From NCBI GenBank assembly GCA_035772405.1, contig JAYKKM010000016.1:642501-706500 (forward strand): DNA of 64,000 nt, read 5' to 3'. This document shows positions 1 to 64,000 of this stretch, one piece after another. Under the pieces are notes generated by a model that searched no databases, was not told the origin of the DNA, and saw nothing but the letters and a program-made list of their open reading frames with translations. This DNA is from Chrysogorgia sp. JL179-B06. Lineage: Eukaryota > Cnidaria > Anthozoa > Scleralcyonacea > Chrysogorgiidae. The position numbers were made by a program, and so were the translations under genes. Position 1 is the stretch's first letter. Every line of letters begins with the position of its first letter.

Positions 1-250
1 GCGTAATTCGATACCTAGATAATACGTATTTAATCTGTTTAAAAGTGTTGTGCTATAACTTTTCTTTCACAAATCTAAAAGTTTGGTCTATACTGCAGAA
101 ATAGTGTGTAGTAGGTCTAACGTTTTGAGCGAAGCCGAAGGCCCTTCGTCAGATGCTCTCTCACTTATGTGATAATACATCTGAAATGATTCCTTATTCC
201 TTGCATTCTCATTCCCATTATTTGTCTATTTCTTCTATTTTTATGAATAG

Positions 251-311
251 ATCCAGTTTTGCCGCCGGTTTTGCTGGAGCTGTAGCATCAAATCCAATTG
301 ATATTGTAAAG
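251..311 (+). CDS. Exon-like fragment of an SLC25 mitochondrial carrier
   Basis: A 20-codon open stretch reads SSFAAGFAGAVASNPIDIVK. It is preceded by an AG acceptor after a T-rich tract (ends 250) and followed by a GT donor (312-313). The AG-hAGAhASNPhDhVK pattern is typical of one transmembrane segment plus the start of the Px(D/E)xx(K/R) signature in SLC25 carriers, most like the UCP5/KMCP1 (SLC25A14/30) branch, which move anions or protons across the mitochondrial inner membrane. The signature here is PIDIVK. The remaining exons lie outside the window or are not recognisable, so the gene is partial and the subfamily is only a guess. Confidence 0.5.
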
Positions 312-592
312 GTATTTGTTATATTTAAGAATTAGAAAACATTTTCTATATTTTCATTTAGTTACAGAAACACGAGTGAAAGTTTTTCCATTGCGATTTC
401 GAGTTATCCCTAATAATCTGGTGTAATGTTCTGCTCATATTTGGAACTATGCTTATTAGCACATGAGTGATAGTTTTTTTTTGTTGTAATTCGATATTCA
501 TTAAAAAAAGTAAAATACTATATTGGCGATGAGGATATAGAATCCTTACCGTACAGGCGAACATGGAAACGGCTTTAACACAATGCCCTTAG

Positions 593-769
593 TTTGATGT
601 CTCAGAAGATGGAGCGATTAGTATTCTTTGGAAGAAATGGCCCGCCCTGTTCAAGAATCTCTTGTGAGCAATGGGCGTTGAGGATGTTAAGGGGCAAAGA
701 GCCCTTTTATTACACTATGCTGGGGAGAGTGTAAATGAAATCTTTCAAACACTTCCCGACACTGAGTAA
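593..769 (+). pseudogene. Gag-like retroelement remnant
   Basis: The 59-codon frame has one internal TGA near 663. Around the stop it reads FDVSEDGAISILWKKWPALF and GQRALLLHYAGESVNEIFQ. This WKKW...F...KG/RALLLHYAGE..N(E/D)IF pattern is familiar from the capsid-like Gag segments of Ty3/Gypsy-type and gag-related proteins that are abundant in invertebrate genomes. No protease, reverse transcriptase or LTR was seen beside it, so it is an isolated dead fragment. It could also be a domesticated gag-derived exon. Confidence 0.45.
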
Positions 770-1388
770 GGCTCGGTATTGCAGAATATACAGTTTGGAT
801 AGAAGGAGGATATTGTGTATATTTATACACGGTATACAATGTATAGTGTATTGTTATACTAACTATAGCTTCTAATAGACTTATAGTGTTGAGGTATATT
901 GTGTCTATTTACTAAACAAGCGAACAGTGCAATTGTGTATATTAACGTCTAATTATACACTATATACGTCAGTAGTTATATGAAAATTATTATTAATGTG
1001 TAAGAGCCTGGACCGAGCTCTAAGCCAATCAGAATGCAGCAAGCATTTGAATTGACCAATCAGAGCACGATTCATACTTTATTTTCCAGGGGCTTGACTA
1101 TAAATTCGGGACAGATCCCCAGTGTGCGCGCGGTCATGACGTGTGTAAAGTGACCAGTAGAAGAGTTTGTGACGTAATCAACCCTGTCTCCTTGAATGAA
1201 CACACAGTCTTTCGTTGAAAAATGTAAATAAATCGTCGCGGTTGAATGTACGCGGTGAATTTCGTTGAAATTTTTAAAATCATCGACCATGGAGATTTGA
1301 AATTAAAAAAAAAAGAAATTCCGAACCGTTTTGACACGAATGAACTTTCTATTATATTATGCATCGGATATATTAAATTTCACAGACG
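770..1388. other. Gene-free AT-rich stretch
   Basis: There is no convincing coding region. The first part (820-960) is full of short TATACAC/GTGTATA motifs in both orientations, which looks like remnants of a palindromic repeat. Nothing else was recognised. Confidence 0.5.
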
Positions 1389-1735
1389 CGAAGTAAGCTA
1401 TTATTGGGCAATCTGGGCAAAAAAGCTCTCACTGGACAATCTGGGCACTGGGCAAGGTAAGCTATTACTGGGCGATCAGGGTACTGGGCAAAATAAGCTA
1501 TTACTGGGCAATCTGGGTAGTGGGCAAAGTAAGCTATCACTGGGCATCTGGGCACTGGGCAAAGTAAGCTATTACTGGGAAATCTGTGCAAAGTAAGCTA
1601 TTACTGGACCTCTGAGCACTGAGTAAAGTAAGCTATTACTGGGCAATCTGGGCAAAGTAAGCTATTACTGGGCGATCTAGGTACTGGGCAAAATAAGCTA
1701 TTACTGCATGGGCAATCTATTTATTTATTTAGCTT
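1389..1735. repeat. 36-bp minisatellite, first block
   Basis: Tandem copies of a unit close to GGGCAAAGTAAGCTATTACT followed by GGGCAATCTGGGCACT, with shortened copies lacking part of the second half. The block is the left part of a single array interrupted by a LINE fragment at about 1736-2450. All apparent reading frames across it are simply the repeat read in frame. Confidence 0.9.
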
Positions 1736-2450
1736 CGCCTGATAAAACATACACAATACAAACAAAATAATACATAAACAATGCGAAAATACAGGAGGCG
1801 GGGACACCACAACAGTTTACACCAATTACTTTGGGCTCGTAAGTTAAAGTTGGTGAGAAGTTACAAAGAAAAAATTACATAAACTAGTAACAGCACGAAA
1901 AGGTGTGGATTAGACTGCGCGACGTGTTGCACTTTAGGCAAACAGTTTTCCAGTTTCGAGCATCGTCCACGTCATAACAAGATACAAGAGCGTTAATTAT
2001 GGTATAATGACCTCTTAAACAGTGTAAGAGTTAAGTGTTCAAGTCTTAAGTGTTCAGGGAGAGAGTTCCAGATTCTAGTTGTTCTAATAAAAAATGAGCG
2101 CTGGTAAGTGGCTGTCTTACATTTACGAGGGTGGAACGAAATTACATTGGTATTTGCAGATGATCGAGTAGGCCTTGAGAGAATAAAACGTGCCGGTAAG
2201 ATATCGTTCGTTATAGTTACAATACCGTTTATGGCCTAAAAAAGAAAAGTTAAGTCAAGATACTCGTGCCAATAGGAGACTGGTAACAGGTTTATTGATA
2301 TCAGCCTGTCTTTGTAGGATTCTGCACATATGAAGGGCAAATTGGGGATAAATTTTGAAGCTCGGCGTTGAATTAGCTCAACTACTGCGGGGACGCACAA
2401 TTGCCAGGTAGAGGGTACGGCGGATCTTTCGGTCTTTGATCTCCGAGGCA
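1736..2450 (-). pseudogene. LINE 3' fragment inside the minisatellite
   Basis: On the minus strand the 2236-2420 part reads IQRRASKFI...YKDRL...INLLPVSYWHEYLDL, the end of the thumb/C-terminal region of CR1/jockey-type non-LTR reverse transcriptases. The rest is decayed. The repeat unit resumes on both sides, so the LINE copy was inserted into an existing array. A second fragment of the same family lies at about 37900-38460, also on the minus strand. Confidence 0.6.
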
Positions 2451-3112
2451 GATCTGGGGAAAGTAAGCTATTACTGGGCATCTGGGAAAAGTAAGCTATT
2501 AGTGGGCAATCTGGGCACTGGATAAGGTAAGCTATATAAACTGGGCAAAGTAAGTTATTACTGGGCAATCTGGGTAAAGTAAGCTATTACTGGGCAATCT
2601 GGGTACTGGGCAAAGTAAGCTATTACTGGGCAGTCTGGGCACTGGGCAAAGTAAGCTATTACTGGGCAGTCTGGGCACTGGGCAAAGTAAGCCATTACTG
2701 GGCGTCTGGGCACTGGGAAAAGAAACTAAGCTATTACTGGGCAATCTGAGCAAAGTAAGCTATTACTGGGCAATCTGGGTACTGGGAAAAGTAAGCTATT
2801 ATTGGGCAATCTGGGCAAAGTAAGCTATATTACTGGGCAATCTGGGCAAAGTAAGCTATTAATGGACAATATGGGCACTGGGCAAAGTAAACTATTACTG
2901 GGCAATCTGGGCACTGGGCAAAGTAAGCTATTACTGGGCAATCTGGGTATTGGACAAAGTAAGCTATTACTGGGTAATCTGGGTACTGTGCAAAGTAAGC
3001 TATTACTGGGCAAAGTAAGCTATTACTGGGCAATCTGGGTGCTGGGAAAAGTAAGCTATTACTAGGCAATCTGCTACTGGGCAAAGTAAGCTATTACTGA
3101 TCAATTTGTACG
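2451..3112. repeat. 36-bp minisatellite, second block
   Basis: Continuation of the GGGCAAAGTAAGCTATTACT array, with about twenty full or partial units. Units vary by loss of the GGGCACT part and by single substitutions. Confidence 0.9.
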
Positions 3113-3184
3113 TCGATTTGTCAATGAAAGGGACTAAGAACTAGATTTGAGTCAGTGAACTCTATATATATAACTGGATGACTA

Positions 3185-3770
3185 AGTTCGGGGCAAAAAG
3201 TGAAGCCAAACATTGCGGACATGGAGGCCGATTTTGTACCTCTTGTACAAATGTTTTACGACATTCTACTTTTGGTTTTGATTGGTTCGGAATACGAAAT
3301 TATTTACAAAAACGAAATTAAGAAGTCGTCGAAAGAAATGAAACCTACAAACTTTCAGTGACCGAGTACTTAAAAAGGATTTAGTATGTTCTGTGATAGT
3401 GACATCAGTTGTCTGAAAATGAGGGGGGAACGGTAAAATGAAATCGTTCGTTAACCTGTTTTTTCTCAATAATTTTGTGAGGGCTTCTTTTGTCATTTTG
3501 TGTTAATTCTGCTATTTCTTTCTATAAAAAATGAACCATTTTCACTCTTTTTTACTTTGGTAATATAAATTTGAAATTATTGGCTCATTTCTGTCTGTTG
3601 ATATTTTGTTTTGTGTATATGTTTTGAAAATGAACATATAGTTGAGAAAAATAGAAAAGTTGCGTGGGAGATTGAAACTGACCTAAAAGACCGCGTAGCG
3701 GACTGAAACTGACGCACAAAATTACCTCCATGTCCGCCGTGTTTGGATTCACTTTTTACCCGACCAAAGA
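3185..3770. mobile_element. Probable MITE with imperfect inverted ends
   Basis: The sequence around 3190-3235 (GGCAAAAAGTGAAGCCAAAC and following) recurs inverted at 3716-3768 (GTTTGGATTCACTTTTTACC). Both copies include the GGACATGGAGG core. The roughly 480 bases between have no gene. This looks like a small non-autonomous DNA transposon. Its target duplication was not resolved. Confidence 0.55.
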
Positions 3771-4640
3771 CCAGAACATAGTACTCTATATAGCTCAGAG
3801 GGTTGAGTGAGTTTGATCCTGCAGAAGTCTCGGGTGAATAAAATCAAAATGGCGTCCAGTTGATCGGGAATTTTAAGAACGAAGTTGTTTATCGATGATA
3901 TACCCGTAAAGAATTGAGATTAGGGTTATGGCTAGGGTTAGAGTTTGTATTATGGTCAAGCTACAGTTCAAACTTATAAAAATTTATCAGTAGAGCATTT
4001 CTTCAGCTTCGTGGTGCCATTTTGAATAAAACACTCCGGTGAGCACTGGTACCTAATTGAGTGATACAGTCTTGAGACGTTTTCATGATAAATACAAGTA
4101 GATGTTTTCGTTCGAAAATGCCTAGGTCTCTCTTTGGGCGTAACGAAATTCACATCCATATTTTCGCACTAAATTGTTGTCGTTAAACTATATTTTTAGA
4201 CTAGGTTAATGAATCAAAGAAAGTTAAAGGGTCATAGTGACGGTGGACCAAAAATCTATAAAAATTCTCTGGACTGTATATTAACTGTGAGTATGCTTAC
4301 TAAAATGGTGGTATTTTTATAAGCTGTGTTGTTATTATATGACTGGCTTCATTTTCCAATTTGAAGACAAACAAACAAAACCTAGAAAATGTTTGAATTT
4401 TCTCTCTATTTTTCTACTTATTTTTATTTATGTTTCATTCTATTTTGTTCCATATTCTGCACGTGAGCATGTCCTATTGTTTACTATTCTGCTACGTTGT
4501 TTTTTTTGCATTGAATCCTAGTATGTATATGCTCTCGTATATCCATCTGTATTCAATGTGCATTAATTACCATAATACATGCATACAGCAAACTATTGTA
4601 TTATTATATATTTAAGCCTGGACACATATCTGAACTTTTT
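3771..4640. other. Gene-free stretch
   Basis: AT-rich sequence. Short open frames (for example 4339-4521) show no family signature and biased hydrophobic composition from T-rich DNA. Nothing was recognised. Confidence 0.4.
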
Positions 4641-4649
4641 ATTCAACCC

Positions 4650-4850
4650 AACGCACAATCACTACGAGTGACACAGTGAAGTATGGTGAAAACTCTCTCA
4701 GATATTATGGTCCCTATATATGGCCAAAACCTAACAAACAAGATAGAGAAAAACCCAGTTTAGAGTCTTTTGGAAGAAATATCGGAAAAAGTGGCCTTGA
4801 AAGCCTACTTGATAATAATTGCAGAGACTGTGTGATGTGCTCAACATAAT
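4650..4850 (+). pseudogene. LINE C-terminal fragment (copy A)
   Basis: The plus-strand reading YGENSLRYYGPYIW ... SLESFGRNIGK ... NCRDCVMC matches the conserved tail of many animal non-LTR retrotransposon ORF2 proteins: Y(G)..S(I/L)RY.GP.IW, then an ESF..(N/K)I..W-like helix and a cysteine pair. It is preceded by no intact polymerase, so it is an isolated 3' end. Confidence 0.6.
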
Positions 4851-4969
4851 ACTAATTCTATTTTATTTGGATTTTATTTAGGTTATTTAGTAAACATTTT
4901 GTAATACTGACATGCAGCTTCAAATTAGTTGGATTATCTCGTTTGTTATTTTCCCCTCGCCCTGACGGC

Positions 4970-5198
4970 GGTGATAACTCAAATCTCACAGTTTCTGATG
5001 AAACAACTGCAGATTTAGAAAAAAATTTAATAATGAGCTGGAAAAGTTTATCAATGGCTTATTGCCAATAAATTGACATTAAATGTAGACAAAACTGAGT
5101 AAATGATAATTGGATCATATAAACGACTATCTAAAATTACCACTGACCCACAAATTGTCATTGGTGGAGAAAATGTTAAACAAGTATCTGTTACCAAG
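4970..5198 (+). pseudogene. LINE reverse transcriptase fragment (copy B, after the YADD box)
   Basis: The decayed frame reads SNLTVSDETTADLEKNLN and then LTLNVDKTE...IIGS, the region just after the catalytic (Y/F)ADD motif in CR1/jockey-type reverse transcriptases. It abuts copy C at about 5199, which begins earlier in the protein. The two fragments are therefore in reversed order compared with an intact LINE. Confidence 0.6.
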
Positions 5199-6449
5199 TC
5201 CTAGAATGGTTTACGATTTCAAATTAGCGGATTGGAACGCATTAAAGGATGATTTCAGAAACGCCCAATGGGACAACATATACTTGATGGACAACATCGA
5301 TGAGGTTTGGGAGGCTTGGAAAACTTGTTTTTTCAAAGCCGTCAAACAAAACATTCCTTCCAAACGTGTACAACCCCAACGCAATGCGCCATGGATTAAT
5401 TCAGATCTGAAGAAGTTAATTCATAAGAAACGGAGACTTTGGAAAACAGCTCGATTTTCGGGGGACTCGGATAAATGGACCAGTTATAGGAGATTTAGTA
5501 ATTCTGTCAAAGATCAGCTTAACAAAGCCTATAATAACTATACCATCAATCTTACTGCTTAAAGTCGCGTACCGGTAAATCTAGTGTTCCAAGCTGTATC
5601 GAGAACAATGGGAAAAGATTGTTTTCACCTGTGGCAAAAGCAGACATCTTAAATTCTTTTTTCCATTCGGTGTTTAATGAAAAAGTACCAGAGGAGTTGG
5701 TTCGTGCTGAAAACCCAAATGCAAGTCCTTTCACCGAGCATGAAATTACAGACTTATATTGTAGCGCAGATGATGTTGCCATATTACTTGGTTCAATCAA
5801 AGTTAATAAAGCATGTGGTCCGGACAACATTTCACTAAGAGTTTTAAAAGAATGTGCGTCGGTACTGGCACCATCGTTGGCAAATTTATTCAATCTTTCT
5901 CTGACACGAGGTGAACTGCCATCGGAGTGGAAACTAGCGAATATTGTTCCAATCCACAAGTCAGGCAAAAGATCTTTGGCAGAAAATTATCGTCCTGTCT
6001 CACTGACTAGTGTTATTGTCAAGACCTTAGAACGATTAGTGCACATGCATATTACGCAGTTTCTAAATGAATTGAAGCTATTATGTGACAACCAACATGG
6101 ATTTAGACAAAACAGATCTTGCGTTACTCAGCTTTTGCAGTTATTGCATAATTGGTTTGAGACTATGGATAAATTGGGCTCGGTCGACGCCATATTTCGC
6201 CAAAGCATTCAACAAAGTCTCCCATGCGCATCTGCTCTACAAGTTAAAGCTGTATGGAGTGAAAGGCCAGCTTCTGGCCTGGATCAGGGATTTTTTAACA
6301 TCAAGAAAGCAACGTGTGGTGGTTGAAGGTCATGCCTCGGAATGGCTGGAAGTAACGTCTGGAGTACCTCAAGGTAGTATCATTGGTCCGCTATTGTTTC
6401 TAGTGTACATTAACGATCTACCTTCGTTTGTTAGTTGTCATTCTGAGTT
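5199..6449 (+). pseudogene. LINE ORF2 fragment (linker and reverse transcriptase, copy C)
   Basis: Two frames together give the segment between endonuclease and polymerase (5199-5562, ending near LNKAYNNY), then the reverse transcriptase from 5619: [65 protein letters not shown] and [20 protein letters not shown]. Frame changes occur near 5562 and 6195, and the expected D in the first catalytic box is replaced by the broken frame. It stops at about 6449 just before YADD, where helicase sequence begins in the same strand. It is of the CR1/jockey-like class and is not functional. Confidence 0.8.
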
Positions 6450-7091
6450 GTTTGATGAGATACCCGACCAACAGCTTCTCGACAACATCCAAGACGGTCG
6501 CGTCATCTCCACCAGCGGTCAAGCTACCGAAAACGACATACTGCGAGCCTTCGAGGAGCACCCACATACGACGTTGCTAACATACACACAACACGCGCCG
6601 CGGACACCGTCAACGATCTGATGGCGACAAAGTTATTTCAGAACGCAACACCTTTAGCTGTTGCACAGCTAGACTGCGAACGTGAACCAACACGTATTTA
6701 TGGCGGCATGCGAGTTATTGTAACGCAGAACAGGGACAAACGAAACGGCATCGTCAATGGGCAAGTGGGCATCGTTGAACGCGTGCAAAACCAAACAATT
6801 CTTTTGAAGTTTGCCAACAATACTCTTGCTCCGATTTATCCTGTTACTGTCCAGAGAAATGATGGGGGTAGCAGCGTATTTTATCCGTTACGCATTGCGT
6901 ATGCAACAACTATGTGCAAGGCGCAGGGGCAAACATTGCGCAAAGCGGTTCTATGGTTTGACATCGACGCCATTCCGCCGGGTACTGGTTACGTTGCAAT
7001 GTCGCGTGTTAAATGCAGACAAGATATTTTATTTTTGACAATTTTGAAACCGGCATATTTTCGACCTGTTCGCCAAATGGTATCGTCATGA
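6450..7091 (+). pseudogene. Pif1-like DNA helicase, C-terminal part, 5'-truncated
   Basis: After the LINE junction the plus strand encodes the second RecA domain of a Pif1/RecD-type superfamily 1B helicase: GGMRVIVTQNRDKRNGIVNG (nucleotide-binding and beta-hairpin region), LRIAYATTMCKAQGQTL (motif V) and GYVAMSRVK (motif VI, arginine finger). The Walker A and B half is missing, removed at the LINE junction. A frameshift lies near 6585, just upstream of the ATG at 6621. Such helicases occur in Helitrons and in large virus-like elements. The next gene (7405) is only 310 bases downstream on the same strand, so both may have belonged to one element. Confidence 0.75.
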
Positions 7092-7404
7092 TCACGGTGC
7101 CAATGTACATGTATGAATTATCAATCAAAACAAATTATTATTGATTTATTAAAATAATTACAATTATTAATTATAAATATATATGAATTATTAGTAATAA
7201 TTCATATATATCAATTATTAGTATATATATATATATATGTAATTATTAACAAATTATAATTGTTAGTTTAATTGACGGTGACGCTGCGAATAGCGAACAA
7301 ATCTAAAATTCCACGATATTTGCTGCACGAACGCTGTAAGAGTATTTTAACTAGTAAATTTGAGTTTCCTACACTGACTATTACACGTTATTATTTTTTG
7401 GTAG
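7092..7404. other. AT-rich spacer
   Basis: No gene is seen. It contains (TA)n and AATTATTA-type runs at 7140-7260. Its end (TTATTATTTTTTGGTAG, ending 7404) could be a splice acceptor directly before the ATG of the next gene. Confidence 0.4.
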
Positions 7405-7856
7405 ATGTTGAAACATAAGAAGAACAATAGCGCAACGTCGCAAACACCCATGGCTGCTAGAGGTGTGAATTATTTTCGACATTTCCCAAACAATCATCTA
7501 AAACCTTACGGTCTAGCAGATGGAGCGCCGGACCAAGACACAACCTTCCGTCGCCTCAACCCGCAGTGTTGCGAATGGTTAACGAGGCCTAAAATCGCCA
7601 TGAGCGAATTTTCGTCAACATTGGTTGAAAATTTGACATTTCTCGACGAGCAGAAGATTCGCATCGGAGACAAGGACGTGTGCGAGAACACCGATAAACT
7701 GAAACCATTGCTTGAAAGTTTGAATAAATTAAACAAACGCAATGAGGAAGTGCCGTCAAAAAAAGACGTGAAAATATTACTTACTAACATGTATAGCGAG
7801 GACGACGATGTTGATGATTTCTTTTCACAAATGTGCAAAGTGGGTGCAACGATGTA
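7405..7856 (+). pseudogene. Unknown gene split by the Polinton, 5' part
   Basis: The ATG at 7405 opens a frame of 150 codons that runs exactly into the Polinton boundary and continues in frame at 31670 on the other side. Together the two halves give about 263 residues. This half has a basic, Gln/Asn/Pro-rich start, a middle with alternating acidic and Lys residues, and an acidic cluster (SEDDDVDDFF) near the break. I do not recognise the family. It follows a Pif1-like helicase fragment on the same strand, so it may be a gene of an older virus-like or transposon element. The split is caused only by the insertion; otherwise the frame is intact. Confidence 0.6.
7851..7856. repeat. Polinton target-site duplication, left copy (GATGTA)
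   Basis: The hexamer GATGTA stands directly before the left terminus and again directly after the right terminus at 31664-31669. A 6-bp duplication is the diagnostic length for Polinton/Maverick integration. Confidence 0.95.
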
Positions 7857-7958
7857 AGTAGTATAGAAACTAGCGGTACCGGCGCATTTTTCCATTTTTT
7901 CATGCTTCGCAATCAAAATGTGAAAAAGTTCGCTGTTACTGCTAGTTTCGAGACTACT
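7857..7958. repeat. Left Polinton terminus, self-complementary hairpin
   Basis: The outer arm (7857-7900, from AGTAGTATAGAAACTAGCGG) is complementary to an inner arm at 7921-7958 whose reverse complement begins AGTAGTCTCGAAACTAGC. The loop is about 20 bases. The same arrangement, much longer, is found at the right end. Besides pairing with the other terminus as an ordinary terminal inverted repeat, each end can therefore fold on itself. Confidence 0.85.
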
Positions 7959-8020
7959 AAAACGAGACGAAATAAATTAGACTCAAAAATCATCACACAC
8001 GTTTCCCAAAATATTTTTTT

Positions 8021-8257
8021 TCAAGTATTAGTACGTAGAAGCCGCAACTCTCTTTTACGACTGGTCATCCTTTTCCCGAGTACAGTATGTTTAAACCTCT
8101 CGTCTAGTTTCTTCCTCTCTAGACTACTATTAGTGAATAGTTGTCGTTTCATCTCTCTTACCTGGTAGATAAATAGGAGGTCTTCGTTTAGTCTCACTGT
8201 CTTTTCCTCCACTGACTCCCGACGTTCTACACTACTCTTCATGGCTACAGTACTCAT
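8021..8257 (-). CDS. Small basic protein of unknown function at the left end of the Polinton
   Basis: The 78-codon frame is very rich in Arg, Lys and Glu (for example MTSRKRELRLLR near the C-terminus) and has no membrane segment. I do not recognise it. Support for it being real comes from its position as the last gene of the leftward cluster and from its upstream sequence. On the minus strand the ATG is preceded by AGTATATACTAACTTA, nearly the same as the AGTATAGTAACTTAG that precedes the gene at 25272. It could be a DNA-binding or core protein, but that is only a guess from charge. Confidence 0.45.
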   Translation of the reverse strand: MSTVAMKSSVERRESVEEKTVRLNEDLLFIYQVREMKRQLFTNSSLERKKLDERFKHTVLGKRMTSRKRELRLLRTNT

Positions 8258-8306
8258 TAAGTTAGTATATACTCATGTCTTTAGGTCGTTTTGTAAATTA
8301 TTGTAA

Positions 8307-8855
8307 TTAGATAGCGCTGTCTCCTTCGTTCGGGGGTTCTCCCTCAGGGGTTTCCCCTCTTGCCATGTGACTAAGTACGTGTTTACTAGTTGTCAGTCCA
8401 CCTGATAACAACCCTAAACAAGGGAGGTAGGGGGATATGTATGATATAAACTTCTCTACATCTCTTTTTAATAACTGGTCAGTAATCAACTCGTTTTCGA
8501 GCTTTTCAGGTGACTCAATAGCGTTGAACCCTCCTAACGCGTGGGCGAACTTGCTTATTAAAAGGTCACAGAGGAACATGTTCGCTTTCTCCATTCTTTT
8601 TACCTCCCATTCTTCGTAGATCTTATTGATAACTTTAGCTGAAGCCTTTTTAAGATAAGCGATGGATTGGTCTATCTCACCATCCTCTAAGAGTCTTCTT
8701 AGTTCGTTTCGTTTCTTATCTACATCAGTTTGCGGAGTGTCGTCAACTTGTGGCGTATCGATTTGTGGGTCGTCGATCACTTCCTGTTCTGCTTCTTGTA
8801 TGTCTTCGATGAGTTCGTCAATTGTCTCAGGATTTTTTGTCTTACGTCTTGGCAT
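8307..8855 (-). CDS. Unknown Polinton protein, acidic N-terminus
   Basis: 182 residues. Residues 1-50 are acidic and rich in Asp, Glu, Pro, Thr and Gln after a basic start (MPRRKTKNP). Residues about 50-150 look helical. A hydrophobic Gly/Leu-rich patch (PYLPCLGLLSGGL) lies near 145-157 before a polar tail. No family was recognised. It is directly downstream of the packaging ATPase, overlapping its last codons by 14 bases. It carries the best copy of the putative promoter, CGTATAGTATAG, three bases before the ATG. Its place next to capsid and packaging genes suggests a virion or assembly role, which is inference. Confidence 0.75.
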   Translation of the reverse strand: MPRRKTKNPETIDELIEDIQEAEQEVIDDPQIDTPQVDDTPQTDVDKKRNELRRLLEDGEIDQSIAYLKKASAKVINKIYEEWEVKRMEKANMFLCDLLISKFAHALGGFNAIESPEKLENELITDQLLKRDVEKFISYISPYLPCLGLLSGGLTTSKHVLSHMARGETPEGEPPNEGDSAI

Positions 8856-9481
8856 GTCCTATACTATACGACGTGTTTTGTTTTCGCGGAATAACTAATT
8901 CATACGAGTATGGATGTCTTAGAAGTATCTCCAATCTTGCGTATTCGTTGTCTTTCAACTGTTTTATTATTTTCTGAATTTCCACTTTATCGACTCCGTT
9001 GAGATAATCGTCTACGATAATTTTCATATCGTTTCTGTTGGGGTTGTAGAATGTTACTAACTTTGAGATGTTCTCACGGTATGGTTTACTAATTGAGGTT
9101 AGTTGTTGTGTTATGACTATTGTGGATAGGTTGTAGTGTCTAGCGCTAAAGGCTAGTTTAACTAGTTCACTTGTTCTGTTTTTTAACGTCCTGCCCACCA
9201 GCACAATAATCTAATATTATTAGTGAGTTGGTACCTTTATAAGTGTCAGTCACATGTTTAAGGACTACGTTGACCTTATCTTGCTCACACTGGATAGCGA
9301 TAAAGTCTGGGTCTCTCAAGTATTTCCACTCTATGTACGTCTTATTCCATTCGAACGTTGGGCATATAAGAATGATGAAATCGAAGTGATTCGTGTAGTC
9401 TTTCTCTATCATATCCAAGAGGTAGTACGTTTTACCGCAGGCTGTCATACCAACAATCAGCATGTTAAAAGGTGTTTTCAT
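8842..9481 (-). pseudogene. FtsK/HerA-type genome-packaging ATPase (A32-like), frameshifted
   Basis: This ATPase pumps viral DNA into the capsid. The start is best placed at the ATG at 9481 (MKTPFNMLIVGMTACGKTYY), where GMTACGKT is the Walker A box at residues about 11-18. The Walker B region reads SLIILDYCAGG, where most relatives have two acidic residues in a row (DD), so the second acidic residue is replaced by Tyr. A one-base expansion in a run of six A near 9185 shifts the frame. The protein continues in another frame with RTSELVKLAFSARHYNLSTI (sensor region, ...VITQQL) to 8842. About 212 residues, normal for Polintons. It starts 17 bases after the capsid gene stop, typical of the MCP-ATPase neighbourhood. 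Probably inactive here. Confidence 0.9.
8858..8870 (-). promoter_or_regulatory. Putative Polinton promoter, CGTATAGTATAGG
   Basis: Minus-strand sequence CGTATAGTATAGG ends two bases before the ATG of the 8855 gene. The same 12-mer occurs at 24040-24051, and close variants lie upstream of at least eight other genes on both strands. Confidence 0.7.
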
Positions 9482-9495
9482 ATAGAATACTATAT
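9482..9495 (-). promoter_or_regulatory. Putative promoter of the packaging ATPase
   Basis: Minus-strand ATATAGTATTCTAT directly precedes the ATG at 9481. It is a variant of the CGTATAGTATAG motif and sits in the short gap after the capsid gene. It also supports choosing this ATG over an upstream one at 9523. Confidence 0.45.
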
Positions 9496-9497
9496 GT

Positions 9498-10737
9498 TTA
9501 GTACTGGATTGATTGTAGATCATTGTTGATGAAGTTTACGAGACCATCGGAGAGCACGAATATTCTACACATAACGTTCGCTGTTGTGACTTCTTTATTG
9601 ATTCCATCAATATTCCTGACTGAGTGTTCACGATCCTTTTTCCAGTTGCAACTTTCACGTTATCTTCTATAGATCTAAGGTCAACAACCAAAGCGAAACC
9701 GTCTTTGTAAAACTTTTGGACAGTCATATGCTGGTCACAGTCAGCTAGTTTTTGTCCGAATAGTCTTTTCGCTTCTCCCAGAGTCTTGATTTTGGTATTC
9801 CTTGACTGTATACCATATTTGGTACACCTTCTATGGTGAGTTTGACTGACTCTATGTTTGGGTAGACGAACTCTTCGCTATCAGTTCTTGTTTTGTTTGT
9901 GAAGAGTAGAACGATAGCTTTCATTGATTTTCTTGGTATGTTAATATTCTCGTTTACGAGTGTGATTCCCTTATCCCACTCCACAGTCTTCATTAATGTG
10001 ATGTGTTCGTATGATAGAGACCTTCCGGACGCGTATAGAGATGATACTTCATCAGCAATCTCTTGATTCTCGATAGTTTCGTACTCCAACTCAAGGTTCT
10101 CTAACGTATAGCTAGCCACAGCTGATCCAGATTGAGCCACCATAATATCAGACGCTTTTGGGAGTGTGATTATATACCTGAAATTGTTGTTCATGTTGTA
10201 TGGTGCGTATAGACCATGATCTTCTAGAATCTTGTCGATTTGAACCTTTTGTTTGGTGTTATTGATAGAGAACATCAGACCATCGCTAACTTTTTGTACG
10301 TCTCCACTGGCCGCGCCACTGTCGTCCTTTGAGATTAGCTTTCGAAGGTTCTCGTTTGCTATACCGTATTCGACCATCTGGTCTCGCTCACTGTTAGATT
10401 TCCAGAGGTCTTTGTACGTACCGATGACGCTTTCACCACTATTGTCGTACACAGACTCACCAGCTAGTTTTACCACCAGTCTCTCAAATAGTAGTTTCGA
10501 AAGGTTGTTAAGAAACCATGATTTCGCATTCGAACTCTTAAAGTCGAATAGAATATGGAGACTAGAGGGTACCAAACAAGTGTTACCCTTTGTTTTCGGG
10601 ATATCGATGTATAACTCTTCCCCTGGATTGGCTTTGTTGGGCTTTAGCGTTACAACATTACGGGCTCTTACGCCTTTGATAGTAGAGTTTTCGCGCCGTC
10701 TATATCCAGGAAGCAACTCTTTTTCGTTAGTATTCAT
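9498..10737 (-). pseudogene. Major capsid protein, double jelly roll (MCP), two frameshifts
   Basis: The first frame (10737-9745, 330 residues) covers the first jelly roll and most of the second. Typical features are DHGLYAPYNMNNNFRYIITL, LENLELEYETI, KAIVLLFTNKTRTDSEEFVYPNI and the GVPNM-YSQGI turn. The remaining barrel follows in a second frame (FYKDGFALVVDLRS, about 9725-9600) and a third frame that ends FVLSDGLVNFINNDL at 9498. So two single-base losses, near 9775 and near 9605, break the gene. The intact protein would be about 413 residues. It builds the hexameric capsomers of a small icosahedral virion. The gene lies between the long membrane protein and the ATPase in the leftward virion cluster. 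Confidence 0.9.
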
Positions 10738-10752
10738 ACTATATATTATAAC
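10738..10752 (-). promoter_or_regulatory. Putative promoter of the capsid gene
   Basis: Minus-strand GTTATAATATATAGT abuts the ATG at 10737. It matches the TATA-AGTATA-type motif shared by other genes of the element. Confidence 0.45.
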
Positions 10753-10759
10753 ACATGTT

Positions 10760-12030
10760 TTATTTCCTCTGTTTGTACTGGTCGTAGACGAACCAAGCTA
10801 GTGCTATCGCTAGGATCCATAAATTAGACGCTAACCAAGATATGCCTGCAGCTCCCCACTTTAGCACAGTCGCCACCATGTTTAGCAGTCCAGACAGTAT
10901 AGGACCAGCCTTTGTGGCTAGGTTAGCTATAGCTTTTCCTAGTTTTCCAAGTGCTTGACCACCTTTGAAGACAACACTTCTAGCAGATATTATAATTGTG
11001 GTGATAAAAGAGGCTATGGTTATTCCTAAAGCCGAGGCACCCAACCAATTTTCTCTAAACCACTCCTTTATTTTTTGTAACCGAGTGATATCCTCTTCTT
11101 GTATCTCCCTAACCTCCTCACGTTCCAATTGATTTAAGGTTCGATCCTTAGCTATCTCGAGACCTGTCAATCGCTCAAACAATTCTCTCCTCTCTATGGA
11201 ACCGTATTCCTCTCTATTCATATCGTCTGCAGTCTTGTCAATAGCGTCCTGAAAATGGTCGGCTTGTGCTTTTAGAAATAGTGGTCTAGTGTGTGGGTCG
11301 ATTGTATCACTTGGGTTTAGGACACCTATTAACTCACGATTTTCTTCTTCTGTTAAACCAAATATCGTAGTTCGCTTCTGTTCTAACTACTGGGAAGTCC
11401 TCACTTGAAACTGTGGTGTCTTCTGTTCTATCGTCAGTTGTTGGGGTTTCTACTGTTCTAGCGTCAGTTGTTGTTGTGTCGGGGATTTGTCCAACTAACT
11501 TCTTAAACTGCTCAATCGCACTCTTACTTTTAGTGTCTGTACTGTAGATTAAACCATTTTTTCCAGGTTTTAGTATTAGTTTAGGTTTCAAATATTCACC
11601 GTCTTCTCCTACCGGTTTGAAAAGAATAGAACCTGAGGGTGTCACATATGACCTATTGACTATATTCCTTGACACATCGTCATGACTGAGTCTTTTTTTA
11701 TACAACCTATGTATTTTTCTATCTATTAGATTGGTTCTTTTTACACCATTTACTATTAACTTTTTATTGTCTCCTTTTAGTTCTTTCAGTCTTCTTTCGA
11801 TTTCGTTCGCCTCTTCGAAAGCTAAATCGAAGCTCTCACCGTGGACGTCACCATATGTTGCCGGTTCAGCAAACACTACTGTTGGGGCCTCAGCGGTGAC
11901 ATTACTACCCTTACTAGTGATTAACACTGTTTTCCCATCTTTTCCGCCTGTGAATAATGTCTCCATATATTTTATTCTGTCTTGTACTCTGTGTGATATG
12001 TCTCTCTTCTCTATCTCTCGTTCTACCCTA
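10760..12030 (-). pseudogene. Long Polinton membrane protein, C-terminal part (split by transposon)
   Basis: On the minus strand the frame enters from the transposon boundary at 12030 and runs through METLFTGGKDGKTV (11966) to about 11370, where a one-base frameshift occurs. In the shifted frame it continues through TIFGLTEEENREL and the 11221 region to 10760. The last 153 residues hold an amphipathic charged stretch, a segment WLGASALGITIASFITTIII (about residues 50-70 counted from 11221), a Gly/Ala-rich hydrophobic region and a final helix LWILAIALAWFVYD before a basic end. So at least two or three membrane segments are present. With the N-terminal piece at 17836-17990 the protein is about 470 residues. 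It is probably a virion membrane or minor capsid protein, judged by position between penton/integrase and MCP. Its function is not established. Confidence 0.75.
12029..12030. repeat. TA target duplication, left copy
   Basis: TA stands on both outer sides of the element at 12031-17833 (copies 12029-12030 and 17834-17835). Removing the element and one TA restores an open frame between the two gene halves, which confirms the boundary. Confidence 0.8.
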
Positions 12031-12042
12031 CACTGTTATTTG

Positions 12043-12312
12043 GAAGGAGTTATTTTAACTCCAAAAATGGAGTTAAAAAAAAAGGTTCAGGACAACTCTC
12101 TTTTTTAGAGTTATTTTAACTCCAGTACTTTTAACTCCAGTTTTGGAGTAAAAGTAACTCCAAATTATAGAGTCAATTTAACCCTTTATTGGAGTTGAAA
12201 ATACTCTCATTTTCGGAGTAATATTTACTCCAATTAAAGGAGTAAATACAGAAAATTCAAACTACTCCAGTTTTAGAGTCATATTAACTCCACCACCATT
12301 ACTCCCACTTTG
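12043..12312. repeat. Left subterminal array of GAGTTA-type palindromes
   Basis: About fifteen copies of GGAGTTA/TAACTCC-like half-sites, arranged as short inverted pairs with 4-10 base spacers. The array mirrors the one at the other end of the transposon. Confidence 0.85.
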
Positions 12313-12563
12313 GGAGTTATTTAAATCCTGTTTAAACAGATTAAAAATAGTTTTAGCTTCAAACCCTGTTGAACTATTCCCAACCTATTGCAATCAATGA
12401 AAAAATGCACAATTATATACTGTATAAATTGATGGTCTTTATTGAATAATATAATAATAATATTACAAATATACATGCACTGACTGATGTTAATATAATA
12501 TTGCATATATATATATAAACATGCATAAAAATAATTAAATAAAATAATGAATATATTCTATAT

Positions 12564-12790
12564 TCATAAATAATAATTATAATTTAACTCTTTGAGAAGT
12601 TTGTTTATTTGGACTCTCTTTCTTGCTTCTGTAGTATTTTCCATGAGGATAAACTCAAGGAAAATATAGAGACTTTTTGCATTAGTGGGGTACTGCATAT
12701 TAAATACATAGTACATGCCAACAACCAGTGCCAAAGCAGTCACCAGGTCCATGTCACACAGCAACCGTCTCTTCAGTATCTAAGGCAAGA
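12564..12790 (-). CDS. Exon-like C-terminal fragment of an unknown gene carried by the nested transposon
   Basis: The minus-strand frame reads MDLVTALALVVGMYYVFNMQ, then YPTNAKSLYIFLEFILM and a basic tail ending at a stop at 12564. The YYVF-(N/G)-(L/M)-QYP...LxFLE pattern resembles the C-terminus of uncharacterised multicopy proteins common in cnidarian and sponge genomes. Other exon-like pieces on the same strand lie at about 16640-16810 and 16895-17030, so this may be the last exon of one gene. No function can be assigned. Confidence 0.35.
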
Positions 12791-13431
12791 AACCAAAACA
12801 ATAAGTTATAAATTCTGAACTTGCATTTAATTATGATTTTTTTGCCCAGAGAGAGGAAAAATATTGCTCCTTATGTTCTAGGGATGTTCAGTATGAGAAA
12901 AATTAAAGAAAACATTTTCAAACATGCCAGAGAGAAAGCAATCTTCTACCGATATACTAATACCATTTTAAGTGTTTTATCGAAGACAAATGTTGACAAT
13001 TGTATACTACAAATCATATTGTGTAAATAGACCTTTACACACACACTTGTGTTAGGAATGACCAGTACATTTAATATTTGGAATCTTTTAGTGAATTGGA
13101 ATCTTTCTTGCCAGCTAATATGGCAAACCAGAATTATAACTAGCAGAATCTCTGAATTGTGTCCCCAAACCAGTATTATCATTTGGTATGTCTAAAATTT
13201 CCATATACCAAGAAATTCTAGTGTGACAAAGTCATACCGACAAATCAATGGAATTCAATACTTTCAATATTTTCAACCATCGGCTACAATATATTAAATG
13301 TGACTTGCAGCTTGGTCATTTTAACATGGTAAACTGTTTGCTACTCAAGCTTTTAGCACAAACTCACAAAATGTTTCTGGTTACTGTTACAGAAACATTT
13401 TCTGAGTTTATATATATATATATATATATAG

Positions 13432-13630
13432 AAAGGATTTATGGTGAAGGAAAATTTCGAGTGTTGGAATACATACATTTTAAGACCAAACCAGGACTAG
13501 TTGCTGCATAAAATGCAACTTCAAGGCCTTCCGGCTGGAATTGAACCTGTGATCCTGCGACGCTAGTGCAGTGCTCTGACCACTGAGGCCGTTGCCGAGA
13601 GCCTAGTCATGAGTTCTGTTTTTTATAGTG
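13432..13630 (-). mobile_element. tRNA-derived SINE, reversed
   Basis: On the minus strand the sequence contains a pol III A box (TGGTCAGAGCACTGCACTAG) and B box (GGTTCAATTCC) with tRNA-like spacing. These are followed by a conserved body (AAGTTGCATTTTATGCAGCAA... ACATTTTAAGACC in reverse sense). Parts of the same family are at about 17205-17290, 39966-40085 and 54295-54385. Confidence 0.65.
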
Positions 13631-13681
13631 GTGGTAATGCATCAGTCAAATCCAACCATGCCCATCCCCCCCTGGGACACC

Positions 13682-14273
13682 CAGTGGCGTAACGTTATAT
13701 CAGGGGGCCCCCGGTTCAAAATTTGTGAAGGCCCTCCTAGTACGAGTGCCGAAGGCACTAGTCGAGCGCCATAGTCGCTAGTTTTCTAGGTGGGTCCGGG
13801 GGTATGCTAATCTAGAGTCTCTGAAAATGCCATTTCCTGGATTTGGGGGAAGATTTTACAAAATTCTGATGGTCAGAAAACGACATTATACTGTAACTGC
13901 ATATCAAAATTTACAATTTGTTTAGAAATTAGTACGAAATACACTTGCTGTCTTGCTCTGTCTTGCTGTTTGAAAAATAACCATCCGCCATATTGAAATT
14001 GGAAAAGTGACCAAGCCTTCGGTATATTGTCGTATCACAATCGCCAAATGTCGTACGTCGTACACGTCACCATGTGGCACGTGAAGCGGTGAAGGAGAAG
14101 AAAAAAAGCATATTACACCATCAAAAGGATATTTTGTTGTTGTGTGCATGCGTTTTTCGTTTCTCAGAGGCCCTGACAATTTGTTTTTGCTCTACAGCCT
14201 GAGCTTGGGGCCCCCCATTTGGGCCATTGGGGTTGGGGGCCCCCGGTCCGAACCCATAGTAGTTACGCCACTG
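13682..14273. mobile_element. hAT-type MITE
   Basis: The ends are CAGTGGCGTAACG and TAGTTACGCCACTG, flanked by GGGACACC (13674-13681) and GGGACACT (14274-14281), an 8-bp duplication with one mismatch. There is no coding capacity. CAGTG-type ends plus 8-bp duplication are typical of hAT elements. It lies inside the 5.8-kb transposon, so it is third-level nesting within the Polinton. Confidence 0.8.
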
Positions 14274-14596
14274 GGGACACTGCCAGGCATTTGAAACATT
14301 GACCAATCCCGGGGGTGGGGAATTTGAACCCAAAACTTTGCTTGGGTGTCGGGCATTAGATAATACAGTTATCTGAGCCTTGTTCCCTTTGGGCAGCACC
14401 AAAAGGCAGGTCAGGGGGTTAGGTGCAATTGAATTGCCACTCCCCCCATAGCATTGCATGTTGTTCGAGTGTGATTCGATCATGGAGGAGTTTAAGCCTT
14501 TAGTCTACAGCCTTAAATTTAGCAGAATGACATACCTAGGAGGTAAAGGATTAACACCAGTGCCTTGTAAATAGTATTTATATAATAATTTGATAT

Positions 14597-15540
14597 TTGA
14601 AAACACTGAATATTGTTGTTATTGCTTTCATGTTTCTGCCGGGGCCGGGGATTTGCCACAGATTTTTTGCCCAGCAGCGGGGCATTTGCACCTGCATTTC
14701 AACCCCACTGCGTGGAATTAGCATCATTTTGGAAAACATTGTCAAATGCCCGGGGGTTGGGGGGGGGGGGGGGGATGGGCACGCTTGGATTTGACTGATA
14801 CATAATACCGGGATAAGATTCTGGGTATATTATAGGAATAATGGGGGAACATCAAAGAAAGCTTTCAGATTTCTTTGACGACTCATACCTATATTATATG
14901 TTTACTTATACTGTATGTTATAAATACCAGTCCAGTGCTCTGGTTGGACTAACTGGAGTGGTACATGTATGTATAAAACTGGGCATCAATACACTGTACA
15001 CCCAGTTTTTGATAAGAAAACTTTCTAATTATTTAAAAAGTTGGTTAATTTATATTACATATATGTACTGCCTGTAGTGGTCAGTGCCTACATGCATATA
15101 TTATTTATAGATAAAATGTATTTATGCATTGGTCATTTATGTATGTGCTCTTTGGCCATCATAATCAAAAAAATTATCAACTAGTAGTAAATAAACTGAA
15201 ACTTACCAAAATGAACTCAATAAAATATTTGGGTCTGCACTTCGCTTATCTTTGTTGAAGCAGGAATGGCAAAATTGCAACTTCATCTAGAATATGTTAA
15301 AAAGCAAGAAACAACCTAATTAAAATACAGATAACATTGCAATATTTAAGCACAGTAGTGACTATTATTACAAATGCATGGATAATCAAGCTAAAATCAT
15401 CAGAAAATGAGTCCCAGACAGTTTCCCAAGCATTACTATTTACTAATATATACAGTAGTGACTCTTGCATATACTATATGCAAATAGCAATCAAACTAGT
15501 ATATATATATTATTGTTAAATGTAACCTTAACTTTGCTTA
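14597..15540. other. Gene-free interior of the nested transposon
   Basis: Contains a run of 18 G near 14759-14776 and AT-rich filler. No gene was recognised. A short SINE-tail-like piece (TACCGGGATAAGATTCTGGG) is at about 14805-14830 and recurs at 40053-40080. Confidence 0.4.
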
Positions 15541-15615
15541 TGAGTCTTGGTAGCTCAATGGTTAGAGCATGTCACTGTCAATCAGAAGGTTACAGGTTTG
15601 AGCCCTGTCTGGAAC
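15541..15615 (+). mobile_element. tRNA-like SINE head
   Basis: The sequence has an A box (TGGTAGCTCAATGGTTAGAG) and a B box (AGGTTTGAGCC) 30-odd bases apart, with partial D-arm and T-arm pairing. The acceptor stem is not well closed, so this is more likely the head of a SINE, continuing to about 15720, than a working tRNA gene. Confidence 0.55.
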
Positions 15616-15791
15616 TCTCTGCATTTTCTGATGATTTGAGCTTGACAATTGTCCACATGTATAGTCTGAGCCGCTATTTGCCACGTGTATTTTACTTCCA
15701 AATGAAAAATCTATAATTAATATAGATTATACATACCGGTATGCAATATCACATGAAGAAATCTTTTAAATGATACCAAATGTTTGATGTT

Positions 15792-15942
15792 ATATATGAA
15801 CAACGAGAGCGAGTGTTTCACCGGGATATCCAAACACGAGAAAACAATGTATGAAAACACGAGCGCGAAGCGCGAGTGTTTTTGTTAATTGTTTTTGAGT
15901 GTTTGGATATCCCGGTGGGACACGAGCTCGAGTTGTTCATAT
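15792..15942. repeat. Long palindrome
   Basis: TATATGAACAAC...CCGGGATATCCAAACAC is followed by its inverted copy GTGTTTGGATATCCCGG...GTTGTTCATATA around a GC-rich centre (GAGCGCGAAGCGCGAG). It can fold into a nearly complete hairpin. Similar hairpins with the same style of centre occur at 37122-37250 and 56227-56408. Confidence 0.8.
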
Positions 15943-16189
15943 AGCATCTCAATTGAACACAATAGTAATTAGTTATAATTTAAATTGCAGTTTACAATTT
16001 TGAAGATTATTTGCATGCGTAATTAAGATATTAGATGAACAACGTTGTTCATCTAATATCCAGGTCACGCGTATTGTGTTGGCATGGTTCACCGGGGTAT
16101 CCAACCGCAATCACCTGATTAATTCGCCTACTCTGATTGGTTAATTAACTCATGAATTAGTCATGAATTTGAGATGTTATATACCAAAT

Positions 16190-16470
16190 ATTAGATGTGT
16201 GAAGCTGATCGTCCAGGTTGTTGTAGTCTTGAGAACGAGTCACCAACAACAGTCTTTAATAGTCAACAATAGTCAACAATAGTCACCAACAATAGTCTTT
16301 AATAGTCAACAATAGTCTTTAATAGTCAACAATAGTCTTTAATAGTCAACAATAGTCACCAACAATAGTCTTCAATAGTCAACAATATATACCTGTAGTC
16401 TTTATTAGTCATCAACAATAGTCTTTCTCAAGACTACAACAACCTGGACGATCAACTTCACACATCTAAT
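16190..16470. repeat. Inverted repeat with internal AATAGTCAACAATAGTC array
   Basis: The arms ATTAGATGTGTGAAGCTGAT (left) and ATCAACTTCACACATCTAAT (right) extend over about 45 bases each, to TAGTCTTGAGAAC. Between them are about a dozen copies of AATAGTC-containing 9-20 base units. It is probably a foldback-type MITE that has expanded internally. Confidence 0.75.
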
Positions 16471-16639
16471 GATACTCCGGAGCATATATATCACATATGC
16501 CATTTATACTCTCTGAACTTGTCCTTTTCAGCAAGGATTTAAATATAAGAAATTCGCTTTTGTTAATTGTTATTCATACCTAATCATCGTTATTATAAAC
16601 AAACGAAAGCTATGTATACATAGACAATAATACATACCA

Positions 16640-17030
16640 CTCTGTAAAGGATTGGCTTTCTTCGTCATTCAAATCTTTTTGATTAGACACTCTATTATCC
16701 ACATTCCCGTTGAAAAATAACTCTTCCCACACAATTGAATACTCTAAGACAAAGTTTTTGATAAGATATTTGAAATTCAAGTCAACTACAGTATTTGATT
16801 TAGAATTTATAACATTTATAGCTGCTTCAAACTTGCAATGCGTTTATTAAAAGTAGCTTTATAATAATCAAATATGAAGTAGATCAAACTCACCTTCGAA
16901 CTTTGCTGAAATCCAATTGTATCATTTGTAATACCGACGAGTAATTGCTGTCAGATATTTCTTTAGAAATGGTAAGACAAAGCAATTTACCAAAGAATCC
17001 AAGACACAAAGCTGCATAAGTGTTCTCGAC
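16640..17030 (-). CDS. Exon-like pieces of an unknown spliced gene
   Basis: Two minus-strand open stretches end at plausible donors. One, at about 17030-16894, reads TYAALCLGFFGKLLCLTISK and ends before GTGAGT. The other, at about 16805-16642, reads NFVLEYSIVWEELFFNGNVD and ends before GTATGT. They are in the same orientation as the fragment at 12564-12790 and may belong to the same gene inside the nested transposon. No family was recognised and exon boundaries are approximate. Confidence 0.3.
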
Positions 17031-17395
17031 CAAAAGAGAATTCAAATATGGGCGCAGCAGCTTAACTCGCCAGGACCTCTGGGAAATGGCCTCGACCCAG
17101 GCGCTATTTTACCCGCCGCGTGACGGGCCATGATAGATTCAAACCATTTATTTTAAGCATTTTAATGTTACCCTTAATGCCTGACAATATTACGACAATA
17201 TTTGGAGTGTAGGAACATATAAACGTTAATACCAAATCGGAACTAGTTGCGAAAATGCAACTTCAAGGCCTCCCGCGTAGAATTGAACCATATTGTTGAT
17301 TATGTTTAACATACTGTAAACATTAGAACATTATGTAATTACCTTTACTTATAAAATTACAGTCTGGTCATTAATGACGATTCCCTGACATTTGA

Positions 17396-17822
17396 CTCCA
17401 GGACTGGAGTTATTTCAACTCCTAATAATGCCCGAGTTATTTCAACTTTCTGATGATGAGAGTTATTTTAACTCCATTATGAAAGTTAAAATAACTAAGC
17501 TAAAAGAGTTAATTTAACTCTCTTGCCGGAGTTATAATGACCCATTATTATAGAGTTATTTTGACTCGTATAAGAGTTATTTTAACTCCAGTGACAGAGT
17601 TAAAATAACTCCAGATGATACCAGAGTTGATTTAACTATGTGAGAAGAGTTATTGTAACTCTGGTGTGGGAGTTAAAATAACTCTTCGTCATGGAGGAGT
17701 CATTTTAACTCGATGGAGGAGTAGTATTAACTCCAATAATCGGAGTTAAAATAACTCAACGAAATAACTCCATCCGAAGGAGTTAATTTAACTCAATTGA
17801 CCGAGTTATTTTAACTCCTCGA
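17396..17822. repeat. Right subterminal array of GAGTTA-type palindromes
   Basis: More than twenty GAGTTATTTTAACTC-like palindromic units or half units. The array is longer than the left one and lies directly inside the right terminus. Confidence 0.85.
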
Positions 17823-17835
17823 AAATAACAGTGTA

Positions 17836-17990
17836 GTGATTCTGTCGAGCATACCACTATATTCTGGTCCTGTCTCATCTCCCGTGAGTGTATTATTGAG
17901 CATGTCAAACTCTTCTTCTAACTGTTTGTCTGTATATTTCTCAAACTTGTCACGATCTTGCATTTCGATTTCATCGAGTCCTTCAGCCAT
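17836..17990 (-). pseudogene. Long Polinton membrane protein, N-terminal part
   Basis: From the ATG at 17990 the frame reads MAEGLDEIEMQDRDKFEKYT and runs 51 codons plus two bases into the transposon boundary. It resumes in phase at 12030. The start is supported by GTAGTATATA directly before the ATG, a form of the element's promoter motif that also contains the TAG stop of the integrase. The segment is acidic and predicted helical, without membrane segments. See the C-terminal part at 10760-12030 for the rest. Confidence 0.75.
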
Positions 17991-18000
17991 TATATACTAC
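17991..18000 (-). promoter_or_regulatory. Promoter-like GTAGTATATA overlapping the integrase stop
   Basis: Minus-strand GTAGTATATA sits directly before the ATG at 17990, and its TAG is the stop codon of the integrase. The same economy is seen between penton and integrase (CACGTAGTGTAT at 19077-19088). Confidence 0.45.
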
Positions 18001-19076
18001 TCGATATTTTGAATATCGCTTTCTGGTATCCATGAGTTGTGTTTACTATCGTAACCAAGCCACTTAACCAAAGCCATCTTCTTACCCTTGACCTTCTTTC
18101 TCTTTAGTATCTTATCAACTTTGCATACATCGTCTTTTTTATCAACAGCTGATAGCTCTTCCTCGTAGAACTTACCAATGATGGATTCCCCTTCATGGTC
18201 TTCTATCTCATATACGGTAGGGTCACCGCGTATGACCTTTGACACTTTGAATAGCTCCTCAGTGAAGTTAGCCTCATACCCTTTTGCAAATATGCTTTTG
18301 TACTTTGATATCCTGACAGTCTCACCTACTTTGAACTTTGGCAGTGGGTAGTCACCGAAATGGTGTCCAAACAATGTCGTCCATACTTCGTTTTCGTTTT
18401 TCTTACTAACGTCTTTTGGTTTCATTAGAATAGTACTGTGTTTGGTATTATTGTAATTTTCAACGAGTTGGTCTAAAATGTCAATCCACTTGTACGTTCC
18501 TTTGCTGTAGAAGTACTTCCACATAGACGTCTTGAGTGTTCTGTTAAACCGTTCCACGACTGCTGCCTTTTTATCAGAGTTCGTGCTGAAGTACTTCACA
18601 TTGTGTTTCTCCAACAGATCCTTCACACCAACGTTGTAGAATTCCTTACCATCGTCAAACTGAACCAGCTTTGGATACTCGCCAAATCTAACCTTAGCCT
18701 TCTCCAGTAACTTTGCGACAGCCTTAGTCATGTTTTTCGTATCTTTCCTATAGACGGGTATTGCGAAAGCATACCTACTAAGGATCTCAGTGGCTGTTAG
18801 TATCCAGTAGTACCCGTTGTTCTTATGCTTGTACTAACCCATATCGACCAAGTCCATCTGTATCTGCTCACCCAGATAGTCAACAAATGTTTGTCTAAAC
18901 TTATGTTTCTTAACAACTGGTTTGTACCTGGTGTACGTGTCTTGAGATTTTAGCCAATCCTTTATCTTTGCCCTACTAACACTTAGTCCATCTTCTTGTG
19001 CCTTTTGGTACAGCCTCTCAGCAGATTGGTAACCAGTTGATGGGTTGTAGTAAATATCTCTTAGTTCTTGCTCCAT
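17997..19076 (-). pseudogene. Polinton integrase (DDE, retroviral type, with chromodomain), one in-frame stop
   Basis: The enzyme inserts the element's DNA, giving the 6-bp duplication. The ATG at 19076 starts an N-terminal domain (residues 1-70), followed by QIQMDLVDMG with a catalytic Asp at about 75-78. A TAG at 18834-18836 (codon 81) then interrupts an otherwise continuous frame of 359 codons. Beyond it are the VQFDDGKEF box (second Asp) and AAVVERFNRTLK (catalytic Glu) about 34 residues later, then an SH3-like region (FKVGETVRI) and a C-terminal chromodomain (VDKILKRKKVKGKKMALVKW ... SWIPESDI). All catalytic residues are present; only the stop disables it. It follows the penton gene by six bases. 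Confidence 0.92.
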
Positions 19077-19088
19077 ATACACTACGTG
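19077..19088 (-). promoter_or_regulatory. Promoter-like CACGTAGTGTAT before the integrase
   Basis: On the minus strand the sequence immediately before the integrase ATG is CACGTAGTGTAT, which also holds the TAG stop of the penton gene. Confidence 0.35.
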
Positions 19089-19724
19089 ATGTGTAAATCT
19101 AACAACACCTCGTCAACGTTAATACTGTTATCGTCCTGATCTGTTATCTTGAACTCTAGTTGATTGATGATTCCTTTATTTATTGGGATTTTCGACCCAA
19201 CACCAAAATGTTGTACAGAACCTTTAAGTGTCTGCGTGCTAGTTATTGGTAGTACTGCGATACAATCACTTTTGCTACCGTTAACTATGTTCTTAGACCT
19301 GTCCACAATATTATATGTTACTTGTATGTATTTCAGTCCTCTGTTAACGTTCACAACGTTGGGACTGGTTTTTGTGGTGGCTATTGTAGTGTTTTCGTCA
19401 AATCCCAAGAGTTGTCCAAATTTAAACAGTTCTATTCGTTGATCAGTTGTTATCGTACACGTCGAGTCATATCTGTTAGCTACTAGTTTGACGTCTCCTA
19501 ACTCTTTCAAGTCGTCGGCGATCATTTTAAAGTTGTGGTACCCAGGACTAAAAACGTGATTATTACTGTTATAAGTTATCTTACTGTTGGCTGTGGTTAC
19601 GTTAACGTAGTCCCAAAAGATGGTTGCCTCCTTCACTAGTAAGTGAGGGTCTAAGTTAGTTGCTAGAATTGACTCTGGTAGGTCTACAGTTTTAGTTGAA
19701 CCACTAATCAATACTACCACTCAT
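19082..19724 (-). pseudogene. Penton-like minor capsid protein (single jelly roll)
   Basis: The frame gives about 212 residues with PESILATNLDPHLLVKEATI and WDYVNVTTANSKITYN, which looks like an N-terminal strand region. It also has LFKFGQLLGFDENTTI and a C-terminal ...NQLEFKITDQDDNSINVDEV. The LLGF and the Phe-x-(I/L)-x-DQD-(G/D)-N-x-(I/V) end are hallmarks of the penton-type jelly-roll protein of Polintons that fills the capsid vertices. The first ATG at 19724 is out of frame after two codons. A one-base loss near 19719 has disturbed the start, and otherwise only GTG at 19720 could begin the frame. It is divergent from the gene at 19742 and precedes the integrase. Confidence 0.75.
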
Positions 19725-19745
19725 ATAACGTACGGTATGTTATGA
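19721..19745. promoter_or_regulatory. Divergent promoter region between penton gene and rightward cluster
   Basis: Only about 17 bases separate the two start codons. The sequence ATATAACGTACGGTATGTTAT is nearly palindromic and carries a CGTA/TATA-type core in both directions. It is the switch point from leftward to rightward genes. Confidence 0.5.
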
Positions 19746-21372
19746 TGGATGCGTTCAAAAGAAAGTATCCTTATGCTGACAAGAATAGGTTTTTTCTTGA
19801 CGTTGACGACAATATGCATATACATATATTCTTCGTGACGAAAACTAATATTGGTGACGTTTCGATAGACTCGAGTAGGTTTAAGAGTAACCCGGAGTAT
19901 ACTAAGTATCTAACGATAAACAAACCAATGATAGTTAACCAGAAAGAGATAGCTAACGCCGTACGTGTGGCTAAGCTGAATCTAGTGACAAAGTACCCTC
20001 ACATCACTTTAAGCAAGTTTGAGTTCGATCCAACTGTCTCACAAGATGGTGAGGTTAATGGCGTTGACATATATTTTAGAAAAACGACATCATAAGCACT
20101 AACATAACTAGTGATACCTTCAAAAACGACAAGAGTATGTGGGTTTGGTTACACAACAACAAGTCTCCAAAAGGTCACGACGACAAGTTTCCAGAAATAT
20201 GGCTATCTGGTGGAACTATCCAACCATTATCAAAAGGTCGCAAGAACCACTGGGGACTTTGGGATGGCTATCCAACGGAAAACGTGTTGAACTACCCAGT
20301 GAATAACTTTAGAGTCTTCGTTAATCGAAAGAGCTACTTTCTCTCAAAGCTACCAATATTACAAATCACCACTTCAAAGACAAAGTCAAAGTGGGACGAC
20401 AACGAGAGCTACTATAGAGTCGTGTTTGCAACATATTGTGCAAGTTTCTGTTGTGGAGTGTCGTTACAACACTTATCACCCTCGCAAGAAGTTCACCCTG
20501 TTATCACAAGTGTAATGAGGTTCCATCTGTACTTTACAGTTAGAAGACTTCTCAGAAGGATGGAAGGTGGTGAGAGTATGAGATCGATAAGTAGAGAGTT
20601 TGATGCTGGATAATTGTATGGTAAGACAGACAAGATTCCTAAAAAACATTACTACCAGGGTAAAGTCCTTGCTGATGGTACAACAGGTGAGGAGAGAGTC
20701 TTCACGATTAACGACGTTAAGAACGACTACAAACGATACGTTCCTCTGGTGTCGAATGGTTTCACCAACATTGGGAGACAATACCTAAATCAGTCCATAG
20801 AGGCCTTTGTTTACTCCACACTTGGTGCACAAGCGAGGACACGTGTGTCAGTCGTTGGTGATTCTGCAGGCAGTCTAGAGACTCAACAAGAGTTCCGCAA
20901 GTTGGTGGAGGACAGTGTTATAAACTACGACGTTTCAACGTGGATTCTCAACATGAACAAGTCGAATAAAGACACTAATGTTGTCCAAAACCTTGCACTG
21001 TCACCGTCTACGTGGTTAATGCCAAGTAACGTTGTAATCCTCAAGAACAAAATCGCTGGGTACAACAACCTATTGAAGACTGCTACACAGAGTATGAAGT
21101 TTGGAGTAAACAGTGGGTTAAACTACACAGAAACGACAGAGGTCAAGAAAGTACACCAAGAAGGTGGAGAGCATCTGGAGACACTCGATAAACCAAAGGT
21201 GACGAATCGTCTGACACCAAACGTGACACACCTGGAGACACTTGATAAACCAAAGGTGACACACCGTCTGGAGGCATCAAAGGCGTCACCAGGTGACAAC
21301 ACGACAGAGTTGGGGCTAATTCTAGTGGTTTCGGCTGTGTCTGGATATTTAGTGAGCAAATATGTGTTATAA
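19742..21372 (+). pseudogene. Large unknown Polinton protein with C-terminal membrane anchor, several frameshifts
   Basis: Three frames line up as one protein of about 540 residues. They are 19742-20091 (MMDAFKRKYPYADKNRFF...), 20095-20435 (STNITSDTFKNDKSMWVWLH..., ...NNFRVFVNRKSYFLSKLPIL) and, after a scrambled stretch at 20436-20613 with at least three indels, 20614-21372 (YGKTDKIPKKHYYQGKVLAD...). The second half holds DVSTWILNMN and LSPSTWLMPSNV, two imperfect repeats of a HLETLDKPKVT motif near 21170-21270, and ends with a membrane segment LGLILVVSAVSGYLVSKYVL. I do not recognise a family with known function. Its size, anchor and location opposite the penton gene suggest a virion surface or minor capsid role, which is inference. 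Confidence 0.65.
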
Positions 21373-21376
21373 CATA

Positions 21377-22324
21377 ATGAGTCTAAGTTATGGATTTGAG
21401 GATAGAGACTACGAGAGCGACAAAATACTAAGAATAGCGAAGAGACATCTAGACAGTGACCCTAAGTTAAGCGTGAGCGGTGGGAGGATGTCTGGAGACA
21501 TAGATATGGCGTTCAGGACACTCAAAAACATAGCAGATCCAGAAGATGATTGGGATGCTATCAATAAAAAAGTGTTGGAGTCCGTATACTTATCGCAATA
21601 CTTTAGAACGCAGTCCTATAACGTTCTATTTGATTTTAACGTCACAAACCATGCTGTGAGTATGGTGGAATACCACAGTGGAACAAATAAAGTGAAAACC
21701 ATTAGAGATAAAACAAACATGTTAGTACAATACGACCCAACGTATGGTCCTATTATTGTTGTTAACAACGGTCATAGCTTCCTATCCCCTGAGCTAACTC
21801 CGATTCCGTTTGAAGCTGGAGTGCATTTTAACTGTCCACGTATGCAATACTGTGACATATCCGTTTTTATGGTAGTGAGGTTAGTCACCAGGGTTTCTAC
21901 GAAAGATTGGGAGGCGATTATCTCAAACGATGACGGATCGTGGGACAAATACATAGGGTACAAAGGAGGCGATAAATTATCGTATGGTGGTGGAGCTCCA
22001 GCAAAGGAGTACACGTGTACAATCCCAAATAACATCGACACCACCAAGAGACATATGACATCAATACATTGGCGGATGGGTAACTCCTACGTTAAGGTGA
22101 ACAACATAAGATCAACAGACTCAGACTTCACAGCTAATTACGAAGAGATAGGGTCTCCTTACGTAACGATCTTTGGAGTGCATCGACCAAGAGTACCACT
22201 AGCACCCTACAAGTACCCGTCTTTGATAGAGTTCTACGGTGTGAGGATTGTCTCTGGCTACATGACGAGCCGAGACATAATATTAGTTGGTAGAGATATG
22301 ATGAAGGAATATGATGTGAGCTAA
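21377..22324 (+). CDS. Fibre-like protein with C-terminal lectin-type domain
   Basis: 315 residues from the ATG at 21377, five bases after the previous stop; an upstream in-frame ATG at 21362 lies inside the previous gene. Residues 34-67 contain GGRMSGDIDMAFRTLKNIAD followed by DDWDAINKKVL. This is the GGxxxGDIDMxxxxIxNLxxPxxxxDAxNKKY-type neck motif found at the start of phage and viral tail-fibre shafts. Residues about 85-315 are beta-rich with W, G and D-rich loops (SNDDGSWDKYIGYKG, HWRMGNSYVKVNN, LIEFYGVRIVSGYM) and resemble a concanavalin/LamG-like lectin fold. A role in recognising a cell surface is plausible but is inference. The frame is intact. Confidence 0.65.
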   Translation: MSLSYGFEDRDYESDKILRIAKRHLDSDPKLSVSGGRMSGDIDMAFRTLKNIADPEDDWDAINKKVLESVYLSQYFRTQSYNVLFDFNVTNHAVSMVEYHSGTNKVKTIRDKTNMLVQYDPTYGPIIVVNNGHSFLSPELTPIPFEAGVHFNCPRMQYCDISVFMVVRLVTRVSTKDWEAIISNDDGSWDKYIGYKGGDKLSYGGGAPAKEYTCTIPNNIDTTKRHMTSIHWRMGNSYVKVNNIRSTDSDFTANYEEIGSPYVTIFGVHRPRVPLAPYKYPSLIEFYGVRIVSGYMTSRDIILVGRDMMKEYDVS

Positions 22325-22329
22325 GATAT

Positions 22330-22842
22330 ATGAGGAAGAAGTCAGTTGTTGTTTTCAATCACATATCAAAGGATATGTCAGAGGAAGAGGTGCTAGAGCT
22401 GAAACGCTTGTACGCGTACTACCACAAACTAGAAGCCTGTTACAAATGGAAATACAAGAGGTTGAAGAAAGTTAAACTATCGTTAAACATGACTAGCATA
22501 GGGTTAACGACAGTAGGGATTGTAGCTGGATCGATAACCGCTAACCCTCTAATCATTGCTTGTATTAGTGGTCCTGGTGTGATCATCCAAGGCTACTTGG
22601 CTAAATCCAATCTGACGAGTAGAGTGGAGCATTGTAAGTTCGCACATACTAGTTACAAAAAGATACTGACACAACTAAGATCGTATCTTAGAGGACTTCC
22701 TTACAACGAGTCAATGTTTCTCTCAGACGTTAAAGTGTTGGACGATAATGTGACTGACTTATGCCCACCAATCAACGGAATGGTGAAAAGGTACAACAAA
22801 GTATACGAGACACAAGGGGGGTCCGATCCCGACACCCCTTAA
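22330..22842 (+). CDS. Polinton membrane protein with glycine-rich hydrophobic hairpin
   Basis: 170 residues, starting five bases after the fibre gene stop. Residues 20-50 form a charged helix. About 54-92 (LNMTSIGLTTVGIVAGSITA, then NPLIIACISGPGVIIQGYLA) form one long or two short membrane segments separated by NP. The second half (KFAHTSYKKILTQLRSYLRG..., VKVLDDNVTDLCPPINGMVK) is helical and soluble. Similar proteins are known to me as uncharacterised genes of cnidarian Polintons. The role is unknown. It is followed by a 340-base gap with three hairpins. Confidence 0.7.
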   Translation: MRKKSVVVFNHISKDMSEEEVLELKRLYAYYHKLEACYKWKYKRLKKVKLSLNMTSIGLTTVGIVAGSITANPLIIACISGPGVIIQGYLAKSNLTSRVEHCKFAHTSYKKILTQLRSYLRGLPYNESMFLSDVKVLDDNVTDLCPPINGMVKRYNKVYETQGGSDPDTP

Positions 22843-22930
22843 ACACGGATCTACACGTAAGAACTAGTGATATGTCAGTCGACAAGTTCCAAGAGTAGGT
22901 GCTCATAAGTATCACCAATTAGGAGTTTGT

Positions 22931-22965
22931 TCTGACCAACCCCCCGTTTTGGGGGGTTGGTCAGA
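22931..22965. terminator. Perfect GC-rich hairpin 1
   Basis: Stem of 15 pairs (TCTGACCAACCCCCC and its complement) with loop GTTTT. It is the first of three hairpins between 22842 and 23181. It may mark transcript ends of the upstream gene, as hairpins do in some giant viruses. Confidence 0.55.
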
Positions 22966-22994
22966 TCGTGTGTTTGTGCAAAGCAAATTATTGT

Positions 22995-23029
22995 TTTTTA
23001 AACCCCGTCGTTTCAACGGGGTTTAAAAA
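22995..23029. terminator. Perfect hairpin 2
   Basis: TTTTTAAACCCCGT pairs with ACGGGGTTTAAAAA around loop CGTTTCA. It has an A/T extension on both sides, which is a bidirectional terminator shape. Confidence 0.5.
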
Positions 23030-23093
23030 TATACATCCAAGTACAGTCTATATATCAGAACCAGGAGTATTGAGCAGTTATTTTTTAAGAATA

Positions 23094-23120
23094 GCTGACC
23101 CCCCAAAACGGGGGGTCAGC
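23094..23120. terminator. Perfect hairpin 3, inverse of hairpin 1
   Basis: GCTGACCCCCC pairs with GGGGGGTCAGC. Its core CCCCCCAAAACGGGGGG is the exact reverse complement of the core of hairpin 1, so the two could also pair with each other in DNA or RNA. Confidence 0.5.
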
Positions 23121-23164
23121 TTTACCTAAAGAAAAACACTACTTTAAGTTTAAAATAAAACATA

Positions 23165-23177
23165 CGTTATAGTATAG
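23165..23177 (+). promoter_or_regulatory. Putative promoter, CGTTATAGTATAG
   Basis: It ends three bases before the ATG of the Bro-N gene. One extra T relative to the CGTATAGTATAG consensus. Confidence 0.6.
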
Positions 23178-23180
23178 GTG

Positions 23181-23984
23181 ATGAGTATCACTAAAATATT
23201 TAGAAATAACGACATGTCAGTCACTGCTATAAAAGATGGAGACAATATTTGGTTCTACGGAAAAGAAATTGCAGAGATTTTAGGATATAAGAGACCGTAT
23301 AAGGCTATAACAGATCATGTCGACGATGATGAGAGAAGAAAAGTTAGTAAGGTAACACCTCAGAGTATACCAATTGATACAGACTGTCAAAACAGACAAG
23401 TTTGGCAAATCAACGAGTCTGGAGTCTACGCTCTAATATTCTCATCTAAACTAGAGTCTGCTAGGATGTTTAAAAAATGGGTGTTCTCAGAGGTGTTACC
23501 ATCTATTAGAAAGACGGGCCAGTACACACAATGCAACCAGTTATCAATAATGAATGAGACAGACTTGCATTATGATATAGTTAAATATATTAGAGAGTAT
23601 CACCCAACAATAGTCATCCCAGGGTTGGGTGAGTACCAAGACACATCTACTAAAAGAATAGATGGATGGAAGAAGGGTTACAGTGGTGGACAACCAGATT
23701 TGATAGTTCCACAACTACATAAGAGATACAATGGTTTTGCTATAGAGTTCAAAACACCGAAAGGTAATGGGGTTATTAGGGATAACCAGTTGAGGTTATT
23801 AAGGAGACTAAGATCACAAGGGTACAACACGTTACTATCCTCAGACCAACATGAGATAATACATTTCATAGAGACATATATGAGAGACTCCAGAGTCCTG
23901 TGTGAGTACTGTAATAGGAGATTCAAGAGTGAAACCACACTATTTAATCACCAAAAATACTTTCATCGAATACTCTATCTGTGA
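23181..23984 (+). CDS. Bro-N domain / VRR-type nuclease / C2H2 zinc finger fusion
   Basis: 267 residues from the ATG at 23181. Residues 1-115 are a clear Bro-N DNA-binding domain (DNIWFYGKEIAEILGYKRPY, QVWQINESGVYALIFSSKLE, FKKWVFSEVLPSIRKTG). Residues about 145-225 carry a PD-(D/E)xK nuclease of VRR-NUC style: GGQPDLIV (Asp173), FAIEFKTPKG (Glu189, Lys191), then DNQLRLLRRLRSQGYNTLL with the usual Gln. The C-terminus is a C2H2 finger (C241, C244, H257, H262). Bro-N proteins are regulators in large DNA viruses and phages; the nuclease may act in recombination or DNA repair. All key residues are present and the frame is intact. This combination is unusual for a Polinton. Confidence 0.85.
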   Translation: MSITKIFRNNDMSVTAIKDGDNIWFYGKEIAEILGYKRPYKAITDHVDDDERRKVSKVTPQSIPIDTDCQNRQVWQINESGVYALIFSSKLESARMFKKWVFSEVLPSIRKTGQYTQCNQLSIMNETDLHYDIVKYIREYHPTIVIPGLGEYQDTSTKRIDGWKKGYSGGQPDLIVPQLHKRYNGFAIEFKTPKGNGVIRDNQLRLLRRLRSQGYNTLLSSDQHEIIHFIETYMRDSRVLCEYCNRRFKSETTLFNHQKYFHRILYL

Positions 23985-24030
23985 GATAATCTGTGAGATG
24001 ACTGTGAGATGACTGTGAGATGACTGTGAC
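23985..24030. repeat. Short tandem repeat GATGACTGTGA
   Basis: About four copies of an 11-base unit directly after the Bro-N gene and before the next promoter. It is probably a slippage product. Confidence 0.8.
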
Positions 24031-24039
24031 TAGATATCA

Positions 24040-24051
24040 CGTATAGTATAG
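24040..24051 (+). promoter_or_regulatory. Putative promoter, CGTATAGTATAG
   Basis: Exact consensus, directly abutting the ATG at 24052. Confidence 0.7.
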
Positions 24052-24372
24052 ATGACTGACAGTGAGTCCGTACCTATTATAACGTCGACAACAAGGACCA
24101 AAGACCCTAAGAGAGTAGAGGCAGGCAAACGCTTGGCTGCTATATCTAAAGCTGCAAAGGAGAGGAAGATGAGAGAGAGAGTGGTAAGTGAGATAGAGTA
24201 TGATGGTTTTAGTTATGGATACATAATAGGAACTATGGGAGTGGTTATAGCTGCTGGCTCGTTGTATTACGCGATGAAACAAGACAAACAAATGGTGACT
24301 GTTAACGAGGAGTCTAAGAACGTTGTAATAAAAAAGGAACCACCACCACGTAAACTCGACAGCCTCGATTAA
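24052..24372 (+). CDS. Single-pass membrane protein
   Basis: 106 residues. A basic, Ala-rich N-terminal helix (KDPKRVEAGKRLAAISKAAK, about residues 17-36, with a second half to 44) is followed by one membrane segment (YGYIIGTMGVVIAAGSLYYA, about 55-74) and a short Lys/Pro-rich tail. Small proteins of this design recur in cnidarian Polintons. The function is unknown; a virion membrane component is possible. It is first of six tightly packed small genes (24052-26074). Confidence 0.65.
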   Translation: MTDSESVPIITSTTRTKDPKRVEAGKRLAAISKAAKERKMRERVVSEIEYDGFSYGYIIGTMGVVIAAGSLYYAMKQDKQMVTVNEESKNVVIKKEPPPRKLDSLD

Positions 24373-24379
24373 AACATAT

Positions 24380-24389
24380 CGTATAATAT
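24380..24389 (+). promoter_or_regulatory. Promoter-like CGTATAATAT
   Basis: Variant of the consensus directly before the ATG at 24390. Confidence 0.5.
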
Positions 24390-24623
24390 ATGGCATCAAT
24401 AGATAGAAAAGAACTGATGAACGAGCTATACGACGCAGCCCTTGTGACTGCTGGAGCCGTAGCCGTATCCATGGCATCAAAGAAAGTACTAAAAGAACCG
24501 TTGGGTACCCCCGAATCAGTGAAGGGTACCCTCAAGTTAGCGACTGCTGTAGGCGTTTCAACGCTACTCGTTAAGTGGGCGCAGAGCAAGAAATACTTAC
24601 CTATTGACCCGTTCTCAAAGTAA
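24390..24623 (+). CDS. Small hydrophobic Polinton protein
   Basis: 77 residues. Two weakly hydrophobic helices (AALVTAGAVAVSMASKKVL and LATAVGVSTLLVKWAQSKK) are separated by GTPESVKGTLK. The start MASIDRKELMNELYD and the PIDPF end give it a recognisable layout that I associate with a conserved unnamed Polinton family. It may be membrane-associated. No function is known. Confidence 0.65.
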   Translation: MASIDRKELMNELYDAALVTAGAVAVSMASKKVLKEPLGTPESVKGTLKLATAVGVSTLLVKWAQSKKYLPIDPFSK

Positions 24624-24639
24624 TCTAACGTAATACATA

Positions 24640-25056
24640 ATGGCTAGTGTGATAGCGGGTGGTTTGTTCAACGCTATAGCATTCGCAGGAGCTGGGTTCA
24701 TATTCAGCAAGCTAAACCATACCGGCTACGAGACAGAGATAAAGAGACACAACAAAGCATTGGAAAGTCTCGCAAAAGCGAAAGAAAAGTTCTACGAGAA
24801 TGAGATTCGTCAGAGAGACAAAATCCAGGAATTAAGACAACAGTTGTCAGATGCTAACGCAGATATAAACGACACGAACCACGCTCTGGACCAACTAAGA
24901 CAAGTACTGACGATACAGTATGATGGGAAGACATTTAGTAAAGAGCCTGAGCTGTCAGACTATTACAAACCTTCAGATGAGATGAAAGAGTATCAAATGT
25001 TATTCGTCGGAGTTGTTGGGCTACCTTTAGGTTATCTAATATATAGAGTAGTATAA
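24640..25056 (+). CDS. Coiled-coil protein with membrane segments at both ends
   Basis: 138 residues. A hydrophobic start (VIAGGLFNAIAFAGAGFIFS, residues 4-23) is followed by a long charged coiled coil (about 30-95, heptads of L, I and K/E) and a C-terminal hydrophobic segment (MLFVGVVGLPLGYLIYRVV). AACGTAATACATA precedes the ATG, a weak form of the promoter motif. Its stop overlaps the next start (TAATG). It is perhaps a structural membrane protein of the virion, by analogy only. Confidence 0.65.
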   Translation: MASVIAGGLFNAIAFAGAGFIFSKLNHTGYETEIKRHNKALESLAKAKEKFYENEIRQRDKIQELRQQLSDANADINDTNHALDQLRQVLTIQYDGKTFSKEPELSDYYKPSDEMKEYQMLFVGVVGLPLGYLIYRVV

Positions 25057-25241
25057 TGAGCACTAAAACTTTGAAGGAGATGGCTATGGAATTTGATAAA
25101 AAGCGTAACTTGACAGAGACACTCTCTTACCAAACTCGTCAGATAGAAGAGTTGGAACAACTACTATCAGACGCTCTAAAACAGGTCGCAACAATAAAAT
25201 GTGAGTGGGAGACACTCAACCACAAAGTTACTACACTATAG
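25056..25241 (+). CDS. Small coiled-coil protein
   Basis: 61 residues, starting in the overlap TAATG with the previous stop. Nearly all of it is predicted coiled coil (heptad Leu, Ile and Val; LSYQTRQIEELEQLLSDALK). No membrane segment. The upstream gene contains TATAGAGTAGTATA immediately before the ATG, which may be its promoter. It may pair with the coiled coil of the preceding gene. Confidence 0.55.
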   Translation: MSTKTLKEMAMEFDKKRNLTETLSYQTRQIEELEQLLSDALKQVATIKCEWETLNHKVTTL

Positions 25242-25249
25242 TCTAAAGG

Positions 25250-25263
25250 TATATATAGTATAG
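25250..25263 (+). promoter_or_regulatory. Putative promoter, TATATATAGTATAG
   Basis: It lies eight bases before the ATG at 25272. The spacer TAACTTAG is nearly the same as that before the small gene at 8257. Confidence 0.6.
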
Positions 25264-25271
25264 TAACTTAG

Positions 25272-25895
25272 ATGATTGACGAACGTACAATGAGAATGTT
25301 CTATGCTGGGTATACATTGGATGAGATCGCATCAAAAAAGTGGAGTGGTACTACGTTAGGGTACACATTAGATGAGATCAAGAACGGAAGTAAGAACGCA
25401 AAACCAAAAAAGTGGTACGACACCACATATTGTTACAAGTGTAGTAACCACAGAACCCAAATCGAAGATGGTGTATTTAGTTGTAACAAGTGTGGAGAGA
25501 CTACCTACGGACGCGTAAGGAACTTTGTACCTAACATTTGGATGTACAATAAATCGGCTCATAGTTACAGTAAATGGTTAGGGAGAATGTTGACTGGACT
25601 AGTCAATGAGAGTGACATACCAACAGTTGTCAGTGATTTTATAAAGATAGTGTGGTCTCTTAAAAGAAACAATTTGATTGTCAAGAACATATCGAAATAT
25701 ATTTTCTATGTCATAAGAATATGCTCTAGAAGAGGTACAGAGTTGAGAGGTAGTCTTAACGACCTCAAACCTGGTAAGGTAAAGGTACGATTCGAGTATA
25801 ACCTGTATAGCGTAGTATACAAGGATCTAGGTTGGGACGGGAGAGGAGATCCGTACTACAACGAGTGGGTAAATAAAATATATAGTAATATATAA
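25272..25895 (+). CDS. Zinc-ribbon protein, possibly VLTF-3-like late transcription factor
   Basis: 207 residues. Four cysteines (C54, C57, C71, C74; CYKC and CNKCGE) form a zinc ribbon. The following helical part (MYNKSAHSYSKWLGRMLTGL..., IPTVVSDFIKIVW..., ...ISKYIFYVIRI) has the order of elements seen in poxvirus/NCLDV VLTF-3-like factors, which switch on late virus genes: ribbon, a His/Phe-Trp-Leu helix, an I-P turn, then a helical domain. The match is by pattern only, and a TFIIB-like or other zinc-ribbon protein is possible. Residues 14-19 and 31-36 repeat YTLDEI, a short internal duplication. If correct it could recognise the shared promoter motif. Confidence 0.55.
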   Translation: MIDERTMRMFYAGYTLDEIASKKWSGTTLGYTLDEIKNGSKNAKPKKWYDTTYCYKCSNHRTQIEDGVFSCNKCGETTYGRVRNFVPNIWMYNKSAHSYSKWLGRMLTGLVNESDIPTVVSDFIKIVWSLKRNNLIVKNISKYIFYVIRICSRRGTELRGSLNDLKPGKVKVRFEYNLYSVVYKDLGWDGRGDPYYNEWVNKIYSNI

Positions 25896-26074
25896 TGGCA
25901 AGACCAAAAATTTACCAAACTAAAGAAGAAGCTTTAGTAGCAGTTAGAGCACAAACCAAAGAGTGGATGAGAACTCATAAGTGGGTGTGTGAGACATGTG
26001 ATAGACCATATCATGTGACCTCTAAATACAAACATTTAAAGACTAAAAAGCATTTGAGAAATTTAAACATTTAA
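25895..26074 (+). CDS. Very small C2H2 zinc-finger protein
   Basis: 59 residues; the ATG overlaps the previous stop (TAATG). The C-terminal half reads CETCDRPYHVTSKYKHLKTK and then KH, a CX2CX11HX5H finger like those of U1-type or matrin zinc fingers, with many Lys residues. It is short but has ideal spacing, the same strand and a clear motif, so it is very probably real. It ends 19 bases before the nested transposon and is the last rightward gene. Confidence 0.7.
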   Translation: MARPKIYQTKEEALVAVRAQTKEWMRTHKWVCETCDRPYHVTSKYKHLKTKKHLRNLNI

Positions 26075-26084
26075 TTTCGAACTA

Positions 26085-26093
26085 TTTTATAAT
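26085..26093. repeat. 9-bp target duplication TTTTATAAT, left copy
   Basis: TTTTATAAT occurs directly before the element at 26094 and again directly after it at 27489-27497. Confidence 0.9.
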
Positions 26094-27488
26094 CAACCTC
26101 GTTCCCAGGGCCTTATCTCCGCTCGCCGCCCGCCCCCCACGCTCGCTGCGAAAAGACCCTGGTCGGGGCTGGTCACATGCATCCCATATTCTGGGATACT
26201 TTTACCGAGTGTCGTTAGGGAGGGTAGGAGGGTTGTTATCACATGGTGTTTCGTGCTGCGTGTTTTTTCTACATTCGATTTTCTTTTGACGCGTTTCAAA
26301 TTTCGTATTAAGTGTTGGTTGTCACAAGAGCAAAATAAGTATTTGACATGATCGATTGGGCTCGCCTTTTTCTTTTGTTGCGAGGATTACAATGTTATGT
26401 TTTGTTAGTTTTGATTATCGACGTTTTCCGCTGCCAAAATATCAACCTTGCAAGTTATAGTACTAAAAAGCCGTCTGTGGTTATGTCGAAATAACTAAGT
26501 TCTTCAAAGAAGTGTTATAGTTCTGGGAGTTCAAATTCGCGTTGTTATGCCTCAACTAATTTGCGATGCGAATCACAGTACAAACATTTTTTGTCGAGGC
26601 AATTCTCACATACTTAAATAAGAATTTATACGCGTTCAAGACCACAATTTCTGACATACAGTCATTGATAAAGTTCAAGAGGTAGTCTCAAAATTTCAAA
26701 AACAAAGCTGGTATTCCATGCCAACGACTCACTTCGCGCACCCTTCGAGCGGAAATCAAGATTGTTTCTTGTTTTAGGCTCGCGCTAGATTATTTCAATC
26801 ATAATTTATTATTATCCTAGCACAGAACGATCCTAGGATATATATACCGGTATTACTTTGTCACGCGTAATGTGTTTGATTTTGGTATTTAGTTAGAACG
26901 TTTTATCATTTTTTCAGAATGACAGATCAGAAATTTTGGAAACAGCGGCAATATTAATGTCTCTGTAAATACAATGAAATAGGTTTCGCCGCGATGTTAA
27001 TTTCAGTCTGGGCCGGCAATGTTTATTTACCTCCCTAAACAAAACGTCTTCCATTTTCTTTAACATGTATAAGCGCATTTAGCGGAGACACCGAGGGAGA
27101 CATTACAATAATTACGGGGTGAACTACAAACGTTGTCGCCTGTCGTCCATAGTTTATCTTGTCGTGGAAGAGCGAGGGAAGAAGGTGATATATTATCGAC
27201 TTTCCATAACCCGTTAGAAGCACAGCTACAACAACGTTTATACCACAGTAGACTGCCTGTAAACACTTAACTTACTTAGGTTTCACTTTATAACTTGAAT
27301 AGCTGCTATTGAAGATTGCAAACTGAAGACTACTTAAAAACATCGATACTGTGCTTGAAGGACTCCTCCCTGACTCTAACGTTTTGTCAACTAGCACGTG
27401 ACCAGCCCCGACCAGGGTCTTTTCGCAGCGCGCGGGGGGGGGGGGGGGGGGGGGGGCGGGCGGAGATAAGACCCTGGGAACGAGGTTG
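26094..27488. mobile_element. 1.4-kb DNA transposon carrying a RecQ-like fragment, inserted in the polymerase gene end
   Basis: The ends are CAACCTCGTTCCCAGGG and its complement. Inverted homology runs about 80 bases, broken by a poly-G/C tract that is long at the right end. The 9-bp duplication fits Mutator-like elements. There is no transposase. The interior holds a fragment of a RecQ-type helicase on the minus strand (27069-27232) and otherwise no gene. It landed within the last few codons of DNA polymerase B, so the polymerase frame now reads into its right end. Confidence 0.9.
27069..27232 (-). pseudogene. RecQ-like helicase fragment (motif I region)
   Basis: On the minus strand NVVVAVLLTGYGKSIIYHLL then PSLFHDK and PVIIVMSPSVSPLNALI correspond to Walker A (TGYGKS) and motif Ia (VIVVSPL..L) of RecQ/ATP-dependent superfamily 2 helicases. 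It is short and out of any complete gene. It was probably captured by, or is the remains of a gene of, the surrounding transposon. Confidence 0.6.
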
Positions 27489-30400
27489 TTTTATAATGTC
27501 CATACGCATAGCTAGATACACCATCTGGTAGTATATGTCGCTTGTCGTCAAAGCAACTTAAGGATATCTTATTTATTTCGTAGCTTCCTAGTTGGTGGCT
27601 CTTGCTGCGAATAGTTTTAATTATGTGAGACATCTGCTCACCATTTGTCAGGACACTTTTATAGTTGTCATGTCTTATATTATTTCTAATGGTACTCTTC
27701 TTGATACCCTTAGCAGTCTTCCCACCTTTTCCATCCTCTTTTATGTAGCTATACATTTTCGACCTTAAACCAACGAACTCAACGATGGGGACTCCTAATG
27801 TCTCATCCTTCATTTTACCAATAACCTTCTTGTTAGTTAGGTCGAAGTAAGGAGATGACTTGTCATATCCACTAAAGTCGAACACTTCTTTGTTAGCGTA
27901 CATGTCTTTGTACACATCCTCCGTCTCAATCTCATACATTAGACTATCCGTATCTGTGAATAGTAGTTTGGCTTTGTTGCCATACTCCTTTTTGACGTTA
28001 TTGTAGTGGAAGTCATACATCAATGTCTTCGATAGGTCTAGAATACACATACCCACATATGCTGGTCTATTTAGAGTTAGTATCTCTTTGATCTTGTGAA
28101 CTGCTACCAAGTTATTGTCAAATATCTTACTGCTTACAAAGGTTGGTTTCGACGTTAGTTTCTTCAGCTTTTCCTCGTCTGTCACTAACTCCACATTCAC
28201 ACGCTTTCGTAGATTCTCCATAGTCTTTCCGAATACACTATTATTCATGAGCTTGAAGAAATCCTTCTCAAAGTCGTTCTTCGCTTGGGTTCTCTTGTCA
28301 GTGTTAAAGTCAATGTATTGCTTGAGCCATGGTGACTGATCGAACTGAAGTACTCTATGTATCTTCTTAACCTTCATTCCCAAACTTTTGTATAACTGTA
28401 GGTTTCTATAGTGAACGACGTACTTACTCTTACCGTTTAGGTTAGGTACAAGTTTTGCAACCTCTCCAACAGATATCTTAAACTTGTTTTGTATTGTCTT
28501 ACAATAGTTTGACAACATATCACTACTCACTTTCACCCTCTCAGGGGCTAAAGGATAGTCGTTGTGAAGATCGTGCAACTCCTCTGGATACTCTAAATCA
28601 ACCTCGAGTATCAACCCCTTGTCTGAGTCGTTGTTATATTTATCTAGATTGTCAAAACCCTCGACCCACTCAAATCCACCAGTCGGTAGATACTGACTCA
28701 TAGCCCAACCATAAAGGTTATTCGCGTCTAGGTATACGATGTGTTTCGATGGCTTGCTACTATCATAGTCCTTCATATATTTGTTATTAGCCTTACCATA
28801 TCTATGCGTGATACAAGAGACGCCACCTCGCATTCCTTTCTCAATAAACTGAAACATGTCGATATCAGTCATCAACTCTAGTTTCACTCCTGTCATCTTT
28901 AGAGCAGCATCCCACGATAGTCCTGGTGATGTGAAGTAGTGACAAGGATCTAGTTGGTAGTACTGCTTGCACGTCTTTCTGAAGTTCTCAAACACGTCAG
29001 ACAATAGTAACACATCAGTCTTGAGGTACATATCGTGGTACTCACCCATACTATTCAAGTCGAACGTCTTCCACACTTCTTGTGCGTGTTCATAATCAGC
29101 GTCCGATATATGTTCGTCGTTCAGTGCACTGTAGAAGCTCTCCTTTGAGGGTAGCCTCAACTCTTCGAACTTGTCAAAACTATCCATATAGTCATATGGG
29201 TACACACCCTTTCGTGACATCAACTCTAACTCCTTACCTTGAAATACTTCGGACGTGTACTTAAGACAATCTTTTGGTAGGTTGTTTACTAGGTTGACTA
29301 GACTAGAGCTCATGAATTGGAAACTATCTAGAAACACTAGATGTTTACCTAACATGAATGCCATATATTTCTCCATATTATTTGGTATGACGTTGATTTT
29401 CTGACCTAGATTGCCTATCTCTTGCATTATGAAGTGGCTATCGTACCCTCTTAGATTGTGAAATATGACAGGTATCTTATCAGTCAATCTATAGTTCCTA
29501 TTACACAACTGATGTGCTGAACCTCTATACTTACCAGTGATATGACAATGATCTCTAACTCTCATGTCTCCACTTTTATATTTCCCATCACAAATGTGAC
29601 ACTTAGTCGATTCCTTGAAGTTAACCTTATCAGCTCTGGTCAACACCATGTCCTCATTAAAATGCTCCTTTCTAACTTTCTTGCAGTATTTAACCTCCTC
29701 TAACATCTTTTTCATGAACTTCCTAACAGCGTTCTTACCTCGAAACATCTCTAACGGTTTGCTATATTTATCATCATAGCAGCACACTACTTTGTACCCA
29801 TACCCACAGTCTGTGTGTCTTTGGTACTCGCTAGTGTACGATCCTGTGAGTGGTGTCACGTTGTCGACCTTCTCTGTGATAGCCTCGAAGTCTGCGTATA
29901 TCACAAATGGCACTTCTAATTGTTTGTGGTAATTTTTGTACTCAAGAGTGTTGTCTCCTTCTTCTGGCATCTTAATCGCTTGCTTGCCATTTACCACCAT
30001 ACAAACCTCCTTATGTTTCTCTAGAATCTCACTGGTAGTAAAACATTGAAGACAGTACCTACAGAAATTCTTCTTATGCTCGTATTTAGATTGGTTGAAC
30101 ATAAACTTATTAAAGTCTTTGATGTACACGTAGTGTCGTTTAACACCACTCGTTATTAGCAACAGGTCCATATGATCCTCGTACTTCTCCTCAGAAACGT
30201 AGATAGGGAATGGCTGCTTGTCCTCGTACCCAAACACGTTGATACTAATACCATTCTGCATCTCTATCTTGTTGTACTGTTTTGTATTAACTGGAAATCT
30301 CACTCCTTCATAGTTCACAGAACCTACGTTCTTCTTATGCTTCGACACTCTCTGCGGATCCTTTCCCACAGGACACTTGTGCAACACGTGACACCACATA

Positions 30401-31545
30401 AAACACTTGTCATCATTGTTCTTTATATTAATTAGACCTTTCGACGCGTTCCTCAACTCTAACGGTAGTTCAATATAACTCGATCCTTTAAGAGGTTCAT
30501 ACACCACTACGTTAATAAAGTGATCATCAATATTATCCACAACCCACCCAGACCCTTCTGACAACCACACAGCAATACGATTTACTATCTCCTCACTAGA
30601 TTGCTTTGTAGTCCCACTAATATCAACACTACTAATCACTGTTTTGATTACGCTATGGAAGAAGGCTGTCTTAAACACAGACTCTCCACCACCAATTTGT
30701 TTCTCTAGAGTCACTTTTAATATCTCGGAAAACTTTAAACCTTTCAGTCTCTCTAACTCTTTCTGTAGAGTCGAGCCCACTACTACTCTAGTCTTGACTA
30801 GTTGTTTTAATGGATCCTTATTGTAGACCACCCCAACACTATACGACTTGGTATACCCTTTAAGAGCAACTCTCCTTTGCACTACAGTAGGACGTTTCGT
30901 CTTAGCAATAAGACTAGTTATTCTATCGTACTCTTTGTCTGAGACCTCCTGACTTAACTGCGACCTCCTCACATATCGTCTAAGATCACGTCTAGCCTTT
31001 CGAACTTCTCTGACCTCCCTAACTCTGGTGACTCTATTAATGACGTTCACTCTAGACCCCCTTCTAATAAGGTCCATCCACTCATACCCTAATTTTTTAG
31101 CGTCAGCTAGATAGCTAGACATCCTCTTTAAAAAACTCATCTTAATGTTCGGCATAACTAAATTACCAGAACTCATAGCAGGATCACGTGCACCACCACT
31201 CGATAGTGTACCACTACGAGCGACATTACCACTCACAATAGGGTTACGTTTAAGTACAGACCTTTTCATAAGAGTCGTTTTATTATTTAATATAGCTAAG
31301 TCTTTAGACCTTTTCGAATTAAGGAATCCACTAGACTCACTACTTATAACAAATCCCATATCAGCGTCACATCCAGACACCTCACTCTGTAGCCTACTAG
31401 CTGAGACATGTCTCAAAGGCCCCAAACCAGGTGACACATCGTCTATTAGTAGTCTCGAAACTAGCGGTAACAGCGAACCTTTTCCATTTGAATGTCTCAA
31501 CTTCTCTGGAGAACCAAGCACTTTTTCCGTTTTTGGATTCCACAT
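27391..31545 (-). CDS. Protein-primed type DNA polymerase B (Polinton POLB) with transposon-encoded tail
   Basis: 1384 residues. It copies the element's linear DNA, probably primed by a terminal protein. Exonuclease boxes are YADFEAI (D552, E554), IFHNLRGYD (N697, D702) and YLKTDVLLL (Y840, D844). Polymerase boxes are DANNLYGW (D940), KLMNNSVFGK (1098-1107) and FTDTDS (D1198, D1200). All are intact. It also has a C2H2-like site (CRYCLQC...H..VC, 495-515) and an endonuclease VII-like zinc site (C649, C652, DHCH 665-668, H678, C681). The first 380 residues are basic and unrecognised; the real start may be a later Met (for example M136), because M1 lies in the terminal hairpin. From residue 1353 on, including a run of nine Pro, the sequence comes from the inserted transposon. 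The native stop would lie a few codons past the target site. Confidence 0.93.
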   Translation of the reverse strand: MWNPKTEKVLGSPEKLRHSNGKGSLLPLVSRLLIDDVSPGLGPLRHVSASRLQSEVSGCDADMGFVISSESSGFLNSKRSKDLAILNNKTTLMKRSVLKRNPIVSGNVARSGTLSSGGARDPAMSSGNLVMPNIKMSFLKRMSSYLADAKKLGYEWMDLIRRGSRVNVINRVTRVREVREVRKARRDLRRYVRRSQLSQEVSDKEYDRITSLIAKTKRPTVVQRRVALKGYTKSYSVGVVYNKDPLKQLVKTRVVVGSTLQKELERLKGLKFSEILKVTLEKQIGGGESVFKTAFFHSVIKTVISSVDISGTTKQSSEEIVNRIAVWLSEGSGWVVDNIDDHFINVVVYEPLKGSSYIELPLELRNASKGLINIKNNDDKCFMWCHVLHKCPVGKDPQRVSKHKKNVGSVNYEGVRFPVNTKQYNKIEMQNGISINVFGYEDKQPFPIYVSEEKYEDHMDLLLITSGVKRHYVYIKDFNKFMFNQSKYEHKKNFCRYCLQCFTTSEILEKHKEVCMVVNGKQAIKMPEEGDNTLEYKNYHKQLEVPFVIYADFEAITEKVDNVTPLTGSYTSEYQRHTDCGYGYKVVCCYDDKYSKPLEMFRGKNAVRKFMKKMLEEVKYCKKVRKEHFNEDMVLTRADKVNFKESTKCHICDGKYKSGDMRVRDHCHITGKYRGSAHQLCNRNYRLTDKIPVIFHNLRGYDSHFIMQEIGNLGQKINVIPNNMEKYMAFMLGKHLVFLDSFQFMSSSLVNLVNNLPKDCLKYTSEVFQGKELELMSRKGVYPYDYMDSFDKFEELRLPSKESFYSALNDEHISDADYEHAQEVWKTFDLNSMGEYHDMYLKTDVLLLSDVFENFRKTCKQYYQLDPCHYFTSPGLSWDAALKMTGVKLELMTDIDMFQFIEKGMRGGVSCITHRYGKANNKYMKDYDSSKPSKHIVYLDANNLYGWAMSQYLPTGGFEWVEGFDNLDKYNNDSDKGLILEVDLEYPEELHDLHNDYPLAPERVKVSSDMLSNYCKTIQNKFKISVGEVAKLVPNLNGKSKYVVHYRNLQLYKSLGMKVKKIHRVLQFDQSPWLKQYIDFNTDKRTQAKNDFEKDFFKLMNNSVFGKTMENLRKRVNVELVTDEEKLKKLTSKPTFVSSKIFDNNLVAVHKIKEILTLNRPAYVGMCILDLSKTLMYDFHYNNVKKEYGNKAKLLFTDTDSLMYEIETEDVYKDMYANKEVFDFSGYDKSSPYFDLTNKKVIGKMKDETLGVPIVEFVGLRSKMYSYIKEDGKGGKTAKGIKKSTIRNNIRHDNYKSVLTNGEQMSHIIKTIRSKSHQLGSYEINKISLSCFDDKRHILPDGVSSYAYGHYKTTSFPGSYLRPPPPPPPPPRAAKRPWSGLVTC

Positions 31546-31663
31546 ATTTGCTCGAAAATTATATGTGGAATCTAAAAACGAAAAAGTGCTGCGTTCATCA
31601 GAGAAAAAAGTTGAGACATGAAAAATGGAAAAGTGCGCCGGTACCGCTAGTTTCTATACTACT
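31448..31663. repeat. Right Polinton terminus, 216-base hairpin
   Basis: The outer arm (about 31560-31663) and inner arm (31448-31548) are imperfect inverted copies, each about 100 bases, around a loop near 31549-31560. The inner arm begins AGTAGTCTCGAAACTAGCGG; the outer arm ends with the complement of AGTAGTATAGAAACTAGCGG. The first residues of the polymerase frame are encoded in the inner arm, and the outer arm encodes a mirrored, similar peptide on the other strand (MWNLKTKKC... against MWNPKTEKV...). Confidence 0.9.
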
Positions 31664-31669
31664 GATGTA
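31664..31669. repeat. Polinton target-site duplication, right copy (GATGTA)
   Basis: Second copy of the hexamer at 7851-7856. Confidence 0.95.
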
Positions 31670-32009
31670 CACAACTGCCATACACTACACCATTGTCAAA
31701 AATTTATTTCGCAATCCCGACAAATATGCGGAAATGCTGGTAGGAACGGATGCAGAAGCGGCTGCATTTAAAGATGAGCCAACAGGCAAAGGCCTGCGGA
31801 AATTTTTAAACGCAACCTGCGTTGGCGATTCCAACACAAATTCCTCCTCCTCATCTACGCCCTCCAAAAGGAAACTGCTGGCGGACCTGTTGTCGTCCGA
31901 CGACGACGACGAGGAACAAATTATAGCAACACCACCACCAGCCGTAACCTCACAAGTGAAAGAGAAAAAGCATAAGTCCAAAAAACCCAAAAAATCTACT
32001 AAAAAGTAG
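31670..32009 (+). pseudogene. Unknown gene split by the Polinton, 3' part
   Basis: The frame continues in phase from 7856 and ends at a TAG at 32007-32009. It contains NLFRNPDKYAEMLVGTDAEA, a Ser-run (NTNSSSSSTPSKRKL), an acidic patch (LLSSDDDDEEQ) and a very basic tail (KEKKHKSKKPKKSTKK), which looks like a nuclear localisation or DNA-binding tail. The family is not recognised. See the 5' part at 7405. Confidence 0.6.
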
Positions 32010-32023
32010 ATCTTAATAACAGT

Positions 32024-32362
32024 TTAAAAAAATTTTAAATAACCAAAAATATTTGTTGTTGTAACAGTAGACATGAATGGCACGATGGTATTATGAAGAA
32101 TTTGCGAAATTTCACATGGTCGTTTCAACCATTCGGCTATTGCCAGTTGCGAAACGTTAAACAAACCAAAGAAGATACCAATCGTTAAAACTAATTCAGG
32201 TATCCTTTCGCCTATGCCATGCATGTCTGCTTTTTTATCTAAAAACGTTAATAAATTGAAAAAAATATTCATCGTGGAAGGAATTAATAGACGGCCCAAT
32301 GCAAGTCTGACATTAAGAACGCATATTTCGCTATAGTAATTGGTATGTTTAGCTAGGCTCAT
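32024..32362 (-). CDS. Unknown hydrophobic protein, duplicated copy 1
   Basis: 112 codons with MSLAKHTNYYSEICVLNVRL at the start and two hydrophobic segments (TIGIFFGLFNVSQLAIA and the region around MSTVTTTNIFGY). It is convergent with the gene ending at 32009, only 15 bases away. A second, shortened copy on the same strand is at 32712-32897. No family was recognised. It may be another gene of the element that contained the split gene. Confidence 0.4.
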   Translation of the reverse strand: MSLAKHTNYYSEICVLNVRLALGRLLIPSTMNIFFNLLTFLDKKADMHGIGERIPELVLTIGIFFGLFNVSQLAIAEWLKRPCEISQILHNTIVPFMSTVTTTNIFGYLKFF

Positions 32363-32405
32363 CTAAATCTACAGTTATAATTGCCATTTCCGTCCATTAT
32401 TTCTT
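32046..32405. repeat. Direct duplication, copy 1
   Basis: About 350 bases starting TTTGTTGTTGTAACAGTAGA are repeated at 32591-32955 in the same orientation with a few indels. Confidence 0.9.
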
Positions 32406-32590
32406 GCCACGTTTGTTCTATAGATTAAACACTATGCACATAGTTGTGTGTAGTTAATTATTATGTTAAATTTGCAGTTGCAAATTCATGTCCGGAAAGT
32501 TTGAAAATTGTCAACCGGCCAGTTAAATACAGAAACTAACTTTTACGTTAAGTTACTGCGACATTCCATATGTTATTTTGAACATATTTT

Positions 32591-32955
32591 CACATATTTG
32601 TTGTTGTAACAGTAGACATGAATGGCACGATGGTATGAAGAATTTGTGAAATTTCGTACTCGTCGTTTCAACCATGGGCAACTATTGCCAGTTGCGAAAC
32701 GTTAAACAAACCTAATTCAAAAAAATTAATTCAGGTATCCTTTCGCCTATGCCATGCATGTCTGCTGCTTTATCTAAAAACGTTAATAAATTGAAAAAAA
32801 TATTCATCGTGGAAGGAAATAATAAACGGCCCAATGCAAGTCTGACATTAAGAACGCATATTTCGCTATAGTAATTGGCATGTTTAGCTAGGCTCATCTA
32901 AATCTACAGTTATAATTGCCATTTCCGTCCATTATTTTTTGCCACGTTTGTTCTA
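32591..32955. repeat. Direct duplication, copy 2
   Basis: Second copy. It has lost about 35 bases in the middle of the reading frame, so the protein of copy 1 is truncated here (32712-32897). Confidence 0.9.
32712..32897 (-). pseudogene. Truncated second copy of the unknown hydrophobic protein
   Basis: It repeats the first 55 or so residues of the 32024-32362 frame almost exactly, then stops early because of the deletion near 32715. The N-terminal half is conserved better than the rest. Confidence 0.4.
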
Positions 32956-33291
32956 TATGAATTATTAATATTACCGGTATAATTACCATTTCCTAGTTTG
33001 GCTTCCTTCAAAAGATCTCTTTGGAACTATTTATCTAAAAACCACTGAATTAGATTTTTTTTAAATTTTATTTATTATTTTATTTATTACTGTAAGGAGA
33101 GTGGTTCAAAAATGGGAATTAAGTTTCCTCCTACCACTATCCAGCCAGCCAGGTTTTTTTTGTTGTTGTTTTTTTTTTTGTTTTGTTTTTGTATATATTT
33201 TTTTGTTTGTAATTTTGTGTAATGTAATTGTTTATTGTGTATATTGGTTGGCAAAGATTTTATTAAAGATATTAAAGATATTAAAGATACC

Positions 33292-33620
33292 AAAAGTTTA
33301 GGAGTTGTCATTGATGAAAGATTGAATTGGGAGACTGAAGTTGACAACATCAGTAAAGAGGTTTCTAGGACAATAGGAATAATTAAAAGAGTAATTAAAA
33401 GAATAAGCATCTAAACTGGGATGGGAATCCCATGATGAAAGAAGGAAAACCCAAATTATTTCTTATACCCCCATGACCAATGTTTAAAAAAAAGATAATT
33501 GCCCAGATGGTATTTCTAAGATGTTTACACTTGCAAATAGAAATGTACTACCTTAGAAGTAAACTAATGCCATGAAGCAAAGTTTTAGTTATGCAGCTGC
33601 CAAGACATGGAGTGACCACC
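33292..33620 (+). pseudogene. LINE ORF2 C-terminal fragments
   Basis: Reads LGVVIDERLNWETEVDNISK then TIGIIKR, the typical (Y)LGV.ID..L.W..H(V/I)..(I/V)..K region after the reverse transcriptase. Further on comes a decayed NAMKQSFSYAAAKTWS, the end of ORF2. It is the tail of a jockey/RTE-like copy whose polymerase part is missing. Confidence 0.6.
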
Positions 33621-35078
33621 AAAAATAAATTGGTGCTATATAAGTTATTTTATTGTAATATATAGTTAGTTGAATTTTTATGAAAAAACGGCGAGCCGAC
33701 CAAAAAACGGTAAATAACATATTAATTTTTTTAATACACATTATGCAGGGTATGAAACTGAATGCCAGAAATAATTTATTGTAGTGTTTATTTGAGAAAA
33801 GAGAAATAAAGACCAACAAATTCCATTTTAATATAACCAAAAAAGCCGATAAAATAGCTTGAACATTTTATAAAAACCGGAAATTAGTCAATTAAAAACG
33901 ATTACGTAATTTTCACTGTTACTGTGTGCGTCAGGTGACGTGCGCAGTACAACGGCATTTTATTCTGAACGTCCTCAGAATGAGGAACAACAAACAGACT
34001 GAACAAGGAAATTCAAAGCAAAAGGTTTATATACATAATAGATGGCTCTCTACTCTTCAAGCGTTTCAAAGCAAGTCAATCGATCTAGTCAGTTTGTCAG
34101 TGTCGGAATCATCGCTCAGGATAATTATGCGACGTTTCATCTGTGGCTGAGCTTTTAATAAATCACTTGAAATACCTTCGTTGTTGTGAATATGAAAGTT
34201 GAATGTACATCCTTGAATTTTCCATTGAGGCACCAGAAAACAAGCCAAAAGGACCAGAAACTGTTGTATTGGATAGGTTTACAAGACCCGGAGGCTCTTC
34301 TTAATCGGGAGTGTGCAGGCGGAGCGGCGCAGGCTAGCAATAGAGCGCCAGCAATGGTTGATGGGAAGGCGATAAAGGAAAAAATTAGAGCCTGCGAAAT
34401 CGTGTGTCGAAACTCTGCAAATTTGATCGAAACATTGCAAATTGGCTTTGGAAATGGCGAAGTGGCTTGCAGCTAGAGATGGTCAATATAAATAGCTCTT
34501 TGTAGGTGAAAACCGCGTGTGATTATCGAGTATTAAATAACAGCACGAGTGTTTATAACGGCGATAGCTTCTCGAGTGCCGTTATAACGGCATACATTTT
34601 ATATGATAATCGATATATACACTGTGGAAATCATTCAAACTCAGGTACGTCGGAAGTAATGGCACATAGCAATATCATATAATATAATACATAAATACAT
34701 CAGTCATCACCCACCCTTGTTTACATATAATTGATGTTTTGAATGACAACGTTCCACCTCCATGGTTATGCAATTTAAGCTCTATTTTGTCAGTGTTTGA
34801 CCTGGAATAATTTACTATATCCTACATATTTCCTCTACAAAGTGTATTGATATTCATATAAAGCAAAAAGCGTACTGGTATTTTGGCAATAGTTCGTATT
34901 AATGTTCACGCGAATAATTTAAAAATTGTCATTGTCATCGAACTATAATATTTTACCAAAGAGCTACTTATATTGACCAATGTTGGGTCGGCGCAATTCC
35001 TGTCACTAGCTGCAAGTGCCATTCGCTTATCTCTATATAGAGATTAGTGGTGCCATTACAGAGAACTCCAATTTGGAT
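33621..35078. other. Mostly gene-free stretch
   Basis: A 96-codon plus-strand frame at 34186-34476 (Lys/Ala-rich, ending NLIETLQIGFGNGE) shows no family signature and could be an exon or chance. A decayed palindrome (GTGTTTATAACGGCGATAGC... GCCGTTATAACGGC) lies at about 34545-34595. Nothing else was recognised. Confidence 0.35.
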
Positions 35079-35189
35079 GCAAGATTTCCAATTCGCTTCG
35101 CCCTTCCTCCCCCTTCCCGTCGTTCCTCGCGCGCCTTCTCTCAAATTTCCGCGCGCCCGCTCTCGTAATTTGTAGGCGAGTGGCTGGGG

Positions 35190-35485
35190 ACGAGGCTGGC
35201 ACATAAGTACGTTCAACTCTCTTAGCGGTATGTTTTTTTATTTCTCTGTTTTCGTTGACAGGAAATGCCGTTGCCAGATATTCGTGTCGTATTTGTTTTT
35301 TTCACTGTGTTCTCAGGACGTTGTGCTGTTATAAAATCTTGAATAAAGCTTAAATTCATTTCTTCGCTAATTTCGGTTGTACAGTCATTATCAAGTTCAT
35401 TGTTTACAATGTCAATTTCCTCATTTTCCAACTCGTCTGGATAATAAAATTCGTTGTCGCTGTGATAATTGTTGTCTGAATCCAT
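35190..35485 (-). pseudogene. N-terminal piece of a Crypton-like tyrosine recombinase
   Basis: The minus-strand frame starts MDSDNNYHSDNEFYYPDELE and is acidic up to FIQDFITAQRPENTVKKTNT. One base shift later it reads W-Q-R...LSTENENREIK and then ELNVLMC. The sequence (N/E)NT-(V/K)KK-T...DxNxWxRFL...E-NR-xIxxIP-xELxxLLC is the N-terminal pattern of Crypton/DUF3504 tyrosine recombinases. It is cut off at about 35190 by an unrelated GC-rich repeat (35080-35190). A second relative lies at 56640-58030. Confidence 0.5.
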
Positions 35486-37121
35486 GTCTTATGTGTTACG
35501 TTTACCCTTCCTTTTCATCCTTAAAGAAAAAACAAAACAATTATCTCCTGGGTCTTTAAAAATATTAAAAAACGTCAGCATTTAATAGGATTCCCCGACC
35601 GTGATCAAAATATCGCAAAAGGCCGCCCGCTCACGCAGCCAATCAAATTACAGGAGAGGCTAGGATTCGGCACGCTCACGGATAATAAAAAATAAGAGAA
35701 CTTTATTGTGTCGAAAAATACTTTAGTAATTCACGTTTCGATGTGTCCTTCACGATGTCCTTGTTCACGACGTTTCGCATGATGTGTCCTTCACCTGAAG
35801 GACACGTCGTCCATGAATATACGTAAGTACTCCTACAGTATTTAAGTATTTTTAGGTAAGTTCTCTTATTTCTCTTTTTCATATTATCTCCAGCTCGTTT
35901 AAGAACCAGCTATTTTTTGGCACCAGCTATTTTTGGTCAGTTGGGTCTTTTTGACCGTTTTTGGTTGGTGCATGTGATGGCCACAACCAACCAAAAACCT
36001 GGTCATTCTGTTTAGAAGCATCAATTATACAGCTAAAACTCCCACAAGTTGTTGCAGGATGCTGGCTGAACAATGCTGCTATTATGGCCGCTGAACAATA
36101 TTGTTGAACGAACAATGTTATTTATTAGTTATTTAATTAGTAATAGTGCGTAGGTTGTCTTTTCGATATAGTAAAGTGAAAAGAAGTTGAACTGCCGAGA
36201 ATTTTAGCAACGAAATACTGACATTTTGAGTGGAGCCATTTATCATAGTGAAATTCATTGTTGTTCTGTTCATGCGGCATTGATGAACCAACAACGGTAT
36301 TGGAACAGGAAAAAAAACAATATTGATAGAACAATCATGTTCGCTATTGTTATCATTGTTGCTATTGTTATCATGGTTTCTCAACCTTGTTAACGAGTGA
36401 TAACAGTATTGATAGCTGAAAAGACCTAATTCCAAAATGGCTTCCAATTTAATATTATTTTTATATGCATTAAGTGGCCCTTATGAACTCGTTTTCATGT
36501 TTGACATTGTAAAGGATTCTTACTTTAAAACGAGGTCACAAGGGACAATTTATATGCATATAAAATAATTTTAAATTGTCGGCCATTTATGAATAAGGTC
36601 TATAAGGATTAATTTATATACACATTGAGGTATAATGATGACTAAATTGTTGTCTTCAACCACACAAATCAGCCACGGAATGGTCCTATTAATAGTAAAC
36701 GTAAATTTTGGCTGTAAACCGATGAAAAATTGTAGCGGTTTGAAGTCTCACCCTCATAAACCAATGCTCCTAACCCTAATATTGAGTTTTACAGTTTATT
36801 CACAGTGTGTTAAATTGGCGAGGTCGTGAGGCCACGGCTGCATTATTTGCATTGTATTCACCTTAACGCACCTTTAGTTTTTTATATCTTATGAACAATA
36901 TAAGAAGCTTGGTGATAGCGTACTATGATTGAAATCAATCGAAGTTTATCCTTGTTTTCATTAAATTCCAAATTATACATAATTTATTTATTTATTGTTA
37001 GTATGATGAATATTGTAGATATATTTGTACTTAATACATTAATATCTGTGCTTAATACAAAGAAAATAATAATAATAATATAAAATAATATATTGGGCCC
37101 CAGGTTAAATATTATGCAACT
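35486..37121. other. Gene-free stretch with small inverted repeats
   Basis: Short complementary blocks occur, for example GTGTCCTTCACCTGAAGGACAC near 35782 and the pair ATAAGGTC/GACCTTAT-type ends around 36420-36600 that suggest a decayed MITE. No gene was recognised; small frames here have no signature. Confidence 0.35.
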
Positions 37122-37250
37122 ATTGGATGAGGCTGAGCATGATATCAAGAGTTATCCAGACCGAGGTCAATGTTATCTGCCGAAGGCTGAGGCGGATAAC
37201 ATTGACAGAGGTCTGGATAATTATTGATATCATGTGTAAGCCGAATCCAA
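37122..37250. repeat. Long palindrome
   Basis: ATGATATCAAGAGTTATCCAGACC...CAATGTTATC and its inverted copy GATAACATTG...GGTCTGGATAATTATTGATATCAT flank a GAAGGCTGAGGC centre. It is the same design as the palindromes at 15792 and 56227. Confidence 0.75.
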
Positions 37251-37555
37251 TAATTGTTTTATTAGACAATTATAAATGTAGAAACCTTTAAGGAATTTAG
37301 GAAGTACATCAATTACGTCACCTACAGACAATTTTTTATATTTTGTAGGTGGCAAGATATCAAATTGTCTGTAGGTTTTTTAGCCAATCACAATCGAGAT
37401 TGTACGAGTATAGTATACTATACTATATATTATTTCATTATATATTATTTCATTTCATTAATTATTATTTAATTATTATTATTTTTATGTCTTCTTCGCA
37501 CATCTTAAAGTGCCAATGAGATGTAAATTAAGTTTTAGTAATATGCAGTAAGGCA

Positions 37556-37795
37556 GGGGTTAGGGTTAGTATTAGCTACGTATAGGTAAGCTCAAAAAAT
37601 AACCCTAATACTCATTCTAATACTAACTCCAATAATAACCCAACCCCAATACTAACCCTAAGACTAACAACCCTAATACTAACCCTAATACTAACAACCT
37701 TAATACTAACAACCCTAATACTAACAACCCTAATACTAACCCTAATACTAACAACCCTAATACTAACCTTAATACTAACCCTGAAAACGTATGTC
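37556..37795. repeat. Tandem CCCTAATACTAACAA repeat
   Basis: About twelve copies of 12-15 base units built from CCCTAATACTAA with or without CAA. It contains CCCTAA but is not a simple telomere repeat. Confidence 0.85.
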
Positions 37796-37899
37796 TTTAA
37801 TGTGTTTAATAAGCTTTAGCACGTATTACAACAAATGCTAGGGAGATCGCAAGAGGTTTCCCCAGTTACTGCGGTCCCTTAATACACTACGAAGTAAGT

Positions 37900-38460
37900 T
37901 TTAAAAAGATATCAATAAAGTTTACAATAAAAGTAAATAACTATTAAAAAAATTTAAAAGCAACAACTTGCGCTCACAACAAGGGATCTAGCCCTTTTAC
38001 ATTTGACACATACGGATTTCCATGTTTTCGGATTCTCTATGTCGTTAACATTCGTCAAGGCATTATAATAGTATTTCTTTAACCTAATTTTAAAAGAGTT
38101 AAGCGAAATATGTTTATTTCTTAGTTCGGTATCAAGGATATTCCAGACCTTAGTAGATCTAATGAATAAGAAGTCTGGAAAGTTACTGTTTTTGCAAAAG
38201 GAATTACCAAGGTAATGACAGCATCATCCGATGAGCTTCATGTTTTCCTTGAGGAAACAGCAATAAGGTGGACGCCATGAGAATACCTATACCCAACCCA
38301 TTCATAATGTTAAACAACATAACCATGTCTAAGTACTCGTGCCAATACGTAACTGGCAGAAGGTTGAGGTTGATTAATATTTTTTAGTATGAAATGTCGG
38401 TAGAGAAGCCAAGATTCAAAATAAACTTCGTTGCCCTCCTTTGCACTTTTTCTTAATCTT
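37900..38460 (-). pseudogene. LINE ORF2 C-terminal fragment
   Basis: On the minus strand the protein fragment includes LNLLPVTYWHEYLDMVMLFN followed by decayed sequence with several stops. It is the same family as the fragment at 1736-2450. Confidence 0.6.
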
Positions 38461-38797
38461 TTAATTAATTAATCTTAATTTTAATCTTAATTTTAATCTT
38501 AATCAAAATCTTAATCTTTTAATTAATTAATATTGGCGACCATGTTGAAACCTACCTCTCGCGGATACTAAAAAAGATCGCCCCTAAGACGACTCGGACC
38601 TAGTACCTCACGGTCACCTCAACTGTTGTATTCCATCTAGCAACGACCATCTCCAAACTAATTGGGTGTGGCTATCAATAAATGTGGGTGTTGCTCATAC
38701 TTAACACTCCGAAATGTTAACGCTGCGATAATAGCTCTCCGTTTAGCCATTCCCCGAAATTCTGCCTTGTAATCTGATGACAATGTTTAATAATTAA

Positions 38798-39021
38798 AGT
38801 GCTGTCCAGTCCGGGACCCCATATGTCAACAAACTTCAACGGAAAAGATTTGCGACAGTTCGAAAGCGAGTATTTGTCAAAGGTGGCGAAGGCGCGAGTG
38901 GTAGTTTGATATATTATCCACATTTAGGAACAGAACAGCTTCTTATAACATGCTTTTTAGGTGGAAAAGCTCAAGCGTGGAAAACAAATCCGCAATACTT
39001 CATGTTCAATGTTTATCACCT
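38798..39021. mobile_element. TTAA-flanked MITE (family of 62742), internally deleted
   Basis: It begins AGTGCTGTCCAGTCCGGGAC after TTAA (38794-38797) and ends ...TTTATCACCT before TTAA (39022-39025). Most of it matches the right two-thirds of the element at 62742-63060 in inverse orientation, including AATGTGGATAATATATCAAA in reverse complement. Confidence 0.75.
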
Positions 39022-39404
39022 TTAACAGTGTCGATTCTTTATCTGTCCTGACGAATTTGTTTCCGCCATTTTGAAAGTTTCGCGGGCGACGGCGAATGTC
39101 TGCACATGCGCACGACAACTAAAACTCGCAGGTCTACAATTCGTATCTGCGATGGCAACCCTAGGACGGGAACGTCGTTCAAACCAAAGAATCTTTATGC
39201 GAAACAAAAAGAATGAATAATTTGTATTCCCAAGATTAATCTCAACGTCCTCGTTCTCTTTACAACGCCACTCAGAGCATTTCACGTCTTTAGGACGACG
39301 GTAATTCGAGCAGAGATGAAACAGCCGTTGCTCACGTTGCAAGCAATACATTATTGGCGTTGTAATAGCATTGTAACCAGTAAGTTATTGGATTGTAACC
39401 AACC

Positions 39405-39545
39405 CCAAAACAACAAAGATCCTAATCCTAACCCCCGCGAGTTATCTAACCCTAATCCCCCGGCTAGCGAGTTTTCTAATCCTAACCCCCCGGCTAGCGA
39501 GTTTTCTAACCCTAACCCCCCGGCGAGCGAGTTTTCCCATCCCTA
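39405..39545. repeat. Tandem repeat with unit CCCCCGGCTAGCGAGTTTTC
   Basis: Four to five copies of a unit of about 28 bases, with CCTAA spacers between. Confidence 0.85.
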
Positions 39546-39676
39546 GCCAACACCACATCCACTCCCCTATTGTCCTAAATTAGTAGACTAGTTAGAGACT
39601 GAGCATGTGGGACTAGTAATTCACTGTTACACGCATGCGCTTACAATCCAATAACGTATTACAATCTAATAACTTA

Positions 39677-39955
39677 GGCCAGGTTTACACTAGTACGGTC
39701 GGTAAGTGATCCGGAGTATTTTGGCGTATTTTACAAAAGCTGATGTCAAGCATGTTTACAAGCCGTTTTCTTTGTCGCCGGAAGCTCTCCGCACTCGCGA
39801 TTGCAGAGAGGTTTAATGCTTGCATATACGACTACATATATGACTACGCTACGGCAAACCACTCCGGATTAGGCAGGTACAGTGTAAACACAACAAAGAA
39901 ACTTATTGATTTTTTAACGAATCACTTACCGTACCGTACTAGTGTAAACCTGGCC
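39677..39955. mobile_element. MITE with GGCCAGGTTTACACTAGTAC ends
   Basis: The terminal inverted repeats extend about 35 bases (to CGGTAAGTGATnCG). The interior has no gene. The target duplication was not resolved. Confidence 0.75.
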
Positions 39956-39965
39956 TTATTGGTTA

Positions 39966-40085
39966 TAATGCTATTACAACGTAGTGCAGTGCTCTGAGCT
40001 ACGGAAGCCGTTGCCGAGAGTCTAGTCACGAGTTCTGTATATATGTGGTTGTAATGCCGGGATAAGATTCTGGGTATATTACAAG
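39966..40085 (-). mobile_element. SINE fragment
   Basis: It shares the A-box part (GCTCAGAGCACTGCACTACG in reverse sense) and the TACCGGGATAAGATTCTGGG-like tail with the SINE at 13432. Confidence 0.55.
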
Positions 40086-40319
40086 TAATATTTGGCATAT
40101 ATATGATAATAATGAATCGTTTAATAAAAATATACATCTCGCAGTCTTAACGACTGAATTACAAGTATATATAAAAGATTACAGTACCAATTCGACAATG
40201 TTAAAAAGTTTAACTATTTACAGGTAAAATATATTTAATTCTAGATCAACAATTGTAAAAATTATATTATTTAGTGATATGACTATTTGCGTATAATTTA
40301 CAATAAAAGAATGTTTAAA

Positions 40320-42215
40320 TCGATTTGTTTTGCACTTGGCCACACAAAAGGATCTCTTCGTCCTTAATTGATTGTTAAATTCACGAACTCTTTCGGGTAA
40401 CAGGTCTGCCAGTTTATGATCATTTCCCCCTACAATTTCATTGAATAATTTTTACACAGGTGATCACGTCTATCAATTTGAGTTAAAATACCGGCTTTAG
40501 CGATGGCGTCACTATACGAGACTCCCGGAAATACAATACCCATGGCTCTTTTCTGAATTTCCAGGGCATCCGACAAATATTTGGGAAGACTTGGCAGGAA
40601 TATTCGAGGACTGATCTTATTACAGCACAATAAAAGCAAACAAGATCTTTTGTTTGTATATCGGCTCGTTTAAGTTGTTTGAGTATATATAAGCGTTTAG
40701 CGGCTTTTTTAATGATATTTTCAATATGATCATTTCACTTTAAATCGTTTCTGATTGTAAGTCCAAGAATCTTGACTGCTTGAACTCTTTCAAAGGGTTG
40801 ATGATCCACTTCTGTGATATCATATGTTGGAACAGTTTTTCTAAAGGAAACAACCATTTATTTGCATTTTTCGGATTCAATATGAGTTGGTTTTCTTTAG
40901 ACCAAGTAGCAATGTGATTGATTTCCCTCTGTAAAGAACGTTCTTCATTTTGTAAAATAAACTCCGATACAGTGGTGTCATCTGCAAATTTCCACATCAG
41001 TGTATTTGTCTTTTCCGAAGGCTTAAGATCATTGATCATGGCAAGGAAAAGCCAAGGTCCTAAGCGTGTTCCTTGCGGTACTCCTGCAGGTACATTCAAC
41101 CAACGAGAAAAGCATTGGTTATTAAGCTTGACTCTTTGTTTCCGATCTCTAAGAAAGTCAATGAGCCAATTTATAATTGAAGATTTAATACCAAGACTAA
41201 AAAGTTTAGCGATCAGTATGTTGTGATCGATCATATCAAACGCTTTTTTATAATCAAGAAATGAGGTACGGACTGTAACGCTTCCCCCATCTGTGAAGGA
41301 CAGCCAATGATGAATCATTGAAATAAGTGCATGAGTCGTTGAAGATCTAGGTATGAAACCATATTGGTTCTGGTCAATCGACTTCGACAAGACTGGTTTC
41401 AATTCTTTCTCAATGATGATTTCTTCAGCGATTTTTGATCGGCTGCATGTTAGTGATATCGGTCTTAAATCCCGCTCAAAAACTTCGATGGATGACGCCT
41501 TGGGCAAAGGCGAGACATTTGCAAGTTTCCAAACTTTGGGAACATAACTATTTTGAAAAGATGAATTTAAAATTAAAGTAATTGGTTGCGCTAGAATGTC
41601 TGCAGAAACTTTTAGTACCCAATTTTGTAAGCCATCAGGACCACCGGCTTTTGAAGTGCTGATTTTTCTTAATTTTATGGCCACTTCAAATTCATTAACA
41701 GTGATGAATTGGTCATTGTTCTCAACAATAATATGCGCGTCGTTTGGTAGAGGTGAATATAGTCGCGCATCACGTTGATAAATGATTCGTTTATTTTTTC
41801 ACATAGTACTCTGTCTTCAAGATCAAGCTCCGGAGTTAGGATGCTACTTAAGTTTTTTGTAGCAGCCTTACAATTTCCACAAAGTTGTTTGACTTCCCGC
41901 CACCAATCTCTGGGCTTAGTATTCTGAGGTTTTCTACTTTAGATTTATTGTAGATTTTACGAATGCGTTTTCTTTCTCTATTTACTTTGTTTCGAAGCAT
42001 TTTGAACAAAACATTTTTCCCGATGTGAATGCCTTTTGTCGGCGGGAGCCATCAAGGATTTTAAATGGCTGGTCATCCATGGGCGGTCGTTGTCATGGAC
42101 TCTTACCGAACGTAGAGGCATGATGGTGTTTAAGCCGTAATTGATAATATCAGTCGATATTTCTGAATTTTGGTCGCAAGTAAAATCAGGAGATTTGATC
42201 GACAGCGATTTTGTT
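40320..42215 (-). pseudogene. LINE ORF2, jockey/CR1-like reverse transcriptase, mostly complete
   Basis: The longest frame (41684-40740, 314 residues) has KAGGPDGLQNWVLK, WKLANVSPLPKA, LRPISLTCSRSK, QNQYGFIPRSSTT, FLDYKKAFDMIDHN, PAGVPQGTRLGPWLFLAMIN and the catalytic KFADDTTV (FADD instead of YADD). Upstream in other frames is the pre-polymerase region (to about 42200). Downstream is the C-terminal part (LPSLPKYLSDALEIQKRAMG, to 40430). Frameshifts separate the parts, and the endonuclease is missing because the copy is joined to helicase sequence at about 42215. Confidence 0.8.
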
Positions 42216-42300
42216 TTCGCAAGGTCAGTGACATATAATCCTTCAATTGTAGTAACTCTACTAAGTGCTACATAATGTATATGAGGAATAGCCCTCTTTG
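42216..42300 (-). pseudogene. Helitron/Pif1 helicase C-terminal fragment
   Basis: Reads RAIPHIHYVALSRVTTIEGL then YVTDL on the minus strand. This is helicase motif VI (YVALSRV) and the following strand of Pif1-like helicases of Helitron or related elements. It runs directly into LINE sequence. Confidence 0.65.
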
Positions 42301-42759
42301 TATTTAGGTTTACACGGGGGCGCTGGAGACAAAGCTGCCCTTTGCTTACGGGGCAGCCGTGTGCCCTTTGGTACCATTACAATATCTTATACTTCGTTTT
42401 AAATTTATTTTATCTCTCTAAGTTAAATTTGGAAAGAGATGCGAGCGAGATGCGTAATGAGGAAAATGAGGAGGAACGAGCCCGAACTAATCGTCGCTCG
42501 TCGTCGACGATTTCCGAAGTATAGATTGTGTAATTGTTACACAGAGGCACGCTGACGCAAGCTATTTTCTATTTGTTAAATATTAAAATATATTATTAAT
42601 ATATTATCATGTTGTTAATAATATTAATACATTATTATGTTACTCTACATTGTTTTGAAGCTTAACAATCTCACTATATATATATATTGAGGATATCATG
42701 ACTTGGATTACTTGCAATATGCTCAATAAAGTCATTCGCTTCTATTCACGCTGCCGGAA

Positions 42760-43370
42760 TGTTCGTCTATTTCCATCAAAGTAGGAGGGCATCAACTAGA
42801 GCCTCTTGCAGAAGTAAGAGATTTGGGAGTCACGTTTGACTCTCATCTAACTTTCAAAGCGCATGTCAATAAAATATGTCCTTCAGGCTCTCAATCCATT
42901 CATTACTTCGGCATAATAAGAAAATGTCTAACATAAAAAGATACTGAGCGTTTGGTACATGCTTTTCTTTCATCTAATCTTGATTACTGTAATGGCATAT
43001 GTGACATGGCCTTCCCTCCTGTGACCTACAAAAACTTCAAATAATCCAAAACACAGGCTAGTTGTTACAGCAAATAAATGTGTACATATTACGCAGTTAT
43101 TATTTAATCATCATTGGCTTCCAGTACAACAACTAATAGCTTTTAAGCTTCTGGTAATATTTAAAATCCTCAATGGCTTCGCCCCTATCTACATCGCTGA
43201 TCTTTTTCATCAATACACAGTACTAGCTCCTGCTCGTAAACCTCAAGTACCGCAATTTCTTAACCATACCAAAGACATGCAAGTACCGAAAATCCTTCTC
43301 GTGTGCGGCTCAGAGACATTGGAATGTTTAACAGTTGATGATTTCAAAGCAAAATTGCATCTTTTTTAAG
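42760..43370 (+). pseudogene. LINE (CR1/L2-like) ORF2 3' fragment
   Basis: The decayed plus-strand frame reads EVRDLGVTFDSHLTFKAHVN and LVHAFLSSNLDYCN, the (V/A)R(D/N)LG(V/F)..D..L....H(I/V) and L(V/I)HAF(V/I).S.LDYCN boxes of CR1/L2-type LINEs. Many stops follow. Confidence 0.65.
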
Positions 43371-44216
43371 ATAACTTTTGAGCAATTTTAATTTTATTGT
43401 AAAAAGCATCGAGACATGCGTTTTAAAGAACTGTTATATTATTATTATTATATCCACTTTACATTAATTAGTCGGGTCAATATATGAAAAATTACCACCA
43501 TAGCCCAAAAAAATTGCTAGAAAAGGTTTTTCGACTGTTTATGATAGTATTGAATATGGAGAATATTATACTAAAAATCTACCAAAATCAGACGTCCGGA
43601 AAGTTGTCAAATCCAAGATGGCCGCCAATACCTTAAAATAGCCAACTCCCTTACTATTCACACTAGAATGATACTTTTGGTGTCAACACCCATGTTTTAG
43701 GGGTCAAGGAACTCAGCGAATCACCGTTAAACAATCAGAATACCAGGAAATCCAATATGTCGCCCAAAATGGCCGCCGATATCCTAAAATTACTATCGGC
43801 ACAAATTTGAGTCCGTTGTGAAGGAAAATCATTGAAAATATGATTGCACAGCCCACTTTCACATCTTCGTTCAAACGGAAAGATAAAGCCATAATCCTCA
43901 GTGATGTGTCAGCCATCAAGGTTGTTCCAGATCAAATTATCGACCCTGCCGTGTTGTTCCAGCGATTTCTAGTTGTATCTAAAACAGGTGAACTTTCATT
44001 GGAGGATGTTATGGGATATGAGCTCAGTCCATTCCCCTGCTGCTCTTTTTGAGGCCAGAAATTTGTTTCGAAAGCCTAACAAGCCGAAAATAGCTCATGC
44101 TAACTGAGCATTTGAGTGATGCATCAAGAGAAGTCCTAACTGAATCTATTCCTAGAACTGAACATGACGTCCTTGACGGAGGCTCCTTACTACACCCCTG
44201 ACTGTCTCCCTTCTTC

Positions 44217-44709
44217 CAGGGTACACGGCGTACCGTGCGGGGGGTGTGGGGGGTGTGACACCCCCCCCCCCCCCACTTTTCACTGAATTGGTCGGTAAAA
44301 CGCAGAGTCAGTCGGTAAAGCCTAACGTCGTCGGTAAAACCGATTGGTCAGACCGGAAGTTGGGAAAACCGTTAAGGGTGTCGGTAAACTGTTCATCATA
44401 TTAGATCGTTGGTAAAATTGACTTAATCGACTGTTTAAACGTTGTCGGTTGTATAAAATTCGATTTCTATGAAATGTAATATTGTTACCGTTGCATGGGT
44501 TAATGTTAAATGAATATTCCTCCCTTTTCCCGATCCAAACGAGTATCCAGGTACTTTTCTCCGAAGGAGCGCCGAGTGAAGATTCTGGATACAAGGTCAC
44601 TGTTACCGGTACGTACAATGCAATGGAAGAAAATCTTCGCCCATGTGTAATTCGTCGGTAAAACTAAGACGATACACCCCCCATCCAAAATGGTCACGGT
44701 ACGCCACTG
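44217..44709. mobile_element. hAT-like MITE inside the pseudogene
   Basis: The ends CAGGGTACACGGCGTACCGTG (left) and CACGGTACGCCACTG (right) are imperfect inverted repeats of the CAGTGGCGTA type also seen at 13682. It holds a run of 14-17 C at 44263-44275. A clear 8-bp duplication is not visible. Confidence 0.6.
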
Positions 44710-44937
44710 GAGACAGATTCACCTGGGGATGAGACATTGCCAAGGGTGCAGTTGAAGTGTCCAGATATCATTCTACTACTTTGATAGGAGAAGACACTGA
44801 CCTACTAGTTCTGATCCTTTATTATGCCCAGACAGATAACAAAGACCTCTATTTCCGATCGGACAAGGCGACTGCTACAACAGTGTATAACATCAACAGT
44901 CTTATATCAACCCTAGGAAATAATTTGCGTTCCCAGT

Positions 44938-45155
44938 ACCCTTCCCGCCGAACACGACAGCCATTGCCTGGGATCCAATTTTTCAATCAATTATTTCTCC
45001 TGATTTGGAAAGAGGAATTGATCAGCACAGGATTGCATTACAGAATCACCTTTCACAAGCTTTTGAAAGACCGACCTCTTCCCAACACCAAAGATCCGAG
45101 ATGTACTATCACATCCTGCGAAGGCGTGAATGAAAAGCAACTGAGACCTGAGTCG
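44938..45155 (-). other. Inverted segment within the pseudogene
   Basis: Roughly 215 bases encode the middle of the protein on the opposite strand to the parts before and after it. An LRSQ-coding stretch is present at both breakpoints. Confidence 0.65.
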
Positions 45156-46089
45156 CTGGCATCTTTGCACCACAGTACCTTGACCAAGAGAAAATCGTAT
45201 CATCAACATCGTTCGTGACACCTGGACGTCTACCCCCTGTGCGTCCTCCACCCAACTCCACTGTCTCAGAGTTTACTACCAGATAATGGTCTGGATTGGG
45301 AAGGAGAGTGACATGGATGTATTGAACTGGAGTTGGAAGTTGGAAGACAATAAATTGATTCCGGTAATGTCGGAATTGAATGATTCATTGCAAATGCAAA
45401 ACTGCCTGCAGAACACCACACTGTAGTTGCAGGGTGTATGGGTTACCATGCACGCTAGCTTGTGGACAATGCCAGTTAGAAACGTGTGCCAATCCGTACA
45501 CTCCTGGGGCAAGAGTGTAATTGACAATATGTATGCATTCATAGAACAATGGTTACTTTTTAAGTCATAGTGTTTTTGCCATATTAATATCATTGAAGAA
45601 CTGATAACTCGATCATTATTTAATTCACATCATTAGATTCCTAGAAACCAAAACCAAGGGATAGACATAACAATTGCAACTATAGTGTGAATACTAGTGT
45701 AGTAAATGACTGATAGCAATTTTAGGATATTGGCGGCCATTTTGTGCGCCATATTGGATTTCCTGGTGTTCTAATTGTTCAAAAGTGATTTCACTGTTTC
45801 CAGTGAGTTTCTTGACCCCTACGATCTGGGTGTAGACACCAAAATTATCATTCTAGGGTGAATAGTAAGGAAGTTAAAGATATTTTAAGGTATTGGACGC
45901 CACTTGGATTTGACAACTTTCCGGAAGTATTTTTCCGGAAATATTTTTCCCCATATCCAATACTACCAGAAACAGTTGAAAAACCTTTTCTAGCAATTTT
46001 TTGAGGTGAAACTGTATATTGACCCGACTAAATTATTAAATATTGTTATTGACAAACGTTTACTGTGAGTCCAGTAATAGATATTAAAT

Positions 46090-47470
46090 AAATAAAGTCA
46101 CTTAGACCGTTAGACGGCTTCTCGCACTTTTCCTCTTGCTTGTTTGCCAAGTAAGGTGAAAGTGCCCTTTTTCGAGATTCTGCCCCCGCTGCCCGGAGTT
46201 GCTTCCGGCGCCTTTGGGTTTACAAGAGACTGAGTGTCACCTTGTGACCTGTGTACAGTTTTTGCAGCTGCATGGGTAGTGGAAATTGTTTTCTTACTAC
46301 TTGAGCTCCTTTATTTCTACCAACAGCAAACTGTGTGGTGACAGGTTTGACTGGTGTCCATGTACTTTGGATACTTTGGATAAAGATGTCTATTTTCATG
46401 TCTTGTTTTTTGGCCAACATCTTCATGATCAAATTCGACCCAAATTATACCAGATGGTTTATTTGGCTGATGAAGCTGCACTAGTTTCACAACATTGCTA
46501 GCACCATTTGTTAAACCATCCTCATTCTTGCATTCAGAGCAATTTCTGTCCTTTCACCTTCAGCAATATGAAGGTTTGTTGCCAACTGTCTTGTATTTTT
46601 CAGGGAGACATGAGGAGTTTGTTTCATTATTTTGTCAGCTCTACATAACACTATCTTGAGCTTTGATAGTATATTTATTTCATGTTGATGCTTGATGAAC
46701 GTTTTCATTATATTGGTTGACCATAGCGTTTTGTATGAACTGTCGAGGAGCCTCTTTTGGGCAATTTTTTTCTTCAATACACCTTTCTTTTGTTTTCATT
46801 ATATTTTGGTGTGTTTTCCTTCTCTTAACCGCTTCAAGATTTCAGCAAAAACTTTGCTTTCTCGTTGCCGCATAATTTCATCTAGTTCAAACATTGTGAA
46901 GTGTTTTTTGGCAAGTATGCTATACTCTGAATTTTGAATATCATTAAATATATAACCATCAATGGAATAAATCTCCAATTGCAATTATTGTAATTCCTCC
47001 AAAATCTTCCTTGCTACCTTTTATATCTTTCAGGTGGTTATTGATTTGAACAGTAAACATATTGCTTCCAACCATTGATATTTCATCTGACAATATTAAT
47101 TTTACACCACCTATAGTTGGCATCGCAATGTATTTAACTTGCTGGAATGCAGTGGTTTATAGTTTTTTTAATGACTGACTTGCTGGTATTGCAATGGCAC
47201 TGTGTATTGTATTGCCTTTGATGATAAAAGAAGCTTTTCCTGTTGGAGCTAGAAGTAAAATTTTCACTTGATGAAAATCTTCACCAGCACGATAATTATA
47301 ATGTTGAAGTGCTGCCTGATATATTGATTTTGTCAGGTGAGATTTACCAACACCTCCACTGAGGAAACAGTAAAATGGGTTGTCAGATATTTTAATTAGA
47401 TGTAAAGCATGAGCAAAAATTATTTTTGTCTCTTGGATTAGACAGTGTAAAATAGTAAAGTATAACAAAT
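46090..47470 (-). pseudogene. Pif1-like helicase pseudogene
   Basis: On the minus strand are LSGGVGKSHLTKSIYQAALQ (Walker A, about 47345), KILLLAPTGKASFIIKGNTI (motif Ia), LILSDEISMVGSNMF (DExx box, about 47095), GGITI...AIGDLFQL (motif III, around 47000), then helix regions to ALNARMRM. The end is TVHRSQGDTQ (motif V, about 46225). Five or more frameshifts separate them. It is the usual helicase of Helitron-type or related elements; no Rep domain was seen here. Confidence 0.75.
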
Positions 47471-48255
47471 GGCATGTTTAGAAGTGAAAGGGTTAACTCT
47501 TTTACCCCATTCACCTGACAAAAAGGCAAAATCAGGCAAACCAGGAAGTCGAACAATTAATCTAGTTTTGGGCAACTGCAACACCAATTTAATTGTTCGG
47601 GGCATGGATCCGACGACCCTGTTTTTGTGAAACCAAAATAAAATAAAATTTGTACCTATTATTTACTTTGATAAAAATGGGTTATTGTTGTGCTTTTTCA
47701 ACCTCGTACCCAGGCTTTTCACCAGAAAGACGGGTGAATAGACTGGGTATGAGCTTGTACTTTTTCATTTCCCCTTTCCTGACCGACCGACCCTAAAAAT
47801 TTTGAAGCATCAAATTGGTGTGGCCTTATACAGTAAGATGAAAAACATAACTCTTTCTAACCCCTCCACTTGTGAAATCAACTGGCATTAGACAGAATTT
47901 GGGGTCAAGGTGTTTTGGGGTGGGCAAATAAAAAGAGGAGGATTTTTTCCATCCACTTTTCCTTCGCCAGCTTTTTCTCCAAAACCCTTAATACCGCCAG
48001 CTCCATGGGCTATAGACAGTGTAAAATGATAAAGCACGGGATATTCCGTATTCGGGAGTGAAGCTAGACTAACTTTTTCACTCCAAACTTTCCGGAAGTT
48101 TTCCCCTCTACGAGTAAAATCATCTGGCATTAGACACACTAAAATAGCCTATTGTTTAAAAATTAATGTATAGAAATTTCTTTTTTGGGATTGAAGGGGT
48201 TATTGCAGGAATTGATTAACTTTACATTTTCATGCCTTATATTTTACCAGTATTA
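47471..48255. other. Repeat-derived spacer
   Basis: No gene. Several degenerate copies of a CATCTGGC(A/G)TTAGACAGA-like phrase (47445, 47880, 48010, 48120) indicate a decayed interspersed repeat; relatives appear near 53390. Confidence 0.4.
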
Positions 48256-51200
48256 TCAGTCTTCACCTTCTATAGCACCTAGCAGTCTTTGCCTTAAAAC
48301 AGTCACTCCGCCCTTAGCATCCAGTACTCTTTCTTTAAGTGCAGCAACTAATGCTGCTTTACCCATAGTCATAGGATCACTAATTAATTGCACTATATTT
48401 GAACTATGTTGACTCTGAACATGTGCTGCAAGAGATGCCTTATCAGAAAACCTGCTTGAAAATTGTGAGCATTTCATTGGAAGAATAATATCAATTATAG
48501 CATCAGAGAACTGTCCATTTCTAGCACACTCAACTATGTCTACACTATCTAAACATGTCTGACATTCATTATTACCATCCTTGGCATCCCTTCCACAATT
48601 ACATTTTCCTTCATAAGAACAATGTTTCGGAACACGAGGAAAATAATGTGAGGAATATGAAGAAGGTTGAGGGCAAAACTCTGGAATGTAAAAGCACCGG
48701 ATATACTCTGCTCTAAAAACCTGCCACCATTTATTGTCAGTAACCGTATCTGATGTATGACGATTTGATAAAGAAAGATCTTTCTTTATACCAGCATGTT
48801 TGGACTCTTTTGACTGACAACTAACTATTCCATAACCAATACTGTGCTCTTGGTACAGTTTAACTGCATGATATTGAAGAGCACAGCCCATTGTCCAGAC
48901 AGTCAATGATACTCTAGTAGAAAAAAATAGTGCATGTAAATTATAATAAATCTGAAGAGTTTCAGATAGTAATTCTAAATCAGAGTTATTAAGATCTAGT
49001 TTGTTAAACAGTGATCCAGCATCTCTAAGCATTTGTCCAATCTTAGAAAGGGCAAAACGTAAAAGAACTTGGGCTTTAGATTCATTCTGCAGTGCAAGAC
49101 AATCTACCAACCGATAATGAAATTGAGCCAACTTAATAGCCTGTGCTCCAATAAGTCTAACCTGCAATTTATTGTGGCATGTTTTGGTGTTATCATGGAT
49201 CTCTTTGACATACTTAGCAATAAATGGTAACCCTACACCGAGTACCACATTTCGAACAGTTGCACAGCTAATACCATGGGCATTCCTAAGAGTAGCCATG
49301 AGATTTTCATTTTGCTGTGAAGCACATTCCACTGTTCTTATCCTAGCACCAGCACCAGAAGAGCCAACTTCATTTTGAGTCATCGGGCGATTGTTACTGT
49401 TTATGACATGACTCATGTTAGTTTCTGTTTGTGTGTCACTGGACCTTCTAACACAGAGATAAATTCATCATATTTACCTCTAACAAGAAATTCATGGTAC
49501 ACTAAATCAAAAAAATCTTGCCAACAGTTGATTTCACAGTGCAAGGGTTCAGGCCTGAGCCTGTTTGCATATATACCTATTCGTGGAGGACCAAACGTCC
49601 TCACACCATTTGCAGCTAGAAATTCAAGCGTTTTTTCATGTTTAGTTTTCTCACTAAGGTTACTTGACTCATCAAGTTTAGCCTTGAATGCTGTTATCAT
49701 TTCAACATGTCTTGCTCTTGTTTCAGAAGTAGTAACTTCCCATGTTGTACCAATTTTTCCATTTGGAACATATAGAGTAAATTTAGAAACCTTGGCATAA
49801 GGAGATGGGTAAGTAGCAGATTGGCTGACTTCATTAGCAGCCCATGTTTGCCATGACTGGTCAGCAGAGAGTTGAAATTCAAATGAACAAATTTGTTCAT
49901 ATATTGTGAAGTTGCTTCCTTCTAAGAGTAACATTTCTTGAGTATGCTGTTGCCAGATGTCTGACAAGATGGCATCTTTTTCACCAACACTCAAACCATG
50001 AAGTATATACTGATAATCTCGACTTCGCAACTGAAGCCCAAAATTCCAGCATGTCAATGTACCTATTGACATAGTAAGCGAGCTTGTCTCAGGAGCACCA
50101 TCATCACCAAATTGAAAAATGAAATGGTTAACCTTGCCATATTAAATCAAATCAATCTTTTTGCCAAATAAGGAAGTCTTAAATGCAGATCTGCAATCAC
50201 AAAGCTGACTAGTGTACGACAGACACCAAGACCACCTGGTACTAAATTTACATGGCCAATATCAATGCTCTTTGCAAATGCATCAAGTTTATCTAGTGAT
50301 ACTAACTTAGGCATGTGAATTTCTACATTATTAACCTTTTTATTCCTTGGAACCCATGTTTCCTTGTCTGGGTCAAACAATAAATTCAAAGTCCTACACT
50401 GGAACCTATACTTCCTACTCGAAATATAGTTGTTGTACTTCAATACCAATGCCTGTTTAAGTGCAGCATCAGATGACTCAAACTTCTTAGTGATAGCATT
50501 AAAATGTCCATACAAAAACCTGCCATACTTAAAATTAGCTATAAGATTTTCAAGTTGTTTGCTTGATCCCAAGGACACAAGCAAATCCCATGCACCATAT
50601 AAAGCCCCTTCTCCACCACCATGAATAAACTGCATAACATCTTTACTCTCATATCGACGCGTATACCTAGTGGTCGACTTAGGCTCATTTACCATATCAA
50701 ATGATGTAGGGTTTCCCAGCCGTTTTGTTCGGGAGCCTAACTTTCTCTCAATGACAGATTTGAGCTTGCTGTGCTCAATTTGTTTTAAATTCAGCCTACA
50801 GGACATATCATTAAATTTTTCTGTTGATTCCTCAAGTTGTTGTTTTACATGATCTGCAGAATTCATGATGGCAGATACATGCTCAACTAAGATAAACAAA
50901 CAAATAATACATTTTCAGCTCACATGCATATCTAGGATTTAACATTTAAATTAAATTTATAATAAGAACATATTAAGACATATTGCAATATATATTCTAT
51001 ACTATTATAATTATTTATGCTATTATAATTTGAACCATTTAAATCACCTGCAACTTTTTCTTTCTTCTTGCATAAATCAATCGTGCTTGACAACAATTCA
51101 TCTGTACAAATTTAGAGAAATTATATTATTTGGTATTAAATCTCAAATATATCAAAGTCCAGCTTTCTATGTAAAATAATATACCTTCTCCCGCCAAAAC

Positions 51201-51690
51201 TTCAACTTCTGACTGTAATTAAACCTCGGACCGGTTGATAAATCGAGGGAAATTTGGGAGTTTATATAAATTATACAGCACAAATATCAACAAGGACAAA
51301 TTCTATAGAATCAAATTGAATCGCAAACACAGTACACCTAATAAAGTGAAAGCAATCAAAATACCTTTTTGCTTCTGGGCATCAGCGATTAGGGCCTCAG
51401 ATGTTCTTCCTATTTCATCGGTATTTCTCCTTAGTTCAATATCGTTCAAGCGAAGCGTTTCTTCCCGCTCTAGCTGTTCAGCGTCTAATCGCTCTCGTAT
51501 TTCCTTCTCCTTCTGGCAAATTCTTGACTTCAGCGTACAATTCCAAAACTTTACGTTTCTTTGCCTATTTGAGTCACACTTGCCACGATGTAAATGTCGT
51601 TTGGAGCAATTTATCCTTCTTCTACACAGCTCAAGTGTAACAGAGCAACAAAAGACGACAATCAATATGGCGGCCAATATGACTGACATC
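48256..51690 (-). CDS. Nearly complete spliced gene of an uncharacterised multicopy family with a C-terminal SAP domain
   Basis: Likely exons are about 51690-51366 (coiled coil, ends before a GT donor), 51212-51185, 51101-51048 and 50886-48256. The large exon has three frames. The first (50886-50147) has ESKDVMQFIHGGGEGALYGA and VIADLHLRLPYLAKR. The second (to 49413) has YILHGLSVGEKDAILSDIWQ, QSATYPSPYA and a GPPRIGIYANRLRPEPLHCE-INCWQDFFDL box. The third has RLIGAQAIKLAQFHYRLVDC, IGYGIVSCQSKESKHAGIKK, cysteine pairs (CNCGRDAK, CQTCLD), a C2H2-like site and a final SAP-type DNA-binding helix pair (MGKAALVAALKERVLDAKGG...LRQRLL). Two disruptions (near 50147 and 49413) make this copy doubtful. 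It is probably transposon-associated; function unknown. Confidence 0.6.
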
Positions 51691-51720
51691 AGAGGGCAAA
51701 TCAAAATGTGTATTTAAAAT

Positions 51721-53132
51721 GCAAATTTACCTTTCCAAAGCTTCCTCCTACATTAATAAATCATGAGTTTGAATGTTCGCGGTAACTTTTGCTTTGCCAG
51801 AATCACCATGAACCATCCGTCTAGTTTACCTGGACGGTAATTGGTCAAAAAACCATCAAAAAATAATTCGATGGTTTATTTCTTCAAATCAAAGCGTCCA
51901 ATTTAAAATATTTAAAAGCGAAAAAAAAGCGCTAACCATTGGTAATAAATAGCGACGTTAATTTTCGCTCTCCCACTTTTAAGACGGCAGTTTAAATAGG
52001 GAATTGACCATGGCATACGGATAGGACACATCACGGAAGCAAGGTAATTCTCTGAAGAAAAACTGACGTATGGCAATAATTATTTCTTTAATTACTAGAA
52101 CAAAGGTTTATCTTAGATATTTCATTTTAACCAGCTTTACATTGAAAATAGATTATTGTGTTTTCCAAGCCAAACTAGGTGCTTTTATGAGTTGCGAGTC
52201 CGTCGTTAAATGTTACGTCATATCCGCTGACCAAGTAAATATGTTTGCTGACGCATATTATTGCCGATGGGAGAATTTTTACGCTTTTCCGGCAGCATGC
52301 CACATGGGGAGTGAGTTTCATAATGTATGTATGTATGTATGTAATACAATATTGGTATTGTTTAAACATATTTTGTATTGTGTTTACTTTACCTTATGAG
52401 CAGGCCATGCTCATCTACTGTATAGTGGGTTTACAGATGTACATGTAGGTGTTGATTTTAATTAGATTTTTATAGGCCCTGTAATAGTAAACATTAAAGG
52501 AACAAACCACAACACAGGTTTCATATGAAAACTTTTATTTCTATTAATAGCTTTATTAGCAAACATTTATTATGGGTACTATTATACACCAATCAATGTT
52601 ACGCCCCCGGGACTTTGATTGTTATTTTTGCCCTGAGGGAAGGGCTATTTGATTTTTATACTAGTCTTTTATACTGTGGGGAATTTGATTACGAAATTGC
52701 ATGAAATATCAAATGCCCCACATATGCCCAATACCCCCCCCCCCTTTTGAGTTTAACATTGATAGGTGCATTAGTCAGACAAGAAACAAAACTGACTATA
52801 AACAAATATTCTTGCCAACACTTCCCTTTTGCTGAATAAAATTATCTAGTTTTAGCCAGAATAACATAATCAAGGCTGTCTTTGCATAAATAGGTCAAAG
52901 GAATAGTATTTAGCCCATTCATCAATAGTTGGTCTCTCTCTTGTGCTTAAAAAACAATCCAGCTTTTATAGCCAAAAATAAGGTGACGAGTACATGGACC
53001 GGGCTGACCCAGTTAACTGAGCTCATGCAATTCACAAAAATCTAAAACAAATTTAGGTTTTTGTTTATAATTAAGTAAATCTAATATTGATCCCAAATTT
53101 AGTTTATACATGTTTCACAGTATAAAGCTAAT
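51721..53132. other. Gene-free stretch
   Basis: AT-rich sequence with a short (ATGT)n run at 52325-52345 and a C-run near 52735-52745. Nothing coding was recognised. Confidence 0.4.
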
Positions 53133-53299
53133 AGGGCTTTCCAATTACACGACCAGACCGGTCTGTCCGGCAATATTTTGCTAAATCGAACACGATACGT
53201 TTTAGGAGTGCGGCTGGTCTACCAGGAAAATTTGGGCCTAATCAAGACGAGGTACATTTTTCCGGACTAACCAGTCTGATCGTGTAAATGGAAAGCCCC
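53133..53299. mobile_element. Small MITE with AGGGCTTTCCA...TGGAAAGCCCC ends
   Basis: About 167 bases. The inverted repeats extend to GTGTAA/TTACAC and the (G/C)ACCAGACCGG(T) block, near-perfect over 25 bases. Confidence 0.75.
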
Positions 53300-53647
53300 G
53301 TAAGATCCTACAATCAATTGTGTCAATAACCCTACCAGCCCGATTCCATGTATTTATCCCCTAAGGGTTTTGCTTTTTACAACTGAAATCATCTGGTGTT
53401 GGCCAGAGTAAAATACTAAGACCACCACACTTAGTGAAAGCATGAATCAATCAGATTATCCCTTTCACAACTAGATTTCTTCCTTGTTTCAGAATCATCC
53501 TCAGAGAAACATACGGACATTTTCATGATTTCTTACACTGCTAAATCAATAAAAATAATTGAACTCAAAAGGGAAACCAGCTCACCACTCAACCTGTTGA
53601 GATATGAGTGTTAAGTTGTCACAATAAAACACGCCTCCAATCACTAT

Positions 53648-53712
53648 GCGGTTTGATAGCTCAACAGGTAGAGAGCTAACTGGTATCTTGAAGGTGCGAG
53701 TTCAAATACCGC
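53648..53712 (+). mobile_element. tRNA-like SINE head
   Basis: GCGGTTTGATAGCTCAACAG followed by GTAGAG and GAGTTCAAATACCGC gives pol III A-like and B-like boxes and a closable acceptor stem (GCGGT/ACCGC). The anticodon arm is poor, so a SINE or tRNA pseudogene is more likely than a functional tRNA. Confidence 0.45.
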
Positions 53713-54801
53713 TCAAATCAGGCGAAATATTTTGCTTGATTTTGCAGTCAAGACAAAAGAAAAAGTATTAAATTGAGTTATCCACTCAATTGAGGTATGG
53801 CACTTGCCAGGGAATAATAAACCAGTAGCCTTTGAACGACACAGCTTTTGCGAAATGATTTTGCAACCTCCTTCAAACATGAATCCACCAAGGCTAGGGA
53901 CCAACCATTTCGAGTTTATTCCCCTCAACTTCTTCGAGTAAGGGATCCATGACATCCATCTCTTTCTTGCCATAATCTGGCTTATTTTCTGCTCCATCTA
54001 ACAGCATTAATTCACTCCCGCTCCACCGAAAATTTCATCTCTGTCAGTAAAGTATTCCAAAACCTTTCGCCACGCTCCAATGACGCCCAAAAGCACCTTA
54101 TTTTTAATTTAGAACTTTCCTCACTGTTGTTTTCCGTTCGGATTGTCCGCCATCTTTGATTTTTTGCTTACTCTAATGGCACACAGCGCTAACAATACGT
54201 TCCCGCGCAAGTGGGAGAAAACGTGTTTCTTCAAGTTCTTGCTGCGTAATGAGTGATGGCAGTCAATCCGTCAAACTATTACTTTTATAATGAAGGAAAA
54301 TTTCGAGTGTTGGAATACATACATTTTAAGACCAAACCGGGACCAGTTGCGAAAAATGCAACTTAGCGGCCTTCCTGTAGAGTTACTGATGAATACTGGA
54401 TAATTACAACTATTCGCTTTTAACAAAGGTTGTTTACAAAACTAAACTAATAAAGGTTCTTACATTTAATTGCACGATTGACGTCACCTGGTGCAATATG
54501 AAAAACTAATATTGCACGCTATGACGTTTTTCCCACGATGCAGTTGTTTAATAGGTGATAAAGTAAAAAATATTTATATATTTATAAAAATAAAAAAATA
54601 AATAAAAATAAAAAAGTTAATCTTTTAAATAAATGTCGACTGCTGTTATTTATTTTGTTTTTTTTAAATTTAGCGATCTGATTTAGCTAACACATGATTA
54701 TTTGATCGCGGAAATTGGACTATTGTGCAAATATTAAATTTAAGAACCTTTATTAGTTTTAATGATATTTTATTAGTTTTTATTAATTTAAGAACCTTTG
54801 T

Positions 54802-55620
54802 TGGGTAGCACGGGTGGCATATGTGGTTAGCGCGTTCCTTCTCACCTAGGAGACTTAAAGTGCACCTGACATCAAAAAATGTTATTGTCTTATTTGGAAG
54901 AACTTTTAAAACGATAAAGAAACTTCTTTTGACGATTTTCGTTTCTTTGCTTTCTTTTTGAGATATAACAGTTTGTTTGATATGCAAATGTCCGGAATTT
55001 ACGTCACACATGCATAATGACTTATTGGAGAAATGTGTGTATCTCTTTCATTCTCGAACGAAATCCTTTAAAATTGAGAGGATTGGTGTTGTGGGAGAAA
55101 CACGCACACGTGTTATTCACACTTTAGTGTTTTTATTTCATGAACGCAAAGATATATAACACTCTCTGATAACTCATCATGCATGTGTGACGTAAATTTC
55201 GGACATTTGCATAGCAAACAAACTGATATATCTCAAAAAGAAAGCGAAGAAACGAAAATCTTCAAAATAAGTTACTTTATCATTTTAAAAGTTCTTCCAA
55301 ATAAGACAATAAAACATTTTGATGTCAGGTGCACTTTAAGTTAAGCTCGGTCCGACGCGGTGCGCACCTGGATGGGTGACTGCCCGGTATCATTCCCGAG
55401 CTGGCTTTAGACTCATGTGAGTAGAGTTGTTGGTTCTCTCCTGTATTTCGAGGGTTTTTCTCCGGGTTCTCCGGTTTTTCTTCCTTCTCACTAATCTATA
55501 ATCAATCAACCTTAATACTAATACTTAATCTTGTACTGTCTCGGGGTTTGATCTCAATTGGAACGCAAGTTATGTTTCTCATCCCTGTCACAATTGTATT
55601 CGTGGCAAAATTCTTTAAAC
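54802..55620 (+). mobile_element. SINE with tRNA-like head and 5S-like segment, interrupted
   Basis: The head GGGTGGCATATGTGGTTAGC has the form of a pol III A box. After the nested MITE the sequence continues with CACCTGGATGGGTGACTGCC, which resembles the internal promoter part of 5S rRNA. A tail follows with TTTTTCTCCGGGTTCTCCGG, a phrase frequent in invertebrate SINE tails. Classification as SINE is by these signals only. Confidence 0.55.
54859..55335. mobile_element. TTAA-flanked MITE with long inverted ends
   Basis: The ends AGTGCACCTGACATCAAAA and TTTTGATGTCAGGTGCACT lie between TTAA copies (54855-54858, 55336-55339). The inverted homology covers about 170 bases at each end. TTAA targets are typical for piggyBac-type transposases. 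Confidence 0.9.
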
Positions 55621-55648
55621 TAAACTAAACCTTTGTAAAAAGCGAATG

Positions 55649-56226
55649 GTCGGTTTCAAAAATAGTTAGCTAAAACGGATCTTGTATACGTGGGAAACTA
55701 GCGCACACGAAGACACGATAATCCAATTCAAATATTCATGTGTTAGCTGAATCAGATCTGGTCACACGATCACATAGCCTGAGAAGATCAGACCCCCCTT
55801 TATGCCTGTATATTGTATTGTCTTATGTTATGTTATTTAATGTTATGAGGTACGTTTATGATAATGTAAGAGAATGGAAATGATGAACAAGGATTTTTGT
55901 TCTGGTTAATGTGTAATTAGGATTGCATTAGAAGAAAATTAAAATAATACACAACAAATAGAATATGGGTTTTAATAGTACAAATATCTCTCAATTCAAG
56001 TAAAAAATGTAGTATTATAATACATGGGTCAATTGTTCAAAAGGCGATTAGCTTTTTCCTGTTTAGTGGGAATTTTATGGACAGAGTCTTTTCAACTAAT
56101 TTGAAACAGAACAGTCGATTAAATTTTAACTAAGTGATTAGCGTCAATTGCCCTTTCAGCCACTGTCTTTCATGTTCTAACGATGTTAAACCAGAATCTT
56201 GTAAAAATGTTGAATATTATTAAAGG
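55649..56226. other. Gene-free stretch
   Basis: AT-rich filler with no recognisable gene or repeat. Confidence 0.4.
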
Positions 56227-56408
56227 AATACCAAATGGTTTTCCGTGCGGGATAGCGTGATCCAAACACGCGGGATGTTGCGAGACTTTCGAAAAGCGTA
56301 AAAAAAAACACGAGCCGCCTAGGCGAGTGTTTTTTAGCTTTTCGAAAGTCGAGCAACATCCCAAGTGTTTGGATCACGCTATCCTGCACGGAAAACCATT
56401 TGGTATTT
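56227..56408. repeat. Long near-perfect palindrome
   Basis: AATACCAAATGGTTTTCCGT...GCGTGATCCAAACAC is followed by its inverted copy to ACGGAAAACCATTTGGTATT, around a centre ACACGAGCCGCCTAGGCGAG. Arms of about 85 bases. It could fold into a cruciform. Confidence 0.85.
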
Positions 56409-56639
56409 GTTTTATAAAATAACGACAGTGAAACAACGGTAAACTTTATTTAAATAATTGATGAAGCATGCAATTCTCACAACAACTCTCAACTACCAAT
56501 CAAAAGAGAGTACATCTCTACCCCCCACGATTGTCATTCGACCTGAAGATTACTGAAAATAAATGATCGCAAATATAGAGCAAGGTTTTACAACGTTTTA
56601 AAATATAACAAGAGTTCAGTTCAAGTTCACTATTGCAGA

Positions 56640-58030
56640 CTGAAGTTAACATTTACATTCCCGATGGAACAACCGCTAAACATAGAATCAAAGTTCGGAA
56701 GATTTCCGATCTGAACGCTGGAAGACTGAGAGTGAGAAGTCGAGGTTGTTGTTGTCATGGCTGAGGCATATGACACTTGTTTCATCGCCAAGAGCTTGTG
56801 ACAGAACTTCACTACAGCGCTTAAGTTGTGAGGTTGATGGTCTAACGGTTGTAGTGATGCAGGGACTGCTCATTTCGATGGCCCGAAATTGACATTATGT
56901 GTCGGTTGGTTAAGCCAGTTAAAACCAAAGGGTAATTGAAGTGGCTCTTACACAGTGGTTTGTGTAGATCGTGGACAAACCAGCAGCTGCACTTATATTC
57001 TTCATCATTTCGCCGAGTTTGTTAACGCCAAGAGGACGATTTTCGTACCAGGTTGCATCAGTTGGCCTCCATTTACGCTTCGGGTACTGAAAGAAAGCTT
57101 CGCATGCCGGATTTAACTTGCTGATGTAGAGCTTTAACGCTGTGTACCCGTCGTTTTCCTCCTTCGTCCTGTACATTCGACCCATATGTTGGAAACTCTA
57201 GGTATCCTTTACTCCCCCTGGGTGATTTTTGGATGCTTCGCAATGTGTTATTGTTGCATATTCCTCACCAGTCGGATCTTGTGCAAAGATGAAGCTCTCT
57301 TTTGTCAAATTTCTCTGACCTTCGCGACCGCGACGACACCAAACTAACACGGTGTGGAACCAGACATTTCGCTGCAGTCCATGGGGATTTGAGGAATCAA
57401 ATACACCGCTTGTCTTCAGCTTTTCCAAGTCTTCGGGCTCGAGGGGAGGTTTGTGCTTTACGTTTTCTTTACCATCCTTTTTGAGCGATTTAAGCTTCGC
57501 GTTGAGGACAAGGTTGGACCTCTTAAATTCTGGGTTTCCAGATATTGTCACACCTTTGTTGCATGTGTGGTGGGGAGTTGAGATATCTCTCTAAACCATA
57601 CCTTAAACCGAGTAGGGTTGACTTGCTGTAGTCCTCCCCAGCCAGGTTTTTTACTTCGGCGTAAAACAATCGTAAATGGCTGTCCAATGTCTCATTATCC
57701 ATTTCGTGCAACTCTGTTGTAATTTGACGGACTTTGGCACATTCTTGAAAACATAATATTAACGTTTTATTTGTGGAAATTTTATTATTTCGCTTGTGAA
57801 TTGGGAATGTTGTTATTATACAGTCTATCGCGTGTAAACAAACTTACCTTTAAAAGTTTTGACAGCGTAAATTGTCTTGTATTTTGTGCTTGTGCATTTG
57901 AGACCAACTCGTTAACGTCTTCCTCTGTAGCTAGGGCGAATCTCCGTGGGTTGTTTTCATTAATTTCGCTCTCATTTATGATATTATTATTGTCAAATTC
58001 AAACCTCGAAAAATTTGTATTGTCCGACAT
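56640..58030 (-). pseudogene. Crypton-type tyrosine recombinase remnant
   Basis: Minus-strand pieces in order are the N-terminus at 58030 (MSDNTNFSRF..., RRFALATEEDVNELV), a possible intron (donor near 57848, acceptor near 57745), then ELHEMDNETLDSHLRLFYAE, STLLGLRYGLERYLNSPP (57711-57540), FKRSNLVLNAKLKSLKKDGK and PHGLQRNVWFHTVLVWCRRG (57551-57198). The catalytic half follows with NHCVRATSITL (Arg box), a GHRNEQSL-like His-x-x-Arg box and the Y-x-R-P-S/T region STSQLKRCSEVLSQALG (to about 56790). These belong to the DUF3504/Crypton family, which moves by tyrosine-recombinase chemistry. Several frameshifts are present. Confidence 0.7.
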
Positions 58031-58314
58031 TTTAAAAACCCCGGGCTATATGGCATGAACATTTCCGTGCACGGTAAGGTATTAACCAATCAGATTGCTT
58101 GTTGTATACATGTTATTTTATAATACCAGTTAACAGTATTGTTTGAACGGTTTAGTGTTCTAATTGTGCCGAGCTTAATCGTTTCCGACGTCGAATATTG
58201 TCGAACCTAATGTGTATTAGACGTTTGGAATTGCTGGCCTTACTGATAAGCACTATAAAGAATAAAAAGCTGTGCTGAAAGTTGTCTTTGTTTACTTCGT
58301 CCATGATCGTCCTA

Positions 58315-58445
58315 CGATCGTCGGTTTTAAAATTGAGTGATCGTAGCGATCGTAGCGATTATATGGAAACACGACGATCGCCGCGATCGCTGGTTTTAAA
58401 CTTGAGCGATCGTAGCGATGGTAGCGATCATATGGAAACCAGGCT
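58315..58445. repeat. GATCGTAGCGATC-rich duplicated block
   Basis: Two copies of a unit with CGATCGTCGGTTTTAAAATTGA / AGCGATCGTAGCGAT and TATGGAAAC, 65-70 bases each, the second ending TGGAAACCAGGC. It is probably part of a MITE. Confidence 0.6.
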
Positions 58446-58837
58446 TAAGCGTTCAATATAACAAAACAATGCGTATAACAAAACAAAGTATAACAAAATA
58501 TAACTAATATTATTGTCGGCAATACGATATGTTGTTATTGTCGTAGTTTACGCAAATGCATCATTCGCGTTTATAAGTCGAATGAGGTTTTTAAAGAACG
58601 AGTCGTACAGGTTGTAAATATATTTTGGTATGTTGATAATATATAAACACAGCTGCAGTCCTCTTGTGTCGATAATGTTTATTGCATCAGAAAAGTACCG
58701 GTGAAGTAGATGTAAAAATATCCGACCGGAGAAGATGCATGGTCAGACCTTGACTGATCCATAGTCATGGACATGGCCGGTGAATTAGATGTGAAAATGT
58801 CCAACCGGAGAAGAAGATGGGTACGAATGGCGTGCAC

Positions 58838-59368
58838 CACAGGACAAAATTTAAAATTTAAGGACATTTAAGGTGACCTTAAATGTTCTTAAAGTTAATC
58901 TTTAACTTTAAGTGGCATTTAAGCACTTAATTACCCACTAATAATGGTTTGCTAAAGTTCCTTAAATGGTTCGCTAAGTGCCTTTAAGTTAGACCTTAAA
59001 TCTACCCTAAATGGTTCGCTAATAGGTCTTTAAAGGGGCTATGTCACGATTTTCCTGGTTACTCAGCTAAGCGTCCTTGTTGATTTTTTGTTCAAGATAG
59101 TATACGGCAATCGTGGCCTTCCAGCTCCTTCTCCTTTCCCACCGCGATTAGACATTAAATTGTCATTACGCTTTACTTATAACTCGTCCAAAATAACCCA
59201 CCAACATGAAAATAACAAATACTAATCGAATAAATCGTTTAGCTTTCGCTTCGCTTTGATTTTGGATTCCGAATCAAAAAGTACGCTTAGCTGAGTAACC
59301 AGGCAGATCGTGACATAGCCTCTTTAAGTAAGCTTTAAGTGAACTTAATTCTTTAATTTCGTCCTGTG
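58838..59368. mobile_element. MITE with CACAGGAC ends and CTTTAAG-type subterminal repeats
   Basis: The ends CACAGGACAAAATTTAAA and TTTAATTTCGTCCTGTG form an inverted pair. Inside the left end is an array of CTTAAA/TTTAAG palindromic units. It is interrupted by a TTAA MITE at 59034-59323, which used one of these TTTAAA sites. Confidence 0.65.
59034..59323. mobile_element. TTAA-flanked MITE
   Basis: The ends AGGGGCTATGTCACGAT and ATCGTG-ACATAGCCTCT lie between TTAA copies (59030-59033, 59324-59327). Inverted homology continues to GGTTACTCAGCTAAGCG. Confidence 0.85.
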
Positions 59369-59494
59369 CACGTGCCCGTACGATCAGAGTCGCGCTTGAT
59401 ACCACAACTAAGGGGCTCGCCCCAATGAAATAATATATATTTATTTTTCAAAATATTTACAGCTTTTTCATTTATTTTTGAAACCGACCATAAG

Positions 59495-60270
59495 CTATTC
59501 GCTTTACAAAGGTTTTTACAAGCCAAACTAATAAAGGTTCTTAAATTTAATTGCAGATTGACGTCACCTGGTGCAATATGAACAACTAATATTGCGCGCT
59601 ATGACGTTTATCCAACGATGCTGTTGTTAAATGGTTGATAAAGTTAAAGTGCCCATGACCTCAAATACGATATTACTGTTATAGATGCTACATGAAGTGA
59701 AAAGTTTAATGCCAAAATATTTTATGATTTGAGCTTATAAAGATTTGTTTGTCAGAAATGCTAATGAGTGTGACGTCATTTACGGCATCATTTCGGAGAC
59801 AATACTCTACTGTTAAAGCAAATTAATCTAACTCAAACGTTGATGATGTACTTGACCGCTATAGTAAAGATTCTATCAACTTTTTCACTCAAATCCTCAA
59901 CCAGTCTATCACACGGAAAGCAGAAAAGAAAGCCAAATGCCGTAAATGACGTCACACTCATTACCATTTCTGACAAACAAATCTTTATAGCACATTAACA
60001 CAAAGCTCAAATCATAAAATATTTTGGCATTCAACTTTTCACTTCATGTAGCATCTATATCAGTAATATCGTAATTGGGGTCATGGGCACTTTAATCTTT
60101 TAAATAAATATCGACTGTTGTAGTTTATTTTGGCTTTTTTTTAATTCGGTGATCTGATTTAGCTAACACATGAATATTTAATCGCGAGAATTGGACTATC
60201 GTGCAAATATTAAATTTAAGAACCTTTATTAGTTTGGTTTGTAAAAAAAACTTTGTAAAAAGCGAATAGT
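59495..60270. mobile_element. Second copy of the TATTCGCTTT-ended MITE, with nested TTAA MITE
   Basis: CTATTCGCTTTACAAAGG on the left is matched by CTTTGTAAAAAGCGAATAG on the right, with inner AATAAAGGTTCTTAAATTTAAT and complement. Compare 54411-55648. Confidence 0.8.
59648..60091. mobile_element. TTAA-flanked MITE
   Basis: The ends AGTGCCCATGACCTCAAAT and TTGGGGTCATGGGCACT lie between TTAA copies (59644-59647, 60092-60095). The inverted arms are about 150 bases long. Confidence 0.9.
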
Positions 60271-60361
60271 TTATGGATTGTCCTATCCACCAATGAGAAA
60301 GCTTCAATTGTTTAGAAAACAATATATATTTCAACCTTTCAAAAAATATTTCATTATAACG

Positions 60362-60490
60362 ATGGCCCGTACGAAACAAACGAAACGAAGTATGTCAAGT
60401 CAAGGAAAAGACGTTGCTCGAATGCTAGAAATAAAAAACCAAGGAGAAAAAATGTTCAGGAAAGAATTAAAACGAAATGCTACACGACAA
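60362..60490 (+). other. Short basic frame starting like a histone H3 tail
   Basis: From the ATG at 60362 the frame reads MARTKQTKRSMSSQGKDVAR and stays basic and helical to about RQFGG (60500). There it runs into sequence that is the antisense of the 60480-61139 frame. The first six residues after Met equal the H3 tail ARTKQT, but the rest is not H3. It may be a chance match, a mimic or a gene fragment. Confidence 0.25.
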
Positions 60491-61139
60491 TTTGGGGGGT
60501 ATTTAGAGTTAATCCAATGGGTCTACTCTCGTCAATACGACATCCTTTGTGTACTAATTCAGAAAATAAATGTATTTGATAACTATCAAATGAATAGCTA
60601 TCGGTTGTATAAAAATAAGACAATTGTTTACAATTCTTATAACAGCAATGGGTCTTTTCCCTATACCGTATTTTCACACATAGCTTATCGATATTATATA
60701 AATATCGTCTATTCTGTTTAATCATTCCTGTAGGGCAATGGCGGTCACAATAATGAATAAAGCAAGCACCCAATTCATATACAATCATTTCAAATCTCTC
60801 TAAATTATGAGCATAATTAAGTGCTGCGACAAAATAATACGGGGCAATACTTATCAGATAGAGGATTACGTATACAAATTCAATATCATATCGACCCTTA
60901 AGATTATAAATTAATCTTGCGATATAACTCTTGATAAGTACCGCAGGTTTACGTATTCCCTTCGACAATTGCAATTCATTCATTGTAAGACACATATATT
61001 GATATAAATCATCTCTTGGATGGTTATTATTGAGAATGGGTATAAACCAACTATCCGTGTGATTACTATTTAAATGAAATATAGAGTATATTAAATGTGG
61101 CGAAGGAAGCAATACCAATGTCTCTACATCATTGTCCAT
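60480..61139 (-). CDS. Unrecognised 219-residue protein
   Basis: An uninterrupted frame in AT-rich DNA, starting MDNDVETLVLLPSPHLIYSI. It has hydrophobic helices (FVYVILYLISIAPYYFVAAL, about residues 88-107, and FEMIVYELGACFIHYCDRHC with two Cys and His) and a second Cys pair (THCCYKNCKQ). Its length argues against chance. It could be an intact exon of a host gene, the C-terminus of a repeat protein, or a gene of a small element. No family or function can be given. Confidence 0.35.
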   Translation of the reverse strand: MDNDVETLVLLPSPHLIYSIFHLNSNHTDSWFIPILNNNHPRDDLYQYMCLTMNELQLSKGIRKPAVLIKSYIARLIYNLKGRYDIEFVYVILYLISIAPYYFVAALNYAHNLERFEMIVYELGACFIHYCDRHCPTGMIKQNRRYLYNIDKLCVKIRYREKTHCCYKNCKQLSYFYTTDSYSFDSYQIHLFSELVHKGCRIDESRPIGLTLNTPQIVV

Positions 61140-61159
61140 ATATCGACGAATAAAATACT

Positions 61160-61690
61160 TTCGTTGAGTATTACACAGGACGAAATCGCAGATTTAACCA
61201 CAGGTTAATGCTGGTGTAAAGTAGAGTTAATGATTGCTTTATCCAGCTTTAATCATATAGCGTAATGGACTAATGGTGTGAAAGGTCCCTTTACACACCT
61301 TTATACCACAATAATAAAGCTGTGTAATGACGGCTTTACACCCCCTGTGTAAAGACGTTATAAATCTTGATAAAGCTACATTTAAACTGTCAGTTTAAAA
61401 GCGAATAAACAATGTTAAATTTCCATTTACCATACTTTAACACCATTGATTAAAGTTCCGCGCACATTTATCTCCCTTTACACCTCGTTGTTAAATACGT
61501 GTAAAGATACCTTCAATCACGTTTATAATCCATGTTTAACACCATTGTTTAAAGTTCGCGCACATTTATACAACTTTACGTACACCGCGTTGTTAAATAC
61601 GTGTAATCACAGCACGAAATCACAGATTTAACACCGTTCAAGGTGTGTAAAGCAGTGTTAATGATTGCTTTATCAACCTTGGTACAATTA
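61160..61690. repeat. Array of TTTACACNNTTTA-type repeats with duplicated ends
   Basis: GACGAAATCGCAGATTTAAC at 61178 recurs as CACGAAATCACAGATTTAAC at 61612. Between them are many GTGTAAAG/CTTTACAC units, many in inverted pairs. It is probably another MITE of the type with short palindromic subterminal arrays, disrupted at its right side. Confidence 0.55.
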
Positions 61691-62741
61691 TCGCACCAGT
61701 TTGGGAAAAAAATCAAAACAAAATATACATTGTACAATTTACAATATTTTTATTCTGGTATTAGCATATTCATGTATATCAATGACATCATGAGGTATGT
61801 CACATTTTGATATCGTCTAAATATATATATTACTAATGTACTTTACCATCAAAATAACGTTAAGTGGCCACTTATAATAAGGCCTTATTTAATTTCAGTA
61901 AGTGTAAGTTATTATTATGTTTGTTAAAAGCAAATTTTAATCTACAATGAGGCAGACAAAGCCTTAATTTGCACAGACCAGTTTCAGTTGGAAATCAATA
62001 AAACAGTACAACTGTAGCTGTCTATATTTGAAGTCTGTTTCAATATTTGTCAGCCAACTCCAATTGCGTACATTATGGTGAATTATTGGACATCGGTTGC
62101 CTCTGGTGCTTCTGTTGTACAATATATTTTGGACAGTTCTCTGGTTTTCTCTTTCAGAATTTCCCCCAATTACTCTTGCCAATGTTCTTTTTGCCACTTG
62201 ATCTGTTAATGTTTCTGATGGAATTTGTCCAGCCTTCTCTTAATATTTTTCAATTCAGTACTCTGCGATTGTGAAGAGTCACTATCTTCATTGGAAATAT
62301 ACAGTAGGATGCCATCATAACTTCAGCAACGTTTGCCTGGTCAACGTTCATATTAGAAACTTCCAATGAAACATCTATATACATACCAATAGACCTCTTT
62401 TATAATGGCACAAATTTTAAATATTCTTTTATGTGTATCTTAATTAGCCTTTCAGCCTTCTTGGGAGCAAAATATTAATTTGAATTGGAGAAACACGAAC
62501 GAGCCCAGAAAGGCGTATGGTGATGTACATAAAAGAATATTTACCAAATTAATGGTTCAAATTAGTTGAAAAAAGACTATATGCAATTATTTGGTGAATA
62601 AAGAGTTCATGACATACGTGATGCGCATTTTCCATAATTTAGACCAAAATAGTGTGTACACAATAAATATAATCATGCAAAGCACTAAACATACATGTTC
62701 TTGTCTGAATGCCACAAAAATAATTTTAAAAATAATTTTAA
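61691..62741. other. Gene-free stretch
   Basis: AT-rich. A short stretch around 62040-62230 is open in both directions but has no recognisable motif. Nothing was identified. Confidence 0.35.
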
Positions 62742-63060
62742 AGGTGCCGTCCAGTCCGTTCTGCGCATTTCCATGTTTCTGTTTACATCGTTTGTTTACA
62801 TTGCGTTATATAAACATTGAACATGAAGTATTTCGGATTTTTTTCACACGCTTGAGCTTTTCCGCCTAAAAAGCGTGTTATAAGAAGCTGTTTGGTTCAT
62901 AAATGTGGATAATATATCAAACTACCACTCGTGCCTTCGCCACATTTAACGAATACTCTCTTTCGAACTGTCGCAAATCTATTCCGTTAAAGTTTGTTGA
63001 CATGTGGGGTCCCCAACGTTTGAAATATCATACATGCGCAGAACGGACTGGACTGCACCT
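62742..63060. mobile_element. TTAA-flanked MITE
   Basis: The ends AGGTGCCGTCCAGTCCGTTC and GAACGGACTGGACTGCACCT lie between TTAA copies (62738-62741, 63061-63064). Relative of the element at 38798. Confidence 0.9.
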
Positions 63061-64000
63061 TTAAGATTTAATGTACATAATCACCCTTAATTTATAAAAT
63101 TAGAGAATATGGAACAAATAATTTATTACTGAAAAGAAAACACGATACATACCTTTCAACTGCAACAAACTCCATGGACATTCCATATTGATGGTTAAGC
63201 TCGTTCACAGGTTTTTGGAAAATGCTGATCTTGTGCTCTGACTTTAGACTATGAAAGAATTTAAGTACAAATTAAAAAAAGCGAATGAACTTTGTGGAAA
63301 CACCACGTAAATCGTTATTGCCAACTGCTGAGATTTCCACCTGTTCAGGCATTGTCTCCTGACTTCAGAGCATATGTGAAATAAAACATGATCTGTAGTG
63401 TTAACTCACACCATACAAAAAAACAAAACAACTGCTCATCTTAAAATCTACAAAGATCACGTACGAATACGAGGATTTCATAATACAAAAATTTAATAAT
63501 TAAAAATTACTAAATTGTTTTCAACGATTTGATAAGTCTTTAATAATTTATTATAATAATTTTACAGATCTCCGACCATCTCAAATTTCAGCACTGCAAC
63601 CATAGGAAGCCAAATCAAACTATATAACTATTTGTGTTATTATATTATATTATATTACATTACAGTATATTACATTATATTATATTATATTATATATTAT
63701 ATTATATTATTACATTATTATATTATTATTATATTATTATTATATTATGTAATGTTTAAAACACGAGCAGCAGTGTTTTATCAGATACAAAACACGAGGC
63801 GATGTTTTAAATGGCTTAAAAAACGACCAGCATTTGGTAAGTTCGTTGGCGTAGTAATTTTTAAAAATAACGTTGTCTAAGCCGAGAAAATCAAAGCTAA
63901 AGTTTATGTAAATTAGGATGAATCTTTATCACATATAAAGATACGACACGGTGGTGATTTTCCTTTGTGTTTTCTTCATGCATTATTAATGAGTTTTTTT
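63061..64000. other. AT-rich end of the window
   Basis: No gene. (TATTA)n low-complexity sequence fills 63635-63750, followed by a decayed palindrome with AAAACACGAG phrases at 63755-63800. Confidence 0.5.

Follow-up and report, generated by a model that had tools for sequence, protein, structure and literature searches.

The window, by which we mean the whole 64-kb stretch of DNA that was analysed, contains one Polinton (7857..31663), which represents what we call lineage A. As read from the sequence, it ends in terminal inverted repeats (AGTAGTATAG...CTATACTACT; 43 nt, 98% identity) with a 6-bp target duplication, GATGTA. Two later insertions, both foreign to the Polinton, interrupt it. The first (12031..17833) has inverted ends and is missing from copies L089, L111 and L113, whose alignment spans from about 12030 to about 17834; the second (26091..27491) has inverted ends in the window sequence. 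The gene at 27492..31545 on the minus strand encodes a PolB of the protein-primed type: of at least 7993 homologues scored, the matches listed are 69-74% identical and part of them carry PF03175, PF02945 being the only Pfam match of the window ORF itself. In addition to the repeats and the duplication, the element has the chromodomain integrase (Chromo 6.6e-12; rve fell under its own cut-off, E 0.016) and the A32/FtsK-type packaging ATPase (Pox_A32 1.4e-7 in ORF 9167-9523, Pfam) that characterise Polintons/Mavericks, and terminal repeats, 6-bp duplication, PolB, chromo-integrase and A32 ATPase are all common to it and to the animal Polintons, Mavericks and adintoviruses. A further protein, starting at 23181, is of the Bro-N / VRR_NUC type (Pfam). 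On the question of a jelly-roll capsid, the likely structural genes had no Pfam or PHROG match. Between the gene end at 22842 and the start at 23181 lie three perfect GC-rich hairpins (22931..23121; stems 15, 14 and 12), a possible 3'-end signal for transcripts. Their number is not above that in mononucleotide shuffles (mean 2.0, largest 6), and they are notable only for their length and clustering; by eye, several copies also have hairpins there, with a different sequence.

A preliminary description of this DNA had proposed that many genes of the element share the motif CGTATAGTATAG directly before their start codons. The exact 12-mer occurs twice in the 64 kb, each time at a start codon: at 8859-8870 on the minus strand, 3 bases upstream of the ATG at 8855, and at 24040-24051 on the plus strand, adjoining the ATG at 24052. 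A genuine motif does run through the whole element, with CGTATAGTATAG as no more than its strongest version. De novo expectation maximisation (EM) on the 40 bases upstream of 18 starts gave the consensus AYATNNCGTANNRTAT, frequently with AAAACA ahead, which describes the common signal better than the 12-mer does. The distance from this motif to the ATG is 0-5 bases in 15 of the 18 scored starts, on both strands.

On the minus strand the motif precedes the starts at 8855 (8861..8876; score 17.8, gap to the ATG 5 bases), 9481, that of the A32-type ATPase (9482..9497; 16.0, gap 0), 10737 (10743..10758; 16.2, gap 5), 17990 (17994..18009; 13.6, gap 3) and 19076, that of the integrase (19077..19092; 15.6, gap 0). 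As had been claimed, it can include the stop of the upstream gene, TAG at 17997-17999 (the integrase stop) and at 19082-19084 in the minus-strand sequence. On the plus strand it is found before 23181 (23160..23175; 16.5, gap 5), 24052 (24034..24049; 18.6, gap 2), 24390 (24374..24389; 20.3, gap 0), 25056 (25039..25054; 14.7, gap 1), 25272 (25251..25266; 15.8, gap 5), 25895 (25878..25893; 15.5, gap 1) and, in a weak form, 24640 (24623..24638; 11.4, gap 1). The near copies reported upstream of 23181, 24390 and 25272 were thus confirmed, as were the two exact ones, and the weaker forms reported at 9481, 10737, 17990, 19076, 24640, 25056 and 25895 scored 11.4-16.2. The one at 8257 was not upheld: this start is unconserved in 12 other copies and was left out for that reason, together with one added in our analysis, 11221, unconserved in 6 copies. 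Overlooked earlier were the start at 21377 on the plus strand (21360..21375; 13.7, gap 1) and a divergent pair, 19724 on the minus and 19742 on the plus strand, whose ATGs are 17 bases apart and which share one quasi-palindromic, bidirectional box (19723..19740; scores 14.3 and 17.8). The motif is weak at 22330, scores below zero at 11966, which was retained in the counts as a miss, and is lacking at the PolB start, 31545 (score -2.7).

Could such a pattern arise by chance from an AT-rich composition? The 12-mer is only moderately over-represented: with up to 2 mismatches, CGTATAGTATAG has 12 matches in the window compared with 4.71 (sd 2.25) expected, although none of 100 shuffles reached 12 (maximum 11), and in the 781-Mb host genome the 12-mer alone occurs 594 times against 258 for its reversed control, a 2.3-fold excess. 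The extended motif followed by an ATG, by contrast, occurs there 1552 times and its reversed control 0 times. The preliminary description had predicted enrichment at starts over shuffled sequence, and the EM log-likelihood was indeed 66.3, against 37.4 +/- 2.5 for 40 dinucleotide shuffles under the same EM (largest 43.4). Of the 20 starts first considered, a set that was partly the choice of the preliminary description, 11 match TATAGTATA in 7 or more of its 9 positions within 25 bases upstream; among 478 further ATGs of the element the share is 7.5%, and in 20,000 random draws from such ATGs the mean TATAGTATA score of the starts was never equalled. Because the scored starts had been chosen by ORF and homology, some of them in that description, we added hold-out tests against 470 other ATGs. 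Training on 6 minus starts and testing on the 12 others gave p 2.3e-6, and training on 10 plus starts and testing on 8 gave p 2.6e-5, a support for the motif that holds across strands; taken singly, 22330, 24640, 25895, 31545 and 11966 were non-significant, and 9481 and 17990 marginal, in these held-out tests. In-sample, 17 of the 24 over-threshold sites in the 64 kb lie inside the element, and 16 of these 17 are at starts. In the 20 bases upstream of both 19724 and 19742, none of the 19 copies that could be aligned (20 loci given) departs from the window, and columns variable among copies are fewer in the motif core (11/81) than at its free positions (12/36, p 0.02) or in the flanks (71/270, p 0.02), the sites at 17990 and 24052 being exceptions with core positions more variable than free ones. 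The genome-wide counts, the EM, the hold-outs and the column conservation leave chance with next to no credence.

The same genome harbours a second Polinton lineage, B, whose genes are orthologous to those of lineage A with 35-71% identity, depending on the gene. Lineage B encodes a VLTF3-type late transcription factor (PF04947, Pfam): among the proteins of lineages B and C, the profile matched that of L186 at 1.9e-10 and that of L190, which belongs to lineage C, at 4.1e-18. At 9 of 12 scored lineage B starts the ATG lies in TAAATG, compared with 5 of 337 other ATGs (p 2e-12); these starts come from two loci only (L191 and L192; 12 kb, from two copies), where 8 of 23 mechanical ORFs have it. 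In the window element TAAATG is found at 0 of 17 starts (p 2e-5 against lineage B) and at 0 of 28 mechanical ORFs of at least 70 aa, and none of the 37 PF04947 matches in the genome lies inside the window. The signals that adjoin the starts therefore differ between the two lineages, the VLTF3-type signal being that of the lineage which has VLTF3. Since A and B have orthologous genes for the A32 ATPase, the integrase and several further proteins, the signal itself has changed and not just the genes. VLTF3 and TAAATG go together in two clear cases, lineage B with both and lineage A with neither. In lineage C (L190) VLTF3 is present and the single start read is not TAAATG, which could count against the link.

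These signals recall the late promoters of vaccinia, in which, according to passages of PMC11980589, TAAAT runs into a G overlapping the start codon. The likeness to poxvirus late promoters is that each gene, on either strand, has a short AT-rich signal where its start codon lies; lineage B shares TAAATG itself and a PF04947 VLTF3 gene, whereas lineage A has the longer box, and VLTF3 was not found there. VLTF3 has been called undetected outside Nucleocytoviricota in a passage of PMC11253617, and a passage of PMC11244446 reports it in adintovirus-like regions of Amoebidium.

What might the box of lineage A do? For host RNA polymerase II, a TATA box is expected about 25-30 bases upstream of the transcript start. 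At this spacing the transcripts would begin inside the coding sequence, and for that reason the box is better read as a promoter of virus type whose leader is very short. The preliminary description had favoured a promoter of this type, and the shared, strand-aware signal, 0-5 bases from the ATG and tied to the element, agrees with it, although one of its sites (8257) is unconserved and its 12-mer was not the best description. From these sequence data we infer that AYATNNCGTANNRTAT may be a start-codon-abutting, late-type core promoter recognised by a dedicated initiation factor, not by the host TATA-box machinery. RNA polymerase would start in or just past the box, so that leaders would measure some 0-10 bases; PolB would stand outside the motif class and would probably be the first on, via another promoter. 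TAAATG and a VLTF3-type factor would do the same job in the sister lineage, and lineage A would have altered the promoter sequence and lost VLTF3. The TAAATG and VLTF3 gene of lineage B make a dedicated factor more plausible. We put at roughly 0.6 the probability of this explanation as a whole: a lineage A core promoter, a dedicated factor, and a code switched relative to the VLTF3/TAAATG sister lineage.

A signal acting in RNA, by which translation starts or re-initiates on polycistronic messages, would also account for the constant distance to the ATG, and several genes do overlap or are almost contiguous (TAATG at 25054-25058 and at 25893-25897). It is very improbable: the strong box at 23181 is preceded by a hairpin-bearing intergenic region, and neither of the divergent genes at 19724 and 19742 has a gene upstream that is read the same way. 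A DNA box that can be read both ways fits a promoter better than an RNA signal. The symmetry of the box (by eye the consensus is near-palindromic, ATAT...ATAT) and its sharing by two divergent genes would equally suit an operator, a near-dyad over each gene start bound by a dimeric repressor or silencer, of which the Bro-N protein encoded at 23181 would be an example. But an operator has no need to sit 0-5 bases from the ATG, promoters would still have to find room in junctions of a few bases, and lineage B has the non-palindromic TAAATG at the same place, so that we regard this as improbable.

Poxviruses bring their own RNA polymerase, and none of the ORFs scanned in the window Polinton was recognisable as an RNA polymerase gene. 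A helper DNA virus might then supply the polymerase, with the box as its late promoter, and the element would wait for this helper much as virophages do. Passages of PMC8547959 and PMC10945749 state that the promoters of a virophage correspond to those of its giant virus, and in the former each type of Polinton-related element (virophages and EMALEs) has its own pre-gene motif, TCTA in mavirus. Those motifs are tied to protist giant viruses, however, and that of lineage A has another sequence and lies 0-5 bases from the ATG. A pointer to the helper could be the likeness to TTATAGTAT, quoted in PMC6626001, in the passage seen, as the late promoter of the nudivirus HzNV-1 and derived from few genes of this one virus, which according to a passage of PMC3280521 makes no use of the DTAAG motif of baculoviruses. 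By eye, all 9 bases of TTATAGTAT are present upstream of 23181, and 8 of 9 at 8855 and 24052. Yet the exact nudivirus motif occurs at only 1 of 18 starts, and the wider lineage A motif differs from it, being longer and tied to the ATG. In the IMG/VR viral contigs the extended motif matched 47 contigs, one match in each and two in none, which looks like chance. Searching these contigs with the single PolB gave no relatives and with a PolB alignment one (L001, 42%), which is without the motif, has TAAATG at 1 of 15 mechanical ORFs and showed no VLTF3 in the 10 ORFs scanned; an alignment of the 21377 protein gave 25 weak partial matches (28-63%, short pieces) and that of the 25272 protein none. 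Dependence on a helper virus thus seems rather unlikely to us.

If the box is a promoter with a dedicated factor, its reader would most likely be encoded by the element itself, and a candidate is the 207-aa protein at 25272..25895 on the plus strand, whose sequence has a CxxC...CxxC, zinc-ribbon-like pattern. In the host genome 150 or more copies are full-length, with 91-100% identity; of the 150 scored (from 2956 first-look candidates) 148 lack an internal stop, and one 70% homologue was found elsewhere. The structure model (pLDDT 41) was unusable. A VLTF3-like nature, suggested by eye, was not supported, with hhalign probabilities of 0.4% and 0.5% on thin profiles and no PF04947 match in the protein at E up to 10.

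In the passages of PMC8097293 on animal Polintons, the motifs described are end motifs, and no gene promoter motif was found there. Our literature search, over term-matched passages, found no paper on the gene promoters of Polintons, and for the letters TATAGTAT it returned mainly primer sequences. The results suggest that these elements have their own transcription programmes, of a viral style. Promoters would then predict which factor reads which element, and the code helps in calling true gene starts in decayed copies. Whether Polintons derive from virophages or are ancestors of giant viruses is debated in passages of PMC10328495 and PMC8715426, and an element-wide promoter code with a VLTF3/TAAATG sister lineage makes the question of their origin directly testable. 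More tentatively, and with less confidence than in the promoter itself, Polintons may have autonomous late programmes of the giant-virus type, with VLTF3 and TAAATG ancestral and lineage A having switched promoter and reader jointly. If that is true, differing promoter codes would isolate Polinton lineages from one another, and Nucleocytoviricota would have a late transcription system older than the Polinton branch or common with it.

The motif-bearing sequence lies within a single Polinton (ends 7857 and 31663), which is bounded by a 43-nt inverted repeat (98%) and carries GATGTA on either side, as read from the sequence. The element has received a later insertion at 12031-17833, without which three other copies continue uninterrupted, and, judged by its inverted ends only, a second at about 26091-27491. 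Both ends of the former are built of numerous GAGTTAAAATAACTC-type inverted repeats. Pfam analysis of the Polinton ORFs identified an A32 ATPase, a chromodomain integrase and a Bro-N/VRR_NUC protein, and the PolB ORF has at least thousands of homologues at about 70% identity (best 120 listed). Left of the element, 6097-7091 holds fragmentary reverse transcriptase and helicase-like sequences, and a palindromic cluster of AGTATAGTATAC lies outside it at 37407-37429. Three perfect GC-rich hairpins (22931-23121) separate the end of the gene at 22842 from the start at 23181; hairpins of different sequence were seen by eye at the same location in several other copies. In mimiviruses hairpins have been described as a transcript 3'-end signal, and by analogy those of the Polinton could possibly serve as one.

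The preliminary description had placed the 12-mer CGTATAGTATAG at start codons, and it is indeed present exactly at 8855 and 24052, with near copies at three more starts. Within 25 bases upstream, at least 7/9 matches to TATAGTATA were found at 11/20 starts, compared with 7.5% of 478 other ATGs. A de novo search made without knowledge of the 12-mer returned A[CT]ATNNNGTA, and the expected enrichment over shuffled sequence was borne out (log-likelihood 66.3 vs 37.4 +/- 2.5 in 40 shuffles). Starts 8257, previously listed among those with the motif, and 11221 were dropped before motif scoring, as they are not conserved in other copies. With the 16-position version, AYATNNCGTANNRTAT, 15 of the 18 starts scored had the motif ending 0-5 bases upstream of the ATG (scores >=11.4); it was weak at 22330 (8.7), and 11966 and PolB (31545) scored negative. 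Scanning the window gave 24 sites, 17 of them inside the element and 16 of these 17 at starts, an in-sample result, since 16 of the 18 starts had served to train the matrix. The fair test is the hold-out: against 470 other ATGs, training on the minus starts and testing on the rest gave p 2.3e-6, and training on the plus starts p 2.6e-5, with some held-out starts failing individually. As had been proposed, some boxes contain the stop of the upstream gene (17990 and 19076), because the genes are packed so tightly. The terminal bases of the Polinton, AGTAGTATAG (7857-7866 and 31654-31663), are similar to the box (compare GAGTAGTATATA before 17990).

A TATA box used by RNA polymerase II is placed about 25-30 bases ahead of where transcription begins; acting in this way, a box that ends 0-5 bases upstream of the ATG would put the first base of the RNA within the coding region. 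The position fits, by analogy with poxvirus late promoters, a signal that would set the transcript start within or next to itself. The box-less replication gene PolB would be in line with an early/late division of the element's genes. The main alternative is that a helper virus lies behind the box, which resembles the HzNV-1 motif TTATAGTAT; that motif is exact at one start only.

The box is tied to the element across the 781-Mb host genome of 522 contigs. The exact 12-mer occurs there 594 times and its reversed control 258 times; for the extended form AAAACANNNNKTATARTATA with an ATG within the next 6 bases, the corresponding counts are 1552 and 0. All 30 alignable loci from the latter search match the Polinton. 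Among copies not chosen by the tested site (none were eligible for 8855 and 10737), 11/81 box core columns were variable, compared with 12/36 free box columns (p about 0.02) and 71/270 columns in the 30 bases upstream (p about 0.02), with the opposite trend at 17990 and 24052. The divergent starts 19724 and 19742 share a single 18-base box, and the 17 bases between them are identical to the window in 19/19 aligned copies.

A candidate reader of the box is the 207-aa zinc-ribbon protein encoded at 25272, on the grounds of its place, copy number and intactness: it has no fewer than 150 full-length copies in the host genome (identity 91-100%; 150 candidates out of 2956 were scored), and 148 of these 150 lack an internal stop. 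Profile comparisons did not support a likeness to VLTF3, the poxvirus-type late transcription factor, and the predicted structure model was unusable. The protein contains an internal GYTLDEI repeat (25272-25400), which its 70% homologue lacks.

VLTF3 itself is encoded elsewhere in this genome: PF04947 (Pox_VLTF3) gave 37 matches, 25 above the cut-off and none in the window. Nine were retrieved, and context placed one in a Polinton of a second lineage, B (L191); L192 came from a second copy. These loci encode an integrase, a membrane-type protein, VLTF3, an ATPase, PolB and homologues of window genes, with 69% identity for 10737, 42% for 8855, 49% for the ATPase, 69% for PolB and 35-62% for 19742/20137, 21377, 24052 and 24390. 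No homologues of 22330, 23181, 24640, 25272 and 25895 were detected in 12 kb of lineage B or in L190. TAAATG, the poxvirus late start signature, stands at 9/12 lineage B starts vs 5/337 other ATGs (p 2e-12) and vs 0/17 starts of lineage A, that of the window (p 2e-5); at mechanical ORFs the counts are 8/23 vs 0/28. The lineage A matrix scored no higher than 1.4 on the 12 lineage B starts. By the TAAATG counts, then, the VLTF3-type start goes with the lineage that encodes VLTF3, and a different box occupies that position in the lineage lacking the factor. The distant PolB relative L001 has neither: no VLTF3 was seen among 10 ORFs scanned, and TAAATG stands at 1/15 mechanical ORFs. Upstream of the lineage B VLTF3 start (L182-L187), a near-perfect inverted repeat, TTTAACAC...GTGTTAAA, occurs in 5/6 loci and is slightly changed in L187.

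Against this pairing stands lineage C (L190), where VLTF3 is present and the single start read is not TAAATG. There the VLTF3 copy, with an intact zinc-ribbon pattern, adjoins Polinton genes of this third lineage; another copy, L189, has a stronger PF04947 match (6e-28).

In poxviruses TAAATG is known together with VLTF3, and lineage B has both in common with the poxvirus late system. In vaccinia late promoters, TAAAT precedes a G shared with the start codon (PMC11980589), and type-specific promoter motifs are reported for virophage-like elements of protists (PMC8547959). One report terms VLTF3 undetected outside Nucleocytoviricota (PMC11253617), and another describes it from adintovirus-like regions of Amoebidium (PMC11244446). 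The literature searched yielded no account of Polinton gene promoters. A bolder reading draws on two lineages and would require further support: Polintons may hold complete late programmes and exchange promoter and factor jointly.
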